Positions 1-64,000 of a stretch of DNA of 64,000 nucleotides are shown piece after piece. Below the pieces are notes generated by a model. The model had not been told where the DNA came from and made no database searches. It saw only the letters and a list, made by a program, of their open reading frames with translations. The stretch lies in the NCBI GenBank assembly GCA_032595675.1, contig JAVQMD010000002.1:186001-250000 (forward strand), in the 5' to 3' direction. Each line of letters starts with the position of its first letter. Within the stretch, counting starts at the first letter, position 1. Origin of the DNA: Candidatus Electrothrix rattekaaiensis. Lineage in GTDB: Bacteria; Desulfobacterota; Desulfobulbia; Desulfobulbales; Desulfobulbaceae. Both the position numbers and the translations under genes were made by a program.

Positions 1-1
1 C

Positions 2-1495
2 GGTTGTGATGTCCGGGTGGTGTTGCCCTGCTATGGGTTTATTGATGCTGTAGCTCAAGGCTTTGAGCGGGTGCAGCTCCCCTCTCGTGAGGAGGCCGCG
101 AAAATACCCACGGCCTTTGATGTAGATATGAATTATCCGGACAAGGAGCGAAGAGAGTCTGTTTCTTTGTGGATGAAAAAAGAGCAGGGGGTAGTGATCT
201 ACCTGCTGGACTCATTCCGCTTTGCTGAAAAACAGGCTGTCTATACCTATACTTCGGCGGAAGAGAAAGAAAAAAGCTGGCAAAAGGCCGGAACCGGCCA
301 TTTTGATTTCTTTGCCATGAATGTCCTGCTTCAGAAGGCTGCTCTGGATTTGATGATTCTCCTTGATCTGCGACCAGATGTTATTCATTGCCACGACGGC
401 CATGCAGCCATCCTGCCAGCAATGCTCTGGGAGGATAGCGGATATCGCCAGTTTTTTTTCCAGACCGGTGCTGTGGTGACGGTCCATAATGCTGGGCTGG
501 GTTATCATCAGGATGTGGATGATCTGGATTTTGCCGAGGCGATCACTGGGCTACCCCGATCTGTGATTCGTTCTGGTCTGTTCAATAAGGCCTTTAATCC
601 CTTTGTCGCTGCTGCTGGCTATGCGCAGATGAACACGGTCAGTGAAAATTATGCCCGTGAGCTCCAGGAAACCGATGAGGACAGTCGGACCGGTTGGCTT
701 GGTCATAAATTCCTAAAAAAGGGCGTTGAGCTGGTCGGGATAACCAATGGAGTTAATCCTGAAGACTTTAACCCGGCTCAGGGAAAAAAATTCGGTCTGG
801 CCGCCGATTTCAACCCGGAAACAGGGGAACTGGACGGCAAGAGACTGTGTAAAGAGGATATGCTCCGCTTATGCCGTGAAGTATCTCCTGAAAGCGGGGG
901 TTGGGCAGCTGTTAAACAGTATGGTTCTTTAGGGGATAAGCCGGAATCACCGCTGTTCACCTTTATCGGCAGATTGACAGCCCAGAAGGGGGTGGATATT
1001 CTTTTGCAGGCAGTTTCCTTGCTGATTACCACGGATTTTCAGCTCCTGGTTCTCGGGAATGGAGACGGCGGCTTAGAGCAGAAATTGCAGGATTTGGCGG
1101 AGGATGATACCTTTCGTGGTCAGATCTGTTTTTTGAAAGGGTATGATCCTGATCTGGCTCTTAAAATATACGCAGCCGGGGATTTTTTTCTCATCCCTTC
1201 TCTCTATGAACCCTGCGGCCTCACTGACTATATTGCCCAACTCTTTGGCAATCTTCCCATTGTTCACCATGTGGGCGGGCTGGTCAAGGTGCTGGATAGA
1301 GAAACCGGGTTTGCCTACCAGGAACATACCCCGGATGCCCTTGCCGAGACCATGTCTTTGGCCTTGGGTATATACCAAGACGCACCAGACCAGTTGGCCG
1401 TGATGCAGCGGGCGGCTGTCAAACATATCCGAACCCATCATAGTTGGCAGCATGTTATGGACGATTATCTTTCGTTGTATGGCAAGGCCTTGTAA
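2..1495 (+). CDS. glgA: Glycogen synthase, ADP-glucose type (5'-truncated by window edge)
   Basis: Family GT5 glucosyltransferase that extends alpha-1,4-glucan from ADP-glucose in the cytosol. The reading frame is open to base 2, so the true start and the N-terminal K-x-G-G-L substrate loop lie outside the window; the GTG at 17 is only the first in-window start-like codon. Visible GT5 landmarks are VLPCYGF near the start, VHNAGLGY, GITNGVNPEDFNPA, FIGRLTAQKG opening the second Rossmann domain, and PSLYEPCGLTDY, the acidic nucleotide-sugar loop, near the C-terminus. About 497 residues are visible, so the protein is full size or slightly long for the family. The next gene begins 9 bases after the stop, suggesting cotranscription. 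Confidence 0.93.
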   Translation, partial: GCDVRVVLPCYGFIDAVAQGFERVQLPSREEAAKIPTAFDVDMNYPDKERRESVSLWMKKEQGVVIYLLDSFRFAEKQAVYTYTSAEEKEKSWQKAGTGHFDFFAMNVLLQKAALDLMILLDLRPDVIHCHDGHAAILPAMLWEDSGYRQFFFQTGAVVTVHNAGLGYHQDVDDLDFAEAITGLPRSVIRSGLFNKAFNPFVAAAGYAQMNTVSENYARELQETDEDSRTGWLGHKFLKKGVELVGITNGVNPEDFNPAQGKKFGLAADFNPETGELDGKRLCKEDMLRLCREVSPESGGWAAVKQYGSLGDKPESPLFTFIGRLTAQKGVDILLQAVSLLITTDFQLLVLGNGDGGLEQKLQDLAEDDTFRGQICFLKGYDPDLALKIYAAGDFFLIPSLYEPCGLTDYIAQLFGNLPIVHHVGGLVKVLDRETGFAYQEHTPDALAETMSLALGIYQDAPDQLAVMQRAAVKHIRTHHSWQHVMDDYLSLYGKAL

Positions 1496-1504
1496 TTTGC
1501 AGTG

Positions 1505-2473
1505 ATGGATTTTTTTTCTATGCATACGGCAGAAAAAGGAGCTGGCTACAGAGCTGAAACCGGGATAGAAAGGGGTTCACAGGGCGGGCGTCGCTACCGT
1601 AACAGCTGGTTTGACCGGCAGCGAAATTTTTTTGTTCGTCAGTTTTTTGCGGATTTTTTTACCCTGACCTATTCGTTTCAAAAACTGTATCATGCCTATT
1701 GCGACTGCCGGGGCTCGGCCATGGGCAGCAGTTGTTATTTACTCCATCATCAGGGTGAAAATGCCCATTGCAGAATCTGGGATCAGTTGAACTGGATGAT
1801 CGGGGAAGAAAACGACAAAGGGCCGCTGTGGAGTTTGCGAGAGCTCTGTCGTCGTGTCTGGCCGGAAAGAGAGCATGAAGAAAACGTTGAAGGCTCTCTG
1901 GTTGACTGGCTCATGGGATCCATTTTTCATGAATCCATGCGACTCAGGGAGGATGTTTATATCCTTAATAATTACGGGAATGCGACCTTTAAAAATCGAC
2001 AGATGAGGGCGGCCAGAGAAAACGGATCCCAGCCGCAAAATCTCCCTGCTTCTCGCTTGGCAAAGGTTATGGATCGCAAAAATCTCATCAAACGCGTTGC
2101 AGTTGATGTTATGCAGCAGATGGAGCAATTGGCCTTTCTTTTCGGCCAGACCAATAATATGCTGCGTACCATGCTGTCCGGTCTTGCTGATAATTTTCTG
2201 CTGGTTCGTTTCCTTGTGGAACAGGAAGATATTGTCGAGGATCTTTGGGGAGAGGGACTTGCTGATGTCTTTGCTGATATGTTTGCCGGCACCCCGGCCC
2301 GGGGATTTTGCGCAGCCGGCCAGAGCTATATGAGCGGTCAGTGGTATACCCGTGCTTTGATTATGTATAAACGGGCCCTGGAGTTTGATGAAGGATGTGA
2401 GCAGGCAGGAGAAAAAGTGCAGGAATTGCAAATGCTGATCCAAAAAAACAGTGCTTTTTTGGGTGCGGCATAG
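1505..2473 (+). CDS. Unknown protein, glycogen synthase-GAPDH intergenic gene
   Basis: I do not recognise a family. The 322-residue product is soluble-looking, with no signal peptide or membrane segment. It is rich in aromatic residues and Cys in the first third (YHAYCDCRGSAMGSSCYLL) and becomes helical. The last 60 residues (GQSYMSGQWYTRALIMYKRALEFDEGCEQA) read like one or two TPR helices. ATG at 1505 is preferred over the adjoining GTG at 1502; no strong ribosome-binding site is visible for either. Its position between glgA and gap suggests a role near glycogen or glycolysis, but this is context only. Confidence 0.75.
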   Translation: MDFFSMHTAEKGAGYRAETGIERGSQGGRRYRNSWFDRQRNFFVRQFFADFFTLTYSFQKLYHAYCDCRGSAMGSSCYLLHHQGENAHCRIWDQLNWMIGEENDKGPLWSLRELCRRVWPEREHEENVEGSLVDWLMGSIFHESMRLREDVYILNNYGNATFKNRQMRAARENGSQPQNLPASRLAKVMDRKNLIKRVAVDVMQQMEQLAFLFGQTNNMLRTMLSGLADNFLLVRFLVEQEDIVEDLWGEGLADVFADMFAGTPARGFCAAGQSYMSGQWYTRALIMYKRALEFDEGCEQAGEKVQELQMLIQKNSAFLGAA

Positions 2474-2579
2474 AAGCGGAGCGAACAGGCTGCCGGTACG
2501 GGATACTTCTTTTTTCGCACCTGACGTTCTGTTGAAGAGAAGATATTTTCCAGGAAATAACAGAGAAAAAGGAGACATC

Positions 2580-3584
2580 ATGAGCGTAAAAATCGGAATA
2601 AACGGGTTCGGGCGCATCGGAAGAAATATCTTTCGGGCACTCAGTGAAGACAAGGCATTTGCGGATATTGAAGTTGTCGGCATTAATGATCTTACCGATG
2701 TTAAGACCATAGCCCATCTGTTGAAATACGATTCCATTATGGGCGTAAGCCGTTCCGACATCACAAGCAGTGACAAGGGCCTTATTGTTGACGGTCAAGA
2801 GATACGGGTGTTCAATCATCGAAATCCTGGAGATATTCCCTGGAAAGAGTTGGGTGCAGAGTACGTCCTTGAATGTACAGGTCTTTTCAGGGATCAGGAA
2901 ACCGCAGGTGCCCATATTGATGCCGGGGCCTCCAAGGTGATTATCTCTGCGCCAGCCAAGGGCGGGGTAAAGACCTTTGTTATGGGCGTGAATGAGGATG
3001 AATATGATCCGACCGAGCATCATGTTGTTTCCAATGCCTCTTGTACAACTAACTGTCTTGCTCCGGTGGCCCAAGTTATCCTTAATAACTTTGGGATAAA
3101 ACGGGGACTTATGACCACGGTTCACGCCTATACCGGGGATCAGCGTCTGCTGGACTTTCCCCACTCCGACCTGCGCCGGGCACGGGCTGCTGCCATGTCC
3201 ATGATTCCCACCAAGACCGGTGCGGCCTCAGCTGTGGCCTTGGTTATCCCAGAATTAAAAAATAAATTTGATGGGTTAGCTGTCCGGGTTCCTACCCCTG
3301 ATGTCTCACTGGTGGATGTGGTTATAGAGGTTGAACGTGAAACCAGTGTGACGGAAGTCAATAAGGCACTTGAGGAGGCGGATGGGCGTTTTCTCCGCTA
3401 TTGCGATGAACCGCTGGTCTCCATTGATTTTCAGGGTGATCCTCATTCCTCCATTGTGGACAGCCTCTGCACCCGTGTTTTGGGAACCTCGGTCAAAATT
3501 ATGACCTGGTATGATAACGAGTGGGGGTATTCCAACCGGATGCTTGATTTGGTTCTGCATATGGAAGCAAATAAGCCATTCTAA
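2580..3584 (+). CDS. gap: Glyceraldehyde-3-phosphate dehydrogenase
   Basis: Cytosolic glycolytic/gluconeogenic enzyme converting glyceraldehyde-3-phosphate to 1,3-bisphosphoglycerate with NAD(P). The 334-residue protein has the usual family length. The NAD-binding glycine motif NGFGRIGR is at residues 8-15, the catalytic Cys is C155 in SNASCTTNCLAP, and WYDNEWGYSNRM lies near the C-terminus. The start ATG at 2580 is set by an AAGGAG about 7 bases upstream; the open frame continues to 2451 but that part lacks similarity to the family. It follows the unknown gene by 106 bases and is followed by a terminator-like hairpin. Confidence 0.97.
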   Translation: MSVKIGINGFGRIGRNIFRALSEDKAFADIEVVGINDLTDVKTIAHLLKYDSIMGVSRSDITSSDKGLIVDGQEIRVFNHRNPGDIPWKELGAEYVLECTGLFRDQETAGAHIDAGASKVIISAPAKGGVKTFVMGVNEDEYDPTEHHVVSNASCTTNCLAPVAQVILNNFGIKRGLMTTVHAYTGDQRLLDFPHSDLRRARAAAMSMIPTKTGAASAVALVIPELKNKFDGLAVRVPTPDVSLVDVVIEVERETSVTEVNKALEEADGRFLRYCDEPLVSIDFQGDPHSSIVDSLCTRVLGTSVKIMTWYDNEWGYSNRMLDLVLHMEANKPF

Positions 3585-3610
3585 AAAACAAGTACTACGG
3601 TACGTTTTTT
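3583..3610 (+). terminator. Terminator-like hairpin after gap
   Basis: An A-run plus C, then GTAC, loop TACG, GTAC, then G plus a run of six T. The stem is split by a two-base AA bulge, so strength is uncertain. It overlaps the gap stop codon and sits just before the carbonic anhydrase gene. Confidence 0.5.
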
Positions 3611-3639
3611 GCCGAATACATACCTAAGAGGAAAATGCT

Positions 3640-4377
3640 ATGAAAAAGATAATGTCGGCTGTCACCGCAGCACTGACGCTGATGGCAGGGAATGCCCTTG
3701 CCTCTGGCGGACACTGGGGATACACGGGAGAAGGTGCTCCAGAACACTGGGGGGCGTTAGATCCTGCCTATGCTCTCTGTGCAACGGGTGCCAATCAGTC
3801 ACCGATTAATCTGACCGGTCTTATCGAATCAGAGCTGGAACCCATTAGTTTTAATTATACAGGGCTGGTGACCGAGGTCGTGCATAATGGTCATGCCATT
3901 CAGGCTGATTACACTTCAGGCTCCACCATGACGGTGAACGGGAAAACCTTTAGCCTGAAGCAGTTTCATTTTCACACGCCCAGTGAGAACCTGATTAACG
4001 GCAAACACTTTCCTATGGAAGCCCATTTTGTCCATGCTGATACTGACGGCAACCTTGCCGTTATCGCGGTGATGTACAATATTGGCGAGGAAAATGCTGA
4101 GCTGAAAAAAATATGGCGGCAGATGCCTGCTGAAGCAGGCAAGAAAACAGGAATGGCTTCACAGGTCAAGGCGGATCACCTGATGCCGGAGAACAAGGAG
4201 TACTATCGTTTCAACGGCTCGCTGACCACTCCTCCTTGTACAGAGGGGGTGCTTTGGCTGGTTATGAAAAATCCGGTTGCTGTATCGGAAGCACAGGTCA
4301 AGCAGCTTGCCAAGGCCTTGAAGCATCCGAACAACCGTCCGGTGCAGCCGCTCAATGCCCGTCCGGTTTTGCAGTAA
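3640..4377 (+). CDS. cah: Exported alpha-carbonic anhydrase
   Basis: Periplasmic zinc enzyme interconverting CO2 and bicarbonate. Residues 1-22 form a signal peptide with predicted cleavage after ALA. The active-site zinc ligands are visible as H110 and H112 in QFHFHTPSEN and H129 in EAHFVH; the substrate-orienting threonine region is SLTTPPCTEG. Length 245 is typical. The start ATG has AGAGGA upstream at a good distance. A degenerate copy of the last 17 codons of this gene is found at 22944-22997, so the locus has been duplicated or rearranged at least once. The gene has its own terminator and appears to be a single transcription unit. Confidence 0.97.
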   Translation: MKKIMSAVTAALTLMAGNALASGGHWGYTGEGAPEHWGALDPAYALCATGANQSPINLTGLIESELEPISFNYTGLVTEVVHNGHAIQADYTSGSTMTVNGKTFSLKQFHFHTPSENLINGKHFPMEAHFVHADTDGNLAVIAVMYNIGEENAELKKIWRQMPAEAGKKTGMASQVKADHLMPENKEYYRFNGSLTTPPCTEGVLWLVMKNPVAVSEAQVKQLAKALKHPNNRPVQPLNARPVLQ

Positions 4378-4419
4378 CACCTGATTCCCTGATCCTGCTT
4401 TCTGCGGGTATCGCTTAAA

Positions 4420-4450
4420 AAAAGGGGTTGCTCAACGAGCAGCCCCTTTT
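4420..4450 (+). terminator. Rho-independent terminator after carbonic anhydrase
   Basis: A 14-bp stem (AAAAGGGGTTGCTC against GAGCAGCCCCTTTT, with one G-T pair) and a 3-base loop, ending in TTTT. Located 43 bases after the cah stop codon. Confidence 0.85.
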
Positions 4451-4475
4451 GGTTTCAACCTATTGTTCCGGCAGT

Positions 4476-4697
4476 ATTTACTCAAAAGCGACATCTTACG
4501 CCAGCTATCCTGAGAGCTGTAAGGGTTTGCAGGGATTTTTTGTTTTTTGCAATACTTGAAATAGGTTAGAGCAAGTCATCTTGAAATTCGCAGTTTAAGT
4601 TGCTGAAAATACTGAGGTAGTTTTTTAAGGCGAAATATTAGAGCAAACGCACGGCTATCTAAGGTTTGCGCCAAGAAGGTGTCGCTTTTGAGTATTT
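4476..4697. mobile_element. MITE-like element with terminal inverted repeats and ATTT target duplication
   Basis: Bases 4480-4497 (ACTCAAAAGCGACATCTT) recur inverted, with one mismatch, at 4676-4693. The pair bounds a 214-bp AT-rich segment with no open reading frame of note. The four bases ATTT flank it directly on both sides (4476-4479 and 4694-4697), as expected for a target-site duplication. No transposase is inside, so this would be a non-autonomous element. I cannot assign it to an IS family. It fills most of the gap between the carbonic anhydrase and Uma2 genes. Confidence 0.65.
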
Positions 4698-4837
4698 AAA
4701 ACGTAGCTATGCAGGATAGGTTTCGTCAGGGGAGATTTCGCACACCGTTTGTCTTGATGCGGAGATCGCATATTACGAATTTTCCCTGTGAAACCATGAT
4801 TTGAAAATAAACGATTCCAAGGTCAAGGAGGGGAATT

Positions 4838-5314
4838 ATGGAATGGTCCCAAGTAATCAATAATCCTTTTTTGAAAGATCTTCCTTTTAAGATAGAACTG
4901 AATAAGTGGGGTAAGCTCTTAATGAGTCCCGCAAGCAACAGTCACGGCCATATTCAATTCGAAATCGGGGCGAAAATAAAGGACGGCAAAAAAGGACAGG
5001 GCAAGGTGATAACGGAATGTTCCGTACAGACATCTCAGGGGGTCAAGGTCGCCGATGTGGCGTGGATTTCAGATGATTTTTTTGCCCAATACGGATACGA
5101 CACGCCGTACAGACGTGCCCCGGAAATATGCGTTGAGATCGTATCTCCTTCCAATTCAAAGGGCGAGATGGAGGAGAAAATTGAATTATACCTAGCAAAA
5201 GGAGCGCGGGAGGTCTGGATTGTTCATGAAAAGGGTGAGACGGAATTTTACAGCTATGAGGGCCGGATGGATCAGAGTGCGGAGATAACTCTTTTGCCGT
5301 CCCCTTTCGCCTGA
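4838..5314 (+). CDS. Uma2 family endonuclease (DUF820)
   Basis: Small PD-(D/E)XK-fold protein of the Uma2 family, whose biological role is unsettled; family members occur in multiple copies in cyanobacteria and other genomes. The 158 residues include the family N-terminal SNSHGHIQ, then candidate metal-binding D73 in VADVAW and E98-x-E100 in EICVEIVSPSN, followed by EEKIELYLAKGAREVWIV, the conserved helix-strand carrying a Lys and Glu. It is slightly shorter than the 180-200 residues common in the family. A strong ribosome-binding site (GGAGGGG) precedes the ATG at 4838. A second, dead copy of the C-terminal YSYEG region lies at 6103-6159. Confidence 0.85.
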   Translation: MEWSQVINNPFLKDLPFKIELNKWGKLLMSPASNSHGHIQFEIGAKIKDGKKGQGKVITECSVQTSQGVKVADVAWISDDFFAQYGYDTPYRRAPEICVEIVSPSNSKGEMEEKIELYLAKGAREVWIVHEKGETEFYSYEGRMDQSAEITLLPSPFA

Positions 5315-5349
5315 TTTCTTGTCTTTTAGCTCAAGATATCGATGACATA

Positions 5350-5742
5350 TCAGGCGATCAGCTTGTTTTTAAGCGACCTGTACAGTCTGAATTTTTTATC
5401 TGCGGACAGCAACAATGCGTCGTGAACTAACGCTGTGGCAATAATAATCCGATCCTGCGGATCGCTGTGATGTTCCGGCAGGTCAACGGCTTGGCTGGCG
5501 ATCTCCGGTGTTATGGAAAAAAGTTGTATACAGGAGCCTGTCAGCGCCTTGTCAAACCATTCCGAGCGAGAGCAGGGAAGCTCAATACGCCCGTGCCGTT
5601 CCAACCATGAAACTTCAAAGAGGGTGATTGCGGATACACCGACCTGATCAGCCTGATCAATACATTCCCGCCAACTTGTTTTTAACCGGGAATCCTGATT
5701 GAGCCACCATAACCATACATGAGTATCCAAGACCGCCGTCAC
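5350..5742 (-). CDS. VapC-type PIN-domain ribonuclease toxin
   Basis: Probable toxin of a type II toxin-antitoxin pair; PIN-domain toxins cleave RNA with Mg2+ or Mn2+. Acidic active-site residues are visible: D6 in VLDTHVWLWW, E43 in LFEVSWLE, D97 in DPQDRII and D115 in LLLSADKKF. The start is placed at the GTG at 5742, whose GTGA overlaps the TGA of the upstream antitoxin gene by four bases; the frame is open to a TTG at 5757, but starting there gives an extra five residues before the conserved beta strand. Length 130 fits the family. Confidence 0.88.
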   Translation of the reverse strand: MTAVLDTHVWLWWLNQDSRLKTSWRECIDQADQVGVSAITLFEVSWLERHGRIELPCSRSEWFDKALTGSCIQLFSITPEIASQAVDLPEHHSDPQDRIIIATALVHDALLLSADKKFRLYRSLKNKLIA

Positions 5743-5963
5743 GGTGAAAACTCCCAAGCCGTCGCAGGAACGGTATCCAGCAAATCGCCCTTGATCTTTA
5801 TTTTTCCGACAATGTCAGCATGAGGAGTACGCCGGACAGGTCGCAACGCAACATCATCCACTATTAAAAAAATTGCTTCCAGCTTTTTGTTGGGAGGAAA
5901 TTTCGGAAGTTTTTTTATCTTTCCGGCATGGTTTGTTTCAAGAATAAGTCGTTCTGCATCCAT
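5739..5963 (-). CDS. Cognate antitoxin of the VapC-type pair
   Basis: 74-residue protein directly upstream of and overlapping the PIN toxin by four bases, the standard antitoxin-toxin arrangement. The sequence (residues about 5-40: beta-rich, LILETNHAGKIKKLPKFPPN then LEAIFLIV) resembles short VapB-like antitoxins paired with PIN toxins of the T-x-V-L-D-T-H type. I see no clear helix-turn-helix, so the DNA-binding fold is not assigned. It would neutralise the toxin and autorepress the operon by analogy with the class. Confidence 0.75.
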   Translation of the reverse strand: MDAERLILETNHAGKIKKLPKFPPNKKLEAIFLIVDDVALRPVRRTPHADIVGKIKIKGDLLDTVPATAWEFSP

Positions 5964-6102
5964 AGCTGATTCTCCGTTTTTTCAGATTTGCCAGTTCGCG
6001 CGAACTGATCTTTTTCTGTTTTTGCACAGCATAAGTAATCCCGGATTCAATTGACAACTACCTATGCCTTTTTAATATATCAGGAACTCAACTCGCCGTA
6101 CA

Positions 6103-6159
6103 GAAGAAGTTTACAGCTATGAGGGGCAGATAGGGAAAAGCTCGGAGATATCTGTCTGA
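6103..6159 (+). pseudogene. Uma2 3'-end remnant
   Basis: Nineteen codons ending in TGA that read E-E-V-Y-S-Y-E-G-Q-I-G-K-S-S-E-I-S-V, matching the C-terminus of the intact Uma2 protein at 4838-5314 (Y-S-Y-E-G-R-M-D-Q-S-A-E-I-T). No start or upstream domain remains. It sits in the 275-base gap between the VapBC-type pair and the end of the large minus-strand operon, which otherwise holds an imperfect GC-rich hairpin at 6182-6215 that could act as the operon's terminator. Confidence 0.6.
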
Positions 6160-6238
6160 AAAGGTGTTGTTTTCAGGCCCTGCCCGAACGGGTAACCGTT
6201 GCCGATCGTCCGGGCATGAGCATAACACATCACCGATA

Positions 6239-6877
6239 TCAGGCCCCGGCCCTGAAGTAGCGGTTGCTTATATCTTGCAACCTGCGGATTGAAACATTAA
6301 GGTCAGATATTTGCAGTTTCATCTCTTCCAACTTTTTTTTACAGGTCATTCGCTGATTGGGATCAGACATCCGTGCTGCCTTCTTATGTCCTTCAGCAAC
6401 AACGTACCGTAGCCTGTTACACTCATTTTGTGCTGCTCTCAACTCCTCCTGAACTGCCCTTCGGCGATCTATATTTTTTCTGATATCTCGTTCGTACTGG
6501 TCAACCTGACCTCTCAATTGGTAATTGTACTTGGCAATGCCAGCATGCTGTTGCTGGAGGGTGTAGGCTAAGTCCTCCCTGTAATTACTTTGTCGATCCA
6601 TTTGACCGATTTGATTTGCTTGCGAGTCGCCTACAATGTATCCTAAAAGACCTCCGCCAGCTCCAAAGCCAGCGGCACAGGCCGCTCTATTATCCTTACA
6701 TGCGGCAGCACCTCCAACAGCACCAATCAAACCACCAATCCCTGCACCTTCCGCACGTATTCTATCTCCTTCCGGCATATTTGCGCAAGAAGAGAGAAAA
6801 GCACCTGCCATCAGCAACACAATAGTGTTGCGTAAATGTAAAACGTTCCTCAACGACACCCTATTAGATAAATTCAT
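6239..6877 (-). CDS. Glycine-zipper lipoprotein with C-terminal helical region
   Basis: Last gene of the 12-gene minus-strand block. The N-terminus has a lipoprotein signal with lipobox LSSC at residues 28-31. A Gly/Ala-rich stretch at about 43-85 (GAGIGGLIGAVGGAAA and GFGAGGGLLGYIVGD) is a glycine-zipper, a membrane-associating helix hairpin seen in envelope proteins. The rest to 212 is predicted helical and heptad-like, with Cys at about 153 and 179. The start ATG at 6877 has GGAG 10 bases upstream and overlaps the end of the preceding gene by 14 bases, indicating translational coupling. Probably an envelope anchor of the system. Confidence 0.85.
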   Translation of the reverse strand: MNLSNRVSLRNVLHLRNTIVLLMAGAFLSSCANMPEGDRIRAEGAGIGGLIGAVGGAAACKDNRAACAAGFGAGGGLLGYIVGDSQANQIGQMDRQSNYREDLAYTLQQQHAGIAKYNYQLRGQVDQYERDIRKNIDRRRAVQEELRAAQNECNRLRYVVAEGHKKAARMSDPNQRMTCKKKLEEMKLQISDLNVSIRRLQDISNRYFRAGA

Positions 6878-7310
6878 TTCGCGCGTTCTCCTTGTCTAAT
6901 TTTGCTTTTTGCTTTTTCTTTTTCTCCAATTCTTTTTTCTTCTTCTCTATTTTCAGCTCCAATTCTTTCTTCACCTTGAGCAGCTCTTCTTCGCGTTTCT
7001 TGATCTGACCGCTTTCCGCATACAATTGATTGACCTCGTGCTGTATTTCTTGAAATTCCTTTTCAAGCTGTTTAATTTCTCCTTTTATACTATCTATTTG
7101 TTTTTTCAGTTCGTTCCGCTTCGTTTCTAACTCCTTTTTTTCTTTCTCCTGATTTTCAAGTTCTCTTTGTGCTACCTTCACAGCCTCTTTGCTTCTTACC
7201 TCTCTTTCGGTTTCTCTTGTCAAAGCAGTGTAATATGTGCAACCTGATAATGTCATCGCTGCAAGAAGCGACCAACTTGTAGGTAGCAATATTCTTTTGA
7301 TAATACGCAT
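6864..7310 (-). CDS. Coiled-coil lipoprotein
   Basis: 148-residue lipoprotein: signal peptide with lipobox LSGC at residues 21-24, then an almost uninterrupted Lys/Glu-rich coiled coil from about 30 to 140. Length of the predicted rod is about 110 residues. No catalytic domain. AAGGAG precedes the ATG. It follows the FGE-domain gene by 20 bases and overlaps the glycine-zipper lipoprotein gene. By position and architecture it could span the periplasm and contact the coiled coils of the two upstream proteins; this is inference. Confidence 0.85.
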   Translation of the reverse strand: MRIIKRILLPTSWSLLAAMTLSGCTYYTALTRETEREVRSKEAVKVAQRELENQEKEKKELETKRNELKKQIDSIKGEIKQLEKEFQEIQHEVNQLYAESGQIKKREEELLKVKKELELKIEKKKKELEKKKKQKAKLDKENARNEFI

Positions 7311-7330
7311 TGTTCTTCTCCTTTTCCTTA

Positions 7331-9562
7331 TTATAGAAACTCTTTTTGATCTATGAAGGTATCAATAAATTCGTCTGGAAATCGAGACCCGCCAGCACGT
7401 ACCCGCTGAACATGACGTTCAATAAGATCAAGCGATTTACGTTCGAGAGGAGAAAGAAGTTGCTGGCCGTCTTCTATTCTGCATTCCTCAGTAAAAAGAT
7501 TTTCTCTTTCTCCCTTTTGCAGCCAAGCAGCTACTTCCTTTTTAACCTCTGGAAATAAGTCTGGCCGAGTCTTTTCAGCTATATTCACTACCAACTTCCA
7601 GTAGTCATGAAGTAGCTGACAGGCTTGGGAATACGCCCTTGCCGCATTCTCCTCTGAATAATATTCTCCTGTTTTATCAAGATAAGTATAACGCCGCCTA
7701 GTGAGTTCCGCATAGGCGTTATAGGCATTGGTGTATGCCAGACGCATCAAGGCTTCCAAATATCTCTTTTCAGCTATCTTCGTAAAGTTGGCATTTTCTG
7801 CAATTTTATCTTCACGATCAGCCTGTTTTCGCCTAAGATCCTCAATCGCCTGGTTTTTCTTCTCTAATTCCTGATAAACTTCATCAAGACTATTCTTTAC
7901 GACAAAGGCACGTTGTTGTACCTTTTCTTCCGACAGCTTCAGGCCAGCCCGTTCGGCGGCGAGCTTTTTGTTTTCCTTTTTTAGTTGCTTGATATTATTT
8001 TTATATTGCTCCAACTGTTCCGTGGAAGGTGCAGCAGCAATTTGCTGTTGAAGCTCTCTTACTCGTTGTCTCAGCTTCTTGGTCTTATCCTCATAGGCAA
8101 CATGTAGAGAAAGTTGATCTGAACCGGTATCCTTTGCAATCTCCCTTAATCTGCTTGATGTTTTTTGTTCAGCCTGCAAATCTTCCTCAGTCTTCCTGAG
8201 TTTCTTTTGTAATTTATCTATTGCATCAGAATTCGGTCTTGATGAGAGTTGTTTCAGCAAATCAGCAACCTGTGCTTCCAGTTGTTCCTGACGGTGGCGA
8301 AGATCCAATTGATCCTGTTCTTTTTCCGCAAGTGCCGCTCCATCTTTATTCCGTAATCCCTTTAGCCTCGAAATTTCAAATTCTTTTTGCTTTATTTTTG
8401 CTCTAAGGCTGTTCAGTTCATTCTTAGAGTATTCTCTGGTATTTTTTTCTGCCAAGGCCGCAGGCGAGATTCCAACAAGGCTAGGTTCTGGTGACTCCAG
8501 AGAATCTATGTAATGCTGACACTCGTTATCTAAGACATCAGGAGGTGCTCCGCTTGCGCTTATTGAACTGCTCAATGCAAGCCGAAAACCCGTTCTGTCG
8601 GAAGATATAAGCTTGCCTCTCGCATCATGCGAAACAAATTCAGTTCGGCAAGATACGTCAAATATCTCCGGTGAGTCTCTGAAGCTGTTTCCACGGATGA
8701 CAAACTGGCCCAGACGGCCATGTACGTATTGAGGACCGAACAGACTGATAGTAAGCTCCTCCACATTGCCCAGCATATCCCGCAGTCCTATCGGGTTTGC
8801 AAGCTCGTTGCTGCCGCATTCCCTTGGTGTGCCGCCTGCATTCTTGCTGTGCCATTCGTACTTCCCGAGTTCTTCAATATAAGGCTGACGGCGGTCAAAA
8901 CGGTCAGGATCTTCTTCAGATACGTTAATCCCTCCTCGTGCAGCAAAAGCCCATTCAGCTTCTGTAGGGAGCCGACAAAAGGCGTATGACTGACCGAGTT
9001 TTGGGAGTCTGTTTTTTTGTTGCTGTAGCATCCATGTGTTTAATGCCTCAATAAAGCGGTAACCTTGAGCGATTGTTATGTTATTTTGCGGAAGTTTTTC
9101 CTGACCGGCATCCAATCTCGCAGCAGGATTTTTTCCCTCCTGTTCATCCATCCAGCGCATAACCCTGTTCCATTGACCGCGAGAAACCTCTGTTTCTCCC
9201 AGATAATACAGCCAATCCGGTTGTCCGTTTCGCCTACCGATAAAAGCACCGGCAAGGTCAAGCTTTACCTGCTGCTGTTTATAGGCGTGCTTGGATCGGT
9301 CGCGTGAACCGAGCGTAAATTCGCGCGAAGCAAACAGATCGGGAAAATGGTTATTTTTATCTTTTTTAATTCCCAGATAAACCGCCTTAAAATGCATATC
9401 AGGGCCGTCATAGGGCAGTTTGATGGTCACGGTTTCCGGTGCATCTTGGGCTGCAAGGGGATTTGAGCAGAGCAGGAGCAGGAGAGCTGTTCCGAGCAGA
9501 GATCGGGTGGAATGAAGAAAAAATGATGTGAAGCGATGTTTGATTTTCTTTCCTGAAGTCAT
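7331..9562 (-). CDS. Exported FGE-sulfatase (SUMF1-like) domain protein with long coiled coil and paralogous C-terminal domain
   Basis: Starting at the ATG at 9562, the 743-residue protein has a signal peptide (h-region SLLGTALLLLLCSNPLAA). An FGE-sulfatase/formylglycine-type domain follows at about 75-330, recognisable from YYLGETEVSRGQW, FCRLPTEAEWAFAARGG, GLRDMLGNVEE and VIRGNSFRD. Such domains often act as binding modules rather than enzymes outside sulfatase maturation. A coiled coil covers about 380-595. The final 146 residues (from EKRYLEALMRLA) are clearly homologous to the C-terminus of the next upstream gene product. The frame is open to a TTG at 9610 that overlaps the upstream stop (TTGA), but that start would give an unusually long n-region. 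Confidence 0.88.
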   Translation of the reverse strand: MTSGKKIKHRFTSFFLHSTRSLLGTALLLLLCSNPLAAQDAPETVTIKLPYDGPDMHFKAVYLGIKKDKNNHFPDLFASREFTLGSRDRSKHAYKQQQVKLDLAGAFIGRRNGQPDWLYYLGETEVSRGQWNRVMRWMDEQEGKNPAARLDAGQEKLPQNNITIAQGYRFIEALNTWMLQQQKNRLPKLGQSYAFCRLPTEAEWAFAARGGINVSEEDPDRFDRRQPYIEELGKYEWHSKNAGGTPRECGSNELANPIGLRDMLGNVEELTISLFGPQYVHGRLGQFVIRGNSFRDSPEIFDVSCRTEFVSHDARGKLISSDRTGFRLALSSSISASGAPPDVLDNECQHYIDSLESPEPSLVGISPAALAEKNTREYSKNELNSLRAKIKQKEFEISRLKGLRNKDGAALAEKEQDQLDLRHRQEQLEAQVADLLKQLSSRPNSDAIDKLQKKLRKTEEDLQAEQKTSSRLREIAKDTGSDQLSLHVAYEDKTKKLRQRVRELQQQIAAAPSTEQLEQYKNNIKQLKKENKKLAAERAGLKLSEEKVQQRAFVVKNSLDEVYQELEKKNQAIEDLRRKQADREDKIAENANFTKIAEKRYLEALMRLAYTNAYNAYAELTRRRYTYLDKTGEYYSEENAARAYSQACQLLHDYWKLVVNIAEKTRPDLFPEVKKEVAAWLQKGERENLFTEECRIEDGQQLLSPLERKSLDLIERHVQRVRAGGSRFPDEFIDTFIDQKEFL

Positions 9563-9606
9563 AGTATCTTGCTCTTTAATATTATTCATAAATATATTTT
9601 CTGGGT

Positions 9607-10452
9607 TCAATTTTTGTTTTCTCCGCTATCGGATGCTTGAGACTCAAGTTGCGCTATAAAAGTGTCAATAAGATCAGCTGGAAACTGTGAGTTACCGGCA
9701 CGTACTTGGGCAACGTGACCCTCAATAAGGTCAAGCGAATTACGTCGAATAGGGGAAAAAAATAGCTGTCCGTTTTCTGTCCTGCATTCCTCGGGGCAAA
9801 GATCTTTCTCTTCGCCCTCTTTTAGCCAAGAAGCTACTTTTTCTTTAACCTCTGGAAAAAGATCCTCCTGAGTCTCACTATCTATTTCAACAACTATCTG
9901 CCAGTAATCATGAAGTAAATGACAGGCTCGGGAATGCGCCATTTGTTTTTTCTCGTCCGAGGCATATTTTCCAGCTGAATAAATCTCCTCCTTCTTGACA
10001 AGGTATACATAGGCACTATAGGCATTGGCACTGGCAAGCCGCATTAACTTCTCAAGGTAGTGTTTTTCCAATTCGAGACGTTCATTTTTAAGCAGATCAT
10101 TTTGTTTTTCAAACTCTATACGATCTTTCAGAAGGTTCTCTTTTTCATCTTTTAACAGGTCGTTTTCATAAGATATCCTTTTTTGAATTTTTTTATTTTC
10201 TTCTATCTTTCTTTCATTCTCTTCTATCTTGTAGGAGTTTATATCATAAAGAATTTTAAATGTATCAAGGCATAAATGAATTATAACTGGAGCAGTAATT
10301 ATACCTACAATGCTATATTTCATAATTATGCGAATCCATGATCTCTTAAAATATTTTTCCTCAGCTTCCATCCTTTCTGCTTCAGCATAATTTTTTTTGA
10401 TTTCTGATTGAACCCTTGCATATTCAATTGCTCTCGCTCTTGCTCTCGACAT
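9607..10452 (-). CDS. Membrane-anchored coiled-coil protein sharing a C-terminal domain with its neighbour
   Basis: 281 residues. A charged N-terminal helix (residues 1-38, RARARAIEYARV), one membrane segment at about 42-62 (IMKYSIVGIITAPVIIHLCL), a coiled coil at about 75-130 and a C-terminal domain of about 140 residues. That domain begins EKHYLEKLMRLASANAY and ends FPADLIDTFIAQ; it matches the C-terminus of the FGE protein at roughly half of positions, with conserved LLHDYW, DLFPEV, EECR, SLDLIE and RAG motifs. I do not recognise it as a named family. GGAG precedes the ATG by 6 bases. Orientation is probably N-in, C-out, so both copies of the domain would lie in the periplasm. Confidence 0.85.
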   Translation of the reverse strand: MSRARARAIEYARVQSEIKKNYAEAERMEAEEKYFKRSWIRIIMKYSIVGIITAPVIIHLCLDTFKILYDINSYKIEENERKIEENKKIQKRISYENDLLKDEKENLLKDRIEFEKQNDLLKNERLELEKHYLEKLMRLASANAYSAYVYLVKKEEIYSAGKYASDEKKQMAHSRACHLLHDYWQIVVEIDSETQEDLFPEVKEKVASWLKEGEEKDLCPEECRTENGQLFFSPIRRNSLDLIEGHVAQVRAGNSQFPADLIDTFIAQLESQASDSGENKN

Positions 10453-10494
10453 TTTTTCTCCTAACTGGGTAACAATAACGTTTCTTCCTTCATC

Positions 10495-12333
10495 CTATTC
10501 ACGAATATATTCCCCTGCTTCAATGCGTGTTACAGCAATGGCGGCGATGAATGAAGCCAGAGAAGCGGTTCCATAAAGACCGGCAATAAGGTACATGACA
10601 TGTTTCCTGTCCAGGCGGGTGAGCGAATCGGCAGCACCGATCACGTTTTTAAAAAGCGCATCCGTCTGGAAACTGAAAATTCCATAAGCGATGAATGCGC
10701 TTGCAAGAGCCGCGCTGACAAGAACGAGACTTTTCAAAAACGGGAACAGCACCAGCGAGACAGGATGCAGTCCGTAGAGTTCCAAATATGCTATATCTTT
10801 CCGCTTACGTTGAATCCCGGCATAGACGTTGGCAAGAATGGCAAAGAAACCGGAAACGCCGGAAACCGCAAGAATGAGCAGATACAGTTTTTTCATATAG
10901 CCTGCCAATTGCCGAATATTACGAACCTCCGCAACTCTGGAAACCGGTTCCTGCAGGGCCTCGCTGGATCGCTTTTCTCCTTCGGCGCGGATAAATTCCA
11001 CCAGCTTTTCCAGGTCATCAATGGATTTCGCATAGGCGCGAAAAAAACGTGTTCCCTGCTCAACCGGTCTGAATTCTCCGGCCTGCGGATCATACATTGC
11101 TTCCTGACGGCGGGCGGCATTCATTTTTCCGGCAAAATCAGGATCAATTGCTATAGAACCCTGGGGGACGCTTTCCGAGGGATGAACTCGCACCGGAATG
11201 ACTATTTCTTCTCCTTGAGCTGTTGTTGAAAACGTCATCTCCGCCTTGGGGTAGGGGAAAAAAATCTTGTCATCCTGTGATATCCAGACTTGCTGCACAG
11301 CATCAGTTGCATCAGGCGGGGCGGCGGTGTTTTCTTTCGGAAGAAGCGAAGAAAGAAACAACGATATGCTTTTCCCGTCAGATCGCAAAGTCACCTTGAA
11401 CTCATCAATATAAGGAAGAGTTTTAACCTGATATCCCATCTCGTGGTGCCGGTTGGTCAGCGAGGTAAAATTCTGTTCAAGCACCCGGCTGTTCACCGGT
11501 TGCCAGAGCCGAGCCTGTTGTTCGGCGGCATAACCCCAAGGAGATAACGCATCATTAAAACGCTGAGGCAGTTGACTGAACCCGATGCCGCGCCCTATCA
11601 TGCTTCGGTATTCCTCATCCGAAGGGACTTTTTCCAGCAGAGTGACGATGCCGTCATATTCCGGGGTAAGCGTCGTCCCGCCTCCGGGAAGATTGAGATC
11701 CGGGATGGCCCCGCCCCTGCGCCATTGATGGAGTTGTTTGAACAGATGAGCATCCAGCCATATTTTGGCATCCTGACTGGCCTTGGCAGGTAATACTCCG
11801 GAAACCTGCATATGCACAGGAATGCGTTCTTCGTAACCGGTAGAGCGGATCAGGGTCAGGGTGATACGATCACCTTGCTGTTTTCTTAGAGCTTTTGCAA
11901 GCGGAGTTGAGAGGACAAGAGATTGCGTTCTGTTCGTAAGAGTGATCTTGTTTTCCTTCAGGAGAGGATCGGCGTTGCTCGTGGGCAGGACATTGACCGG
12001 ATCATCCATTCCCTCTACATCCAGGAGCAGAAACGCGGTGGGCGACTCGATAAGAGCGGCGGTCTGCTCGCGTAACGATTTAAGCCAGGAATCATCAAGA
12101 GAGGTCTCCCATTTCGGCATAACAAGACGGCTGACAGGGTCTTTTTGCAGCTCATCAAGCATGTTGCCGATAATGCCGCCCTGAAGACCGAGCAGGATAA
12201 ACAAGGGGGCAAACACTGCCCCCAGGGCAAGCACCATGCAGAGCGAGAGTATCCATTCAAAACGCAGATCAGTAAAAACTAGCCAGATTATATGCAGAAA
12301 ATCAAGGCCGACAGACTGCTTTTCTGTTTTCAT
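10495..12333 (-). CDS. ABC transporter permease, MacB/FtsX-like
   Basis: 612-residue inner-membrane subunit. One membrane helix near the N-terminus (about 27-50), a large periplasmic domain (about 60-475), and a three-helix C-terminal FtsX-type bundle at about 485-510, 535-560 and 580-605. This is the topology of the type VII ABC (MacB/LolCE/FtsX) class, which moves force or lipids/lipoproteins across the envelope rather than importing solutes. The matching ATPase is two genes upstream, separated by a nuclease gene. The start ATG at 12333 has GGAG at a good distance and lies 2 bases after the upstream stop. Confidence 0.88.
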   Translation of the reverse strand: MKTEKQSVGLDFLHIIWLVFTDLRFEWILSLCMVLALGAVFAPLFILLGLQGGIIGNMLDELQKDPVSRLVMPKWETSLDDSWLKSLREQTAALIESPTAFLLLDVEGMDDPVNVLPTSNADPLLKENKITLTNRTQSLVLSTPLAKALRKQQGDRITLTLIRSTGYEERIPVHMQVSGVLPAKASQDAKIWLDAHLFKQLHQWRRGGAIPDLNLPGGGTTLTPEYDGIVTLLEKVPSDEEYRSMIGRGIGFSQLPQRFNDALSPWGYAAEQQARLWQPVNSRVLEQNFTSLTNRHHEMGYQVKTLPYIDEFKVTLRSDGKSISLFLSSLLPKENTAAPPDATDAVQQVWISQDDKIFFPYPKAEMTFSTTAQGEEIVIPVRVHPSESVPQGSIAIDPDFAGKMNAARRQEAMYDPQAGEFRPVEQGTRFFRAYAKSIDDLEKLVEFIRAEGEKRSSEALQEPVSRVAEVRNIRQLAGYMKKLYLLILAVSGVSGFFAILANVYAGIQRKRKDIAYLELYGLHPVSLVLFPFLKSLVLVSAALASAFIAYGIFSFQTDALFKNVIGAADSLTRLDRKHVMYLIAGLYGTASLASFIAAIAVTRIEAGEYIRE

Positions 12334-12335
12334 CT

Positions 12336-13304
12336 TTACTCCGGTCGGGACAGGATATGCGCAAACGCCTGCACACTTTTACATCCCACAGCCTTGCGGA
12401 AGAGAAATTCGATCAGCTCCTGATCACTGATTTGTCTGATGTTTTTGGTTAACTCCGGCGGCAGAACACCGAATTTTTCCAACAGCAGATCCAGCAGCAT
12501 CTTCCGACCGGTCTCCAAAGTGCCGAGGGTCCTTCCTTCCTGAATACCGATATTTTTTCCTTCCTCTCTTCCCTCCTCAATACCGATATTTTTTCCTTCT
12601 TTGATACCATGTTCTCTTGCCACATCAATAACATCTATCATCTTGAGCACCTCCAGATTTTCCTCGAAAAATTTCTTGTCAACCATCTTGTTGGACATAA
12701 CCATAGCTGCGGCGAGCAGTCTGGCTGATATTTTTTCCGCGCGAAAGAGCGCAATTTCAAAACAGAGCATCTCCTCCACCATTGCGCTCCGGCGTTCTCC
12801 GGTTTCTTTTCCGTAGAGCGGCAGAAAGACCAGTTCCAGCCAGTTTCGGAACTTCCCTTGTTCAACCGCTGAACGGATTTCTTCCAGACGCCTGCGACCG
12901 TCCCGTTCGCTGAAGTCGATAATATTCGGCGCATAGCGACCGCTGCATGTAATCAGGGCATCGCCTTTGAAGGAAACCTCGCCCGAGGCCAAGATAATAT
13001 CGGTCAGGCCAGCACCCCATTGCTTTGCCCCGGTGAAATGATAGGCCGCAAAGCGGTACATGTCCGCTTTTTTCAGATTCCGCTGCTCCTCAATGTGCCA
13101 GTACGCCCCGTTCTCGTCCCGCAGCATGAGATCCACCCGACCGGTGCGGACGGCAATGTCCGCAGGTTCGAAGCCGAAGGCATCCTCAATCCGACCACTC
13201 TGCACCCCGATTACTTCGAGTGTTTCACCTTTCAGGGCCTCGCCCATGAGTTTGACGATCAGATCGTAGTTCTGTGCGTAGTCTGTTCCGTTTCTGCTTT
13301 CCAT
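12336..13304 (-). CDS. Rpn/YhgA-like PD-(D/E)XK nuclease-family protein
   Basis: 322 residues. The N-terminal half carries D58 in GRVDLMLRDENG and E72-E-Q74 in YWHIEEQRN, the D...E-x-Q core of the Rpn/DUF4351-type PD-(D/E)XK proteins related to recombination-promoting nucleases. The C-terminal part has the family's usual low-complexity tandem (GKNIGIEEGREE, then GKNIGIQEGR) followed by a helical tail ending in QISDQELIEFLF. It lies between the ABC permease and ABC ATPase genes of the same strand with gaps of 2 and 39 bases, an odd place for such a gene. Members of this family are mobile and multi-copy, so it may be a passenger that inserted without breaking the operon. Confidence 0.82.
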   Translation of the reverse strand: MESRNGTDYAQNYDLIVKLMGEALKGETLEVIGVQSGRIEDAFGFEPADIAVRTGRVDLMLRDENGAYWHIEEQRNLKKADMYRFAAYHFTGAKQWGAGLTDIILASGEVSFKGDALITCSGRYAPNIIDFSERDGRRRLEEIRSAVEQGKFRNWLELVFLPLYGKETGERRSAMVEEMLCFEIALFRAEKISARLLAAAMVMSNKMVDKKFFEENLEVLKMIDVIDVAREHGIKEGKNIGIEEGREEGKNIGIQEGRTLGTLETGRKMLLDLLLEKFGVLPPELTKNIRQISDQELIEFLFRKAVGCKSVQAFAHILSRPE

Positions 13305-13343
13305 TGCGTATTCTCTTAGTAATGCATAGATTTTTCACTTGTT

Positions 13344-14069
13344 TTATTCAGAAGGGTTGGAATTCCGGTCCAGAATGGAACGTACCCCGTTTCCTGTTTT
13401 TTCTGTTCTGAAACGATAGATTCTATCGGCACCTTCTTTTGCCAGATCCTGATCATGGGTCACCATAATCAGGCTGGCTTTTTTTTCACAGGCCAAGTCC
13501 CTGAATGTTGCCATGAGTTCCTTGGCGCTTTCCGTATCTAAGGCGGATGAAGGTTCATCGGCAAGGATGATCGGGGCTTCCTGAACCAAAGCACGGGCGA
13601 TTGCCGCTTTCTGCCGCTGCCCGCCTGAAACCTTACCCGGTCGTTTGTCCAGAATATCGGCAATTCCCAGCTGCCCGGCCAATTGGTCAATACCGGACAG
13701 GCTTTTCTTCCGAAGCCGAGTCGCGAAACGGATATTTTCCCGGATCGTGAGAAACTCCAGTAGTCCGCCGGTTTGAAGAACATAGGAAATAAAGTTGCGG
13801 CGAATCCGAGTTTTTTCCCGTCTTTTCAACGTATGCAGCTTGATCTTATCCCCCATATCCAGCGTAAACTGACCGACGCTGTCTGCGGACAAAAGAAGAC
13901 CGAGAATATCAAGGAAGGTGCTTTTTCCGCTCCCGTTTGCTCCCACTATGACGGTAAAGGAGGCAGGGAAAACCTCAAACGTTGGAATTTCGATTTCGAC
14001 TTTTCGGGCGTTGTCCCCCCGTGTCTTCCACATGTCGGATATGTATATCCTGGGTTTGTGTTGTTCCAT
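13344..14069 (-). CDS. ABC transporter ATP-binding protein, MacB/LolD type
   Basis: Cytosolic ATPase subunit partnering the permease at 10495-12333. All motifs are present: Walker A GANGSGKST at 43-51, Q-loop Q99, signature VSGGQ at 147-151, Walker B IILADEP at 167-173 and H-loop H205. Length 241 fits the class. GGAG-GAG precedes the ATG, and the gene starts 18 bases after the vWA gene. With the FtsX-like permease it would form a mechanotransmission-type ABC complex for the tubulin-vWA system. Confidence 0.93.
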   Translation of the reverse strand: MEQHKPRIYISDMWKTRGDNARKVEIEIPTFEVFPASFTVIVGANGSGKSTFLDILGLLLSADSVGQFTLDMGDKIKLHTLKRREKTRIRRNFISYVLQTGGLLEFLTIRENIRFATRLRKKSLSGIDQLAGQLGIADILDKRPGKVSGGQRQKAAIARALVQEAPIILADEPSSALDTESAKELMATFRDLACEKKASLIMVTHDQDLAKEGADRIYRFRTEKTGNGVRSILDRNSNPSE

Positions 14070-14087
14070 ATTCCCGCTCCTCTCCGG

Positions 14088-16397
14088 TTACGGAAGTTGA
14101 TTCAGTTCAACACCGACAACACGATCCTTGTCCCGAGCACCGGCACTCAGTTTTTTCCAGACATTTTCATCTCCCCTTTTGCGCTTGAGATCCTCATAAT
14201 GCAGGAGTTTATTGTTCATTGCACGAATGAAGCGTTGTACCCGGTCCGGATTTTCAAAATCACTCCGGTCAGCCGCCATGATGTCGCTCTTATACGGCAG
14301 TTCGCTGATCCCCAAAGGCACTGCAAAGGCATCCCGGAAATTAACCGCTGTCGGGTTCACCATAGTGAACTTTGTGTTTTGAGAAACTAACTCAAAAAAG
14401 TCCAGGGTTGTTCCTCCGTCGCCGCGCAGGGCTTTTTCGCCGATTCCTTTCAATTCCCGGACCCTGGCGGTCAGTTCTTCCAGCTCGGTTTCGGTCAGCA
14501 GGATCATGGGGGTTAATGCCTCACGATCCGGGTTGGTCAGCACCTTGTCGCAGACCCAGCCGGTTATATCCTGGTCAGGAAGGGTGTTGTCGGCGTACAT
14601 CAAGGTTGCCTGCTGGAAGATGAGTTCTTTCAGCGAACCGGGTTCAGCCGCAGGCAATGGTTGACCGGTACGTTTAAAGTCAAGGAACTCATCTATAGAT
14701 TCGAGAGATTCTTGAAATTCATCCGCTATGAGTTGACGGAACTGAGCTGCACCGGCATCTATACTGCGTAAATAGTTCTGCTTCTGCGCTGTTCCTTTGA
14801 TTCCTTCGGAAACAGAAGAAAGGTCGGCATACTGCTTTCGTGACACGTTGTCCCGGTTCCTTGAAATTGATGAGTTATTGAGATGAAAGGCAAAAAGACG
14901 AATTTTTCGGGTCAGGGCTTTATTCCGCAGGATTGTTGTATTCAGATTTCCATCCCTGCCCGGAGCATCTCCCGCCAGAAAGATAATCTTGATAGCTTCC
15001 TGCCGCCATTGCCCGCTGTCCAAGGCGGTATTAATTCCTTCAAAAACAGCTTCGGGAATATCGTCCCCATGTACGGGAGTTTCCCGTGCCGTAACTCCTG
15101 CCAGAGCGTGAACAAACTCCACGGCGGGCAGGGTACGGGAGGTGAATTCTTTTGTTATGTAAGAAAATTGCGGATCTTTATCCTGATATCCGATAAAACC
15201 GAAGCGCAGCCCGTCGTCCGTATGTGCTCCGGCGAATTCCTTAGTAGCTGCCAGCACGTTTTCCAGATACGGTCTCATGGAATGCGTGGTGTCCATGACA
15301 AAGATAATGTCAATGGCCACGGAATTGTTCCCACTCTCGGATGCACCGTTTCTGGTTCGCGCTGCAACCTCCAGCAGCCGGGCGAACTTTCCGTCAATAA
15401 ACAAATCGTTTTTACCGCCGCTGGCATGAAAATCCAGAACCGGATACATAATCATCCGTTCCTGCCCTTCCCCGACATGGGGTTCCACAGCTACAACACC
15501 GCTCGCACCTCCTTGTCCGCTTTCCAGTTGTTCCCGAATACTCCTGAGTTCCTGCTCTCGAACATCCGCTGCCTCCTGCATCAGGTCAAGTACCGGCTGA
15601 GGGGGATCGAAAAAAAGTGAGGGTTCACGATTATAGGAATTGGTAAACCGCATCACCACGGCCCGCCGCCAGGGGATGACCTGGTTTTCAGCAATCCAGC
15701 CGATGGGTTTCGGCGACCAGTTGCGCGGCTTGATCTTGGGAACATACTCCTCGGTCACCTGATACCAGCGTTCTCCGGCGCTGTCTTCCGTACTGCCAAG
15801 AACACCGAAGGCTTCGTACTGCTGCACATTGTCTCGTACCACGGAGCTGTCGGCATCCGGGCGTTCGTGCAGACGAGCATGACGCAGGGCAAGAACGCGA
15901 GAAACAGCTGTTTTGCGGGGATCAGGCGGATAGCCGTCCCACCAAGTTGTTTCCGATGCGGAAGTTCTTACCTTACGCAGGATTCCTTGAACATAGCGGT
16001 CCGCGTATCGTTTTGCTCGTTCCGCACCGACTTCTTCCGGACTGATGCCTAATTCATTCGCCATCAGCCTGTGCAGTTCCTGACGGTCCCGGTTTTCCTC
16101 TTCGGCAAGCCTCCGTGCTTCGGCAGAGCAGGAGGTATTGATTTTCAGAAAACCGTCAAGCTGCTCACCAAGGCAATGTTCCGGGCTTTGCAGTAACTTT
16201 TCAAGCCGGGGTTGTCTTGCCTGCATGGTTCTCAGGAGCACCTCGTAGCTCTGTTCGCTCCATGCCTGTCCGGCAACAAGAAACGAGAGAAGGAAAAGAA
16301 TGAGTAGGGGCAGGCCCCTGTGCCTGCCCGGTATGCAAGGGCGAACACGGGGATTCGCCCCGACATTACCTGCTTTCTGTTTATGCTGAGTTGTCAT
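14088..16397 (-). CDS. Exported von Willebrand factor A protein with SH3-like domain
   Basis: 769 residues as annotated from 16397. A signal peptide ends near residue 48 (LPLLILFLLSFLVAGQAWS). An SH3-like segment covers about 165-250 (ALRHARLHERPDADSSVV to GWIAENQVIPWRRA). A vWA domain covers about 360-560 with the MIDAS motif D369-T-T-H-S373 and later FLAGDAPGRDG. The C-terminal 200 residues are unassigned. The first 30 residues, upstream of the hydrophobic core, are encoded by a copy of the genome's dispersed palindromic repeat (16304-16361), so the n-region was acquired from a repeat or the real start is elsewhere; the ATG at 16397 overlaps the upstream stop as ATGA. vWA proteins bind partners through metal, consistent with a scaffold role. 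Confidence 0.88.
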   Translation of the reverse strand: MTTQHKQKAGNVGANPRVRPCIPGRHRGLPLLILFLLSFLVAGQAWSEQSYEVLLRTMQARQPRLEKLLQSPEHCLGEQLDGFLKINTSCSAEARRLAEEENRDRQELHRLMANELGISPEEVGAERAKRYADRYVQGILRKVRTSASETTWWDGYPPDPRKTAVSRVLALRHARLHERPDADSSVVRDNVQQYEAFGVLGSTEDSAGERWYQVTEEYVPKIKPRNWSPKPIGWIAENQVIPWRRAVVMRFTNSYNREPSLFFDPPQPVLDLMQEAADVREQELRSIREQLESGQGGASGVVAVEPHVGEGQERMIMYPVLDFHASGGKNDLFIDGKFARLLEVAARTRNGASESGNNSVAIDIIFVMDTTHSMRPYLENVLAATKEFAGAHTDDGLRFGFIGYQDKDPQFSYITKEFTSRTLPAVEFVHALAGVTARETPVHGDDIPEAVFEGINTALDSGQWRQEAIKIIFLAGDAPGRDGNLNTTILRNKALTRKIRLFAFHLNNSSISRNRDNVSRKQYADLSSVSEGIKGTAQKQNYLRSIDAGAAQFRQLIADEFQESLESIDEFLDFKRTGQPLPAAEPGSLKELIFQQATLMYADNTLPDQDITGWVCDKVLTNPDREALTPMILLTETELEELTARVRELKGIGEKALRGDGGTTLDFFELVSQNTKFTMVNPTAVNFRDAFAVPLGISELPYKSDIMAADRSDFENPDRVQRFIRAMNNKLLHYEDLKRKRGDENVWKKLSAGARDKDRVVGVELNQLP
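16304..16361 (-). repeat. Dispersed GC-rich palindromic repeat inside vWA coding region
   Basis: The + strand here reads G-T-A-GGGG-CAGGCCCCTGTGCCTGCCC, then a second unit with GGGCGAACACGGGGATTCGCCCC. The same units recur outside genes at 24683-24716, 32885-33008, 37993-38024 (first unit) and 51064-51140. Here they are translated as the n-region of the vWA signal peptide (GNVGANPRVRPCIPGRHRG). Confidence 0.8.
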
Positions 16398-16816
16398 GGC
16401 TCTGTCCGCAGTATTTTTGAGGAAGTTTCAAGTTGCTGATACACCCACCAAGGGTCTCGCGATTCAGGAGGCGGGGTAACGTTTACCGGAGGGTCTGACG
16501 TAATATCTGGCGATTTTGCATCATCCGGGGAATCAGGAGTTTTCGTGAAAAACCAGATAACGAGAGTAACTGCAAAGATTCCTACGGCCACCGGCAGGAT
16601 TATCTTCCACGGTGGGCGTGAAGACGGAGGAAGAGGGTGCAGTTCACAGCCGCAGTCCTTCCCGGACAGTGTTTTACCGGGACATTTCAGACCACCGCTT
16701 CCATCCATATTCGGTATGGCTTCCTCGGCAGGAATTTTTCGATTTTCCCGAGCAAAGACACAGGGATCTTCCCCGAATTCATTGCCGCAACTATAAAAAG
16801 AAGGTATGTCAGACAT
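16394..16816 (-). CDS. Small single-span membrane protein with N-terminal Cys cluster
   Basis: About 140 residues. The N-terminal 60 contain six Cys in a spread pattern (C-x8-C, then C-P-G-K, then C-G-C), which may form a zinc-ribbon-like fold; no family is recognised. A Pro-rich linker leads to one membrane helix (about residues 69-90, IILPVAVGIFAVTLVIWFF), then a Pro/Asp-rich tail. The start is set at the ATG at 16816, which has AGAGG seven bases upstream; a TTG at 16831 overlapping the tubulin stop is the alternative. The stop overlaps the vWA start by four bases. Probably links cytosolic and periplasmic partners. Confidence 0.82.
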   Translation of the reverse strand: MSDIPSFYSCGNEFGEDPCVFARENRKIPAEEAIPNMDGSGGLKCPGKTLSGKDCGCELHPLPPSSRPPWKIILPVAVGIFAVTLVIWFFTKTPDSPDDAKSPDITSDPPVNVTPPPESRDPWWVYQQLETSSKILRTEP

Positions 16817-16827
16817 ATCATTACCTC

Positions 16828-19800
16828 TCAAACAAGTTCTTCAGCAAGCCGACGACTCAGTTCCGTCGCTTCTTCCACGCTGTCTTTAAAGAGGATAAAG
16901 GTTTCATCCTCCCGCTTCTTTTGAGAAAGAAAGAAGGCTTGCGCCCTGAAAGAGTTCAGCCGGTTTTCCAGTTCACTGAGATCTTTCTTTTCTTTTATTT
17001 TCTCGCCAACCAGTCCCTCAATCGCATCCAGACTGTTTTCGTTGAACTGGGTTAAATAGGCCGCATGGAGCAGGGTTATTTCAAGAGAGATTTCTTCATC
17101 CTTGCTCTTATACGCCGCTGCTTTTTCGCGGAGTTCCGCACTGACCGACATGCCGCTTTCCACCATGTCGCCGCCGGTGCTGTATGCCTCTTGAGTGCCG
17201 AAAACCACCTGCTCGTTATTTTCCGGTATCCACATCAGATCCAGAGCCGTTGCCAGCAGAACAGGAGCCAATCGCTCTTTCAGCACCTCAACCCGTCCCT
17301 CTTTCATCAGGCTGGGCAGGCGCGGACGATGGCTTTCGGTGTGGACTTCAAAATACGCCCGCCGCGCATCTTTTTCTTTAAGCTGATCCAAACGCCTGAG
17401 ATATTTTTCCTGTAAACCATGGGCGGTCTGGGTAAAGCGGGCCGGGAAGAAAAAGGCGACAGAGAGGATGCTCACCTCACTGGAGTTACGGTCTTCCGGG
17501 ATATCCTGACAATAGGTTTCCACGACTCCGCCGCCTTTCAGGTCGCCTGTAATTGACTCGATAGTTTTACGTAAATCCAAGGAAAACTGTTGCGGTACAG
17601 CCTTGCAGTTGGGGATAAAGACGCAGCGTCGAAGCACCGGAGCCCTGACATCGCTGCCCAAATCCATCCCTTCTTCATTGGCTTCAAACGAGACCATAGG
17701 CATGGCCTTGCTCATAATATCGCGAAGCCAGTGGCGCATTTCATCGTTTACCTGCCCGCCGTAGTCGTTGTACAGTTTTTGAATGATATTCTGTCCGAAA
17801 ATACCGTGGAAATCCTTGTCTTCCTCCCGAATTCTCCGATGTGCTTCCCCGGCACTCCGATCCGCCACCCGACGCAGCTCATCAACCAGCGGGCCGCCGA
17901 CCTGCTCGGAATTGTCCACAGGCATTATTTCTGTATATGCAGTAAACTCGGCCCGATTTTGTCGCAGTTGGCCCAGGGCTTTCGCCGTGGCGAGCGCATG
18001 GTGATCCTGAACCGATTTATTGCACTCAAAGCGTTCGTGAATCATTGCGTTAACATATTTAACATCAACGAGATAATCAACATCTTCGTTGCTGCTTTCC
18101 TCCTCGTTTTCCACGATGCGGGAACGCATTTCTGCTTCAAAATTTTTCGCCACCAGCAGCATTCTGGATTTAAAAAGCACGACCTGCTGGTTGAGCGACT
18201 TGAGTTCGGATGTCAGGGCGGTACAGAATTCCTGCCCGTATTGGGCGGCCAAGGCTACGGTGCGCCAATAATAATAACGGGTGGAGGCTTCCCTGTACTG
18301 GTTGAACAGCCGGTTGACTTTATTGCCGAATATGTTGGTTAATCTGCCGCATGCCAGGAATTCTCTTTTTGTTTCCTCCCTAAGATGATCAGCCTCCTCT
18401 ATCTGTTTTTTCGCTTTTGTGACAATCTCACCGAAATGCTCGCTGTCTTGTGCAACGCGCTCAAGGAGAATATCCAGGGCATCAGGGAGATGATAAAGGA
18501 CATATTTTTGGTCACCGCGCTCCATGCCGTCCAGCAGATCAATCTCTACAATGGCGCGAAGATCCCGCGCACGAGATCGTAAGGTCATGGGATCTCGACG
18601 ATTGGCAAAGTAATTTTCCGTTCCTCCGCCGGTTCCGACAGCACGGAAGCCGTTTTCCCAGAACGCCTCCGCCCGTCTGTCAAAATCAGTAAGCCATTTT
18701 TGCCGTGCGTCAAAAGCATCACCGAGCTGCTCTTTCACTCGGGTTTCCTGCCTCAGAAGCTCTTCCCGCCACTCAATTTCATAGGTCGGGTGTGTTGCCT
18801 GCCCGAGCGCCTCCTCGACCCGGTCAAGAGAGAGATGTTCTCTGGTGACTCGCCAGTTTTCACGACGGGTATCAACAAAATCATTGGCGGAAAAACTGCG
18901 TGCATTAGGGAGAAAGCAGCCGTCCCAATTATTATAAAGCATCTTCAGAACCACCTGCCTCCCAAAGGAGTAGGCCAATTTTTCCCGGATTTCCTTTTCC
19001 GGAATAGCTATCCGCTGCACACCGTAGCTGATAAAGGCGGTGGAACGGTTGCCGCCGTCAACATCCGCAGGATACTGATCCCTATCCTCCATAGTCAGGG
19101 CCTGACGAAGCTCATTGGGCATATCCCCCATCTGACGGACTGCCAGTTGAAAGATAAATTCCGCAGCATTTTCTATCTGTTGTTCCAAAGCAACGCTGGT
19201 GCCTCTTTCTGTTGTTTCCGAAATCAGCGCAACCGACCTGAAGGTATTTTTCACCTGCATTCGTTCCGGTCGGGCCGGTCCCATAATATCCCAGGGCTGG
19301 TAATTACCGAGACGAAAGGCATTCAGCTCGGTCAATGCTCCGTACTGATTTGCATAAAAATTACCGGTATTGGTTGTGCCGACATCCTTAGCCGTGACAA
19401 AACCGTGAATATAGACGTTGAAATCACCGGGCTGATTTTGAAGATATCGCTGAAGCTGGGCCACGATATCCAGCACGGTACCGCTGCCGGTTCCTGCCGC
19501 CAAGGTGCAGGCAATATGGATTTCTCCGCCCACATTGCCCCCCTTTCCGCTCAACTCATTAAGACGGTTTGAGATGGCGGAAATGACATTTTCAATATTT
19601 TTTCCGTTCGCCAGAGCGAGCCGTCCCATACGGCGAATCTGGTTGCAGCCCGCCGGCCCGGAGCAGCCGCGCGTAATATCCCGAACAAACTCTATTTCTT
19701 CTTTGACCCACGGCTCAACACCGGTGTATCTTTGCAGATTATCAAGAATTTTATGTATTCCTGTGGGATTGATAAGCACTTTTTCCCGATCACCCAGGGT

Positions 19801-20058
19801 CAGCGTCTCGCCGAAAACCCGCCATTTTCGGACACGCTCGCCTTGTCCTTCAAGGTCGGCTTCATTAGAATCCATACTCAGGGTGGCGATTTTGGAACTC
19901 ACCAACTGACCGCCCATCTTTTCTTCAAAGGTATAAATTTCAGGAGGAATACCTGTGTTGCCGCATGACCTCCACTCGACATACAGGCTCTTCTTGAGTT
20001 CCCGGACAACTGCGCAGCCTGTACCGCCAAGGCCGATTAAAAGAAAATTTTTTGACAT
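16828..20058 (-). CDS. Large tubulin/FtsZ-like GTPase (Tubulin_2 family)
   Basis: 1,076 residues from the ATG at 20058, which has AGGTGA close upstream; a GTG three codons earlier is possible. The N-terminal domain has GLGGTGCAVV (residues 9-18) and the tubulin signature-like nucleotide loop AAGTGSGT (187-194), preceded by ACTL and followed by a helix, as in FtsZ/tubulin. This marks the large tubulin-like proteins sometimes found beside vWA genes. About 700 further residues, mostly helical, follow and have no name I recognise. Comparative genomics has suggested membrane remodelling for such families. It has no signal peptide or membrane helix, so it acts in the cytosol, presumably reaching the envelope through the neighbouring membrane proteins. 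Confidence 0.9.
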   Translation of the reverse strand: MSKNFLLIGLGGTGCAVVRELKKSLYVEWRSCGNTGIPPEIYTFEEKMGGQLVSSKIATLSMDSNEADLEGQGERVRKWRVFGETLTLGDREKVLINPTGIHKILDNLQRYTGVEPWVKEEIEFVRDITRGCSGPAGCNQIRRMGRLALANGKNIENVISAISNRLNELSGKGGNVGGEIHIACTLAAGTGSGTVLDIVAQLQRYLQNQPGDFNVYIHGFVTAKDVGTTNTGNFYANQYGALTELNAFRLGNYQPWDIMGPARPERMQVKNTFRSVALISETTERGTSVALEQQIENAAEFIFQLAVRQMGDMPNELRQALTMEDRDQYPADVDGGNRSTAFISYGVQRIAIPEKEIREKLAYSFGRQVVLKMLYNNWDGCFLPNARSFSANDFVDTRRENWRVTREHLSLDRVEEALGQATHPTYEIEWREELLRQETRVKEQLGDAFDARQKWLTDFDRRAEAFWENGFRAVGTGGGTENYFANRRDPMTLRSRARDLRAIVEIDLLDGMERGDQKYVLYHLPDALDILLERVAQDSEHFGEIVTKAKKQIEEADHLREETKREFLACGRLTNIFGNKVNRLFNQYREASTRYYYWRTVALAAQYGQEFCTALTSELKSLNQQVVLFKSRMLLVAKNFEAEMRSRIVENEEESSNEDVDYLVDVKYVNAMIHERFECNKSVQDHHALATAKALGQLRQNRAEFTAYTEIMPVDNSEQVGGPLVDELRRVADRSAGEAHRRIREEDKDFHGIFGQNIIQKLYNDYGGQVNDEMRHWLRDIMSKAMPMVSFEANEEGMDLGSDVRAPVLRRCVFIPNCKAVPQQFSLDLRKTIESITGDLKGGGVVETYCQDIPEDRNSSEVSILSVAFFFPARFTQTAHGLQEKYLRRLDQLKEKDARRAYFEVHTESHRPRLPSLMKEGRVEVLKERLAPVLLATALDLMWIPENNEQVVFGTQEAYSTGGDMVESGMSVSAELREKAAAYKSKDEEISLEITLLHAAYLTQFNENSLDAIEGLVGEKIKEKKDLSELENRLNSFRAQAFFLSQKKREDETFILFKDSVEEATELSRRLAEELV

Positions 20059-20085
20059 ATCAATCACCTGAAAAATTTAAAAACA

Positions 20086-20904
20086 TCATCGAACTTTAAT
20101 ATCAGCAAGAGCTGAACGTATCAACAAAGAAAATATAATGCCCTGTATGAGAAGAAAAACCAGGACAAGTACAGAACGGGAAATCAGCATGATCCGTGGA
20201 ATTTGGCCCACCATGCTTTGCCGCATTACGTTTTTTGCCAGCCGGACAGCTTCCATAACCGGATAGGTTTTCTCGCCAGCTCCTGTTGAGTTGGAAAAAA
20301 ACTGTTCGATATCCTTATAAAGAGCTTTTGCAGTCTCTTCAGCGTAAACCCGGAGAATTTTGCTCAACAAAGGATGATTCACGGTAAAATGTTTTACCGC
20401 CTCTTTAGCATATATCTGCGCAGCCACCAGTTTGGATTTCTCATGACGGGTGGGGATCATAACCTCCCGGCCTGATTCAGGATGCGGCCTGCCGGTGAAA
20501 TCTTCCAGCTGGTTTCCTGCCGCATCACGCAGCTCGTATACAGCTTCGTAGGCTTTTTGAAAAGTTTCGTCGCTCCATTTTGTATCAACTTCAAGAGCGG
20601 CTTCCCAGCTTGTCACGATGCGTTCCGCAACATCACCCGTAAAACGAAAGGCGAAGAAGAGCAGGGTACAGCAGAAGGTCACCGCAGCGGCACTTCCGCA
20701 AAAGAAATAATGCTGCGGACGGGAAGAATATCGGCGGTTGAAGTTCAGGGCCACATAATGCGTCAGCCACCAGAAAAGTCCGGCAAGGACGATTCCGGCA
20801 GCGCAGGCGATGAAAAATTCATGCCGGGCACTGCTCCATAACTGGAGGACGAGACTGCCGAGGAGAAGGAAAAGGTCTTTGAGGAGAGAGATTGTTTGGT
20901 TCAT
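20086..20904 (-). CDS. Membrane protein, tubulin-operon component
   Basis: 272 residues with membrane helices at about 29-50 (FFIACAAGIVLAGLFWWL), 68-88 and 240-265 (ISRSVLVLVFLLIQGIIFSLL). Between the second and third lies a helical soluble segment of about 150 residues, on the periplasmic side if the N-terminus is cytosolic. No family recognised. It begins 23 bases after the TPR gene and ends 27 bases before the tubulin start. It may be the membrane receptor for the GTPase or part of the ABC complex; this is inference from position. Confidence 0.82.
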   Translation of the reverse strand: MNQTISLLKDLFLLLGSLVLQLWSSARHEFFIACAAGIVLAGLFWWLTHYVALNFNRRYSSRPQHYFFCGSAAAVTFCCTLLFFAFRFTGDVAERIVTSWEAALEVDTKWSDETFQKAYEAVYELRDAAGNQLEDFTGRPHPESGREVMIPTRHEKSKLVAAQIYAKEAVKHFTVNHPLLSKILRVYAEETAKALYKDIEQFFSNSTGAGEKTYPVMEAVRLAKNVMRQSMVGQIPRIMLISRSVLVLVFLLIQGIIFSLLIRSALADIKVR

Positions 20905-20927
20905 TTTCTGATTACTTCTGATAATTA

Positions 20928-22775
20928 TTATGGTTTATCATTCTGTTTTGATGATTTCTTTTTATTGCGACGTATTATAAGAAGGGCACCCATGATTGAA
21001 ATCATACCCCCTGAAAAGAGCCAATCAAGATTACGTAACAAATATTCGCAAATAGAATAGGAAATGTTTTTACAGGTATTACGTATTGCCTTTATTGATG
21101 TTTTTAGCTCAGACCAAATTTTCTTGACAGTCTCGATAAGGTGCGTTTTATCTGCTTCAACGAGAGGAGAAATCTGATCTCGCACTTCCTCGCTGGGGGG
21201 ATTTGTTATAATCGGAGTACCAGGGGGAACTTGTGCAAGCTGTTCTTTTCTTTTTGCGGCTATTTCCCCTAAAAATTGAGATGTTATATCAATTCCTTTC
21301 TGGTTTTGTAGCCGCTTGTAAAGGCATCTCGCCTCTTTGAAGGTGTTCTCTGCGTCTTCCAGGTCACCTGATTTCTTTTCCAACCAGCCGATACCACAAA
21401 GAACATGTGCTTCGCCGAGCTGATTTTCTAAGTCAGAATAAAGTGCCTTGGCTTCCTTGTATGTGTTCAGGGATAAGATTCGATCTACCTCGGTTTTGCC
21501 CAACATAATCTGTAGATGTCCTCGTTCTGTAAGCGCATTAGCCAATCCGAGCAGATTGTTGAGAGCACGATAAATATTTTCTGCCTGAACACACTTCTTC
21601 AAAGCCGAACGGAGCTTGCCTCGTATGGCTTCCAACCGTCCTAAGCCAAGGATGACATTGGCTTGACCGAGCTTGTCCCCAAGCTCTTCGTAATATTTTT
21701 TTGCGCTCAGGTAGTTCGTTTCGGCTGTTTCGTGATATCTTTTTGCATCTATTTCGTTTTTTTGAATTCTTTCATGATTGCCTCGCAGAGTTGCTAAGTC
21801 TCCCTGTCCAGCAAGGACATTTGCTATACCCAAAGTATCCTTAATGTCTTTGTAGATCTCCAATGCAATCACGTAGTGATTTGAAGAGTTGTCCCAGTGA
21901 TATTGAGCGGTAAGTTTTCTCTCCAAATGCCCCATCTCTGCCAAGGCGTTTGCCCGACCGAGATCATCCTGAATAGTTTTATAATGGCCTGCTGCCTTCT
22001 TATAAAATGCCAATGCTTGAGGAATATCATTTCGTACTCTCGCCAAATCTCCTCGTCCTATGAAAACATTCGCCAACCCAAGTACATTATTTTTCTTGCT
22101 GTAAAGAGATGTTGCTTTATCATATGCTTCCTCCGACTTTTCATAGTTGCCTAAAGAGCATTCCAAGTCTCCGAGAGCACAAAAAACATTAGCTTCTCCT
22201 CTTTGACCTTCTTGCGCCTCATAGAGATCTTGGGCAGACTCATAAAAACTCCGGGCTTCTTTGGGGCCAACAGTATTTCTTTTTATATGTCCGAGAGCAA
22301 GTTGAACAGCCGCTCGACCTTGGCGACTGTTTGCACGTTCATAATAATGGTTAGCCTTCTTGTAAGCCTCTTCGGCTTTATCATATCGATTGCTTTTTCT
22401 TTCTATCTCTCCGCGACCGTACCAAACTCTACCGAGTCCAAGAAAGTTATCTTTTTGGTCATAACGGGAAATCGCTTCGCTGTAATCGGTTTCGGCCTTA
22501 CTGAATTTTCTGGTTACATTTTCCAAGTCACCGAGGATACAATATATGTTGGCTTCGTTCTGTAAGTTTCCTTGATTGAGAAAAGAGTTAAGCCTCTCTC
22601 TGTATTCCCTTTTCAGGGTGTCGCTGTTGCCGAGCAGGGAGTAATTGTCAGGTGTTGCAGTGAAAATGATTGATTCTGGAACGGATTGGGCTGGCTCTTG
22701 TGCTGAGACAATCGTCGTATGAATACTGAGAACAGTCAGAAGAAGGAAAGTATTTATATACCCGGAGAGTGTCAT
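20928..22775 (-). CDS. Exported TPR-repeat protein with C-terminal membrane anchor
   Basis: First gene of the 12-gene block; 615 residues. A signal peptide (1-25, cleavage after VSA) is followed by about 10 TPR-like repeats of roughly 40 residues between 55 and 500, with the recurring pattern G-x-A-x-V-x-x-G-x-G-x-L-E and Y-x-x-A, similar to kinesin-light-chain or LGN-type TPRs. A C-terminal membrane helix (about 585-605, GGMISIMGALLIIRR) ends in Lys-rich residues that would face the cytosol. The repeats thus sit in the periplasm and bind partners. The 150 bases upstream of the ATG at 22775 should hold the operon promoter, but I cannot point to clear -35/-10 boxes. Confidence 0.87.
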   Translation of the reverse strand: MTLSGYINTFLLLTVLSIHTTIVSAQEPAQSVPESIIFTATPDNYSLLGNSDTLKREYRERLNSFLNQGNLQNEANIYCILGDLENVTRKFSKAETDYSEAISRYDQKDNFLGLGRVWYGRGEIERKSNRYDKAEEAYKKANHYYERANSRQGRAAVQLALGHIKRNTVGPKEARSFYESAQDLYEAQEGQRGEANVFCALGDLECSLGNYEKSEEAYDKATSLYSKKNNVLGLANVFIGRGDLARVRNDIPQALAFYKKAAGHYKTIQDDLGRANALAEMGHLERKLTAQYHWDNSSNHYVIALEIYKDIKDTLGIANVLAGQGDLATLRGNHERIQKNEIDAKRYHETAETNYLSAKKYYEELGDKLGQANVILGLGRLEAIRGKLRSALKKCVQAENIYRALNNLLGLANALTERGHLQIMLGKTEVDRILSLNTYKEAKALYSDLENQLGEAHVLCGIGWLEKKSGDLEDAENTFKEARCLYKRLQNQKGIDITSQFLGEIAAKRKEQLAQVPPGTPIITNPPSEEVRDQISPLVEADKTHLIETVKKIWSELKTSIKAIRNTCKNISYSICEYLLRNLDWLFSGGMISIMGALLIIRRNKKKSSKQNDKP

Positions 22776-22943
22776 ATAAATCCAGCCTCAATAAAAATAA
22801 GTGTGTGTTCTCAACAGCGAACGATCTATTGATAACTCTATATTTCCAGCACAGTTCATAGTATGTAACAGGGGAGAGGTCAAGTTTTTTATCTTGCAGG
22901 ATTAAGGGGAATAATGCCTGAATCTAGATCGAAAGAGCATGGC

Positions 22944-22997
22944 AAGCAGCTTTCCGAGGCTTTGGAGCATCTGAACAACCGTCCTGTTTTGCAGTAA
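22944..22997 (+). pseudogene. Carbonic anhydrase 3'-end remnant
   Basis: Eighteen codons K-Q-L-S-E-A-L-E-H-L-N-N-R-P-V-L-Q-stop. They match the last residues of the intact alpha-carbonic anhydrase at 3640-4377 (K-Q-L-A-K-A-L-K-H-P-N-N-R-P...R-P-V-L-Q) with an internal loss of eight codons between two short CCGTCC repeats. No coding sequence precedes it. Confidence 0.75.
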
Positions 22998-23049
22998 TAC
23001 CATTTTAAAAATATATTGACCCATTTGTTCAACAGGTTATCATACCGTC

Positions 23050-23304
23050 ATGATACCTTACAAATATTCGCTTGAAGACTTTGATTTTGTAGTGCTGTCA
23101 AAGCAAAGCCGTGATCCGAGAGAGAAACGGCTCCTTCTTATTCTCGCTGACTTGCAGGACGAAAGACAGGCTGATATTGCTGAAGATCATCGTGCCGACG
23201 GTCAAGCGTGCTCTGCGGGGTTTTAAAGAATTTGGAGTTGACGAACTGAGTGACTATCCTCTTTCGGAGCACACAACCTTCGAGGAACATATTCTGCAAT
23301 TATA
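23050..23304 (+). pseudogene. Frameshifted transposase N-terminus (IS630-like helix-turn-helix)
   Basis: From the ATG at 23050 the frame reads M-I-P-Y-K-Y-S-L-E-D-F... then KRLLLILADLQDERQADIAE and stops soon after. The +1 frame continues with IIVPTVKRALRGFKEFGVDE. Joined, the two give a typical helix-turn-helix (L-x-x-L-x-x-G-x-x-Q-x-x-I-A...T-V-x-R-A-L-x-x-F) seen at the start of IS630-type or related transposases. The frameshift is at about 23175-23190. The catalytic domain is absent. Confidence 0.55.
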
Positions 23305-23581
23305 ACGGGAGGTTCTCGACGGTCGCCTGACCGGTTATGACGTTCAGGCCTAGTTCTGAGTTCGGCCAATTAATTTACGACTGACATTTGATGTGTAAAT
23401 AAAATCATAAAATTAGCATAATAGCTACGCGGGTACAGGTTGTTTCGGAAAAATGACCGAGGTTATAACCAAGCCCAAAAATTCGACTTGTGCGGTTAGA
23501 TTTATTTTCATTAGCCTCGCGCGTGATATATAGTTAACAGTTTATAATAACAGGGATTATATTTCATACGGAGAGATCAGA

Positions 23582-23731
23582 ATGAGTCGATATAAAGTGA
23601 AGATAAGTGTTGAACTTGTAGAGTGTAACGAAGCCCTCAGCGATACTCCGACAGAGCAGCGGGATGGAAGCTTCAGTATGGTTATTAGCGAAAAAGATGC
23701 TGTACGGAAACAACGTAACGGGATACCATGA
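23582..23731 (+). CDS. Small unknown protein (49 aa)
   Basis: ATG at 23582 with GGAGAG 8 bases upstream, running to TGA at 23731. The product starts MSRYKVKISVELVECNEAL and ends in a Lys/Arg-rich tail. It may form a short beta hairpin. No family is recognised. Its good ribosome-binding site and isolated position between remnant genes and the DUF3786 gene are the only support, so it could also be a gene fragment. Confidence 0.4.
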   Translation: MSRYKVKISVELVECNEALSDTPTEQRDGSFSMVISEKDAVRKQRNGIP

Positions 23732-23823
23732 TTGTCTTCAAAATCCGTTACGAAATATAGCCTCTATTATTATCAGCAGCAGCAACAAGATAGTCGTTTT
23801 CCCTTTGGACAAACTTACCTGTT

Positions 23824-24630
23824 ATGATTAAAAATCCCCTGGAACTCTATAAACACCTGGATCAATCCAACTGTCGCCGCTGCCTGCTGCCCTCCTGTAT
23901 GGCCTTTTCTGTTGCCGTGATTCAGGGACAGAAAAAACTCAGCGACTGCCCTTTGCTGAGCGCGGAAAAAATCAGCGACCTTTCCGGCGGGATCGTCCGA
24001 AAAAAATCGATGAGCGAGGAGCAGGATGCCTATCTGGCCTCATTGCAGGAGGAGATCAACCAACAGGATCTCAGCGATATTGCTGGCAGGCTGGACCTGC
24101 CGCTCAAAGGAGAAACCGTGGGTGTAAAATGCCTGGGAAAATATTTCTGGATTAATGCTCAGGGTGGGATGACTTCGGAATGTCATTGCAATAATTGGGT
24201 GCATATTCCCATCCTCCATTACCTGCTACGCAGTAAGGGCCGACAACCGGCAGGAGAATGGATTGACTTTCCGGCTATACAAGATGCTGGCGGGAGGGAA
24301 CGTTTTTTCGCCCATCGCTGTGAAGAGTCCATGCAGCAGCTGGTCGATGAAAACCCAGAACTTTTTTTTGAAATCCTGGATCTTTTTGAGGCCGAAGAAA
24401 TCCGGGAAAGCGAGGCCGACAAGGCGCGTATCCTCTATCCTTTGCCCAAGGTTCCTTTTTTGATCAATTACTGGGAATCTGAAGAAGCCTTCCCCTCAAA
24501 GTTGAATATTCTTTTTGACAGCAAGGTCTCGGAAAATACCAATGTGGAATCCGTGTATATGATAGGGCGGGGCATGGTGGAAATGTTTCACCAATTGATT
24601 ATCCGGCATTCCAGCGGAGAACTCTTTTAA
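23824..24630 (+). CDS. DUF3786 protein with N-terminal 4Fe-4S motif
   Basis: 268 residues. The N-terminus carries C17-x2-C20-x4-C25-x16-C42, the Fe-S pattern shared with the small domain of corrinoid Fe-S proteins (AcsC type), followed by a DUF3786 domain at about 90-268 (GVKCLGKYFWINAQGG, NWVHIPILHYLL, RFFAHRCEESMQQL, IGRGMVEMFHQLI). This family is common in anaerobes with corrinoid or Wood-Ljungdahl biochemistry; its reaction is unknown. The last 117 bases of the gene lie in the left copy of a direct repeat whose right copy is at 37823. No membrane segments; cytosolic. Confidence 0.88.
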   Translation: MIKNPLELYKHLDQSNCRRCLLPSCMAFSVAVIQGQKKLSDCPLLSAEKISDLSGGIVRKKSMSEEQDAYLASLQEEINQQDLSDIAGRLDLPLKGETVGVKCLGKYFWINAQGGMTSECHCNNWVHIPILHYLLRSKGRQPAGEWIDFPAIQDAGGRERFFAHRCEESMQQLVDENPELFFEILDLFEAEEIRESEADKARILYPLPKVPFLINYWESEEAFPSKLNILFDSKVSENTNVESVYMIGRGMVEMFHQLIIRHSSGELF

Positions 24631-25063
24631 TCAGGTACAAGGGATTTTTCGAAAAACAAGCTTCCCCTTTTCGGTACATGTTGTAGGGGCAGGCCCCAGT
24701 GCCTGCCCGGTATGCTTACCCAAGCAAACAGGTTTTCCGCTTCAACTCCTCAGTCACCCCGGATTCATTTTCCGCATAATCAAGCGGTATTTCTATCAGA
24801 TGCACGCCGGGAGTGTTGAGGCAATGGTCCAGCACTTCCGCAAGCTGCTCCTGATCCACACCCCGATAACCGTGCGCCCCGTAACTCTCCGCATACTTAA
24901 CAAAATCTGGATTGCCGAAATCCATCCCGAAATCAGAAAAGCCCATACCTCCCTCCATACCTCCATACCTCCATACCTCCCTGCTTCCATTTGATCATGC
25001 CGAAGCCGTCATCACGGATCAGGAGAATGGTCAGGTCGAGCTTGAGGCGGATAGCGGTTTCCA
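24514..25063. repeat. Left copy of about 0.55-kb direct repeat bounding the island
   Basis: Aligned by eye to 37823-38344 in the same orientation with roughly a dozen substitutions, plus an extra 28 bases here made of tandem C-T-C-C-A-T-A-C units (about 24953-24980). It spans the DUF3786 3' end, a dispersed palindrome and the 3' part of a TPP-enzyme gene. The matches break abruptly at both ends. Confidence 0.9.
24716..25063 (-). pseudogene. Truncated TPP-dependent acetolactate synthase-like gene
   Basis: The C-terminal part of the intact enzyme at 38025-39668 is repeated here (ETAIRLKLDLTILLIRDDG...GMIKWKQGG, and EQLAEVLDHCLNTPGVHLIEI). It begins abruptly at 25063 with no start and is disrupted by the octamer expansion near 24953-24980, which adds codons and shifts the frame after W-K-Q-G-G. 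The catalytic N-terminal domains are missing. Confidence 0.85.
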
Positions 25064-25344
25064 GTAAACCTTTTGCCCGGTTCAGCTGATCAATCAGCAC
25101 CCTGACCGGAGTTTCAATCCCCGCTGGACCTTGGGCATCACCCGGAGAACCGGGCAATCTTCCCGGTCACACAGGAGAATTACCCGGTTTTACTGGAGAA
25201 TATCCCGACCGAACAGGTTGATTCGATCACATTTCTCCTGAAAAGAAATCCCTGTTGCCGGATGCATCGTACCGAATCAGGGTATCTTCCACCTGCTCCT
25301 TTGCTCCTTTGCTCCTTTCCTTTCCGCCCCTCCTCACCCGTTCC

Positions 25345-25403
25345 TTTGCTGTTCTTCGGGAAAATACCCGGATAAAATAAGGAGGTTGCCTTATTGTACA
25401 GGC
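25345..25403 (+). promoter_or_regulatory. Double-hairpin leader-like element, copy 1
   Basis: TTTGCTGT, then hairpin CGGG-6-CCCG (25357-25370), then hairpin AATAAGG-6-CCTTATT (25376-25395), then GTACAGGC. A second copy with identical spacing from CGGG to the end lies at 35704-35771, where the second stem has an A-T pair replaced by G-C. About 300 bases ahead of the first gene of the island. Could be a structured leader, an operator or a leftover duplicated sequence. The rest of 25064-25505 shows nothing coding. Confidence 0.45.
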
Positions 25404-25505
25404 GATTTCTATTTGGTAGCCTGTCGCACTACAAAATCTTGTGACTTATGCAGCACTTATTATGCGGAACTTATGCAGAAGAACACGACATGCCGACAGC
25501 TATAA

Positions 25506-25626
25506 TATGCGGAATCTCAAACTGAACCTGTACGTCAAGAATCTTCTTGATGAAGAATAGCAGGAAACCAAGGGCACACCGGCAACGGATCGCACCTTCG
25601 GGGCCACCCTGTCCATGCGCTTTTAG
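25506..25626 (+). pseudogene. TonB-dependent receptor C-terminal remnant
   Basis: The frame reads M-R-N-L-K-L-N-L-Y-V-K-N-L-L-D-E-E, then a TAG, then Q-E-T-K-G-T-P-A-T-D-R-T-F-G-A-T-L-S-M-R-F and a stop. V-x-N-L-L-D-E-x-Y and a terminal aromatic residue after an L-S-x-x-F strand are the hallmark end of an outer-membrane TonB receptor barrel. The intact receptor at 30276 ends in the same way (LNNLLDEEY...FTLSVKY). The in-frame stop replaces the expected Tyr. Confidence 0.7.
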
Positions 25627-25652
25627 AAACGTTTTATTGTTGTGATAAAGAC

Positions 25653-25676
25653 ATTTCCCCTCACAGGAGGGGAAAT
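25653..25676 (+). promoter_or_regulatory. Hairpin in the 5' region of the methylase-like gene
   Basis: ATTTCCCCTC, loop ACAG, GAGGGGAAAT: a perfect 10-bp stem 30 bases before the start codon of the next gene. It lacks a T-run on the + strand, so it may be the old terminator of the dead receptor gene or an element of the new gene's leader. Confidence 0.4.
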
Positions 25677-25706
25677 ATTAACTGTACGAAAAAAGGAGAA
25701 AGAACC

Positions 25707-27410
25707 ATGCGGAGAAGACTTCAGCTTCAACCAAAAAACATCAGGGGCATTGCCCTGCTGACGGCCCTGTTATGGGCTGTCGCGTTCACTGCCTGTCTCA
25801 GCTGCAATGCAACGGCAGCGGAACCAGCGGAGCAGGCCGGCACCTTCAAAGTCGTGGGCATCGGTCCGGGTGACGGCGATTTGCTGACCCTCAGAGCGGT
25901 CAAGGCTGTTCAAGATGCCGAGGTGGTCTTTTGCAGTGCCAAAAGCCAAAAAAAATTATCCTCGGCTGTTGATTTCAACGGCAAAGAGATCATTGACGGC
26001 TACGGCGTGCTGTTCTGGCATTACGGCAAGAAATGCGACAAGAACGCAAAAAAACATTTCAAGCAGCGGATGAGCTGTGAGGAATACCATACCAAACAGG
26101 CTGAATTTGCGCAAAAGGTGCGGGAATCCGTGGCTGAGGGCAAAGATGTTGTGATGTTGAGCAGCGGTGATCCGACCATTTACGGGCCGGATATCTGGGC
26201 CCTGCGGGAACTGAACGAACTGGAGACAGAGCTGATTCCCGGCCTCAGCGCCTTTAACGCGGCCAACGCGGCCCTTGAAGCCAGTCTGGGCGAGGTGATG
26301 ATCACGGCACCTTTTATCAGCAAGGAAGGAGAGCAGGATACCCTGGAAAAGCTGTCCGGTCATGAAAAGGCCACGATGGTGATTTTCATGCCGTGGGATA
26401 TGGAAAAGACCTTTGCCCGACTGGCCAAATCCTATCCAGCTGATACTCCGGCAGCAGTGGTCAGCAATGCCGGTATAACCGGGAAAGAAAAGGCGGTCCT
26501 CGGCACTGTGGGTAGCTTTGCGGCAGATACCTCGGGCATGGACGGAAATCGTTCCATCATTTACGTGGGCAAGCGACTGAAGCTGGCCCAGTTCAACAAA
26601 ACCCCGAAGAAGAACGCAGGAAAAGGAAAATATTATCTGGTGGGCATGGGACCGGGCGATCCTGATCTGGCGAGTCTTCGGGCCATGAAGGTTATTCAAG
26701 ACGCGGATATCATCTTCAGCGGTGAAAAAATCAGTGCGAAATTCACCGATGCGCTCAAAGGAAAAGAGGTCATCAGCGGCTACCATCGTCTCTTTCCCTA
26801 TTACGGCAAGAGCTGCGACAACAACGAAGATAACGATAAACGCAAAAACGGCATGACCTGTGAGCAATATCATCAGAAACAGGAAGAATTCGCAGCCAAG
26901 GTGCGCAAAGCTGTTGCTGAAGGCAAGACGGTTGCCATGCTGGACAGCGGCGACCCGCTGGTCTACGGCCCTTGTTCCTGGTCTCTGACCGAGCTGAACG
27001 ATCTGGATACCGAAGTTGTTCCCGGTGTCAGTTGTTTTAATGCCGCCAACGCGGCTCTGAAAACCGGGATTACCGAAGGGAAAAAATCCCATTCCGTTAT
27101 TCTGGCTTCCGGCTGGACCGTGGATGAAATGGCGCGCCATCAAAGCACAATGGTGCTGTTCACCATGCGGAACGACTTTAAGAAGTTTATCGACACCCTG
27201 ACAAAATACTATTCCCCGGATACTCCGGCGGCGGTTGTTGTTCGTGCTGGCTATGCGCAGGATCAGCGAGTGATTCAAGGTACTCTCGGAACCATGCTCG
27301 ACCGGGTGGAGAAGGAAAAACTGCCCTTTGAGTACATGCTCTATGTCGGAGATTTCCTGGAAAAAAGCCCGGATCGTCCCCAAACGCCGACCGTTTCCCA
27401 ATCATTCTAA
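25707..27410 (+). CDS. Exported tandem tetrapyrrole (precorrin/corrin) methylase-like protein
   Basis: 567 residues: signal peptide at 1-42 (hydrophobic GIALLTALLWAVAFTACL, cleavage after TAA), then two homologous tetrapyrrole-methylase-type domains. Domain 1 begins VVGIGPGDGDLLTLRA and has SSGDPTIYGPDIW; domain 2 begins LVGMGPGDPDLASLRA and has DSGDPLVYGPCSW. Cytosolic relatives (CobA/CbiF class) methylate corrin precursors with SAM, which is not known in the periplasm, so the exported pair may bind a tetrapyrrole rather than methylate it. Each domain has an inserted segment with two Cys (GK-x-CD and M-S/T-CE), as if for a disulfide. First intact gene of the metal/corrinoid island; an AAGGAG-type site precedes the ATG. 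Confidence 0.85.
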   Translation: MRRRLQLQPKNIRGIALLTALLWAVAFTACLSCNATAAEPAEQAGTFKVVGIGPGDGDLLTLRAVKAVQDAEVVFCSAKSQKKLSSAVDFNGKEIIDGYGVLFWHYGKKCDKNAKKHFKQRMSCEEYHTKQAEFAQKVRESVAEGKDVVMLSSGDPTIYGPDIWALRELNELETELIPGLSAFNAANAALEASLGEVMITAPFISKEGEQDTLEKLSGHEKATMVIFMPWDMEKTFARLAKSYPADTPAAVVSNAGITGKEKAVLGTVGSFAADTSGMDGNRSIIYVGKRLKLAQFNKTPKKNAGKGKYYLVGMGPGDPDLASLRAMKVIQDADIIFSGEKISAKFTDALKGKEVISGYHRLFPYYGKSCDNNEDNDKRKNGMTCEQYHQKQEEFAAKVRKAVAEGKTVAMLDSGDPLVYGPCSWSLTELNDLDTEVVPGVSCFNAANAALKTGITEGKKSHSVILASGWTVDEMARHQSTMVLFTMRNDFKKFIDTLTKYYSPDTPAAVVVRAGYAQDQRVIQGTLGTMLDRVEKEKLPFEYMLYVGDFLEKSPDRPQTPTVSQSF

Positions 27411-27422
27411 TCAAGGATTATC

Positions 27423-28244
27423 ATGAATCTGTTTCGTTTTGCACTTATCAGCGTTCTTTCCCTGCTGCTCTGTTCCTCGGCATTAGCCCATAAAATTTGG
27501 CTCAATCCTGCGGATCATTCCCCTGAACCCGGCAGCACCGTGGAGATCGGGATCGGCTGGGGCCATAAATATCTTGCCGACCGGACCCATCAGAAGCTGA
27601 AAAAAGGAATGCCGGAGAAAATCCAGGCCCTTGATCCTGACGGTAAGACCGTTGAGCTGACTAAAATCGCAGATGACCGCTACAGTCTGAAGGTTCCGAA
27701 ACCGGGCTTTTATCTGATCAACGTGAAAAATAAATCCGGTTTTTTCACCAAAACTCCCGAGGGGAGAAAGTGGGGCAATAAAACCGAGATCGCTGATGCG
27801 GTGCAATGCACCAATTATTATCTCGGCGGCAAGACCGTCATCATGGTCGGGGACAGCGAAAAAGGCTTTGACAGATCTGTGGGGCAGGCCCTTGAGATAG
27901 TTCCGCTCAACAATCCGGGGCATCTGAAAAAGGGTGATACCTTGAAAGTCAGGCTGCTCCTTGACGGAAAACCGGTCCCGAATGTTTTGCTCAAGGCCGC
28001 CTATGCCGGATTTGAAAAGGCTGAAAAAGAGGAACCCGGTAACGCGGCCTTGGCGGATACGAAAAAAAAGGAGGACAAGCCCTTTCCTGCTGAAGCAACC
28101 AGCGATGCCCAAGGAGAGGCCGAGCTAAAACTGGAGCACAGCGGCTATTGGATGGTCTCGCTTTCTCACAAGCCCCCGTATCCTGATTCTGCGGTCTGTG
28201 ACCAGTACATGTACAATATGAACTTTACTTTTCAGGTGCAGTAA
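27423..28244 (+). CDS. Periplasmic DUF4198 protein
   Basis: 273 residues with a signal peptide (1-22, ending ALA) and mature N-terminus HKIWLNPAD, the usual DUF4198 opening. Two beta-sandwich-like regions follow (about 25-120 and 160-273), the second resembling the Ni/Co-uptake type of carboxypeptidase-regulatory-like fold (GKPVPNVLLKAAYAG, GEAELKLEHSGYWMV). DUF4198 proteins are often beside TonB receptors or cobalt/nickel transport genes. AAGGAT precedes the ATG; the gene lies 12 bases after the methylase-like gene, so the two are cotranscribed. Confidence 0.87.
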   Translation: MNLFRFALISVLSLLLCSSALAHKIWLNPADHSPEPGSTVEIGIGWGHKYLADRTHQKLKKGMPEKIQALDPDGKTVELTKIADDRYSLKVPKPGFYLINVKNKSGFFTKTPEGRKWGNKTEIADAVQCTNYYLGGKTVIMVGDSEKGFDRSVGQALEIVPLNNPGHLKKGDTLKVRLLLDGKPVPNVLLKAAYAGFEKAEKEEPGNAALADTKKKEDKPFPAEATSDAQGEAELKLEHSGYWMVSLSHKPPYPDSAVCDQYMYNMNFTFQVQ

Positions 28245-28339
28245 GGACACGGCCTGCCGTACCCCTTCCTTTCCCAACCAACCATCTCCCTGTTCCCGGC
28301 CGCGCAGTCCCGGCGGTTCGGGAGCAGTTTTGTGTACCT

Positions 28340-29767
28340 ATGAAAAACTCATTCAATAACAAAAACGGACTGATCCGCGAAATCGGTTTGTCTTCCGCCA
28401 CAGTTCTGGTCATCGCCAATATGGTGGGCACCGGTGTCTTTACCACCTCAGGTTTTATTCTCAAGGAACTCGGCGATCCCCGGGCATTGCTGCTCTGCTG
28501 GCTGTTCGGCGGTCTGTTCGCCCTCTGCGGAGCATTCTGCTTTGGTGAACTCGGTGCCCGTTTTCCGCAGGCAGGCGGTGAATATGTCTTTCTCCGAGAG
28601 AGCTTCGGCAGAGCACCGGCCTTTTTATCCGGCTGGATATCGCTCTTTGTCGGCTTTTCAGCCCCCATTGCTGCCGCATCCATTGCCTTTTCCTCCTATT
28701 TTCACCAAGCATTCGGTCTTCCTCCCGGCGGTGAATTCGTTCTACGTCCTTTTGGTGTGCCGATAATCACCTTTTCCTGGTTTAATCTGGTCGCGCTGCT
28801 GGTCATCGGCATGTTCACCCTGATCCATTATTACGGCCTGCGGACAGGAACCCGTGTGCAGAACTGGCTGACCATCTTTAAACTCACCCTGATTATTGCC
28901 TTTATTGTCGCAGGATTTACTTTCGGCAAAGGCTCGTTGCAGCATTTCAGCGCAAAACAGAATCTGTTCGCCGCCTTTTCTTCGGAAAAATTCGCGGTCT
29001 CCCTGATCTTTGTTTCCTTCGCCTACAGCGGTTGGAACGCGGCAGCCTATCTGGGCGGAGAAATCATTAATCCTCGGCGCAACATCCCCTATGCCCTGCT
29101 GATCGGTACCCTGGTCGTGACCCTGCTCTACCTGCTGCTGAATGCGATCTATATTTACGCTGTCCCGGTTGAGCAGCTGGCCGGCGAAGTGGAAGTGGGA
29201 GCAAAGGCGGCGGTGGGTTTGTTCGGGGAAAACATCAGCCGCTATTTCAGCGGGGCCGTGGCCCTGGGCCTGCTCTCCGTTGTCAGTGCTATGGTCATGA
29301 CCGGCCCCAGGATTTACTATGCTATGGCTCAAGACGGGGTGTTTTTCTCGGTCTTCGGCAAATTGAATCCGCTTCATCACACCCCGGCCTCATCGATCTT
29401 TCTCCAGGCCGGTATCGCAACCATCATGGTGCTGTCCGCCTCCTTTGAAACCCTGCTGGTCTATATCGGCTTCACGCTGTCGCTCTGCGCCATGCTGACC
29501 GTTGTCGGGCTGATGCGAATCCGCCGACGGGACGGAAAAAATCCCGACCTGTACCAGACACCGGGATATCCGCTGACTCCGCTGCTGTTTATTGCCGCGA
29601 ACTGCTGGATTATCTTTTTCTCAATACGAAGTCAGCCCGTGGCGGTCCTGTTTGCTTTAGGAACAATCGCTGCGGGAATGATTGTCTATCTTTTTACGAC
29701 GCCGCAAAAAAAGCAGGAGAGCAATCCGGCACAAACCGAGGCTCCGGAAACAGAGCCGACATATTAA
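28340..29767 (+). CDS. APC-superfamily amino acid permease
   Basis: 475 residues and about 12 membrane helices. The N-terminal signature is present: IGLSSATVLVIANMVGTGVF in helix 1, with the unwound G-T-G motif, then GELGARFPQAGGEYVFLRE. It imports or exchanges an amino acid or related amine by proton or substrate antiport; the substrate cannot be told. It ends in a hydrophilic tail rich in Glu/Gln. It lies 95 bases after the DUF4198 gene in the same direction. Its link to metal uptake is unclear, though a metal-chelating amino acid such as His or Cys is conceivable. Confidence 0.92.
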   Translation: MKNSFNNKNGLIREIGLSSATVLVIANMVGTGVFTTSGFILKELGDPRALLLCWLFGGLFALCGAFCFGELGARFPQAGGEYVFLRESFGRAPAFLSGWISLFVGFSAPIAAASIAFSSYFHQAFGLPPGGEFVLRPFGVPIITFSWFNLVALLVIGMFTLIHYYGLRTGTRVQNWLTIFKLTLIIAFIVAGFTFGKGSLQHFSAKQNLFAAFSSEKFAVSLIFVSFAYSGWNAAAYLGGEIINPRRNIPYALLIGTLVVTLLYLLLNAIYIYAVPVEQLAGEVEVGAKAAVGLFGENISRYFSGAVALGLLSVVSAMVMTGPRIYYAMAQDGVFFSVFGKLNPLHHTPASSIFLQAGIATIMVLSASFETLLVYIGFTLSLCAMLTVVGLMRIRRRDGKNPDLYQTPGYPLTPLLFIAANCWIIFFSIRSQPVAVLFALGTIAAGMIVYLFTTPQKKQESNPAQTEAPETEPTY

Positions 29768-29819
29768 AGGCACTCTGCAAGCCATCCTCAAAAATCATCT
29801 TACAAAGACATGAACGACA

Positions 29820-30173
29820 ATGAATAAGAAAACAACAAAGCAGGGTTTCCTGCTCCTGATGCTCACCCTCGGTCTCCCTCTCTTTTTTTCCGTCCAAGGA
29901 CATGGCCACGCAGTCCACGGTGAAACCGAGAACGGCTGTGAAGCCCTCTGCACATCCGCTTCCTATGAGGACGGTGAAGCGATGAGCTACGCCGTTGTGG
30001 AGGTTATCGCCCCGAATTCCAAACTCCCGTTCCAATCCGGTCGCACCGACAGGAACGGCTATTTCTGTTTCCGCCCGGATACCCCAGGACGTTGGAAAAT
30101 CATGGTCAAAGATGAGGATGGCCATTTTGTCCGTCTGGGTGCCAAGGTCAGTAAAGAGATGCTGAACCAATAA
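29820..30173 (+). CDS. Small periplasmic CbiL/NikL-like protein, His-rich N-terminus
   Basis: 117 residues: signal peptide at about 1-27, then GHGHAVHGE, a metal-binding-like His cluster at the mature N-terminus, and a compact beta domain (YAVVEVIAPNSKLPFQSGRT, then GYFCFRPDTPGRWKIMVKDE). The fold resembles the extracytoplasmic component of Ni/Co transporters (CbiL/NikL) or a DUF4198-like Ig fold. Two Cys follow the His cluster (C-E-A-L-C). Its position just before the TonB receptor suggests a periplasmic metal chaperone. Confidence 0.75.
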   Translation: MNKKTTKQGFLLLMLTLGLPLFFSVQGHGHAVHGETENGCEALCTSASYEDGEAMSYAVVEVIAPNSKLPFQSGRTDRNGYFCFRPDTPGRWKIMVKDEDGHFVRLGAKVSKEMLNQ

Positions 30174-30275
30174 CAGAGAGGCACTGACAGCAGCTCCCCT
30201 GTCTGAGGGATGTTGTTGTGATAAGTATATGATAAGGAGTCGCCGCAGAGCGCGGAAAAAAGGAGTAAGGACAAC

Positions 30276-32519
30276 ATGAGTGTACGCAATAAACAACGCG
30301 GAAAAGAATACAGCAGAAAAATACTCTTCAGCCTGCTTGCGGCGGCTTTGGTTACGGAGAGCGGCCCGGCCAAGGCAACAGAAGGGGACAAGGAAATGCC
30401 CGAGGTACTGGTGTCCGGGGAAAAACTCATCACCCCGACCAGACAGGCCAGCGAGACTGTGTATACGGGCAGTGAAATCACCGGAAAGGGCATGGAAATC
30501 CAGGGTGTCAAGGCCAACACCAGCGTCTACGGCACTCTGGATATGCTGCCCGGCATTAACGTGGAAAGTGCGGACAGCAACGGTCTGGCCGCCGAGATGA
30601 GCAGCGTTCGGGTGCGCGGGGTCAAGAGTTCTCTCGGAGCCATGACCGTGGAAGGGGTACCCAACTACGGAGGCAACCCTATCGGGCCGCGCGATTATCT
30701 CTATGATCTGGAAAATATGGAGTCGGTATCCGTCTATAAAGGCGCCGTGCCCGGCGATATAGGTACCGGCGTGGGTTCTCGGGGCGGGGCTGTGGAACTG
30801 CACCCGGACTGGCCCCATGAGGACTTCGGTTTCGGTCTCAAGCAAAGTGTCGGTTTCAACGCCTACACCCGGACCTTTCTCCGCCTTGATTCAGGAGCTG
30901 TTCCGGGAACAGGAACCGCCTTTTCCGGGTCCGTCTCCTCTGCCGAGGCCGATAAATGGCGCGGTACCGGCACTCTCGGCCCCCGCTTCAATGCCAATCT
31001 GGCCGTTCACCAGCCCTTTAACGAAACAGCCTCCATCAAGCTCTGGTACAACCATAACGATCTGGATCAACATCTTTACCGTTCCTTGAGCCGGGAAGAT
31101 ATCCAGGATCTCGGGGCGAATTATAAAAAGGACTTCAACGACTCCCTGACAGGTGATCCGGCTGAGGATATCTTTTATTCTGATTACAACCGGGGCACCT
31201 ATCAGAATGATGACCTCATGGCTGTGCTGGCAGCAGACCTGACAGACACGCTCTCCCTCACCCTCAAGCCCTATGCCTCAAAGGAGGACGTGGAGATCCT
31301 GCAAGGTGTGACCAAAGGCGGAGGCATGATACAGAAAAGGATTCGTGATATTGAGCGCAACGGTCTTATTGCCGAGACCGTGCTGGAGACAGGGCGTGTC
31401 AAGACCTCGCTGGGCTATCATCTTGAAGCCGTGGACATGAATATCTACAGTCAGAACTATGCCCCGGCTGATAACGGACTTGCCTATCGCGGCTACGGGC
31501 GAATGGCAAGCAGCGGAACCTCGTATATCAACAGTCCCTACCTTAAACTGGCAGGTTCGCACGGCATCTTCAACTGGCAGGCCGGGCTGAAGTATTTTCA
31601 CTTCCAACAGTCCGACAGCCGAGGTTATATGAGCGGGCCCGGCCCGAGTTACGCCCTTGAGCGTACTCCTGATCTGGATCGGGCGTCCACGGAATACGAC
31701 ACCTTGCTGCCCACGGTGGCCGCATCATCGCAGCTCACCGATGAACTGGAGCTGCGGGCTGGGTACGGCAAGTCCTTTATTCGTCCGTACAAGTATATGC
31801 CCCTGGTCAATCTGTACAGCAGCAACCGAAGCACCTTTCTTGCTCAGGGTATGAATCTGCAAACCCTGTTTGACGGCTATGATATCGAAGAAAGCCATGC
31901 CCTTGATCTGGGCCTGCGCTACACAGGCGCCTGGTTTGATCTGTCCCCCACCCTGTTTTACAGCACCCACAGCAATCTGGTCTGCACGGTCTATGATCCC
32001 AGGGTGGATCTGAACTATGATCAGTTCGTGGGCGAGGCCACCGGCTACGGCCTGGACCTGGAAATGAATGCCTATCTCGCCGACGGTCTCACCCTGTTCA
32101 TCAACCCGACCTACACCTCCATGACCTATGACAAGGATCTGGCCTATGCGGGAAAAACCCTGGAGGCTGACGGCAATCAGGTAGTGGACACCCCGGAATG
32201 GTCACTCAAGACAGGACTGATCTGGCAAAGCGGCCCGTTTGAGATGGTGCCCATGCTTAGGTATATCGGCAGCCGATATACTGATCTGGAAAACAAGGAC
32301 GAGGTCGATGCGAATACGGTGGTGGATGTACGGATGAGTTACACGCTCCCGAATATCCTGCGAACAAAGGAGATGAAGCTCTCTTTGGAGCTGAACAACC
32401 TGCTGGATGAGGAATACATCTCCTCGATCAATGCCTCGGACGACAGCAGGCAGGGCAGGGCCAGTTATTATCCGGGCACGCCTCGTTCCGGGATGTTCAC
32501 CCTTTCCGTGAAGTATTAG
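30276..32519 (+). CDS. TonB-dependent outer-membrane receptor
   Basis: 747 residues. Signal peptide about 1-35; a TonB-box-like EVLVSGE follows, then a plug domain (about 60-180: LDMLPGINVESAD, VRVRGVKSS, MESVSVYKGAVPGDIGTG) and a 22-strand-type barrel ending in the canonical LNNLLDEEY...GMFTLSVKY with terminal Tyr. It carries its ligand across the outer membrane using energy from ExbB-ExbD-TonB, encoded at 35926-37753. Neighbours point to nickel, cobalt or a corrinoid as ligand, not a siderophore, but the sequence alone does not decide. AAGGAG lies 13 bases before the ATG. Confidence 0.94.
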   Translation: MSVRNKQRGKEYSRKILFSLLAAALVTESGPAKATEGDKEMPEVLVSGEKLITPTRQASETVYTGSEITGKGMEIQGVKANTSVYGTLDMLPGINVESADSNGLAAEMSSVRVRGVKSSLGAMTVEGVPNYGGNPIGPRDYLYDLENMESVSVYKGAVPGDIGTGVGSRGGAVELHPDWPHEDFGFGLKQSVGFNAYTRTFLRLDSGAVPGTGTAFSGSVSSAEADKWRGTGTLGPRFNANLAVHQPFNETASIKLWYNHNDLDQHLYRSLSREDIQDLGANYKKDFNDSLTGDPAEDIFYSDYNRGTYQNDDLMAVLAADLTDTLSLTLKPYASKEDVEILQGVTKGGGMIQKRIRDIERNGLIAETVLETGRVKTSLGYHLEAVDMNIYSQNYAPADNGLAYRGYGRMASSGTSYINSPYLKLAGSHGIFNWQAGLKYFHFQQSDSRGYMSGPGPSYALERTPDLDRASTEYDTLLPTVAASSQLTDELELRAGYGKSFIRPYKYMPLVNLYSSNRSTFLAQGMNLQTLFDGYDIEESHALDLGLRYTGAWFDLSPTLFYSTHSNLVCTVYDPRVDLNYDQFVGEATGYGLDLEMNAYLADGLTLFINPTYTSMTYDKDLAYAGKTLEADGNQVVDTPEWSLKTGLIWQSGPFEMVPMLRYIGSRYTDLENKDEVDANTVVDVRMSYTLPNILRTKEMKLSLELNNLLDEEYISSINASDDSRQGRASYYPGTPRSGMFTLSVKY

Positions 32520-32665
32520 CCCTGACCAGGACATGGAGGGGCGAAAGATGTTTCGCCCCTACCCCGACGGGGTACTGTATAACGAGCATGGGGGAACACC
32601 CCTGTTCGGAATGGGCGGGAAACGGCAGGGGCGGTCATTCCGACCCTCAGCATGGTTGCGTACAA

Positions 32666-32780
32666 CACGATTGCATGGTTTCGTGCTTCACGATTGCATG
32701 CTTTCGTATCAATCAAATGCATGCATTCGTTTCGATCAAATGCATGCAGTTACATGTTACGAATGCGGGGATTCGTGTGC
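32666..32780. repeat. 23-bp-period tandem array
   Basis: Five consecutive degenerate units start at 32666, 32689, 32712, 32735 and 32758, each with a core like ATTGCATG-C/G-TTTCGT or AAATGCATGCATTCGT. The spacing is exactly 23 bases each time, and a weaker sixth unit may precede. Units 3 and 4 share ATCAAATGCATGCA. There are no spacers, so this is not CRISPR. It lies downstream of the TonB receptor. Confidence 0.7.
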
Positions 32781-32884
32781 AAGGGAAGCAATGACCACCC
32801 GGCGCGTTGCACCGGGGGAATATTTGTCCCTTCAGGACAGGCGGGCCGATTCCCTTTACCCCGAAGGGGTTATATATAACCGCC

Positions 32885-33090
32885 CGTAGGGGTAGACCCC
32901 TGTGTCTACCCGGCAACCCCCTGGGCAATCACGGGGGATTGCCCCTACGCACTGCCCGGAATCATCACGTTCCCCTTGTAGGGGTAGATCTATGTGTCTA
33001 CCCAAAACCGGAAAGGGCAGACAGGCAGGTCTGCCCCTACGGCATGGCGATGAAACCGCGTCCCGTGGTAGGGGGGCACGACGCGCCGTA
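32885..33090. repeat. Cluster of dispersed GC-rich palindromes
   Basis: At least four units of GTAGGGG-type palindromes (GTAGGGGTAGACCCCTGTGTCTACCC, GGGCAATCACGGGGGATTGCCCCTAC and relatives) occupy the space between the TonB receptor and the convergent STAND gene. Short open frames here arise from the repeats. The first part of the gap (32520-32640) has a similar GGGGCGAAAGATGTTTCGCCCCT palindrome. Confidence 0.75.
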
Positions 33091-33106
33091 CACCTACATA
33101 ATCCCC

Positions 33107-35077
33107 CTACGCCCCTTGCCGCTTTGCTTGCACCAGATCCAAGCTCTTGCGCCATATCCCCAAGGAAGGGTGACCAATGGCATCTGTGATCTGTATTGCG
33201 AGGGTAATATATTTCTCTGCTTTAACAAGGTCGCCCAAGGATACATAGGTGAGCCCAAGGTTCCCGCTCGTTACCGCTTCTTGGGCTTTATCACCAACCT
33301 TTTGTGCTATCGCTAAAGCTTGGTGATAATATTCTACTGCCTTGTTAAACTTACCCTGTGCATCATAGATAGCGGCGATGTTGGTCAGAGCTTGACCTAT
33401 TCTAATATGATATCCAAGCTCTTGCCAGGTAAGAAGGCACTGCTCTAGATACGGCAAGGCTGTCTCCCATTCGCCTTGTTTCATATAAAAATGAGCGATA
33501 TTATTCAGGGTCGCACCTTCCCCTTGCTGATCGCCGACCTCTTGCGCTATGCTCAGACTCTGCTGATATGTTTGCAAGGCCAGCTCGTGCTTGCCCTGCT
33601 GACGGTAAATCTCGGCTATGTTATTCAGGATTACACCTTGTCCCTGCCGATCTTTCAGATCGCGGCGTATGGACAGGCATTGTTCATACCAGTGAAGAGC
33701 CTGCTCACACTCACCGCGCTGTTTACAGGTATATCCTAAGTTATTCAGACACGTTCCCTCATCCCAGTGATCTTCAGCCTGCCGGGCAGCAGTCAGGCGC
33801 ATCTGGTAAGCGATCAATCGCTCTGCCCACCAACCCTGCCGGTCAAGGTAGATAGAGATTGCCTCCACCAAGCCCTGCACCTCCTGCCACAGCCCGCTGT
33901 CCAGGCAGGCCGCTATCAGCCGCAGACAATGCGCCCGTTCTCCATCCAGGCGGGCGTAGCCTTGCAAGCCCGCCTTGCTCAGTTCCTCGCAGAACCATAT
34001 ATAATAGCGGGCCACCCGTTGCAGGGCCTTTTTGCTCAGGGCCAGCTCGGTACGGACGTAGGTATGGATCAAAGCATGGCTTACTTGCCAACGTTCCTCC
34101 TGCTTTTTCAGCAGACCGTACTGTACCAGCTCACCCAGGGCCTCGTTGCTGTGCAGCTCAAGCTCATCCGTATCTTCATTCTCCTCATGCAGCACTGCCA
34201 TGACCGGATCAAGGCTGATAGGCGCAAAGGCAAGCACCCCGGTCAGCCGCAGGGCTTGAACTGCATCCGCACTCACCTGCTTTACGCTGCGTTCCAGCAG
34301 CAAGGCCGCATTGTCTTCTTGATGCTCCCCGGTACGCAGCTTCCTGAAGGGCCGCTTCTTCAGCCAGCGCAGATAGTCTGTTGCGCTCTCGCCTCTGGTG
34401 CAGAGATAGCGGCCCGCAATCCGCAACCCGACGGGCCAGCCGTCCAGTATTTTGCAGATGCCTTGCATAGCATCGTCATCCCCTGCAAGTCCGCTATGCT
34501 CCCGCAACACCTCTACTGCCGGTTTCCTATCCAGCGGGGTCAGATCAAGCCGGAATCCCTGGGCATCGTCCCGCTTCCGACTGGTAATCAGCACCCCGCA
34601 GCTACTGCGCAGGGCAAGCACGGCCTTGAGGTCATCCGCCTCTTCAGCCCCGTCCAGGATGAGCAACGCCTTTTTACCTGCGAGCGCCTGCCGCACGGTG
34701 CCTGCAAGACCCGCCTTTGCCTCAACCTGAAAGGCATCGCAGACGCTCTTCAGGGCCTGCTCTGTTTCGGGTTTCCCATAGAAGCTGTGGAAGATAATGC
34801 CGTCCGGGAAACGGCTTTCCTCAAGCCTGCTCACAGCCTGGGCCGCCAGGGCCGACTTGCCCATGCCGCCCGGTCCGCACACGGCTGTGACCTTGCCCGG
34901 TTGAAGCTGTTTCACCAGCTCGGCAAGCTCCGTGTCCCTGCCGAGAAAGCAGGCATCCAAATATGGCAGTTGACGGGGAGGAGGTGGCGGCGGGTCAGAA
35001 TAAACGTGAATATCTCCCTTTCCGGCAAAGATATTCTTGTCTCCCTGTACCTTCTGAATGATTGTATCAGGCATCAT
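33107..35077 (-). CDS. STAND NTPase with C-terminal TPRs
   Basis: 656 residues. Residues 8-25 hold a short G-D-x-N motif (QKVQGDKNIFAGKGDIHV), then a poly-Pro linker (29-34), then an NB-ARC-like NTPase domain: FLGRD at 44-48, Walker A GPGGMGKS at 68-75, Walker B ALLILDGAEE at 137-146 and an R-rich sensor (LITSRK). A winged-helix/helical region (about 270-400) precedes about six TPRs (420-650, recurring L-N-N-I-A). STAND NTPases are signal-sensing switches in regulation and in anti-phage immunity. No obvious effector domain is fused, so the upstream partner may matter. The ATG at 35077 overlaps the stop of the upstream gene (ATGA). Confidence 0.9.
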   Translation of the reverse strand: MMPDTIIQKVQGDKNIFAGKGDIHVYSDPPPPPPRQLPYLDACFLGRDTELAELVKQLQPGKVTAVCGPGGMGKSALAAQAVSRLEESRFPDGIIFHSFYGKPETEQALKSVCDAFQVEAKAGLAGTVRQALAGKKALLILDGAEEADDLKAVLALRSSCGVLITSRKRDDAQGFRLDLTPLDRKPAVEVLREHSGLAGDDDAMQGICKILDGWPVGLRIAGRYLCTRGESATDYLRWLKKRPFRKLRTGEHQEDNAALLLERSVKQVSADAVQALRLTGVLAFAPISLDPVMAVLHEENEDTDELELHSNEALGELVQYGLLKKQEERWQVSHALIHTYVRTELALSKKALQRVARYYIWFCEELSKAGLQGYARLDGERAHCLRLIAACLDSGLWQEVQGLVEAISIYLDRQGWWAERLIAYQMRLTAARQAEDHWDEGTCLNNLGYTCKQRGECEQALHWYEQCLSIRRDLKDRQGQGVILNNIAEIYRQQGKHELALQTYQQSLSIAQEVGDQQGEGATLNNIAHFYMKQGEWETALPYLEQCLLTWQELGYHIRIGQALTNIAAIYDAQGKFNKAVEYYHQALAIAQKVGDKAQEAVTSGNLGLTYVSLGDLVKAEKYITLAIQITDAIGHPSLGIWRKSLDLVQAKRQGA

Positions 35078-35427
35078 CGCTTAACCTCTACATTTCCGGT
35101 GCCGGAAAAGATGTTGCCATCACCGGTTACCTGTTGCGTAACGCTTGCCTGCGGCTGCACTCCTTTAAGCAGTTCCTGCAACCGCTTCGCCGCAGCCTGC
35201 ACATCCTCATCCTTATCCGCCCCGACCTTTGCCAGCTCTTCCGCAAGCACGGCCTTTCGTGCAGTGGAGTCCGGGTGACGTTCCAACTGCTGCACCGCTT
35301 CGGCCAGCTCGCTCTGTGCCCCGAACTTACTCCGCAGCAGTTCCTTTAACCTGCTGTAGCCACGCTGTACGCCTTCCAGCCCCAGACTGCCCGCCGCAGA
35401 CGCAAGTGCAGAAATGATGAATTCCAT
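35074..35427 (-). CDS. Small helical partner of the STAND NTPase
   Basis: 117 residues, helical for about 1-90 (AAGSLGLEGVQRGYSRLKEL, then ELAEAVQQLERHPDST, then KVGADKDEDVQAAAKRLQ), ending in the motif QQVTGDGNIFSGTGNVEV at 98-115. That motif matches residues 8-25 of the next protein at 10 of 18 positions. Similar small proteins are common next to TPR/STAND or CHAT genes in bacterial conflict loci. The stop overlaps the STAND start, so the two are translationally coupled. Function unknown; a homotypic interaction through the shared motif is likely. Confidence 0.78.
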   Translation of the reverse strand: MEFIISALASAAGSLGLEGVQRGYSRLKELLRSKFGAQSELAEAVQQLERHPDSTARKAVLAEELAKVGADKDEDVQAAAKRLQELLKGVQPQASVTQQVTGDGNIFSGTGNVEVKR

Positions 35428-35703
35428 GTTCGCTTCCCTGTTCGTTTACCTGTTCCTGTTGACCCATCGCCCCTGACATCCTGCATAAAATACACCGAAA
35501 CAACCCAATCCACCACTCCTTTCCCCGGCACCCTTTTGCCCGTAGGGCCGATGAACACGGAGAATGTCTATCTGCTCGGGGCCGAAGATTGGCTCGTGGC
35601 TGATACGAACTATTGCACCCGTCCGGAGGCAGCCAGGGGCAAAGAAAAGATGTGTCGGTCTCGGGACAAGAGAACACGGGCGACCGCAAGAATCGACCCT
35701 GCT

Positions 35704-35771
35704 TTTGCTGTATTGCCCGGATACCGGGAAAAACTCCCGACAAAATGAGTCTTCCGCCTCATTGTATAGGC
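35704..35771 (+). promoter_or_regulatory. Double-hairpin leader-like element, copy 2
   Basis: TTTGCTGT, then (after a longer spacer) hairpin CGGG-7-CCCG at 35725-35739, then AATGAG-8-CTCATT at 35744-35763, then GTATAGGC. Identical spacing to copy 1 from the CGGG onward, with the G-C for A-T swap in the second stem. It lies about 155 bases before exbB. The remaining 35428-35703 holds no gene I can support. Confidence 0.45.
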
Positions 35772-35925
35772 AGGCCGATATGGTTTAGTTTGTTAGCAAA
35801 CAACAGGAGCCGGTTTCCTCCTGACGATTTTTGACGACTCCTGGCGACTCGTTGTCGTCGGAAAGAATGCTTTCTGTCACCTGTTGCATCCCCTATCACT
35901 CCGAAGAGAAGAAGAGCAATTGAAT

Positions 35926-36540
35926 ATGTTGGAACTCATACACAACGGCGGTCTGGTTATGTGGCCGCTGCTCGCCTGTTCAGTCATTGTGCTGACAATA
36001 ATCATTGAACGCACCCTGTTCTGGCTGGGCATGGCCCGTCGGCGCAACCGATCCCTGCGCGATGAAGTGCTGACCATTGCCGAAGCTATGGATTGGGAGA
36101 AGATCGAAGAAAAAACAGAGGGGAGCTATGATGCTGTGGTGCGGGTGCTCAAAATAGGCATCCTGCACAGGGACTATGACATGAATAAGGCAATGGAGGC
36201 CGAGGCCCAGCACCTGCTCAAAAAAATGTCACAATTCATGATCGTGCTGGATACCATGATTACAGTGGCGCCGCTCCTGGGAATTCTGGGTACGGTGATC
36301 GGCATTATCTCGTCCTTTAAGATGCTCGGCAACAGCGGCATGGCTGATCCCAAACTGGTTACCGGCGGCATTGCCCAAGCCCTGATTACCACGGCAACCG
36401 GGCTGACGATCTCTATCTTCACAGTTTTTCCCTATAACTACCTTAAAAGCCGCATTGACAACGCTGCTCATCTTATGGAAAAATATGCAACCCGCCTGGA
36501 GGTGGGCTATCGAAAAATGCAGGCGGAGGTAAGGAAATGA
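35926..36540 (+). CDS. exbB: ExbB/TolQ-family proton channel subunit
   Basis: 204 residues, MotA/TolQ/ExbB family. Helix 1 near the N-terminus (GGLVMWPLLACSVIVLTIII), helices 2 and 3 at about 110-135 and 150-180 (DTMITVAPLLGILGTVIGII and GIAQALITTATGLTISIF). These contain the conserved P-L-L-G-L-L-G-T-V-x-G and T-A-x-G-L motifs of the proton channel. It energises TonB using the proton motive force together with ExbD. The ATG at 35926 is preferred over an upstream TTG at 35884 because the family starts right before the first helix. The stop overlaps exbD. Confidence 0.93.
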   Translation: MLELIHNGGLVMWPLLACSVIVLTIIIERTLFWLGMARRRNRSLRDEVLTIAEAMDWEKIEEKTEGSYDAVVRVLKIGILHRDYDMNKAMEAEAQHLLKKMSQFMIVLDTMITVAPLLGILGTVIGIISSFKMLGNSGMADPKLVTGGIAQALITTATGLTISIFTVFPYNYLKSRIDNAAHLMEKYATRLEVGYRKMQAEVRK

Positions 36541-36965
36541 AACTGAGCAATCGCAGTATGGCACCGCCCCGTGTCGAAATGTTACCCCTGATCGACATTG
36601 TTTTCCTGCTGCTTGTCTTTTTCATCTATGCCATGCTGTCCATGGCCGTGCATCACGGACAGCATGTGGATCTGCCTGAATCCGGCACTGCCGGCCTGGA
36701 AACCGCAGAGGCGATCGGGATCACCATCCAGGCTGGGAACGGGGGCCTGAAGCTCTTTGTTGATGAGGAGCCTGTGGAACTCCCGGAGCTGGAACAGCTG
36801 CTTGAGAAAAAAAAGGCGGCAAGTAAGGAGAAGAACCCTAATGTGCAGATCTTTGCCGATAAATCGGTTCCCTATCAGGGGCTTTTTCAGGTGCTGGACA
36901 GGGTCAAGCAGGCTGGCCTCACCAGTATATCTCTTCAGGCCGAGGCGGAGACCGCAACACCGTGA
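36537..36965 (+). CDS. exbD: ExbD/TolR-family biopolymer transport protein
   Basis: 142 residues: short cytosolic tail, one membrane helix (about 17-38) beginning with LPLIDIVFLLLVFF, which includes the essential Asp of the proton path (D20), then a periplasmic domain with AEAIGITIQAGNGGLKLFVD and ADKSVPYQGLFQVLDRVKQAG. Overlaps exbB by four bases (ATGA) and tonB by four (GTGA), so the three are translated as a unit. Confidence 0.93.
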   Translation: MKLSNRSMAPPRVEMLPLIDIVFLLLVFFIYAMLSMAVHHGQHVDLPESGTAGLETAEAIGITIQAGNGGLKLFVDEEPVELPELEQLLEKKKAASKEKNPNVQIFADKSVPYQGLFQVLDRVKQAGLTSISLQAEAETATP

Positions 36966-37753
36966 ACGAAGCAATGCAACGGATGCTGCCCGCAACCGCC
37001 CTGACTTTAGCCTTGCACGGCGCATTGCTCTCCTGGCAGATGCAGCTCCCTGAAACAGTGCGCCCTAAGCCCCGGCCTCAAAAAATTTCCGTCAACCTGA
37101 AGAGGCTTGCCCCGCCTTCGCCGCCGCTGAAAAAGATTGTTCAGGAAGCACTGGCTCTGCCCAAAATCACTCGGGTGCAGCATCAAGCGGTCCGCCCGCT
37201 CATGCTGAAGCCCGGAAAAAAGATCTCCGCTGTTCCTCAGCCGCTGCCGAAACTTGCCCCGGTTATCCGGCAGGCGATCAAGCCTCTGGCTCTTCAACCG
37301 ATAAAAAAGCCTGAACCGCACATTGTCCAAACACCTGTGCAGAGCACCGTGACTTCACAGCCGATCAGGCGACGCACACAACCCGTTCGCCGTACTCTTC
37401 CGATCACAAGGCAGACGGTTTCATCCGCCCCGGTCAGAACAACGATCAGATCGGCACCACCGGCCAGCACCGGTGTTGTCCGGGAAGCGGCACCGCTGTA
37501 CCAAAGCAATCCGCCGCCGGAATATCCCCGCGTGGCGAGACGACGCGGGCTTGAAGGGCTTGTCACTCTTGAGGCTAAAATTGACAGAAACGGCAGGGTG
37601 GAAGAATTACGGCTCTTTACTGGCAGCGGCCATTCGATTCTTGATAAGGCGGCCCTGAAGGCTGTACGGGCCTGGCGATTTTCTCCGGGCACGGTCGGGG
37701 GCAGGGCACAGTCAATGTGGGTGAAAGTTCCTGTACGCTTTGAGCTGCGTTGA
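36962..37753 (+). CDS. tonB: TonB energy transducer
   Basis: 263 residues from the GTG at 36962, which overlaps the exbD stop. N-terminal membrane anchor about 8-28 (LPATALTLALHGALLSWQMQ), then a long Pro/Lys/Arg-rich spacer (about 35-185), then a compact C-terminal TonB domain (YPRVARRRGLEGLVTLEAKI, GHSILDKAALKAVRAWRFSP). It transmits energy from ExbBD to the receptor encoded upstream. The periplasmic spacer is typical in length. A GC-rich hairpin follows. Confidence 0.93.
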   Translation: MNEAMQRMLPATALTLALHGALLSWQMQLPETVRPKPRPQKISVNLKRLAPPSPPLKKIVQEALALPKITRVQHQAVRPLMLKPGKKISAVPQPLPKLAPVIRQAIKPLALQPIKKPEPHIVQTPVQSTVTSQPIRRRTQPVRRTLPITRQTVSSAPVRTTIRSAPPASTGVVREAAPLYQSNPPPEYPRVARRRGLEGLVTLEAKIDRNGRVEELRLFTGSGHSILDKAALKAVRAWRFSPGTVGGRAQSMWVKVPVRFELR

Positions 37754-37766
37754 AAATATGAAATAT

Positions 37767-37789
37767 GCCCCTCATCTGAGGTGAGGGGC
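37767..37789 (+). terminator. Hairpin after tonB
   Basis: GCCCCTCA, 7-base loop, TGAGGGGC, followed by AAAAC. Perfect 8-bp stem located 13 bases after the tonB stop; with an A-rich rather than T-rich tail it may be weak in this direction. Confidence 0.5.
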
Positions 37790-37822
37790 AAAACATTATA
37801 CCACCTACGCCACCCTCGTCAC

Positions 37823-37939
37823 TTTGACAGCAAGGTCTCGGAAAATACCAATGTGGAATCCGTGTATATGATAGGGCGGGGCATGGTGGAAATGTTTCAC
37901 CAGTTGATTATCCGGCATTCCAGCGGAGAACTCTTTTAA
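37823..37939 (+). pseudogene. DUF3786 3'-end fragment
   Basis: Encodes the last 38 residues of the DUF3786 protein (DSKVSENTNVESVYMIGRGM and the rest through HSSGELF, stop). One synonymous change (CAA to CAG) from the intact gene was seen. No start or Fe-S domain. Created by the same event that made the direct repeats. Confidence 0.88.
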
Positions 37940-38344
37940 TCAGGTACAAGGGATTTTTCGAAAAACAAGCTTCCCCTTTTCGGTACATGTTGTAGGAGCA
38001 GGCCCCTGTGCCTGCCCGGTATGCTTACCCAAGCAAACAGGTTTTCCGCTTCAACTCCTCAGTCAACACGGATTCATTTTCTGCATAATCAATCGGTATT
38101 TCTATCAGATGCACGCCGGGAGTGTTGAGGCAATGGTCCAGCACTTCCGCAAGCTGCTCCTGATCCACACCCCGATAACCGTGCGCCCCGTAACTTTCCG
38201 CATACTTAACAAAATCCGGATTGCCGAAATCCAGCCCGAAATCAGGAAAGCCCATACCTCCCTGCTTCCATTTGATCATGCCGAAGCCGTCATCACGGAT
38301 CAGGAGAATGGTCAGGTCGAGCTTGAGGCGGATAGCGGTTTCCA
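37823..38344. repeat. Right copy of the direct repeat bounding the island
   Basis: Same-orientation match to 24514-25063. It lacks the tandem octamer insertion and continues rightward into the intact TPP-enzyme gene. It contains the dispersed palindrome at 37993-38024. Confidence 0.9.
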
Positions 38345-39668
38345 TTTCCTGGGAATTCATCATGAAACCGCCGTCTCCGCAGACCGCAACCACCTTTTTT
38401 TCCGGGAAGATCATTTTGGCGGCAATGGCCACCGGCAATCCCGCCCCCATAGTGGCCAAGGCATTATCAAGCAGCACGGAATGCGAATTCATGGAACGAT
38501 AATTACGGGCAAACCAGATCTTATACATCCCGTTATCCAGAGAAAGGATGGAATCCTTATCCATAAGCTCACGCAAAAAACGAGTCAGTTGTTGCGGGGT
38601 ATAGGGGAAGGTGGCAGGCAGGGTACGTTTGTACACATTCTTATCAATCTCTTCCTTGAGGAGATGAAAATAGCCATCTCCGCCAAGGGAGTTCGGGGCA
38701 AGAAGAGCCGCCAGCCGTTGCATGGAATCGGCAATATCACCGATCACCTCGTGCTGCGGAAAATAGACCTCGTCAAAAACAGCATGAAAATAGTTGATAT
38801 GAATAACAACGAGCCCGTTTCTTCTCATAAAAAATGGCGGCTTCTCAACAACATCATGCCCCACATTGATAATTATATCGGCCTTACCAATGGCGCAGTG
38901 GAGATAATCATGATCAGAAAGGGCGGCTGTCCCCAGGCAACGGGGATGGAATTCATTAGCAGCACCCTTGCCCATCTGGGTGGAGAAAAAATGGATACCG
39001 GTCTGTTCAATAAAATCCTCCAGCGCAGGTCCAGCGGAACGGCGATTACTGGCCGCCGCAATTAACAGGAGGGGATTTTTCGCCTTCTTGATGATCTCCG
39101 CCACCTCTTCAAAAGACTCATTGGAGGCGAGCTTCTTTCGGATCGGTGTAAGAGGAAAAGGGGTGACCGAGGTTTGTTCCGCCGCGATATCCTCGGGCAG
39201 TTCCAGATGAACCGGTCCAGATTTCTCCTGGACAGCGACCCGAAACGACTCTCGAATCAGGGTGGCGATGGAATCGGCTCCGACAATCTGGCGGGTCATC
39301 TTGGTGATAGGGCCCATCATGGAGACCACATTGATGATCTGAAACCGGCCTTGCTTGGAGCTTTTGATCGGCTTCTGACCGGTGATGAACAGACAGGGCA
39401 TTCCGCCCAGAAAGGCATAGGACACACTGGTGACAAAATTTGTCGCTCCCGGCCCGAGAGTGGCAAGACAAACGCCCGGTTTACCAGTGATTCGGCCATA
39501 GGTTGCTGCCATGAATCCGGCAGCCTGCTCATGCCGGGTCAGAATCAGTTTAATCGAGGAGGACCGCAGGGCCTCCAGAAAGTCAAGATTTTCTTCACCC
39601 GGAATACCGAAGATGTATTCAACTCCTTCGTTCTCAAGGCATTTGACCATGAGTTCTGCGCCGTTCAT
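38025..39668 (-). CDS. TPP-dependent acetolactate synthase-like enzyme (AlsS type)
   Basis: 547 residues with the three-domain POX/acetolactate synthase layout. The N-terminal TPP-binding (Pyr) domain has GIPGEENLDFLEAL and the catalytic Glu in LTRHEQAAGFMAATYGR. A central domain follows, and the C-terminal PP domain has the GDG-N metal motif (VCGDGGFMMNSQEMETAI). The lack of a small regulatory subunit gene nearby and the catabolic-type sequence fit AlsS-like conversion of two pyruvates to acetolactate, or a related decarboxylation. The start is the ATG at 39668. Its 3' part is duplicated at 24716-25063. Confidence 0.88.
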   Translation of the reverse strand: MNGAELMVKCLENEGVEYIFGIPGEENLDFLEALRSSSIKLILTRHEQAAGFMAATYGRITGKPGVCLATLGPGATNFVTSVSYAFLGGMPCLFITGQKPIKSSKQGRFQIINVVSMMGPITKMTRQIVGADSIATLIRESFRVAVQEKSGPVHLELPEDIAAEQTSVTPFPLTPIRKKLASNESFEEVAEIIKKAKNPLLLIAAASNRRSAGPALEDFIEQTGIHFFSTQMGKGAANEFHPRCLGTAALSDHDYLHCAIGKADIIINVGHDVVEKPPFFMRRNGLVVIHINYFHAVFDEVYFPQHEVIGDIADSMQRLAALLAPNSLGGDGYFHLLKEEIDKNVYKRTLPATFPYTPQQLTRFLRELMDKDSILSLDNGMYKIWFARNYRSMNSHSVLLDNALATMGAGLPVAIAAKMIFPEKKVVAVCGDGGFMMNSQEMETAIRLKLDLTILLIRDDGFGMIKWKQGGMGFPDFGLDFGNPDFVKYAESYGAHGYRGVDQEQLAEVLDHCLNTPGVHLIEIPIDYAENESVLTEELKRKTCLLG

Positions 39669-39810
39669 TATACATCTTCTCCATGAAAGAGGTAAAAAGA
39701 GAAAAAAGGAATGGTGCTGTCAATAGCAATCATTTCCGTGAGTTTGTATAATTATCCAGAGAGGTAGCCTGCTTGCACCCAAGCGCAGCGATCACTCCAG
39801 GAGTACTCAT

Positions 39811-39945
39811 TCAATGGAGCGAAGAAAGGCTAGAACTGTTCATCGCCTGACAGTACCCCTTAACCAGCTTGAGTCGCTCAGAGAGCGGTAACTGGAAATA
39901 CATAGGGCTCAGCATTAAAATACGGATAGCATCACGAAAATTCAT
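39811..39945 (-). CDS. Small unknown protein (44 aa)
   Basis: ATG at 39945 with GAGGTG 6 bases upstream, stop TGA at 39811. The product begins MNFRDAIRILMLSPMYFQLP and continues LSERLKLVKGYCQAMN: an amphipathic helix, a short hydrophobic turn and a second helix. It is too short for a family call; the amphipathic pattern and the good ribosome-binding site argue that it is real. The remaining 40000-40346 shows only AT-rich sequence and a short direct repeat ATACTATGAACA (about 40270-40295). Confidence 0.45.
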   Translation of the reverse strand: MNFRDAIRILMLSPMYFQLPLSERLKLVKGYCQAMNSSSLSSLH

Positions 39946-40346
39946 TATAGCACCTCTATCTTGAGCTACTTACCTTCTTGCAAGATAAAGTCCAAAATGA
40001 TATTTTTTTGTAATCTATCCATCAAACTAGCACTACCAAAGTACTACTCCAATACAGATCCCTTCACACACCGTTTTCTAACGAATGGAATGTAACGTAC
40101 TGTTATATAAAAAAATTATTATTCCCGACACATCTTCTCATTATGATACAACATCCTTCCAACAAAAAATCATAGTACACAGGTCATGCCCCCTTGTCAA
40201 GATTCTGACGCCTCCCCTGGATTTGGATGACGGGCAAGAAGCGACTTTACGAACAACCAAAGAATCTATTATACTATGAACAATACTATGAACAGTATCT
40301 AATCGGCATTTCCACTTGAAAATTTTTTTTATACGGGATCAATACC

Positions 40347-41459
40347 TTGACGCAACAACCGCTTATCCTACACACTGATTGGTCATGCTCCTGGGGCGGC
40401 CAGGAGATACGCACGCTTACCGAATTGCGAGAACTCAAAAAGTTAGGCTTCCGCGTCGGAATGGTTGTTCGAGAGGGGGCTGAGCTTGCCCGACGCGGCG
40501 AGGTCGAGGGTATCCCGGTCCACTACATCGACTTTTCTTCCAAGTTTAATCTTGCTGCTTGGCGAGATCTCTACAAACTGATCCGTCGTCTTCAACCTGC
40601 CGTTGTCAATACCCATTCATCAGAAGACTCTTGGATGGCCGGTTGCCTGGCAAGGATCTGTCGCGTTCCCCTGATCATTAAAACCCGGCATGTGCTGGCC
40701 CCGATTTCTTCCTCCTTCAGCTATAATGCTTTTGCCCATATCATTTTCGCCTGTAGCGAGTCTATAGCTGGCCAACTGGCGGAACAAAAGGTGCGGAAGG
40801 AAAAGATTATTGTCCAATCCACTGGCATTGATGAGCAACGTTTTCAGTTTTCCGCTCAGGATCGCCAGGAGATCCGCGAGCAATACGGCATTGCTGAACA
40901 GGATATCCTGGTGGGAAATATTTCTTTTTTACGGGAATATAAAGGGCATCAATTTATTGCCCGCACAGCAGCGACCATGCCGGAGAAGTATAAATTCATG
41001 ATTGTCGGCGGCGGCAACGGACGCGAGATTCTGGAGAAAGATATTGCTGAGGCAGGTGTTGGTGATCGGTTCATTCTCACCGGTCATCGGGAAAATCCTG
41101 AGCGTTTTTTTTCCGCCTTGGATATTATCTTTTTTTCCTCCTATGCAACCGAAGGCATTTCCCAGTCTTTTATTCAGGGACTGCTCTACGGAATGCCTCT
41201 GCTGGTCTGCCGGACCCCTTCTCTTCTCGAACCATTAGAGTTTGTCAAACAATACCGAACTGTTGATTATAATGATTTGGCAGCGGCTAAGGCTGGCTTA
41301 CTTGAATTGACAGAACATCTCCAGCGGGATGAGGAGATGATTGAGCAGCAGCGGCGGGATATTGCCGGGAAATACGGTCTCGCGGCTATGGTTGAAAATA
41401 TCCTCCGTGTTTATGCGGGATATGGTGTTGAGGTTGATAGTGAACTTCATATCCCGTAA
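40347..41459 (+). CDS. GT4-family glycosyltransferase
   Basis: 370 residues with the GT-B two-domain fold. N-terminal domain: LILHTDWSCSWGGQEIRTLT (glycine-rich acceptor loop), VVNTHSSEDSWMAG, and TRHVLAP. C-terminal domain: VGNISFLREYKGH, FMIVGGGNGREILEKDI, TGHRENPERFFSALDIIFFS and the nucleotide-sugar E-x7-E region in SSYATEGISQSFIQGLLYG. Lipopolysaccharide or other surface-glycan synthesis is the usual role. The start is a TTG at 40347 (no better in-frame start near the family start); the ribosome-binding site is weak. A terminator follows. Confidence 0.9.
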   Translation: MTQQPLILHTDWSCSWGGQEIRTLTELRELKKLGFRVGMVVREGAELARRGEVEGIPVHYIDFSSKFNLAAWRDLYKLIRRLQPAVVNTHSSEDSWMAGCLARICRVPLIIKTRHVLAPISSSFSYNAFAHIIFACSESIAGQLAEQKVRKEKIIVQSTGIDEQRFQFSAQDRQEIREQYGIAEQDILVGNISFLREYKGHQFIARTAATMPEKYKFMIVGGGNGREILEKDIAEAGVGDRFILTGHRENPERFFSALDIIFFSSYATEGISQSFIQGLLYGMPLLVCRTPSLLEPLEFVKQYRTVDYNDLAAAKAGLLELTEHLQRDEEMIEQQRRDIAGKYGLAAMVENILRVYAGYGVEVDSELHIP

Positions 41460-41465
41460 CGCCCC

Positions 41466-41494
41466 CTCCCTTGATCGAAAGGGAGAGGTTTTTT
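41466..41494 (+). terminator. Rho-independent terminator after the GT4 gene
   Basis: CTCCCTT, 6-base loop, AAGGGAG, AGG, then six T. Seven-bp perfect stem directly after the glycosyltransferase stop. Confidence 0.75.
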
Positions 41495-41547
41495 AACATC
41501 ACGGAACTTCTTTGTCGGTATTGAGTTGCGTACGTTGCAACTTCCGA

Positions 41548-41823
41548 TCAGTTTTCGGTATCGGTATCGGTATCGGTATCGCCCTCGTCCAGCACATCCT
41601 CCATCTTTTCCGTCTGAACGTTCTGCGCAGCCTGGGATCTCTTGGCCGCGTCTAGGGGCTTATTGAGATACTCCGCAGCCTTGCCCGCGACCTTGTCCGA
41701 GGCCTGCTCGACCACTCCGGCTTCCTCTTTTGCTTCCTTTTCTTCACCCGAGCATCCAGCCAATAAAACCAGAGTACCGAACAACAACGCGCCAACCGTT
41801 GAGATTAAATTTCTTTTGTTCAT
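41548..41823 (-). CDS. Small acidic lipoprotein
   Basis: 91 residues: signal peptide with lipobox LAGC at residues 21-24, then an acidic helical region with EEAGVVEQASDKVAGKAAEY and a tail TDTDTDTEN. The tail is encoded by a hexanucleotide tandem (GGTATC-type, about 41554-41581) repeated four to five times, a likely slippage site. No family recognised. A short intergenic gap separates it from the RACo-like gene transcribed in the same direction. Confidence 0.8.
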   Translation of the reverse strand: MNKRNLISTVGALLFGTLVLLAGCSGEEKEAKEEAGVVEQASDKVAGKAAEYLNKPLDAAKRSQAAQNVQTEKMEDVLDEGDTDTDTDTEN

Positions 41824-41844
41824 GTTATCTTCTCCTGTTGAATT

Positions 41845-43773
41845 TCAACTGATCCCTTTCAATTTTTCCTGAACCGTCGGAAAAAGGCTCATATCCGTAT
41901 GAGGGAGAAAGAGGGCAGCCATATAATGCTGCATGAATTCCGGGTTCTCGGACAGCTCCATATTGGTCATAAGCTGGCGCACCGCAAGACGTTCCTGAAA
42001 GCGGTTGACATCGGAAAGACTGATCTGACAACCCAGCATAGAGGCATTGCCGATATAATAGAAATTTTCTCGATCCACATCCGGCAAGAGTCCGATACAG
42101 ATAGCCCGCTCCAGATCAATATAAGCCCCGAAGTTGCCAGCCATGATCACCCGATCCAAATCGGCGAAACTCAGTCCGACCGACTCCAGCAGGGTCTGAT
42201 AGCCTGCATACATAGCTCCTTTAGCCCGCATCAGGTTATCGAGATCCACCTCGGTAATGACAATATCCTCCCCGATGAGGGAATCACGGGACCAAGCCAG
42301 CACATATTCCCAGCCGTCAACGCCTTGCCGAATCCTGGGGGTATCCAAGTTTTGTCGGAACTTGCCCTGCTGATCAATCACGCCGTTTTCCAGCAGCTCG
42401 GCTACTATGGATATCAGGCCGGACCCGCAGATGCCAGAGGGTTTAATATGACCGATGGTCACAATCATGGGATCAAAGGTCTCTGGGTGGATCTGAAAAT
42501 TTTCAATAGCCCCGTTAGAGGCCCGCATCCCGTAACGGATTCCTCCCCCCTCAAAGGCGGGCCCGGCAGAGCAGGCCGCACAAACCATCCAGTCTTGGTT
42601 ACCCACCACAATCTCGCCGTTGGTGCCGATGTCGATGAACAGGCTCACCTTATCCGACTTGGCCATCTGGCAGGCATGAACACCGGCTACGATATCGCCG
42701 CCCACATAGGAGGCAATGCAGGGATAGAGAAAGAGACGCATTGAGGGATGGGCATGGATCCCCAACTCGGCAGCCTTGGTCAGGGGAAATCGGCTGACAC
42801 TGGGAACATACGGAGATTCCCGGAGATATTTCGGGTCCAATCCCAGGAGGAGATGCGACATGATCGTATTGCCTGCCGCCATCATATAGGCAATATCCGC
42901 CGGAGAAATAATCAGCTCACGACAAATATCCTCGATGATCGTATTGACGGTGCCGACCACCTTGTCCTGCAGGGCCTTCTGGCCGCCGGGCCGGTTGGCA
43001 TAAACAATACGAGAAATAACATCCTCACCGCAGCTGATCTGGCCGTTATAACCCGAGGATTCAGCCAGGATCTCGCCGTTATTCAGGTCAACCAGTACGC
43101 CGGAACAGGTGGTGGTGCCGATATCCACAGCCAGCCCGTAGAGCTTGGACGTGGTATCACCTGCCTCAATATCAATGATGCGGAATTTCCCTTGGTCTCT
43201 ACGGAGCAGGAGCAGGGTAATCTTCCAATCTGACTCGCGGAGAGCAGCTGGCAGGTATTTGATCAGCTCTGGATGATCATAAGAAGGCTCACCCACATGA
43301 TCGGGAAAGGCCTGCTTGATTCCCCGCATCACCCGGTCCATGTCAGAGATATTATCTTCCAGGGAAGGAGGGGTAAGCTTCAGATAGAGCTTACTCACCG
43401 GCGGTTCTACCTCCCAGCTGCCGATTAGACTATCCAGGGATTTGGCCGAAATGGTGCGGGTAGTCTTGGGTTTGCGCTTCAGGGCCTTACCGCTCTTGGA
43501 AGTCATCTCGGGAACGGTTATCTCCAGATTCGACTCCACTGTGGACAAACAGGCCAGACGATAACCCTTGTCCCAGTCTTCCTGCTTGAGGTTGGCCTTG
43601 TCCGAACGCACCTCCCCCTTATTGACAACCACTTTGCATTTGCCGCAGATCCCGTCGCCGCCGCAATAGGCATGGATATATACGCCTGCCTGGGCAGCCG
43701 CATTCAGGAGGTTTTCCCCCTTATCAACAGTTGCGGTGATGTTATCCGGCAAGAAGGTAATGGTGTGCTTCAT
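41845..43773 (-). CDS. RACo-type corrinoid protein reductive activator (2Fe-2S ferredoxin + ASKHA domain)
   Basis: 642 residues from the ATG at 43773, which has GGAG 6 bases upstream. The N-terminal 2Fe-2S ferredoxin domain has C37, C43, C46 and C75. The rest is a DUF4445/ASKHA ATPase with the phosphate-binding loop VDIGTTTCSGVLV and a second site FIDIGTNGEIV, then GICGSG and MAGNFGAYID near the C-terminus. Such proteins (RACo/RamA class) spend ATP to re-reduce inactive Co(II) corrinoid proteins, for example the CFeSP of the Wood-Ljungdahl pathway or methyltransferases. Cytosolic. It fits with the DUF3786 protein and the cobalt/corrinoid island in the same window. Confidence 0.92.
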   Translation of the reverse strand: MKHTITFLPDNITATVDKGENLLNAAAQAGVYIHAYCGGDGICGKCKVVVNKGEVRSDKANLKQEDWDKGYRLACLSTVESNLEITVPEMTSKSGKALKRKPKTTRTISAKSLDSLIGSWEVEPPVSKLYLKLTPPSLEDNISDMDRVMRGIKQAFPDHVGEPSYDHPELIKYLPAALRESDWKITLLLLRRDQGKFRIIDIEAGDTTSKLYGLAVDIGTTTCSGVLVDLNNGEILAESSGYNGQISCGEDVISRIVYANRPGGQKALQDKVVGTVNTIIEDICRELIISPADIAYMMAAGNTIMSHLLLGLDPKYLRESPYVPSVSRFPLTKAAELGIHAHPSMRLFLYPCIASYVGGDIVAGVHACQMAKSDKVSLFIDIGTNGEIVVGNQDWMVCAACSAGPAFEGGGIRYGMRASNGAIENFQIHPETFDPMIVTIGHIKPSGICGSGLISIVAELLENGVIDQQGKFRQNLDTPRIRQGVDGWEYVLAWSRDSLIGEDIVITEVDLDNLMRAKGAMYAGYQTLLESVGLSFADLDRVIMAGNFGAYIDLERAICIGLLPDVDRENFYYIGNASMLGCQISLSDVNRFQERLAVRQLMTNMELSENPEFMQHYMAALFLPHTDMSLFPTVQEKLKGIS

Positions 43774-44081
43774 AACAAGCTCCGTTGGGCACAAAACATA
43801 TTGATAAATTTTAATAATTGAATTCAAAAGAAAAGAAATATAGCATACCCCAAAGCGTTAAGCAATAAGGGAAGAAAATGGGGGAATCTCATCTGAGCAG
43901 GAAATCTGCTCTCTGCTGATTGCACAGGAAATAAAAATGCTGTATTCTGCTCGTTTGTAACTGTCTGTTACGGTTTAACAGTCTTCCTCGGTTATGGCCT
44001 GCGCCCCGAAATGGGCCAGCCCCACATACAATCTTTGCTTAAATGCAGAGCACCCCCACCTTCAAACAAGAGGATTTTTCA
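43774..44081. other. Divergent intergenic region
   Basis: Separates the RACo-like gene (minus) and the repeat protein gene (plus), so it should contain both promoters. I see AT-rich stretches but no clear paired promoter boxes, hairpin terminators or RNA gene. Confidence 0.6.
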
Positions 44082-45185
44082 ATGATCTGTAGAAAAAAAA
44101 CAGCAATCCTGACCCTGTCTCTGGCAACAGCTTGGTCTGTCAATGCCTTGGCGTTTCCGGCAAATAACGGCCCCAAACCACCGCCTGAAGCATATACAGC
44201 CTGCACCGGCAAACAGCCCGGAGAAAAGGCAAGCTTTATGGGCCCGATGGGCCATGCTGTCTCCGGCACATGCGAACAACAAAGAGACGGACGCCTTCTC
44301 CTCAAACCCGATTATCTCGGCAGCAGCAGCGGCAACGGAATACCACCGGCAGCATATCAGGATTGTGTCGGCAAAAGACAGGGTGATGCCGTACAAATCA
44401 CCACCCCCACCGGGAGAACGATCTCTGGAACATGTCAATCAGACGGGGATCGACTCTATTTGCGTCCCGATCCCCCCCGTGGCATGAACGCTGGCATGAG
44501 ACCACACAACGGTCAACAGCCTCAGACAGGAAATACCGATTTCAACAATACGCAGCAGCAACAGGCTCCTCAGACAGGAAATACCGATTTCAACAATACG
44601 CAGCAGCAACAGGCTCCTCAGACAGGAAATACCGATTTCAACAATACGCAGCAGCAACAGGCTCCTCAGACAGGAAATACCGGTTTCAACAATACGCAGC
44701 AGCAACAGGCTCCTCAGACAGGAAATACCGATTTCAACAATACGCAGCAGCAGCAGGCTCCTCAGGCAGGAAATACCGATTTCAACAATACGCAGCAGCA
44801 ACAGGCTCCTCAGACAGGAAATACCGATTTCAACAATACGCAGCAGCAGCAGGCTCCTCAGGCAGGAAACAACGGTTCCAATGACAATCTAAGACGACCG
44901 GAAGCAGCCTACAAAGCCTGTGAAGGTAAAAAGGCCGGTGACGAGGTCCAGCTGACGACTCCGCAGGGGAAGAAAATCACGGGAAAATGTAAACAGGACG
45001 GTGATCGACTCTTTCTTCAATCGAATCGTTCTGGTGCTCCAAACGGTAACAGTTCTTCAGACAACGTACAGCAAAACCGGAACCAACCGCAGCAGCAGAC
45101 TGTGCAAAATCCAGTGCAAAAGCCTGAAGAACAACCTCAGGGAGTCCTAGGCAAGATGAAAGATTTCTGGAAAAAATTATGGTAA
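44082..45185 (+). CDS. Exported repeat protein with three Cys-containing modules and Q/N-rich linker
   Basis: 367 residues from the ATG at 44082 (AGAGGA upstream). Signal peptide ends about residue 25. Three modules of about 43 residues share A-Y-x-x-C-x-G-K-x-x-G...T-P-x-G-x-x-I-x-G-x-C...G-D-R-L-x-L: two near the N-terminus, one after the linker. The linker is seven near-identical copies of a 16-residue unit (QTGNTDFNNTQQQQAP, 48 bp). A helical tail ends in KMKDFWKKLW, an amphipathic, possibly membrane-touching end. Paired Cys in each module may form disulfides in the periplasm. No known family recognised; function unknown. Confidence 0.82.
   Translation: MICRKKTAILTLSLATAWSVNALAFPANNGPKPPPEAYTACTGKQPGEKASFMGPMGHAVSGTCEQQRDGRLLLKPDYLGSSSGNGIPPAAYQDCVGKRQGDAVQITTPTGRTISGTCQSDGDRLYLRPDPPRGMNAGMRPHNGQQPQTGNTDFNNTQQQQAPQTGNTDFNNTQQQQAPQTGNTDFNNTQQQQAPQTGNTGFNNTQQQQAPQTGNTDFNNTQQQQAPQAGNTDFNNTQQQQAPQTGNTDFNNTQQQQAPQAGNNGSNDNLRRPEAAYKACEGKKAGDEVQLTTPQGKKITGKCKQDGDRLFLQSNRSGAPNGNSSSDNVQQNRNQPQQQTVQNPVQKPEEQPQGVLGKMKDFWKKLW
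44523..44858 (+). repeat. 48-bp in-frame tandem repeat (seven units)
   Basis: Units start at 44523, 44571, 44619, 44667, 44715, 44763 and 44811, with a partial eighth at 44859. They differ at only a few bases (for example GAT to GGT in unit 4, CAA to CAG in the Q-run, ACA to GCA). Near identity implies recent expansion, and the unit keeps the frame. Confidence 0.95.
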
Positions 45186-45344
45186 GGGGTTCAACAAAAA
45201 ACACCTTATCCTATACCACGTAGGGGATCCCCCCTTTGTTTGCCCTAAATGTTCCGTGTGATGCATTAAGCGGGCAGGCACAGGGGCTTTCCCCTGCAGG
45301 AATACAAAAAAAATAATTATAACAAATCAAGAGAGCGTATAATT

Positions 45345-47568
<2,224 letters not shown>

Positions 47569-47670
47569 CAGACAACTCTCATTTTTTAATTTGTCTGATT
47601 TCGTTATACTAAATAAGGCCTATATAGCTGGACTTTTTACGAATCCATCAAAGTTAAAAGAAAAAATATT

Positions 47671-48270
47671 ATGAAGTCGGTACTGGTAATTCGTTTACAA
47701 ATCTCTCTTGCAGTTATATTAATTTTTTTCTTTTGCTCTCAAGGATTAGCAAAAAATTCAAGCCTAATCCCAACAATATCACTTCTGCTTCTTGTTAAAT
47801 ATGACTGCAATGATGTAAGAAAGGGCACTGCATATTTAGACAACTGTGGAAAATGCGCTGGAGGCGATACAGGTAATTTAGCATGTACAATTATGCATGG
47901 TGGCAAGATGTGGCAGCAAGCAGATGATGAAATTAAAAGACAGTATGCAGCAGCGGTTACTTATTGCGATGAATTAGAGTTAGGTAATTATTCAGACTGG
48001 TACCTTCCTTCTTATGATGAACTGAAAGGTTTGGTAGTATGCACAGACGGTACACCCACACCATTGAAAGATTATCCGACTCAACCATTTAAATGTGGTT
48101 CAGAGGGGAGTTATGAATCACCAACAATTGATGCAGCATTTCATGCTGATACGGACAGATATTGGACATCGTATGAAAGCTCAAGCTATAGAATAGCGAT
48201 TGATTTTAGTGATGGCGAAGCCTATGTATTTTACCAACCTTATTCATATCTTACACGATGCGTACGTTAA
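47671..48270 (+). CDS. Exported DUF1566 (Lcl-type) domain protein
   Basis: 199 residues. Signal peptide about 1-28 (LQISLAVILIFFFCSQGLA), then a short Cys-rich loop (YDCNDVRKGTAYLDNCGKC) and a DUF1566 domain (TIMHGGKMWQQADDEIKRQY, DWYLPSYDELKGLV, RYWTSYESSSYR, CVR end). Such domains resemble C-type-lectin-like binding modules and are often duplicated in Desulfobacterota. AT-rich compared with ligA, which may mean recent arrival. No clear Shine-Dalgarno site. Confidence 0.82.
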   Translation: MKSVLVIRLQISLAVILIFFFCSQGLAKNSSLIPTISLLLLVKYDCNDVRKGTAYLDNCGKCAGGDTGNLACTIMHGGKMWQQADDEIKRQYAAAVTYCDELELGNYSDWYLPSYDELKGLVVCTDGTPTPLKDYPTQPFKCGSEGSYESPTIDAAFHADTDRYWTSYESSSYRIAIDFSDGEAYVFYQPYSYLTRCVR

Positions 48271-48338
48271 CAATCTCACAAGAAAGAACCTAAATTGAGC
48301 ATTTTTTATCGATTGGTTAATAAAAATAGGGCTACCAA

Positions 48339-48456
48339 CTTAAGGCGGGACAGCCTGCAAAATCAGGCGATTGCGCAAACCGTCGCAAACTGTTCAGAGC
48401 GGGGGCTTTTGCCAAATTCGAAGACCTCAGAACCCGATTTTTTGTCCCGGCTTAAG
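48339..48456. mobile_element. Inverted-repeat-bounded 118-bp segment (possible MITE)
   Basis: CTTAAGGCGGGACA at 48339-48352 is repeated inverted with one mismatch as TGTCCCGGCTTAAG at 48443-48456, and flanking bases extend the imperfect match to about 22. No coding sequence. A short open frame across it (48295-48531) is likely spurious. Confidence 0.5.
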
Positions 48457-48530
48457 CCGGTACCCAAAGGGTGTAGCTACCTAAATTTTCTTTTTATTAA
48501 CATATCCACAAAAAAACAAATGAGGTTGTA

Positions 48531-48779
48531 ATGGATAAAATTATTGAGCTTGTAAAGGAATTGGCAAAACTAAAAACTGCTAACCCTAAAGAAATAGCTG
48601 ACAGTATTTCGATGGATATATCAAATGGAGATTTAGATAAATTAATCGAAGAACTTTATTCAATGGGGTGGGTAGAGAGTCTTCATAGACAGACGAGGAG
48701 TGGTAAGTCACCAGAATATAACCAAGTTACTATCACAAAAGAAGGTATATACGCTGCTGAAAATCCCCCCACCGAATAA
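48531..48779 (+). CDS. Small winged-helix-like unknown protein
   Basis: 82 residues; GAGGTT precedes the ATG at a good distance. The sequence (IIELVKELAKLKTANPKEIA, then LDKLIEELYSMGWVESLHRQ, then VTITKEGIYAAE) has the helix-helix-wing layout of small DNA-binding or TA-linked winged-helix proteins. I cannot name it. It stands among palindromic repeats and other short genes, so it may belong to a mobile segment. Confidence 0.68.
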   Translation: MDKIIELVKELAKLKTANPKEIADSISMDISNGDLDKLIEELYSMGWVESLHRQTRSGKSPEYNQVTITKEGIYAAENPPTE

Positions 48780-48866
48780 CCTATCGATAATGATCAAACA
48801 ACAACTCTTCCCGTGAGGAGATAATCCCTCGCTGTAATGGGAAACGCTCGCTCCTAAGCGACGGAG

Positions 48867-48950
48867 GCGTAGGTCTGTTTGAGTACAACGAAAGCGGACA
48901 ACTCATTTTTGAAATTTGTCTGATTTCGCTACGCTCAATCGGACCTACGC
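48867..48950. repeat. Long imperfect palindrome, part of a dispersed repeat family
   Basis: GCGTAGGTC at 48867-48875 pairs with GACCTACGC at 48942-48950 as the base of a bulged stem across 84 bases. The right arm (ACAACTC...TTTGTCTGATTTCG...GACCTACG) is also present at about 47572-47632 and, in part, at about 49341-49379. The three copies lie between consecutive short genes. Confidence 0.7.
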
Positions 48951-49004
48951 AACTATTCGATAAGTTCGAACAGTTCAAAAAATGCTTATAAAAAACAGTA
49001 TATA

Positions 49005-49301
49005 ATGAAACCAGGCACAAGAGATATAAAGTTACAAATAAAAATCTCTGGAGAAGAACTTTCAGAGTTACAACGCCATACCTGGCAAATGAGCGAAGCT
49101 TTTGGTCTCGACACACGAATTGGAAACTATAAAGGAAAACGCCCCATTGGTCTTTACAGCTGGGATTTTGATTGTCTTCTTATTGTCATTGAATATTCCT
49201 TAGACGATCCAAAAGAATATCCAGATAAAAATAGTTCAGGATATAAGTCACTAAAGAGTTTATTTGAACGCCTCAAAGTTGAGTATAAGAAGTTCGATTA
49301 A
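49005..49301 (+). CDS. Small unknown protein (98 aa)
   Basis: 98 residues, soluble, no signal. Residues 50-70 (FDCLLIVIEYSLDDPKEY) form a hydrophobic strand-rich core, and the termini are Lys/Asp-rich. No ribosome-binding site is obvious before the ATG and no family is recognised. It lies in the AT-rich stretch that also holds the winged-helix-like gene. A true gene is likely from length and composition, not from homology. Confidence 0.5.
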   Translation: MKPGTRDIKLQIKISGEELSELQRHTWQMSEAFGLDTRIGNYKGKRPIGLYSWDFDCLLIVIEYSLDDPKEYPDKNSSGYKSLKSLFERLKVEYKKFD

Positions 49302-49440
49302 CACAAAGGACCCACCCAAAAACCGACACTGCTTCCTTAACTCGTCAGGTTTCGTTGCACTCAATAAAGACCTACGAACTGTTTTTAATTATGGCGAATT
49401 CGCCGCAATTATCTATCAAATTAAAACATAAGAACATGTT

Positions 49441-50097
49441 ATGAATTTCCAACTCAATGATTCCGTTGTGGTAAAAGCAGGCGTTAAAGATCCGGACACT
49501 GGCATGGATCTCGGCGGGTGGCAAGGCAGGATTGCGGAAATCGAGGAAGATAATCTTCTTTGTATCAACTGGGATAGCCTGACCTTAAAAAACATCCCTG
49601 ACTCCTATATAACAACCTGTGAGGAGGAAGGATTCGGTTGGAACCAATATTATACCTATGCCACTGATGTTGAAAAAACAGAACCTCGTGATACGGAAGA
49701 TGACGTTGATGAAATGATCGGCATTATTGAAGACAAACACGCTTGGGATCATTTGGGAAAAGAGGGCGTAGCTATCAGCGAAGTATTACAAGACATTCCC
49801 TCTGATGATGAGGAAGCCGCCCTTGCAGCTTGGGACAAACACCTGCGTCAGGTTTTAACCTTTCCCTTTGAAGCCGAAATCAAAGACTTTCAGGAAAGAG
49901 GCCCGCTACGAACAGGCGATATACTGACTGTAGAAAACATTGATCCATATGTTGATGATGTACGGGGCATTTTTGTCAACGTGAAAAAGAAGCAATCAAG
50001 GTATGAGTTCCCTTTGGCCGATATTGAGGCAGTGGATACAAAAGGATCGAATTTTCAGCCGTTAAGAAATTACGCCATCTGGTTTGCGAATCATTGA
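49441..50097 (+). CDS. CcbP-like calcium-binding family protein
   Basis: 218 residues. The C-terminal region (TFPFEAEIKDFQERGPLRTG, DDVRGIFVNVKKKQSRYEFP, then LRNYAIWFANH) matches the pattern of the small acidic CcbP-type calcium-binding proteins described in cyanobacteria. The N-terminal 75 residues form an SH3-like or DUF-type beta barrel (LNDSVVVKAGVKDPDTG, GWQGRIAEIEEDNLLCINWD). Many Asp/Glu residues are consistent with divalent-ion binding. Cytosolic, no neighbours that explain it. Confidence 0.68.
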   Translation: MNFQLNDSVVVKAGVKDPDTGMDLGGWQGRIAEIEEDNLLCINWDSLTLKNIPDSYITTCEEEGFGWNQYYTYATDVEKTEPRDTEDDVDEMIGIIEDKHAWDHLGKEGVAISEVLQDIPSDDEEAALAAWDKHLRQVLTFPFEAEIKDFQERGPLRTGDILTVENIDPYVDDVRGIFVNVKKKQSRYEFPLADIEAVDTKGSNFQPLRNYAIWFANH

Positions 50098-50107
50098 AAA
50101 AAATATA

Positions 50108-50203
50108 CCCACCGTTAAAACGGTGGGCTAGGTTCGATTCGTCCCTCCGGGACGAGGTGTCCCGGAGGGACATTCGCCAATAGCCCGGTGATTTATCGCC
50201 GGG
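50108..50203. repeat. Three consecutive hairpins (REP-like cluster)
   Basis: CCCACCGTT/AACGGTGGG at 50108-50127, GTCCCTCCGGGAC/GTCCCGGAGGGAC at 50141-50171 (perfect 13-bp stem) and CCCGG...CCGGG at 50184-50203. They fill the gap between the CcbP-like and RlaP-like genes; the first may double as terminator. Confidence 0.75.
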
Positions 50204-50245
50204 AAAGAAGCATATTGTATATCGAAACCAGGATATTAAGTTGTA

Positions 50246-51106
50246 ATGCCAGACATCATGAAAACAACACCCTCTCATAGAGAAATCAACCCCGACATTT
50301 CCAAAGAGATCTCCCGCCGTCTCGCCGATGCCGAGCGCGAGCACAAGGTTCGCATTCTCTATTGCTGCGAATCCGGCAGTCGGGCCTGGGGTTTCGCATC
50401 CCCGGATTCGGACTATGATGTTCGCTTCATATACGTTCACGAGGAAGACTGGTATCTCTCCTTTGATATAGAGCGGCGGCGGGACGTGATCGAGTACCCA
50501 ATCGTCGATGAAATTGACTGCTCCGGCTGGGATTTGCGCAAGGCCCTCTACCTGTTCACCCGAACAAACGGAGCCTTATTGGAATGGCTCAACAGTCCCA
50601 TTCGCTACATTGAACGGGGAGAGCTTGCGGCGAAGCTCAGAAATCTCGCGCCACGGGCAATCAACAACGTGGCCCTGTGCTATCATTACAGCCATATGGC
50701 CCGCAGCAACGCCCGCGAGTACCTCTTTCGTGACAAGGTCAAGCTCAAGAAGTACTTTTACGTGTTGCGTCCGCTCCTTGCGATACGCTACATTGAGGAG
50801 GGCAGGGGGATTCCGCCGGTAGAGTTCGAGCGCCTCGTGGAGGCGGTTGCTCCGTCAGCAATTCGCCAAGGCATCGCCAGCCTGCTTGCGGCAAAACGGG
50901 TGACCCCGGAACTTGGTCTTGGCGATCCGATCCCTGAAATCAATGCCTTTATCAGCACGGAGACGGAACGACACGGCACCGCCTTTCATGGGCAAGGGCG
51001 TCCTGACATCAACGAGCGTGTTGAGGTCGCTGAAGAGCTGAATGCCCTCTTTCGCGAGACGATCAAGGGCGAACACAGGGATTCGCACCCTACAGAATGC
51101 TATTGA
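50246..51106 (+). CDS. RlaP/YcgL-type nucleotidyltransferase
   Basis: 286 residues, predicted nucleotidyltransferase (DNA polymerase beta superfamily) of the RNA-repair-linked RlaP class. The catalytic signature GSRAWGFASPDSDYDVRFIY is at about residues 44-63, with the paired Asp in D-S-D-Y-D; E/D residues in EYPIVDEIDCSGWDLRK follow. The helical C-terminal half is family-like. The last 10 residues (EHRDSHPTEC) are encoded by a copy of the dispersed GC-rich repeat that also forms the vWA protein N-terminus. Exact substrate unknown. Confidence 0.82.
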   Translation: MPDIMKTTPSHREINPDISKEISRRLADAEREHKVRILYCCESGSRAWGFASPDSDYDVRFIYVHEEDWYLSFDIERRRDVIEYPIVDEIDCSGWDLRKALYLFTRTNGALLEWLNSPIRYIERGELAAKLRNLAPRAINNVALCYHYSHMARSNAREYLFRDKVKLKKYFYVLRPLLAIRYIEEGRGIPPVEFERLVEAVAPSAIRQGIASLLAAKRVTPELGLGDPIPEINAFISTETERHGTAFHGQGRPDINERVEVAEELNALFRETIKGEHRDSHPTECY

Positions 51107-51183
51107 TTTCGGGTAGGGGCTGGTTCCTGTGCCTGCCCGGAAATGCTGCGATTTCCCCAGGGCACGACTCGTCGTGCCCCTAC
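51064..51183. repeat. Dispersed GC-rich palindrome, lgt upstream copy
   Basis: A GGGCGAACACAGGGATTCGC unit (51067-51089) runs into the RlaP-like gene's end, followed by GTAGGGGCTGGTTCCTGTGCCTGCCC at 51113-51138 and a palindrome AGGGCACGACTCGTCGTGCCC at 51159-51179. This is the whole RlaP-lgt spacer. Confidence 0.75.
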
Positions 51184-51208
51184 TACATAAAAAACCAATA
51201 AACAGACT

Positions 51209-52033
51209 ATGCTCACCTTCCCCCAAATCGACCCCATTCTTTTCTCTCTCGGCCCGTTCCATGTCCGCTGGTACGGCCTGATGTACATCATCGGTTTTGT
51301 TGCCTGCTACCTGCTGGTCAGCTATCAGGCCAAGAAATTTCACTGGGATCGACTGCTGGAACATCTGGATAATCTGAATATTGCCATCGTGGCTGGAGTT
51401 GTTCTCGGCGGTCGGCTGGGGTATGTTCTTTTTTACAACTTTCCCTATTTCCTCAAGCATCCCCTGGAAATATTCGCCACTTGGCAAGGCGGGATGTCCT
51501 TTCACGGCGGTGCGCTAGGCGTACTGATTGCCTTGGCCATATACAGCAAGCGACATGACCTTGATCCCTGGAAAATTATCGACATATACACGGTCACTGC
51601 GCCCATCGGGGTTGGCTTTGGCAGGCTCGGCAATTTCATCAACGGAGAACTGTTCGGCAGAGTAACAGATGTTCCCTGGGGAATGGTCTTCCCTAACGGC
51701 GGCCCCTTGCCGAGGCACCCTTCCCAGCTCTACGAAGCCTTTCTGGAAGGAGTTGTTATATTTATCGTGCTCTGGTCGCTCAAAGGAAAACCCTGGCAGA
51801 GAGATCAGGACGGAAAACAGCTCTCCGGCTGGCCGCATGGCTCCATGACAGCACTGGCTATGATGCTGTACGGTTGTTTTCGTTTTCTTGTCGAATTTGT
51901 CCGTGAGCCTGATGTCCATCTCGGCACGGTTTTTCTAGGCATGACAATGGGGCAGGTGCTGAGTGCGGTTCTGATCGCTGCGGGAATTATCCTTTGGATG
52001 GTACGCAAAAAAAAGGCGGCTGGTTCATCCTGA
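51209..52033 (+). CDS. lgt: Prolipoprotein diacylglyceryl transferase
   Basis: Inner-membrane enzyme that transfers diacylglyceryl from phosphatidylglycerol to the lipobox Cys of pre-lipoproteins. 274 residues, seven or so membrane helices, with the signature GRLGNFINGELFGR at about 143-156 and earlier HVRWYGLMYIIGF and GGMSFHGGALG. It serves all the lipoproteins in the window. No strong ribosome-binding site precedes the ATG. A hairpin overlapping its stop (AAGGCGGCTG with CAGCCGCCTT) may terminate it. Confidence 0.96.
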   Translation: MLTFPQIDPILFSLGPFHVRWYGLMYIIGFVACYLLVSYQAKKFHWDRLLEHLDNLNIAIVAGVVLGGRLGYVLFYNFPYFLKHPLEIFATWQGGMSFHGGALGVLIALAIYSKRHDLDPWKIIDIYTVTAPIGVGFGRLGNFINGELFGRVTDVPWGMVFPNGGPLPRHPSQLYEAFLEGVVIFIVLWSLKGKPWQRDQDGKQLSGWPHGSMTALAMMLYGCFRFLVEFVREPDVHLGTVFLGMTMGQVLSAVLIAAGIILWMVRKKKAAGSS

Positions 52034-52065
52034 GCAGATGACAGCCGCCTTCAAGGAGGAAAACC

Positions 52066-52087
52066 TGTCTCCAAGAACTTGGAGACA
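52066..52087. terminator. Hairpin between lgt and HU genes
   Basis: TGTCTCCAAG and CTTGGAGACA form a near-perfect 10-bp stem with a 2-base loop between convergent lgt (+) and the HU gene (-). It lacks a long T-run; it could serve either strand together with the GC-rich hairpin at 52013-52052. Confidence 0.55.
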
Positions 52088-52127
52088 TAAGATACACCCT
52101 TTTATGAGAAGATTTTATGAGAAGAAA

Positions 52128-52400
52128 CTAGAAAAACACCTCTTTGAGTGCTTGTCCCGGACAGAACTTCACACTCCGTCGTGACGGGATTCTGACCTGT
52201 TCACCGGTTTTTGGATTGCGTCCCACGCGCGGGGCTCTATCAATAACAGAAAAGCTACCAAAACCAACGAGATTGACACGTTGACCCTCTTCAATGGCAT
52301 CTTTCATCGTCTCCAGTAAGCTGACTAAGCCACGTTCAGCGTCTACTTTACTGATATTTGCGGACTGAGCAAGTGTCTTCACCAGATCAAGCTTATTCAT
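52128..52400 (-). CDS. hup: HU/IHF-family DNA-binding protein
   Basis: 90 residues from the ATG at 52400 (GGAGGG upstream): the standard length. Nucleoid-associated dimer bending DNA. Visible family motifs are MNKLDLVKTLAQ at the N-terminus, GFGSFSVIDRAPRVGRNPKT (the flexible DNA-clasping arm) and IPSRRSVKFCPGQALKE. The frame extends upstream to 52484 but that part is not family-like. Confidence 0.96.
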   Translation of the reverse strand: MNKLDLVKTLAQSANISKVDAERGLVSLLETMKDAIEEGQRVNLVGFGSFSVIDRAPRVGRNPKTGEQVRIPSRRSVKFCPGQALKEVFF

Positions 52401-52599
52401 TCTTTGCCCTCCAGCAGAGTGTTTTATTTCTCCAGTGTTCCGCACCTTCTGTTCTGTATGCATCAAAGGCAACGGAAAAAACAAATGTTATTCTTTTATT
52501 AAAAAAAAAAAGAAAAAAAAACAATTGGGAGATATACCTAATTTCATATAGGTATATATACCTACTCTCAGGGCAACTTATTGATATTTTATATAATAA

Positions 52600-53250
52600 C
52601 TAACGAACAATAAGAGAATTTTTTACAACATAATTTGCCAAGTCCACACTATTCTTCATATTAAACTTTTTCAGGAGGCTTGAACGATGGTGGTCCACTG
52701 TCCTTGGGCTGAGAACAAGCTTGTCTCCTATCTGTTTACTGGTCAAGCCATTCACCACCAACTGCAACACTTCTTTCTCTCTCTTCGTCAACTGAACAAG
52801 AGGTGTTTCTTTTTGATCCTGGAGGGCTGAAGCCATTTCACGGGTAACTTCCGCAGCTAATTGCGGACTCACATAGAGGCCTCCGTTCCGTATCTGCTCA
52901 ATAGCTGGCAGTAATTCCGTGTCTGAATCATCCTTCAGCAGATACCCGTGCGCACCTGCCGACACAGCATGATAACAATACTGGGTATTGGAATGCATGG
53001 TTAGAACGAGAATCCGTACAGCAGGGTATAATCCATGAATTGTTCCCACTGCCTCAATACCACTGACCTGCGGCATGGATATGTCGATGATAACCATATC
53101 TGGTCGGACTTGTTTCAGGGTATCCAGAAGTTCCCGACCATCAGCCGCCTCAGCAATAACCTGCAAGCCCGGCTTTTGGCCGATCATCGCCTTTATCCCC
53201 TGCCTGATCAGGCTATGATCATCTGCAATCATGATACGATAGGGTTTCAT
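52600..53250 (-). CDS. NarL/FixJ-type response regulator
   Basis: 216 residues from the ATG at 53250. Receiver domain at 5-120 with acidic pocket D9/D10 (IADDHS), phospho-acceptor Asp in MVIIDISMP at about 54, Thr in LVLTMHS and Lys in YLLKDD; then a LuxR-type helix-turn-helix at about 150-205 (LTKREKEVLQLVVNGLTSKQ, SPRTVDHHRSSLLKKF). No histidine kinase is next to it, so its signal is unknown. It lies just after the nuclease fusion gene on the same strand. Confidence 0.93.
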   Translation of the reverse strand: MKPYRIMIADDHSLIRQGIKAMIGQKPGLQVIAEAADGRELLDTLKQVRPDMVIIDISMPQVSGIEAVGTIHGLYPAVRILVLTMHSNTQYCYHAVSAGAHGYLLKDDSDTELLPAIEQIRNGGLYVSPQLAAEVTREMASALQDQKETPLVQLTKREKEVLQLVVNGLTSKQIGDKLVLSPRTVDHHRSSLLKKFNMKNSVDLANYVVKNSLIVR

Positions 53251-53267
53251 GCTGCTATACCACCACG

Positions 53268-54722
53268 TCAAATAAATGCAATACTGACCGGACAATGATC
53301 CGACCCCAACACATCATCATGAATTGCAGCGGAACAAATCCGATCACGGCTGGCAGGGTCCACCACAAAATAATCTATACGCCAGCCGATATTTTTGGCC
53401 CGAGCATGAAAACGGTAGCTCCACCAGGTATATTGCTCAGGTTCCTGATTGAATAAACGAAAGGTATCAATATAACCGGCCCTAATCACTTCATCCATCC
53501 AGGCCCTTTCCTCGGGACAGAAACCGGGATTTTTCACATTCGCCTTGGGGTTGGCAAGATCAATCTCCTTATGGGCCACATTCAGATCACCGCAGAGCAC
53601 CACAGATTTCTTTTTCGATAGCTGATCCATATAATGCAATATTTCCTTATTAAAATCCTGCTTGTATTGAAGACGTTTTAGCCCATGCTGGGAGTTGGGA
53701 AAATAGGCAGTGATAAAATAAAAATCATCAAATTCAAGAGTCAACACCCTGCCTTCCCGATCAAACGCTTCCTTTCCCAAGCCGTAAATAACATCCTTTG
53801 GTGTCTTTCTGGTAAAGACAGCCGTTCCAGAATACCCTTTTTTCTGCGCCGGATACCAATATGCTGTATATCCTGGAATACTTTTCACCTCGTCAGGTAG
53901 CTGATCCGGCATGGCTTTGATTTCCTGCACAGCAAAAATATCCGCATCAAGCTCATGCACGATATCAAGAAAGCCTTTTTTCAGGACAGCCCGCAGCCCG
54001 TTGACGTTCCAGGAAATGAATTTCTGTGCCGAGGAAGAGTTCTTCCTTTTTTTCTCGGCTATTTTGCGGGGGGTAACACCTTTCTGCGGACAATATTTTG
54101 CGATCACACAACGATCACAATGGGGCGCACGCGGTTTACAGGTGCCCTGACCAAAGGCAACCAGCAAGGAGTTGATGGTTATCCAGTACTTCTCAGGCAA
54201 CTTTGCACGCAGGGCCATTTCTGTTTGCAAAGGGGTTATCGTCTCAACATATCCCCAAAGATTCATAATTCGATGAACATGGGTATCTACGCAGATGGCC
54301 GGTTTATTAAAGGCCACAGCCACCACGAGGTTGGCGGTCTTCCGCCCTACGCCGGGGAGCTGCACCAACTCCTCAACCGTATCAGGAACCTGCCCGTTGA
54401 ACTCCCGCTTTACGACCTTAGGTAGGGTAGTAAGATATTTAGCTTTATTGCGAAAAAAACCAACAGGGTAGATGGTCTTTTCCAGTTCTTCTAATGAAAG
54501 GCGTTCAAGTGCCTCAAGTGAATCCACCTTGGCAAACAGCCGCTTTGCGGCGGCAGCGGTTACTTCATCTTTGGTCCGAGCCGACAGTATGGTTGCCAAT
54601 AACACCTTGAGTGGATCTTTTGTCTGAGCAGCAATCAAATCCACAACCGGTACAGCGTAATCAACAACCTCCTGTTCCAGTGCAGCGATGACAGACTCTA
54701 TCGAGAAAACTTCTTTTTTCAT
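53268..54722 (-). CDS. Fused endonuclease III-exonuclease III (bifunctional base-excision repair protein)
   Basis: 484 residues. The N-terminal half (1-225) is an Nth-type glycosylase/AP lyase with helix-hairpin-helix LPGVGRKTAN, catalytic K128 and D146 (CVDTHVHR) and a 4Fe-4S loop C195-x6-C202-x2-C205-x5-C211. After a Lys/Ser linker (about 222-233), the C-terminal half is an Xth/APE1-type AP endonuclease with FISWNVNGLRA, E267 in VQEIKA, GDLNVAHKEIDL and terminal GSDHCPVS. Both halves look complete. The fusion would couple removal of an oxidised pyrimidine to incision of the AP site in one chain. Confidence 0.94.
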   Translation of the reverse strand: MKKEVFSIESVIAALEQEVVDYAVPVVDLIAAQTKDPLKVLLATILSARTKDEVTAAAAKRLFAKVDSLEALERLSLEELEKTIYPVGFFRNKAKYLTTLPKVVKREFNGQVPDTVEELVQLPGVGRKTANLVVAVAFNKPAICVDTHVHRIMNLWGYVETITPLQTEMALRAKLPEKYWITINSLLVAFGQGTCKPRAPHCDRCVIAKYCPQKGVTPRKIAEKKRKNSSSAQKFISWNVNGLRAVLKKGFLDIVHELDADIFAVQEIKAMPDQLPDEVKSIPGYTAYWYPAQKKGYSGTAVFTRKTPKDVIYGLGKEAFDREGRVLTLEFDDFYFITAYFPNSQHGLKRLQYKQDFNKEILHYMDQLSKKKSVVLCGDLNVAHKEIDLANPKANVKNPGFCPEERAWMDEVIRAGYIDTFRLFNQEPEQYTWWSYRFHARAKNIGWRIDYFVVDPASRDRICSAAIHDDVLGSDHCPVSIAFI

Positions 54723-54965
54723 ATTCTGAGGCCCTTCTTTGATTTTTCCATAAAAATAATATTATACAACCATGTATATTTATTTTGCAAGACACATCTA
54801 CAACGATTGCAATGCGTTCCTCAGACGAACAAAAGTACTTAGGGTAAGATGCCCCTGATGATCAGAATTTTTCTTGACGAGCTATATCGGAACAAGTTAA
54901 ATATACATACATAAATATATTTTCTTCTCTTTTACATTACAACTTATTTTGATGAGGATCCTCCC

Positions 54966-55730
54966 ATGAATACTTTCATGCCCCGCATGTTTTTTTTAGC
55001 CTCTATGACACTGTCTCTCATTCTTTCCGGTTGCGGGCCAAAGGAAATCGAACCGTATGGCGGGGCAACAGAGGCAGCAAATACGTCCAAAATGGCAACA
55101 GCAACAACCTACCCCCTCAGCTATGGATCTCTTCAGGAGGGGCAAGGTTCTATAGATGAAGAAAATATGCAAGGTTCTATAGATGAAGAAGATCTGACAT
55201 CAGGAAATATGGTATCAGGCGAAATGATATCAGGCGAAATGGCCTCTTTAGCAAATGATCTTCCCATGCCTGAGGAGGACAACAATACTCCAATCATAGA
55301 AACCCTTGACGCTGGCAGTGCTGCAGGGGAACAAAAACTGGGTTTTGGGGATCGGGATAATAAATCAGCTGCCTATAAAAAAGAGCATGGTCGCTCCTCA
55401 ATTCAGCTCAAGCCTGTTTACTTTGATTTTGACAAATCAAATATCCGCAACGATCAGGTTGCATCTATTGAGCATGACGGCGAATACTTAAAAAGCAACG
55501 TGGCCAGCAAAGTTCTCATTGAAGGAAACTGCGATGAAACCGGAACCAATGAATACAACTTGGCCTTGGGCGAGCGACGGGCGATGAATGCTAAAAAATA
55601 TCTGATCAAACTCGGCATTGAAAGCACCAGAATCAGGACGATTTCCTATGGCGAAGAGCGCCCCCTTTTCACCGGTTCCGAAGAGTCAGATCACGCCCAT
55701 AATCGCCGGGACGATTTTATCCTTGAATAG
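54966..55730 (+). CDS. Pal-like OmpA-family lipoprotein
   Basis: 254 residues: lipoprotein signal with lipobox LSGC at 20-23, an unusual low-complexity Gly/Ser/Asp/Met-rich region (about 40-110) with two tandem motifs (GSIDEEN and GSIDEED; SGEMISGEMAS), then an OmpA/Pal peptidoglycan-binding domain (VYFDFDKSNIRNDQ, IEGNCDETGTNEYNLALGER, RIRTISYGEERP). It links the outer membrane to peptidoglycan. GAGGAT precedes the ATG. A terminator follows. Confidence 0.93.
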   Translation: MNTFMPRMFFLASMTLSLILSGCGPKEIEPYGGATEAANTSKMATATTYPLSYGSLQEGQGSIDEENMQGSIDEEDLTSGNMVSGEMISGEMASLANDLPMPEEDNNTPIIETLDAGSAAGEQKLGFGDRDNKSAAYKKEHGRSSIQLKPVYFDFDKSNIRNDQVASIEHDGEYLKSNVASKVLIEGNCDETGTNEYNLALGERRAMNAKKYLIKLGIESTRIRTISYGEERPLFTGSEESDHAHNRRDDFILE

Positions 55731-55763
55731 CCTTTTTTCGTAAGACGTTCTCGTAAAGCCGGT

Positions 55764-55798
55764 AAAGACTGATCAGCCCCAGCTGATCGGTCTTTTTC
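55764..55798 (+). terminator. Rho-independent terminator after the Pal-like gene
   Basis: AAAGACTGATCAGC, loop CCCA, GCTGATCGGTCTTT (14-bp stem with one mismatch pair G-T) followed by a T-run. Well placed after the stop at 55730. The rest of the gap to 56010 has no supported gene. Confidence 0.88.
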
Positions 55799-56010
55799 CT
55801 TTGCAGTACCCTTTCTGTGAGCAATTCCAGTCCTTTTTTCTCGACATTCCTTCTCGATTTCACTACATTTCAGTCAAAACATCCAACAAAGCTCTCAATC
55901 CTGTGCATTGCTGCCTGCGTAACCAACAATATTGCACCAACAAATCATCTTGACACCCTGCCGCTTAAAAGAGAGGTGTTGTTCATTTTACGCCTAGAAA
56001 AAACGTTGCC

Positions 56011-56517
56011 GTGAAACTGAATATTCGGCGGGCAAGCCGATATTATTATCTCCGTTTTATCCGCCTTCAAGACTCGCCCTCTTCCTTGGCCATAGGCTCT
56101 GCCCTGGGGGCCGCCATTGCCGTTACTCCTACCCTTCCCCTGCATACCATATGTATCATCGGCATTACTCTGCTCCTCCGGGTCAACACCCTTGCCGCCC
56201 TCATGGCTGGAACCATCATCAGCAATCCCCTCACCTTTGCGGCTCAGTACTATTTTTCCTGGAAGATTGGCAGTATCCTTTTGCCTGGAAGACTGGACTG
56301 GGACCAACTGCATGGAACCTTAATCTTGGTCAGACAGTCTTCATTCCTTGAGGGAATAAAAATAATGGGGCAGTTGGGTTTTGATGCTATACTCGTCCTC
56401 CAGACCGGTGGTCTCGTCGTCGCAATCCCCCTGGGTATTGTCACCTATCTGATCACAATACGCTTTTTCCTCCGCCTACAAAAAAGAAGACAGCAAAAAC
56501 ATCTGCTGAATAAATAA
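56011..56517 (+). CDS. DUF2062 membrane protein
   Basis: 168 residues with four hydrophobic segments: SSLAIGSALGAAIAVTPTLP and LHTICIIGITLLLRVNTLAA, matching the DUF2062 core with its P-x-x-x-x-x-H-T motif, then AALMAGTIISNPLTF and a C-terminal segment. Start is a GTG at 56011 without a strong ribosome-binding site. Function of the family is not established, though it often accompanies glycosyltransferases. It is followed by a strong palindromic terminator. Confidence 0.85.
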   Translation: MKLNIRRASRYYYLRFIRLQDSPSSLAIGSALGAAIAVTPTLPLHTICIIGITLLLRVNTLAALMAGTIISNPLTFAAQYYFSWKIGSILLPGRLDWDQLHGTLILVRQSSFLEGIKIMGQLGFDAILVLQTGGLVVAIPLGIVTYLITIRFFLRLQKRRQQKHLLNK

Positions 56518-56556
56518 TTTCCACTCCACTATTCACTGTTATTACAACGCCCCGGA

Positions 56557-56590
56557 TTTACTCCCCCGCCCCAAGGGGCGGGGGAGTAAA
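56557..56590. terminator. Bidirectional terminator between DUF2062 and hemH
   Basis: TTTACTCCCCCGCCCC, loop AA, GGGGCGGGGGAGTAAA: a perfect 16-bp palindrome with A/T on both outer ends, between two convergent genes. Confidence 0.9.
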
Positions 56591-56595
56591 TTATC

Positions 56596-57573
56596 TTATT
56601 CTTGTGAGCGAAGAGCTCGCAAGACCAAGATCCGCAAGGCCTTGATAAATTGTGGATCATCATTCAATCCTCGGCTTGACTCAAGTCGCATACCCAACTC
56701 CGCAGCCTGACCCTTATAGAGCATATCAATTTCGTAGATTGTCTCGATATGATCTGAGACAAAGGCGATAGGCACCATCAGGATATTTTTACATCCTTGT
56801 CCGGCAAGTTGCTTGAGCATATCCGGCGTGCTGGGCTCTAACCACTCCACAGGACCGCTCCGGCTTTGAAAACAGAGCATCCCCTGCATGCCGAGCTGCT
56901 TTTCTATTGCCGTGATGGTGCGTTTGAGCTCTTCTACATAGGGATCACCTTGATCAATAAATTTTTTCGGCAAACTATGGGCACTGTAAACTAGCTGCAC
57001 AGCCTCTTGCTCGTTGTCATCGAATAAGGCCAAGCCCTCCCGGATGCGAGTAACCAGAGCGTTAATGTATTCAGGCTCAGCAGGCCAGGAGCGGATCTCC
57101 CGTATGGGCAGGTGGAGGTCGAGTTTCGCATTCTGTTGCCTGAGATCGAAAAAAGAGGAGCCAGTGGTCGCCCGGCAATAATGCGGGTACAGGGGGAGGG
57201 CGATCAACTCGGTCACTCCGGCATCGACCATTTCCTGCAAGACAGTGTCGGCAAAGGGAGACCAATAGCGCATACAGGAACGAACGAAAAAAAGACCTTC
57301 ATCAGCTAGGCTCAGCTCCAAGGTCTGTGCCTGCTCCGCTGTTATGCGGGTCAGCGGTGAACCGCCCCCAATCTTCTGGTAATTCGCCATGCTGACCGGA
57401 GCACGCCTGCGGGCGATTATGGCGGCAATCGGTTTCTGCAACAGTGCCGGGCCCAGACGGATAATCTGTCTGTCCGAGAAGAGATTATACAGGAACGGAC
57501 GAACATCCTCCTGTTTTTCCGGCCCTCCCATGTTCAATAACAACACGCCGATTTTTTTGTCCATATCTTTCAT
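56596..57573 (-). CDS. hemH: Ferrochelatase
   Basis: 325 residues. Inserts Fe2+ into a tetrapyrrole ring in haem synthesis. The catalytic His is in VYSAHSLPKKFID, the conserved Glu in FVSDHIETIYEID, and the N-terminal GVLLLNMGGPEKQEDVRPFL is family-standard. Cytosolic or membrane-peripheral. No other haem gene is adjacent. Start at the ATG at 57573; the ATG at 57564 is also possible. Sulfate reducers often use the siroheme route instead, so the presence of hemH suggests that this organism can chelate iron by the classical route or uses the enzyme on another porphyrin. Confidence 0.95.
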   Translation of the reverse strand: MKDMDKKIGVLLLNMGGPEKQEDVRPFLYNLFSDRQIIRLGPALLQKPIAAIIARRRAPVSMANYQKIGGGSPLTRITAEQAQTLELSLADEGLFFVRSCMRYWSPFADTVLQEMVDAGVTELIALPLYPHYCRATTGSSFFDLRQQNAKLDLHLPIREIRSWPAEPEYINALVTRIREGLALFDDNEQEAVQLVYSAHSLPKKFIDQGDPYVEELKRTITAIEKQLGMQGMLCFQSRSGPVEWLEPSTPDMLKQLAGQGCKNILMVPIAFVSDHIETIYEIDMLYKGQAAELGMRLESSRGLNDDPQFIKALRILVLRALRSQE

Positions 57574-57915
57574 CCTGTTGCTTTTTTTTATGATGTATAA
57601 AGGCTACACGGCCATAAAAGTTTTCGTCAAGTAAATGTCGTTTTAGATCTTGTCTATTCAAAGATCAATGTCTATAATAAAAGTATGATAAGGTTATATT
57701 CCACGTTAAATCCTCTGATTCTTCCCCGGCAACGCCAAACATCCCCCTCTTATTCTGCACTTTCTGCGGATCGTACAGGACATTTTTCGATACTCTCGGG
57801 CATCGGAGGGGGTATTGCTGCTGTTCGGAAGACTCTTAGGACTTATAGTGGCTCAGATAATCTTTGAGAAAACAGTGACGCAGGGTCGCTGGTACTATTA
57901 AATTGTGGAGGATAT
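57574..57915. other. Divergent intergenic region
   Basis: Between hemH (minus) and the HPF-type gene (plus). A short open frame at 57685-57867 lacks a ribosome-binding site and any recognisable product. No RNA gene or strong hairpin seen. Confidence 0.55.
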
Positions 57916-58455
57916 ATGGATCTGAAAGTTGAAGCCAGAAATCTTGACATGCGCAACGGCTGGCAGGAGAAAATAGAAGAAGAACGAGAAAAACTTATCC
58001 GCCATCATGCAAACTTGGTTCTTCATCTTCGCGTCACCATTGCAGCCACCCCAGGCTATAAGGAAGGGGGGTATGAAATCAGCTTAGTTGCTTCTGTACC
58101 CAACGATACTGTCGTGGTCAAACGCTGGGGTGAAAAAGTACGTCCCTTGCTGGTTGAGAGCTTTGACGTTCTTGGCCTGCAATTAAAAGATATTGTAGAG
58201 AAAAAGAAAAACCACAAGCATCAGGTCAGTGTTAAAACCCAAGGCGGTCTTCCCGGGGGCGATGCCCGTGGAACTGTCCGACGCATGTTTGAAGAATACG
58301 GTTTTATCATGACGCATGATGACCAGGAAGTCTTCTTTCATGCCAATGCATTGAAAGATGTTTCTATGGATGACCTTGAAGAAGGTGCTGCTGTGAGCCT
58401 TGCCATGGAAGACGGCGTTAAAGGATTACAGGCAGTATGGGTGAAGGCCGCCTGA
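57916..58455 (+). CDS. HPF/RaiA-type ribosome-binding protein fused to a cold-shock domain
   Basis: 179 residues. Residues 1-100 form an S30AE-like alpha/beta domain (MDLKVEARNLDMRNGWQEKI, HANLVLHLRVTIAATPGYKE, YEISLVASVPND), the fold that binds the ribosomal A/P-site region in hibernation. Residues 115-178 form a cold-shock-type OB fold (GTVRRMFEEYGFIMTHDDQE, VFFHAN). RNA-binding aromatics are present (F at 124, Y/F at 127-129, F-F-H). The pairing suggests regulation of translation under stress. GGAGGAT precedes the ATG. Terminator downstream. Confidence 0.9.
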   Translation: MDLKVEARNLDMRNGWQEKIEEEREKLIRHHANLVLHLRVTIAATPGYKEGGYEISLVASVPNDTVVVKRWGEKVRPLLVESFDVLGLQLKDIVEKKKNHKHQVSVKTQGGLPGGDARGTVRRMFEEYGFIMTHDDQEVFFHANALKDVSMDDLEEGAAVSLAMEDGVKGLQAVWVKAA

Positions 58456-58498
58456 TTATTGTGTAAGCACAAATAAAGAATACAGATAAAGGAGCAAG

Positions 58499-58531
58499 AA
58501 GCCTCTGCCTGATCGGGCAGAGGCTTTTTTT
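58499..58531 (+). terminator. Rho-independent terminator after the HPF-CSD gene
   Basis: AAGCCTCTGCC, loop TGATC-G, GGCAGAGGCTT followed by six or more T. An 11-bp perfect stem. Confidence 0.92.
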
Positions 58532-58642
58532 ATTGTTTTGCACCGAAAAAACTGGTTTGATACAAAATTTGTATAAACGCGTTGTACAGATGTCTCAGTA
58601 ACAGACAATAAACAGCAAAAAGACAGAAAGGAGCCGATCATC

Positions 58643-59740
58643 ATGTCATTTGCCCAACAGCCGGATATCGGATCAACATACCAAGGAATGAAACAGGAAG
58701 AGCTTGTTGAACGCATTGCAGCCCGAAAAAAAGAGCTCGCAGGCGATCTACTCATCCTCAGCCATCATTACCAGCACGACTCTTTATATCAATTTGCCGA
58801 TCTCACCGGTGATTCCTTAAAACTGGCCGCTGACGCCGCTCAAATTAAAGATAAACAGTTTCTGATCTTCTGCGGCGTTCATTTCATGGCCGAGGCAGCG
58901 GATATTCTCTCAGCCGAGCACCAGCAGGTTCTTCTCCCCCATCTTGATGCTGGTTGCCCAATGGCGGATATGTCCACCCGAGCTGCTGTTGAAGCGGCCT
59001 GGACAGAACTGCGCACCGTTACCGGAGTAGCTGAAGAATCCATGACACCGGTTACCTATGTAAACTCATCAGCTGATGTGAAAAGCTTTGTCGGCGAAAA
59101 AGGCGGTTCTTCCTGTACATCATCAAATGCAGAGCGGGTTCTTGATTGGGCCCTCTCACGGGGCAAACTTGTTTTCTTTTTTCCGGATCAGCATCTCGGA
59201 CGCAATGCCTCTTATGCTTTAGGCCTTCCTGAAGAACAGGTTGTGCTTTGGCGACGAGGAGAACCCATGGGTGGATGCACCTTGGAGGAACTCAAGCAGG
59301 CAAGGGTGGTTCTTTGGGATGGGTATTGTGAGGTCCATATGCGCTGCTTTCCTGAGCATGTCCATGCCTGGCGTACACAGGATCCCCAGGCAACAGTGAT
59401 TGTCCACCCGGAATGCCGAAATGAAGTCCTGCGTCTAGCAGATATGTCAGGCTCAACAGAGGCGATTATTTCCGCCGTTGCGGCCAGCAAACCGGGCAGT
59501 CACTGGGTTATCGGCACAGAAGTCAACCTGGTGGACCGTCTGGCCAAACAACATCCTGACAAGACTATTGACTCATTGACCCCGGCCTGCCTTTGTCCGA
59601 CCATGTCGGCAATCAAACCAGCCAACCTTCTCTGGGTGCTCGACAATCTGGCTACAGGCAATGTCGTCAATCAAATCCAGGTTCCGCAGGCAATAGCTGT
59701 ACAAGCCAAGAACTGTCTGGACAGAATGCTGGCTATCTGA
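58643..59740 (+). CDS. nadA: Quinolinate synthase
   Basis: 365 residues. Condenses iminoaspartate and dihydroxyacetone phosphate to quinolinate in NAD synthesis; needs a 4Fe-4S cluster bound by three Cys. These are visible as C in DAGCPMADMS, C in HPECRNEVL and C in PACLCPTMSAIKP. The Y-Q-H and F-C-G-V-H-F-M-A-E substrate regions are also present. The longer 'oxygen-tolerant' N-terminal variant is represented. AAGGAG lies 9 bases before the ATG. No nadB/nadC is adjacent. Confidence 0.95.
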   Translation: MSFAQQPDIGSTYQGMKQEELVERIAARKKELAGDLLILSHHYQHDSLYQFADLTGDSLKLAADAAQIKDKQFLIFCGVHFMAEAADILSAEHQQVLLPHLDAGCPMADMSTRAAVEAAWTELRTVTGVAEESMTPVTYVNSSADVKSFVGEKGGSSCTSSNAERVLDWALSRGKLVFFFPDQHLGRNASYALGLPEEQVVLWRRGEPMGGCTLEELKQARVVLWDGYCEVHMRCFPEHVHAWRTQDPQATVIVHPECRNEVLRLADMSGSTEAIISAVAASKPGSHWVIGTEVNLVDRLAKQHPDKTIDSLTPACLCPTMSAIKPANLLWVLDNLATGNVVNQIQVPQAIAVQAKNCLDRMLAI

Positions 59741-59795
59741 TCCGCACCTTGCTGTACATAAATTCAATAACGCCCTAAGAACCAACTCAACCCTT

Positions 59796-61748
59796 ATGAA
59801 TCTGTTCCGCTCGCTTTCCAAACAGCCCGCCTACCCAGCCCTTCTGGCTGGTCTCAAAGACGAGAGTGACCAGCAGAAGTCCACCGCAAAAACCAGACAC
59901 TGGCCGGGCCTTGTTCTTTTTGTTTGTGCTCTTATGACCGGATATTATTTCCTGGTCATGAACAGTGGCTTACTGCAACTGGAGCTTGAAACAGACACCC
60001 GTACCGTTTTTAAAGTGTACTGGCCCAATAACGCAGGGAATTTTAGCGAACGTCAGATGACCGAGCTCCTGATTGAGCCGGGTAAGAGTACCTATACCGT
60101 ACGGGTGAATAATACAGCCAAGGTAGACGTTCTCCGTCTGGATCCTAGCGAAAAAACAGCCTGGATAACCATCAAAGGATTGCGCATCAAGCAATGGGGA
60201 TACCCTGACTATCTCATGCGCAGTCAAGGCGATTTTGAAAACCTTGAGGTCATCAGTGGAGTAGAGTCATTGACCCGGCATGACCAGGGCGTGACCATTC
60301 AGATAAAAAGCAAAGATCCCCAGCTCAAGCTCCATCTCCCGAGCAGAGAACGTTTGTTTTCCCCGCTGACCGATCCAGCAGATGCTGCTCGCTTGCTCTG
60401 TGTTGCCTTGCTGGTAATAGCAGGCTATTTCGTTTTTCGCTCTTTTTTCAATAACTCATATTTTCTTCCTGTCCTGGGGGCAACTGCTTTCGGCCTGATT
60501 GTGGCAATGGCCTTGATCAGCGATTTTAATACCCATCCTGATGAGTATGTGCATGTGACTGCGGGAAAGTATTTCGCTGACCATACTCTGCCGCCCAAGG
60601 TCGGTGATCCGGCCATTACAGAGACCTACAGCGTGTATGGCGTTTCCCGACTCCATTCAGGAGAAATCATCTATCTCTTGGCGGGTAAATACCTCCGTCT
60701 TTTACAGCCGCTCTATTTGGAGCCCTTTTTTCTTCTTCGTCTGTTGAATGTGCTGCTCTTCGGGGCCTTGGTTCTTTTTGCCTTTACCAAAAAAGACTTT
60801 CGTTTTTTCCTCCTCCCCTTTTTGATTTCCCCACAGATATGGTATAGTTTCAGTTATTTCAATTCTGATGCCTTTGCCACCTGTATCGGCCTGCTTGCCG
60901 CCTATGAACTTGCCGGAAAAAAATCCGCACTGACCTCTCTGGCTTTTTCTGAACAACCAAAATATACTTGGATCAAGATAGTGGGTCTGGGATTGCTCCT
61001 CGGGGTCTTACTGCTCTTAAAACAAAATTTTTATTTCCTCTATCTCTTCCTTTTCCTCTATTTCCTGTGGAAAATATGGGTCCTGCGACCGGATTGGAAC
61101 AGAAAAAAAATATTCCGGTTGGCGGCAGTCCTCCTCATCGGTTGCTCCGTCTTTGCTGGTATTCGCTTGACCGATGCCTGGGTCAATGATTTTCATAAAA
61201 ATGACCTGATGTTTAAGGCCCGCCAACAATTCGCAGATGAACTGTTCAATCCTGATACACCCATTGAAAAAAGGCATGCCTACCTTGAAATGCGTCAACG
61301 GGGAACAACGCTGAAGCATTTTCTGGCAGCGGACCGCTGGGGAGAGAAATCCTTCCGCACCTCCTTTGGCGTCTACGGGTACACGCAATATTCTGGTTCC
61401 TTTGCCTACTATGACTATGTACGATATATCGGAATGGGCCTGCTGCTGACCCTCATTTTTTCCATCGCTTACCGTGGGCAAGGTGCAGGTATTGCCCTGC
61501 TGGCCATTTCAGCAGGCTCGGCAGTGCTGCTCATTATCGTGGCCTGCTGGCATGCCTGGACGGTTGATTTTCAGGCCCAGGGACGTTATTTCCTCCCTAT
61601 TATTCCCATGACGGCAGTTCTCTTTTACCATTGTCGACGGATTATTTTCCGTCCTGTTTTTCACATATTATTTTTTACACTTTTCTCTCTCTCTGTATAT
61701 AATTTTATATTGGTCGGCTTGCGCGATATAGGCAAATATGGTATGTAG
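59796..61748 (+). CDS. Large membrane protein, GT-C-like (DUF2142-type)
   Basis: 650 residues: one membrane helix near the N-terminus (about 37-57), a periplasmic beta-rich segment (about 65-190), then about 10 membrane helices (200-650). The loop FNTHPDEYVHVTAGKYF near residue 245 carries an Asp-Glu pair like the catalytic loop of GT-C transferases and DUF2142 proteins. It may transfer a sugar from a lipid carrier in the periplasm. It begins 55 bases after nadA and is followed by three exported proteins on the same strand. Confidence 0.82.
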   Translation: MNLFRSLSKQPAYPALLAGLKDESDQQKSTAKTRHWPGLVLFVCALMTGYYFLVMNSGLLQLELETDTRTVFKVYWPNNAGNFSERQMTELLIEPGKSTYTVRVNNTAKVDVLRLDPSEKTAWITIKGLRIKQWGYPDYLMRSQGDFENLEVISGVESLTRHDQGVTIQIKSKDPQLKLHLPSRERLFSPLTDPADAARLLCVALLVIAGYFVFRSFFNNSYFLPVLGATAFGLIVAMALISDFNTHPDEYVHVTAGKYFADHTLPPKVGDPAITETYSVYGVSRLHSGEIIYLLAGKYLRLLQPLYLEPFFLLRLLNVLLFGALVLFAFTKKDFRFFLLPFLISPQIWYSFSYFNSDAFATCIGLLAAYELAGKKSALTSLAFSEQPKYTWIKIVGLGLLLGVLLLLKQNFYFLYLFLFLYFLWKIWVLRPDWNRKKIFRLAAVLLIGCSVFAGIRLTDAWVNDFHKNDLMFKARQQFADELFNPDTPIEKRHAYLEMRQRGTTLKHFLAADRWGEKSFRTSFGVYGYTQYSGSFAYYDYVRYIGMGLLLTLIFSIAYRGQGAGIALLAISAGSAVLLIIVACWHAWTVDFQAQGRYFLPIIPMTAVLFYHCRRIIFRPVFHILFFTLFSLSVYNFILVGLRDIGKYGM

Positions 61749-61818
61749 CTAAGAATTTGCTGTTTGTTTGCGCTTGGTTCTTGTCTTTTAACAATTAGCT
61801 CGGGAGTCCCTGAAAAAT

Positions 61819-62574
61819 ATGCAAAAAAAAACAAACCAACACCTCGTTCAACTTTTTGTATTTTTTATTTTTTGCATTGCCCTTCCTTGCCAAGGCAAAA
61901 CGGAAAACGTTGTTGCGGTGCAACAGGATTTGGTCTGGTCTCAGTCGGATGGGTTGCGACAGGAGATTTTCTTCAGCAATCAAAAAAACGGAGAGTGGAC
62001 AACTCCTGTTAAGATCACGGATAATAACGCCAATAATCTCCATCCGGTCCTTGAGACAGGGGCTGATGGAACAAAATGGCTTTTCTGGTCTGCGGTCCGC
62101 CCCAGCGGAATATCTGTTCAATACGCAGTGATGCAAAATAATGAGTGGAGCGAACCGCAAACACTCCCGATAGAACAGCACTCCTCCATCACTCCAGCAG
62201 CATTGGCTGACACAAAGGGCAGGGTCTGGCTGGTTTGGGCTGGCAATGACGGTGGCAATGATGATATTTATTTCAGTCGTTTTCAGGGAGAGAAGTGGAC
62301 CGATCCCAAGATAGTTCATGCTCCTAATGAGGTTCCAGATATTAAACCGGAAATAGCCTATAACAAAGAGGGCCAAATAGAAGTCGATTGGATAGGGTTC
62401 CGGGACAACACATACGAAAAACTTGCTTCTGTTTATACGGACAATACCGGCTGGTCTGCTGAGCAAGAAAAAATAGAGCCTGAAGAAGAGGATGTGCAAA
62501 ACGAGGAAGAGCAAGAACCTGAGCTCCCCTCATTTCTGCCCAGTGACAGCCAGTTTTTTCTAAAAATTTATTAA
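61819..62574 (+). CDS. Exported beta-propeller-like unknown protein
   Basis: 251 residues. Signal peptide about 1-27 ([14 protein letters not shown]), then three to four repeats with D-x-x-G-x-x-W-x-x-W ([35 protein letters not shown]) typical of BNR/Asp-box-type propeller blades, and a Glu-rich C-terminal tail ([16 protein letters not shown]). Too few blades for a closed propeller, so it may assemble or be a partial sheet. Function unknown; it precedes the SGNH hydrolase gene by 28 bases. Confidence 0.8.
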
Positions 62575-62602
62575 CGAGATAAGCATAAGCAAGAGGGCTA
62601 GA

Positions 62603-63556
62603 ATGAGGCTGTTCAGAATATTCTCAGTAGGAATCATAGCAGTATTATTCATCATTTCTCTCTCCCATGCAGACGTTATTGTCTGTTTTGGCGACTCTAT
62701 CACTGAAGGGCATACGGCGACGCCCTATCCAACCAACCTGCAAAATATGTACGGCTCCTCCTCTGGTACGCAGGTCATTAATGCGGGTAAAGGAGGGGAG
62801 AACACCTATGAGGGGGTTTACCGTCTTGAAGGGGTGCTTGCACAATATGCACCCAATTATGTGGTGATTATGGAAGGAGCCAACGACGTTATGTCTGGTA
62901 TATCTTCTGAAACCACTGTGTTCAATCTGAATAATATGCTTGAACAGACCCTGACCGCTGGGGCCAAGCCCATCCTGTCCACCATCACGCCCAACATCAG
63001 CAGTTCAGGCTATCAGCCGGAAAATTATAATCCGGGTATCATCAATCTCGCACAAGGTGGTAACACTACTCTGGTTGACACCTATTCGAATGTGGTCTCA
63101 AATTGGTCAAACCTCACTGTTGACGGAATACATCCTAATGAAGCCGGGTCCACGACCATAGCCCAGGGCTTTTATTCGCAGCTGGTCAACAACCAAAATG
63201 CCAGTAGTAGTGGGGGAGGAGGCGGCTGCTTTATTGCCACAGCAGCCTACGGAACAGCCCTTGAACCGCAGGTTGTCCTGCTCAAAAAATTCCGTGACCT
63301 CTACCTGCTCACAAATCGTCCAGGCTCTTATTTTGTCCAACTCTATTATACCTATTCGCCGCCAATTGCTGATTTTATCCGCCAGCATGATATCATCCGT
63401 TTTATGGTGCGGATATTCCTCTTGCCCTTACTGACGGTCAGTTTTTTTCTGGTCGAATTTTCTCCTCTCCAACAGCTTATTATTGCCCTGATCGCGGTCT
63501 GTTCCTCCGGCCTGTTTTTGATCCGCTTAAGAAAACGACCATGGGCAAACAACTAA
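62603..63556 (+). CDS. Exported SGNH/GDSL hydrolase with CFI-box C-terminal domain
   Basis: 317 residues. Signal peptide about 1-23; SGNH hydrolase core 24-198 with block I GDSITEG (S32), Gly at [10 protein letters not shown], Asn in EGANDV (N94) and catalytic D174-x-x-H177 in DGIHPNE. A Ser/Gly linker follows. At C209 begins a CFI-box-type C-terminal domain ([20 protein letters not shown]), a sorting-like region with membrane helices near 270-310, found on many exported Desulfobacterota proteins. Likely an esterase or lipase acting in the envelope and tethered to it by its tail. Confidence 0.9.
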
Positions 63557-63567
63557 GAAAGAGGGAT

Positions 63568-64000
63568 ATGATTCGCTCCCCATGCTTGCTCTTTTTGTGC
63601 TGCCTCTGCCTGCTTTCTTTGTGCTCTCCCCGTTCCGACGATATTAAGGAACAGCACTTTGTACGAGGTCACCGGACAAAGTGCCTAGTTTTTCCAGGAA
63701 AAGAGTGGGAGAAACAACCAGCTGAAGCCCTCTGCAGAAATGCAGGGGCATTGGAGCAATTCACCCAGAACGTTGGTGGCTCAGGGGTTATTATCAAAAA
63801 CGGCTACCTGATCAAGGCCTGGGGAAACCCAGCTGGCCGCACCATGTGGGCCTCAGCCACCAAACCGGTGCTCAGTACCCTTCTGCTCTTCGCTGCTCAG
63901 GAAGGCCGAGTAGAGATCGACGGGAAGATCCATCCATTTATGCCAGAATTGCTGGGGAAGGATCAAGAAATCACTTTTCATCATTTGGCGAATATGACCA
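63568..64000 (+). CDS. Serine hydrolase, beta-lactamase/DacB-like fold (3'-truncated by window edge)
   Basis: Visible are 144 residues from the ATG at 63568 (GAGGG just upstream). A signal peptide (1-22, Cys-rich h-region) is followed by a region with GSGVIIKNGYLIKAWGNPAG and the class C-type catalytic S96-A-T-K99 in WASATKPVLST, then a helix LLFAAQEGRVEIDGKI. This S-x-x-K motif and layout identify a beta-lactamase-related serine hydrolase of family S12 or a carboxylesterase relative. The Tyr-x-Asn and Lys-Thr-Gly motifs would lie beyond the window end. It follows the SGNH hydrolase by 11 bases, so the two form an operon. Confidence 0.88.
   Translation, partial: MIRSPCLLFLCCLCLLSLCSPRSDDIKEQHFVRGHRTKCLVFPGKEWEKQPAEALCRNAGALEQFTQNVGGSGVIIKNGYLIKAWGNPAGRTMWASATKPVLSTLLLFAAQEGRVEIDGKIHPFMPELLGKDQEITFHHLANMT

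Follow-up and report, generated by a model that had tools for sequence, protein, structure and literature searches.

An accessory operon of Candidatus Electrothrix rattekaaiensis predicted to join a tubulin-like protein to a PpkA/TagRST-type sensor cassette

The window analysed here is a 64,000-nucleotide stretch of DNA from Candidatus Electrothrix rattekaaiensis, whose genome is a member of the genus of Ca. Electrothrix gigas. All twelve open reading frames of the original prediction, which had described tightly spaced same-strand genes, are present at positions 6239–22775 on the minus strand; the gaps, in order from gene A to gene L, are 23, 18, −4, −4, 18, 39, 2, 42, −4, 20, and −14 bases, the widest being 42 bases. 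Scans for promoters and terminators gave counts close to the shuffle level (26 versus 20.2 and 26 versus 22.2). Judged from its predicted proteins, the operon consists of two joined units, namely the tubulin and transmembrane protein pair C–D and the sensor cassette E–F–H–J. Gene A (20928..22775) encodes a protein with a signal-peptide-like N-terminus and a C-terminal hydrophobic segment, in which Pfam found the expected TPR domain. The membrane protein B (20086..20904), with four hydrophobic segments, matched no Pfam family above the cut-off and is 81–82% identical to its counterparts in the other two operon-bearing genomes. Gene G (12336..13304), which lies at a variable junction, had been called an Rpn-type nuclease; an Rpn/DUF4351-like character is indicated by sub-threshold matches alone, to DUF4351 in Pfam (E = 0.0013) and to a 'putative invertase' in PADLOC (E = 0.0038). 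Ten genes occur in identical order in all three operon-bearing genomes, with A in two of the three and G in one, the stretches of the other two containing no G; A and G are not core.

Gene C (16828..20067) encodes a tubulin-like protein of the FtsZl1 family. Its frame has 1079 codons from a GTG, and a start at the ATG in codon 4 gives the 1,076 residues originally predicted. Residues 9–373 matched Tubulin_2 (PF13809) in Pfam (E = 3.8e-41; 142 bits against a cut-off of 27), and no PDB sequence matched at E ≤ 1. The motif GLGGTG is located close to the N-terminus, and the expected GTP loop GGGTG(S/T)G reads AAGTGSG in C of all three Electrothrix genomes; among six further tubulin-like proteins in the alignment, three have AGGTGSG at this loop and the others deviate as well. 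Gene D (16394..16831) encodes a cysteine-rich transmembrane protein that is likely the membrane adaptor of C. It has a cysteine-rich N-terminus, zinc-ribbon-like as judged by eye, one hydrophobic segment, and a short tail with a conserved DPWW. Pairs resembling C–D but with other extracytoplasmic domains were found at four of the six tubulin loci inspected closely.

The protein encoded by E (14088..16397) has an N-terminal hydrophobic segment, a VWA_4 domain (Pfam, E = 4.1e-10), and the metal-site motif DTTHS. Pfam gave nothing at E ≤ 1 for the SH3-like part once assigned to it and matched the N-terminus to DUF1318 instead, and no PDB sequence matched E at E ≤ 0.1. Gene F (13344..14069) encodes an ABC ATPase (ABC_tran, Pfam, E = 4.4e-24) that resembles LolD and MacB and has PsdA and BceA as its best solved relatives, a likeness to BceAB/PsdAB-type sensing ABC transporters. 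Such transporters signal to kinases, the target being a histidine kinase; we know of no system of this type with a vWA or FGE partner. For the permease H (10495..12333), with four hydrophobic segments, the FtsX-like assignment reached E = 0.2 in Pfam directly and holds by way of the Tistrella permease that it matched (4.6e-32), which itself passes the FtsX cut-off. A search of H against PDB sequences returned nothing meaningful, and its structure prediction from two sequences was unusable (pLDDT 36). The protein J (7331..9610) combines an FGE-like domain, a coiled coil, and a C-terminal domain common with I. The FGE assignment was borne out (FGE-sulfatase, Pfam, E = 4.3e-18), and the matches of J among PDB sequences were two FGE-fold chains only. 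FGE enzymes have conserved catalytic cysteines. Near the expected site, which is placed approximately, J reads SCRTEF in the window and Ca. E. gigas and AHRTEF in genome G047, so that no cysteine appears to be conserved there.

Models of the vWA, ABC, permease, and SUMF1 proteins encoded at three plasmid loci matched E (2.8e-52), F (1.4e-47), H (5.6e-46), and J (1e-32), respectively. Models built from the three Electrothrix genomes matched the vWA, ABC, FtsX, and SUMF1 proteins of a type VI secretion system (T6SS) locus of Tistrella at 2.1e-25, 1.3e-40, 4.6e-32, and 7.7e-20, respectively, and a shuffled-protein control gave zero matches. The order vWA–ABC–FtsX–FGE is that of E–F–H–J, with G and I interposed; in Ca. 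E. gigas, F and H are directly adjacent. By homology and order, E–F–H–J is thus a PpkA/TagRST-type module comprising the vWA half of PpkA together with TagT-like F, TagS-like H, and TagR-like J, and this part of the operon is already known and not new. In phylogenetic trees, F clustered with free-standing modules (94/99, the bootstrap lying slightly below the tool's mark), and E was on a long branch. No kinase–vWA fusion was found in the phylum sample, in which the frames of E relatives extending past the vWA domain had 667–810 codons; short N-terminal (DUF1318-type) and vWA-only matches of E, seen in many of 94 genomes, were excluded from the module counts.

The protein I (9607..10452) has one hydrophobic segment, a coiled coil, and the domain that it was predicted to have in common with J, seen as a 51% match over the C-terminal residues 581–757 of J; this domain was found in one of 395 genomes of the phylum. 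A structure prediction of I from four sequences (pLDDT 72) was mostly one long helix. As expected of lipoproteins, the coiled-coil protein K (6864..7310) and the glycine-rich protein L (6239..6877) carry the lipobox-like motifs LSGC and LSSC, respectively, by a simple pattern. L itself matched no glycine-zipper family at E ≤ 0.01. An L model matched lipoproteins adjoining the module at loci L096–L101 (6e-20 to 4e-6) and did not match the 170-aa protein following SUMF1 in Tistrella; L is possibly the TagQ counterpart.

In Pseudomonas aeruginosa, ppkA (PA0075), pppA (PA0074), tagT (PA0073), tagS (PA0072), tagR (PA0071), and tagQ (PA0070) are consecutively numbered (PMC6657622), which gives the order of E–F–H–J–L; this likeness is one of order, the sequence match being with the Tistrella copy. 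The vWA domain of PpkA is extracellular and TagR acts on the PpkA C-terminal domain (PMC3224232), and TagQRST–PpkA senses outer-membrane damage (PMC11881912). The complete T6SS locus of Tistrella has TssM–TagF followed by PP2C–kinase–vWA–ABC–FtsX–SUMF1, with kinase and vWA as separate genes. The operon thus resembles the T6SS threonine phosphorylation pathway (TagQ–TagR–TagS–TagT, PpkA/PppA) in its order of vWA, ABC, FtsX, FGE, and lipoprotein genes. However, the tubulin-like C and adaptor D stand in the place of the kinase, I and K are extra, and J and I have a private C-terminal domain. Pfam recognised no kinase, PP2C phosphatase, or Fha among the twelve proteins, and the T6SS sheath model TssC/VipB (PF05943), which among 14 control genomes matched E. 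coli, had no match in the operon's own genome (96% complete). The same cassette in the same order is found in SrfB–SrfC loci; tagQRST/ppkA-like genes accompany SrfB–SrfC in deltaproteobacteria, mostly without T6SS machinery (PMC3608642). Unlike the operon, SrfB–SrfC loci have SrfB, SrfC, and a Sel1-type gene upstream and no tubulin, and the permease in the plasmid-borne ones is about 400 residues long compared with 612 in the operon. SrfB and SrfC models matched none of the operon proteins at E ≤ 1.

The combination of tubulin and cassette was found only in Electrothrix, in three of the eight genomes of the genus. C and H occur together in these three, and neither was found alone in any of the eight. 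Unrelated genomes had been expected to carry the tubulin, the vWA protein, the ABC pair, and the shared domain together, which did not hold in the material searched: of the 395 phylum genomes, 28 gave a match to H and 15 to PF13809, the genome of the window alone to both, and neither E nor H was found at any of 18 other tubulin-like loci. Conversely, 24 module loci were without C, counting the Tistrella locus, where 14 annotated proteins were scanned. These counts cover the 395 phylum genomes, the eight genus genomes, and a plasmid collection; the confinement holds for that set, since the search outside the phylum covered plasmid records alone. Apart from the genome of the window, 27 phylum genomes matched H, and stretches from 16 of them were fetched; several tubulin contigs are short and possibly end before a partner gene. 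No recognised output lies near the module at nine of the 24 loci, and the module therefore need not signal to its neighbours. ABC matches near tubulin loci L035, L036, L058, L063, and L066 were discounted, there being no H or E match. Weak matches beside tubulin genes were seen for an L-type protein in L057 (4.7e-9), an A-type TPR protein in L060 (3.9e-6), and J (0.0012) and K (6.1e-5) in L070.

Genome G047 holds the operon as an insertion of about 19 kb, the flanking genes of which are adjacent in a genome about 98% identical and in two others; empty sites are present in G041, G027, and G052. The operon is an accessory block that was inserted as a unit in one genome. In the window, the island is flanked by a carbonic anhydrase gene (3640..4377, plus strand) whose 3' end is the repeated sequence, and a 60-bp remnant of this 3' end (81.7%; 22928..22987, plus strand) marks the far edge of the unit. 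A PIN-domain-like and a Uma2-like ORF, named by eye, adjoin the operon.

Considering these results, we propose, with a probability of roughly 0.6, that the operon encodes an envelope-damage sensor of the T6SS type, accessory and spread by horizontal transfer, with a tubulin-family GTPase as output instead of a kinase. The lipoprotein L, probably TagQ-like, and the periplasmic FGE-like J may sense outer-membrane damage or contact, and F and H together with E, the counterpart of the PpkA vWA half, may relay the signal at the inner membrane. The receiver would be C, a role that the PpkA kinase has in T6SS loci. C may be tethered through the transmembrane adaptor D, assisted by B and I, and the signal would switch its GTP-dependent assembly or membrane attachment. 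Since tubulin and sensor are known together from one genus only, the coupling of C to E is argued from operon structure and co-transfer. What holds of the envelope machine originally predicted is a block inherited together, with membrane proteins, an ABC pair, vWA and FGE proteins in the periplasm, lipoproteins, and a cytosolic tubulin-like protein; its sensor half turns out to be a known module.

The two halves might instead be independent, an FtsZl1 operon and a TagRST-type operon lying side by side by chance on one mobile island. That the halves exist apart, at the 18 tubulin-like and 24 module loci mentioned above, fits this explanation; however, D and E overlap by four bases both here and in Ca. 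E. gigas, and the shared ten-gene order and the lack of C or H alone in the genus make a chance neighbourhood somewhat unlikely. Cable bacteria have an unusual envelope, which counts in favour of a structural machine, as in the original prediction, in which polymers of the tubulin-like GTPase would pull or shape the inner membrane through an ABC/vWA scaffold. FtsZl1 tubulins were described by Makarova and Koonin in 2010, and membrane remodelling was proposed for them on finding their genes beside vWA, OmpA-type, and membrane protein genes (PMC2875224). The operon is like these FtsZl1 vWA operons in having a tubulin-like protein of more than 1,000 residues with vWA and membrane partners. The partners named in the consulted part of that paper are vWA, kinase, GTPase, and OmpA proteins, and an ABC/FtsX pair and an FGE protein are unnamed there, although a reviewer comment refers to one genome with a periplasmic ABC component; the same part gives no experimental function for the family and shows neither polymerisation nor GTP hydrolysis (PMC2875224). 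We regard remodelling as unlikely, given that the block is accessory, with empty sites in other genomes, that the family to which its ABC/FGE part belongs is one of sensors, and that a reviewer printed in the same paper preferred transport or signalling.

A defence or competition system that answers phages or attacking cells with self-limitation once they are sensed would suit the patchy, island-borne distribution and the neighbouring PIN-domain-like and Uma2-like ORFs. This seems improbable, as Pfam recognised no toxin domain in the twelve proteins and the PADLOC matches of A–J consisted of TPR, a weak match of G, and numerous models for ABC-type ATPases (best mad3, 2.8e-33). It is more doubtful still that F–H exports or extracts a lipid, a peptide, or a lipoprotein as a MacB/Lol-type transporter to which C is accessory: F does resemble LolD and MacB, and K and L are lipoprotein-like, but no membrane-fusion or TolC-type family was found among the twelve proteins, and gene order and partners match the TagST module. 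The relationship to the PpkA/TagRST module makes the ABC pair more likely to transduce signals than to move lipids or generate force.

With regard to the sensor with a tubulin-family output, an FtsZl1 tubulin that takes the position of the PpkA kinase allows a concrete proposal for its switch, namely outer-membrane damage perceived through a TagQRST-type sensor, and D is a testable adaptor candidate. The operon also adds to cable bacteria an envelope system that can be inserted. The T6SS sensor cassette is portable, adjoining at least three different gene sets, which suggests that a single envelope sensor can serve quite different outputs. More tentatively, the TagRST/vWA cassette could be a general plug-in damage receptor with interchangeable cytosolic outputs (a kinase for T6SS, SrfB–SrfC, or a tubulin-like GTPase), which in cable bacteria would gate a polymer of the tubulin family where damage or contact occurs.

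The twelve minus-strand genes that the original prediction placed at 6239-22775 were confirmed, with a largest gap of 42 bases and four overlapping junctions, and are lettered in order of transcription: A, TPR protein; B, membrane protein; C, tubulin-like protein; D, small membrane protein; E, vWA protein; F, ABC ATPase; G, Rpn-like protein; H, FtsX-type permease; I, coiled-coil protein; J, FGE protein; K and L, lipoproteins. In a scan of a named genome collection, which reaches close relatives only, the sole relative returned was the C protein of Candidatus Electrothrix gigas, 81% identical to that of the window, whose assembly comprises 4.48 Mb. The same genes are carried by G034, a genome placed within the window's genus, and the window accordingly comes from a cable bacterium of that genus. 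The order is A-B-C-D-E-F-H-I-J-K-L, without G, in Ca. E. gigas (locus L002) and B-C-D-[stand-alone FGE]-E-F-[368-aa protein]-H-I-J-K-L in the operon-bearing genome G047, where A and G had no match within the stretch. The core thus consists of ten genes, B, C, D, E, F, H, I, J, K and L. G was found only in the window, at the F-H junction. The same junction in G047 is occupied by the gene for the 368-aa protein (L006:9870-10976), which is secreted and beta-barrel-like by eye and has no Pfam match, next to 28 residues left over from the beginning of H (L006:9757-9840).

Relatives of E and H are co-located on plasmids of Gluconobacter, Cereibacter and Klebsiella in the order SrfB-SrfC-x-vWA-ABC-permease-SUMF1 (some genes are unnamed in the record). 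Models from these three loci matched E (2.8e-52), F (1.4e-47), H (5.6e-46) and J (1e-32), and no other operon protein of the window at E<=1. H-type genes were detected in 28 of the 395 genomes of the phylum, the window's own included. Seventeen stretches were fetched from 16 of the remaining 27 genomes and, with seven plasmid loci added (L091-L095, L113 and L149), gave 24 sensor-module loci. Thirteen lie beside SrfB/SrfC, one in a complete type VI secretion system (T6SS) locus and one beside VgrG/PAAR (L093, with permease and FGE only), and neither context was seen in nine. All four module genes are present in 21 loci, the exceptions being L093, L100 (a short contig) and L106 (no FGE match). 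C was absent from all 24, as judged for L149 from its 14 annotated proteins. At two loci (L103:8405-10480 and L111:9284-11335), the ABC ATPase and FtsX permease matches share one open frame (691 and 683 codons), possibly a natural fusion of the pair. In Azospirillum brasilense (L094:8021-11356), a free-standing module adjoins a divergent vWA gene (PF00092) and a large ORF, kinase-like by eye but without a Pfam kinase match, which could represent a further output of the module.

The T6SS locus, on pTM1 of Tistrella mobilis (L149), reads TssH-Fha-TssJ-TssK-TssL-TssM-TagF-PP2C-kinase-vWA-ABC-FtsX-SUMF1-x-VgrG. Electrothrix models matched its vWA (2.1e-25), ABC (1.3e-40), permease (4.6e-32) and SUMF1 (7.7e-20) proteins, and shuffling each of the 14 Tistrella proteins 20 times gave no match; the L model did not match the small gene after SUMF1. 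Because the kinase (PF00069, 2.1e-34) and vWA genes are separate, the vWA protein is the counterpart of PpkA's outer half. The C-terminal part of the kinase (residues 397-457; L149:12502-13929) matches a Sel1-type protein model from the Srf loci (1.5e-7); the T6SS and Srf versions thus have a segment of the gene upstream of vWA in common. In Pseudomonas aeruginosa, PA0070 to PA0075 are listed as tagQ-tagR-tagS-tagT-pppA-ppkA (PMC6657622), an order which, reversed and with pppA apart, is that of E-F-H-J-L. PpkA is described as having an extracellular vWA domain, with TagR acting on its C-terminal domain (PMC3224232), and outer-membrane damage alone is reported to set off the response via TagQRST-PpkA (PMC11881912). 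A 2013 study reported that srfB/srfC accompany tagQRST/ppkA in host-associated deltaproteobacteria, mostly lacking T6SS machinery, and compared TagQ to a 17-kDa Rickettsia antigen (PMC3608642). In L096, the L model matched the product of the gene that follows FGE (6e-20), a protein carrying the 17-kDa Rickettsia antigen domain; window L itself did not match this domain at E<=0.01.

C matched PF13809 with 142 bits; GLGGTG lies close to its N-terminus, and its glycine loop reads AAGTGSG. We take PF13809 to be the FtsZl1 family of Makarova and Koonin. PF13809 matches occurred in 15 of the 395 genomes, 14 above the cut-off. Among 18 other tubulin-like loci (16 stretches from 14 other genomes, one below the cut-off, and two plasmid loci), neither E nor H had a match at E<0.01, and other operon genes had single weak matches. 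Six of these loci were read ORF by ORF. In four (L055, L056, L059 and L035), a gene after tubulin encodes a protein with a cysteine-rich N-terminus, one transmembrane segment and an additional domain, which is PBP-like plus OmpA in three loci and TPR in one; in L055 a 103-aa ORF intervenes, and the L056 tubulin is divided between two ORFs. L065 and L036 lack this arrangement, L065 having a vWA protein (PF00092, 9.3e-14) upstream of tubulin instead. Window D has the layout of those four loci but a short tail, G047 D has a HYDIN-type Ig domain, and a DPWW motif near the C-terminus is common to all three Electrothrix D proteins. These layouts suggest that D serves as the membrane adaptor of C and has an exchangeable outer part. 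The domain common to I and J was found in one of the 395 genomes, only in I and J themselves; I has one hydrophobic segment (40-58) and a long helix in its predicted structure.

C is present in three of the eight genomes of the genus, and thus of the 59 in the family sample; H occurs in the same three, to which full-length J matches are confined. Four flanking stretches of 1.8-5.5 kb show 97.2-98.5% identity between G047 and G041, and a fifth, of 258 bases, shows 96.1%. The biotin carboxylase gene lies approximately 300 bases after the carbonic anhydrase gene (CA; 3640..4377, plus strand, in the window) in G041, and the two genes are also neighbours in G027 and G052, but approximately 19.1 kb, including the operon, separates them in G047. 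A repeat of the final 94 bases of CA lies at the distal end of the G047 operon (L006 and L007, G047:C1:1695000-1732000). Compared with the G041 CA end over the final 93 bases of the gene, the repeat shows four differences and G047's own CA end shows eight, against a background of 18 in the 400 bases before them; though the numbers are small, insertion fits better than loss. A 60-bp remnant of CA in the window (22928-22987; 81.7%, E=8e-11) lies just beyond 22923, the point at which the sequence upstream of A ceases to resemble Ca. E. gigas, and this junction is common to the window and G047 (76% over 147 bases). CA had no match in the Ca. E. gigas stretch or in G034, so the copy there probably sits at another site. 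Inspection by eye of the ORFs in the G047 island revealed no integrase or transposase. Uma2-like and PIN-domain-like ORFs, named by eye, lie between CA and the operon in the window (4838-5757), and in G018 CA is likewise followed by a Uma2-like match (L030:467-799).

The slot upstream of the vWA gene holds a kinase in Tistrella, SrfB-SrfC in the Srf loci and the tubulin-adaptor pair C-D in the window. VipB/TssC had no match in the window's own genome, and no kinase domain was found among the operon proteins. We propose the following scenario. L and J may sense damage or contact, and F/H and E would relay the signal to D and C; the output of C, by analogy with the tubulin superfamily, would most likely be local polymerization or membrane attachment. 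In the FGE domain of J, no cysteine is conserved among the three genomes near the presumed catalytic place, and the domain may thus be a binding domain. The best solved relatives of F, PsdA and BceA, followed by a dipeptide ATPase, LolD and MacB, are in keeping with a signalling role without proving one.

Tubulin_2 is mentioned in PMC9871819 and PMC9879509, and FtsZl1 was described by Makarova and Koonin (PMC2875224); titles and abstract openings in the open-licence literature searched revealed no tubulin-like protein with a TagQRST-type module. The original prediction knew of no description of the full combination; the novelty attaches to the join of the sensor module with the tubulin family and not to the ABC/FGE/lipoprotein set itself. 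The novelty of the Electrothrix operon is thus that a known sensor module is joined to a known but unexplained tubulin family.
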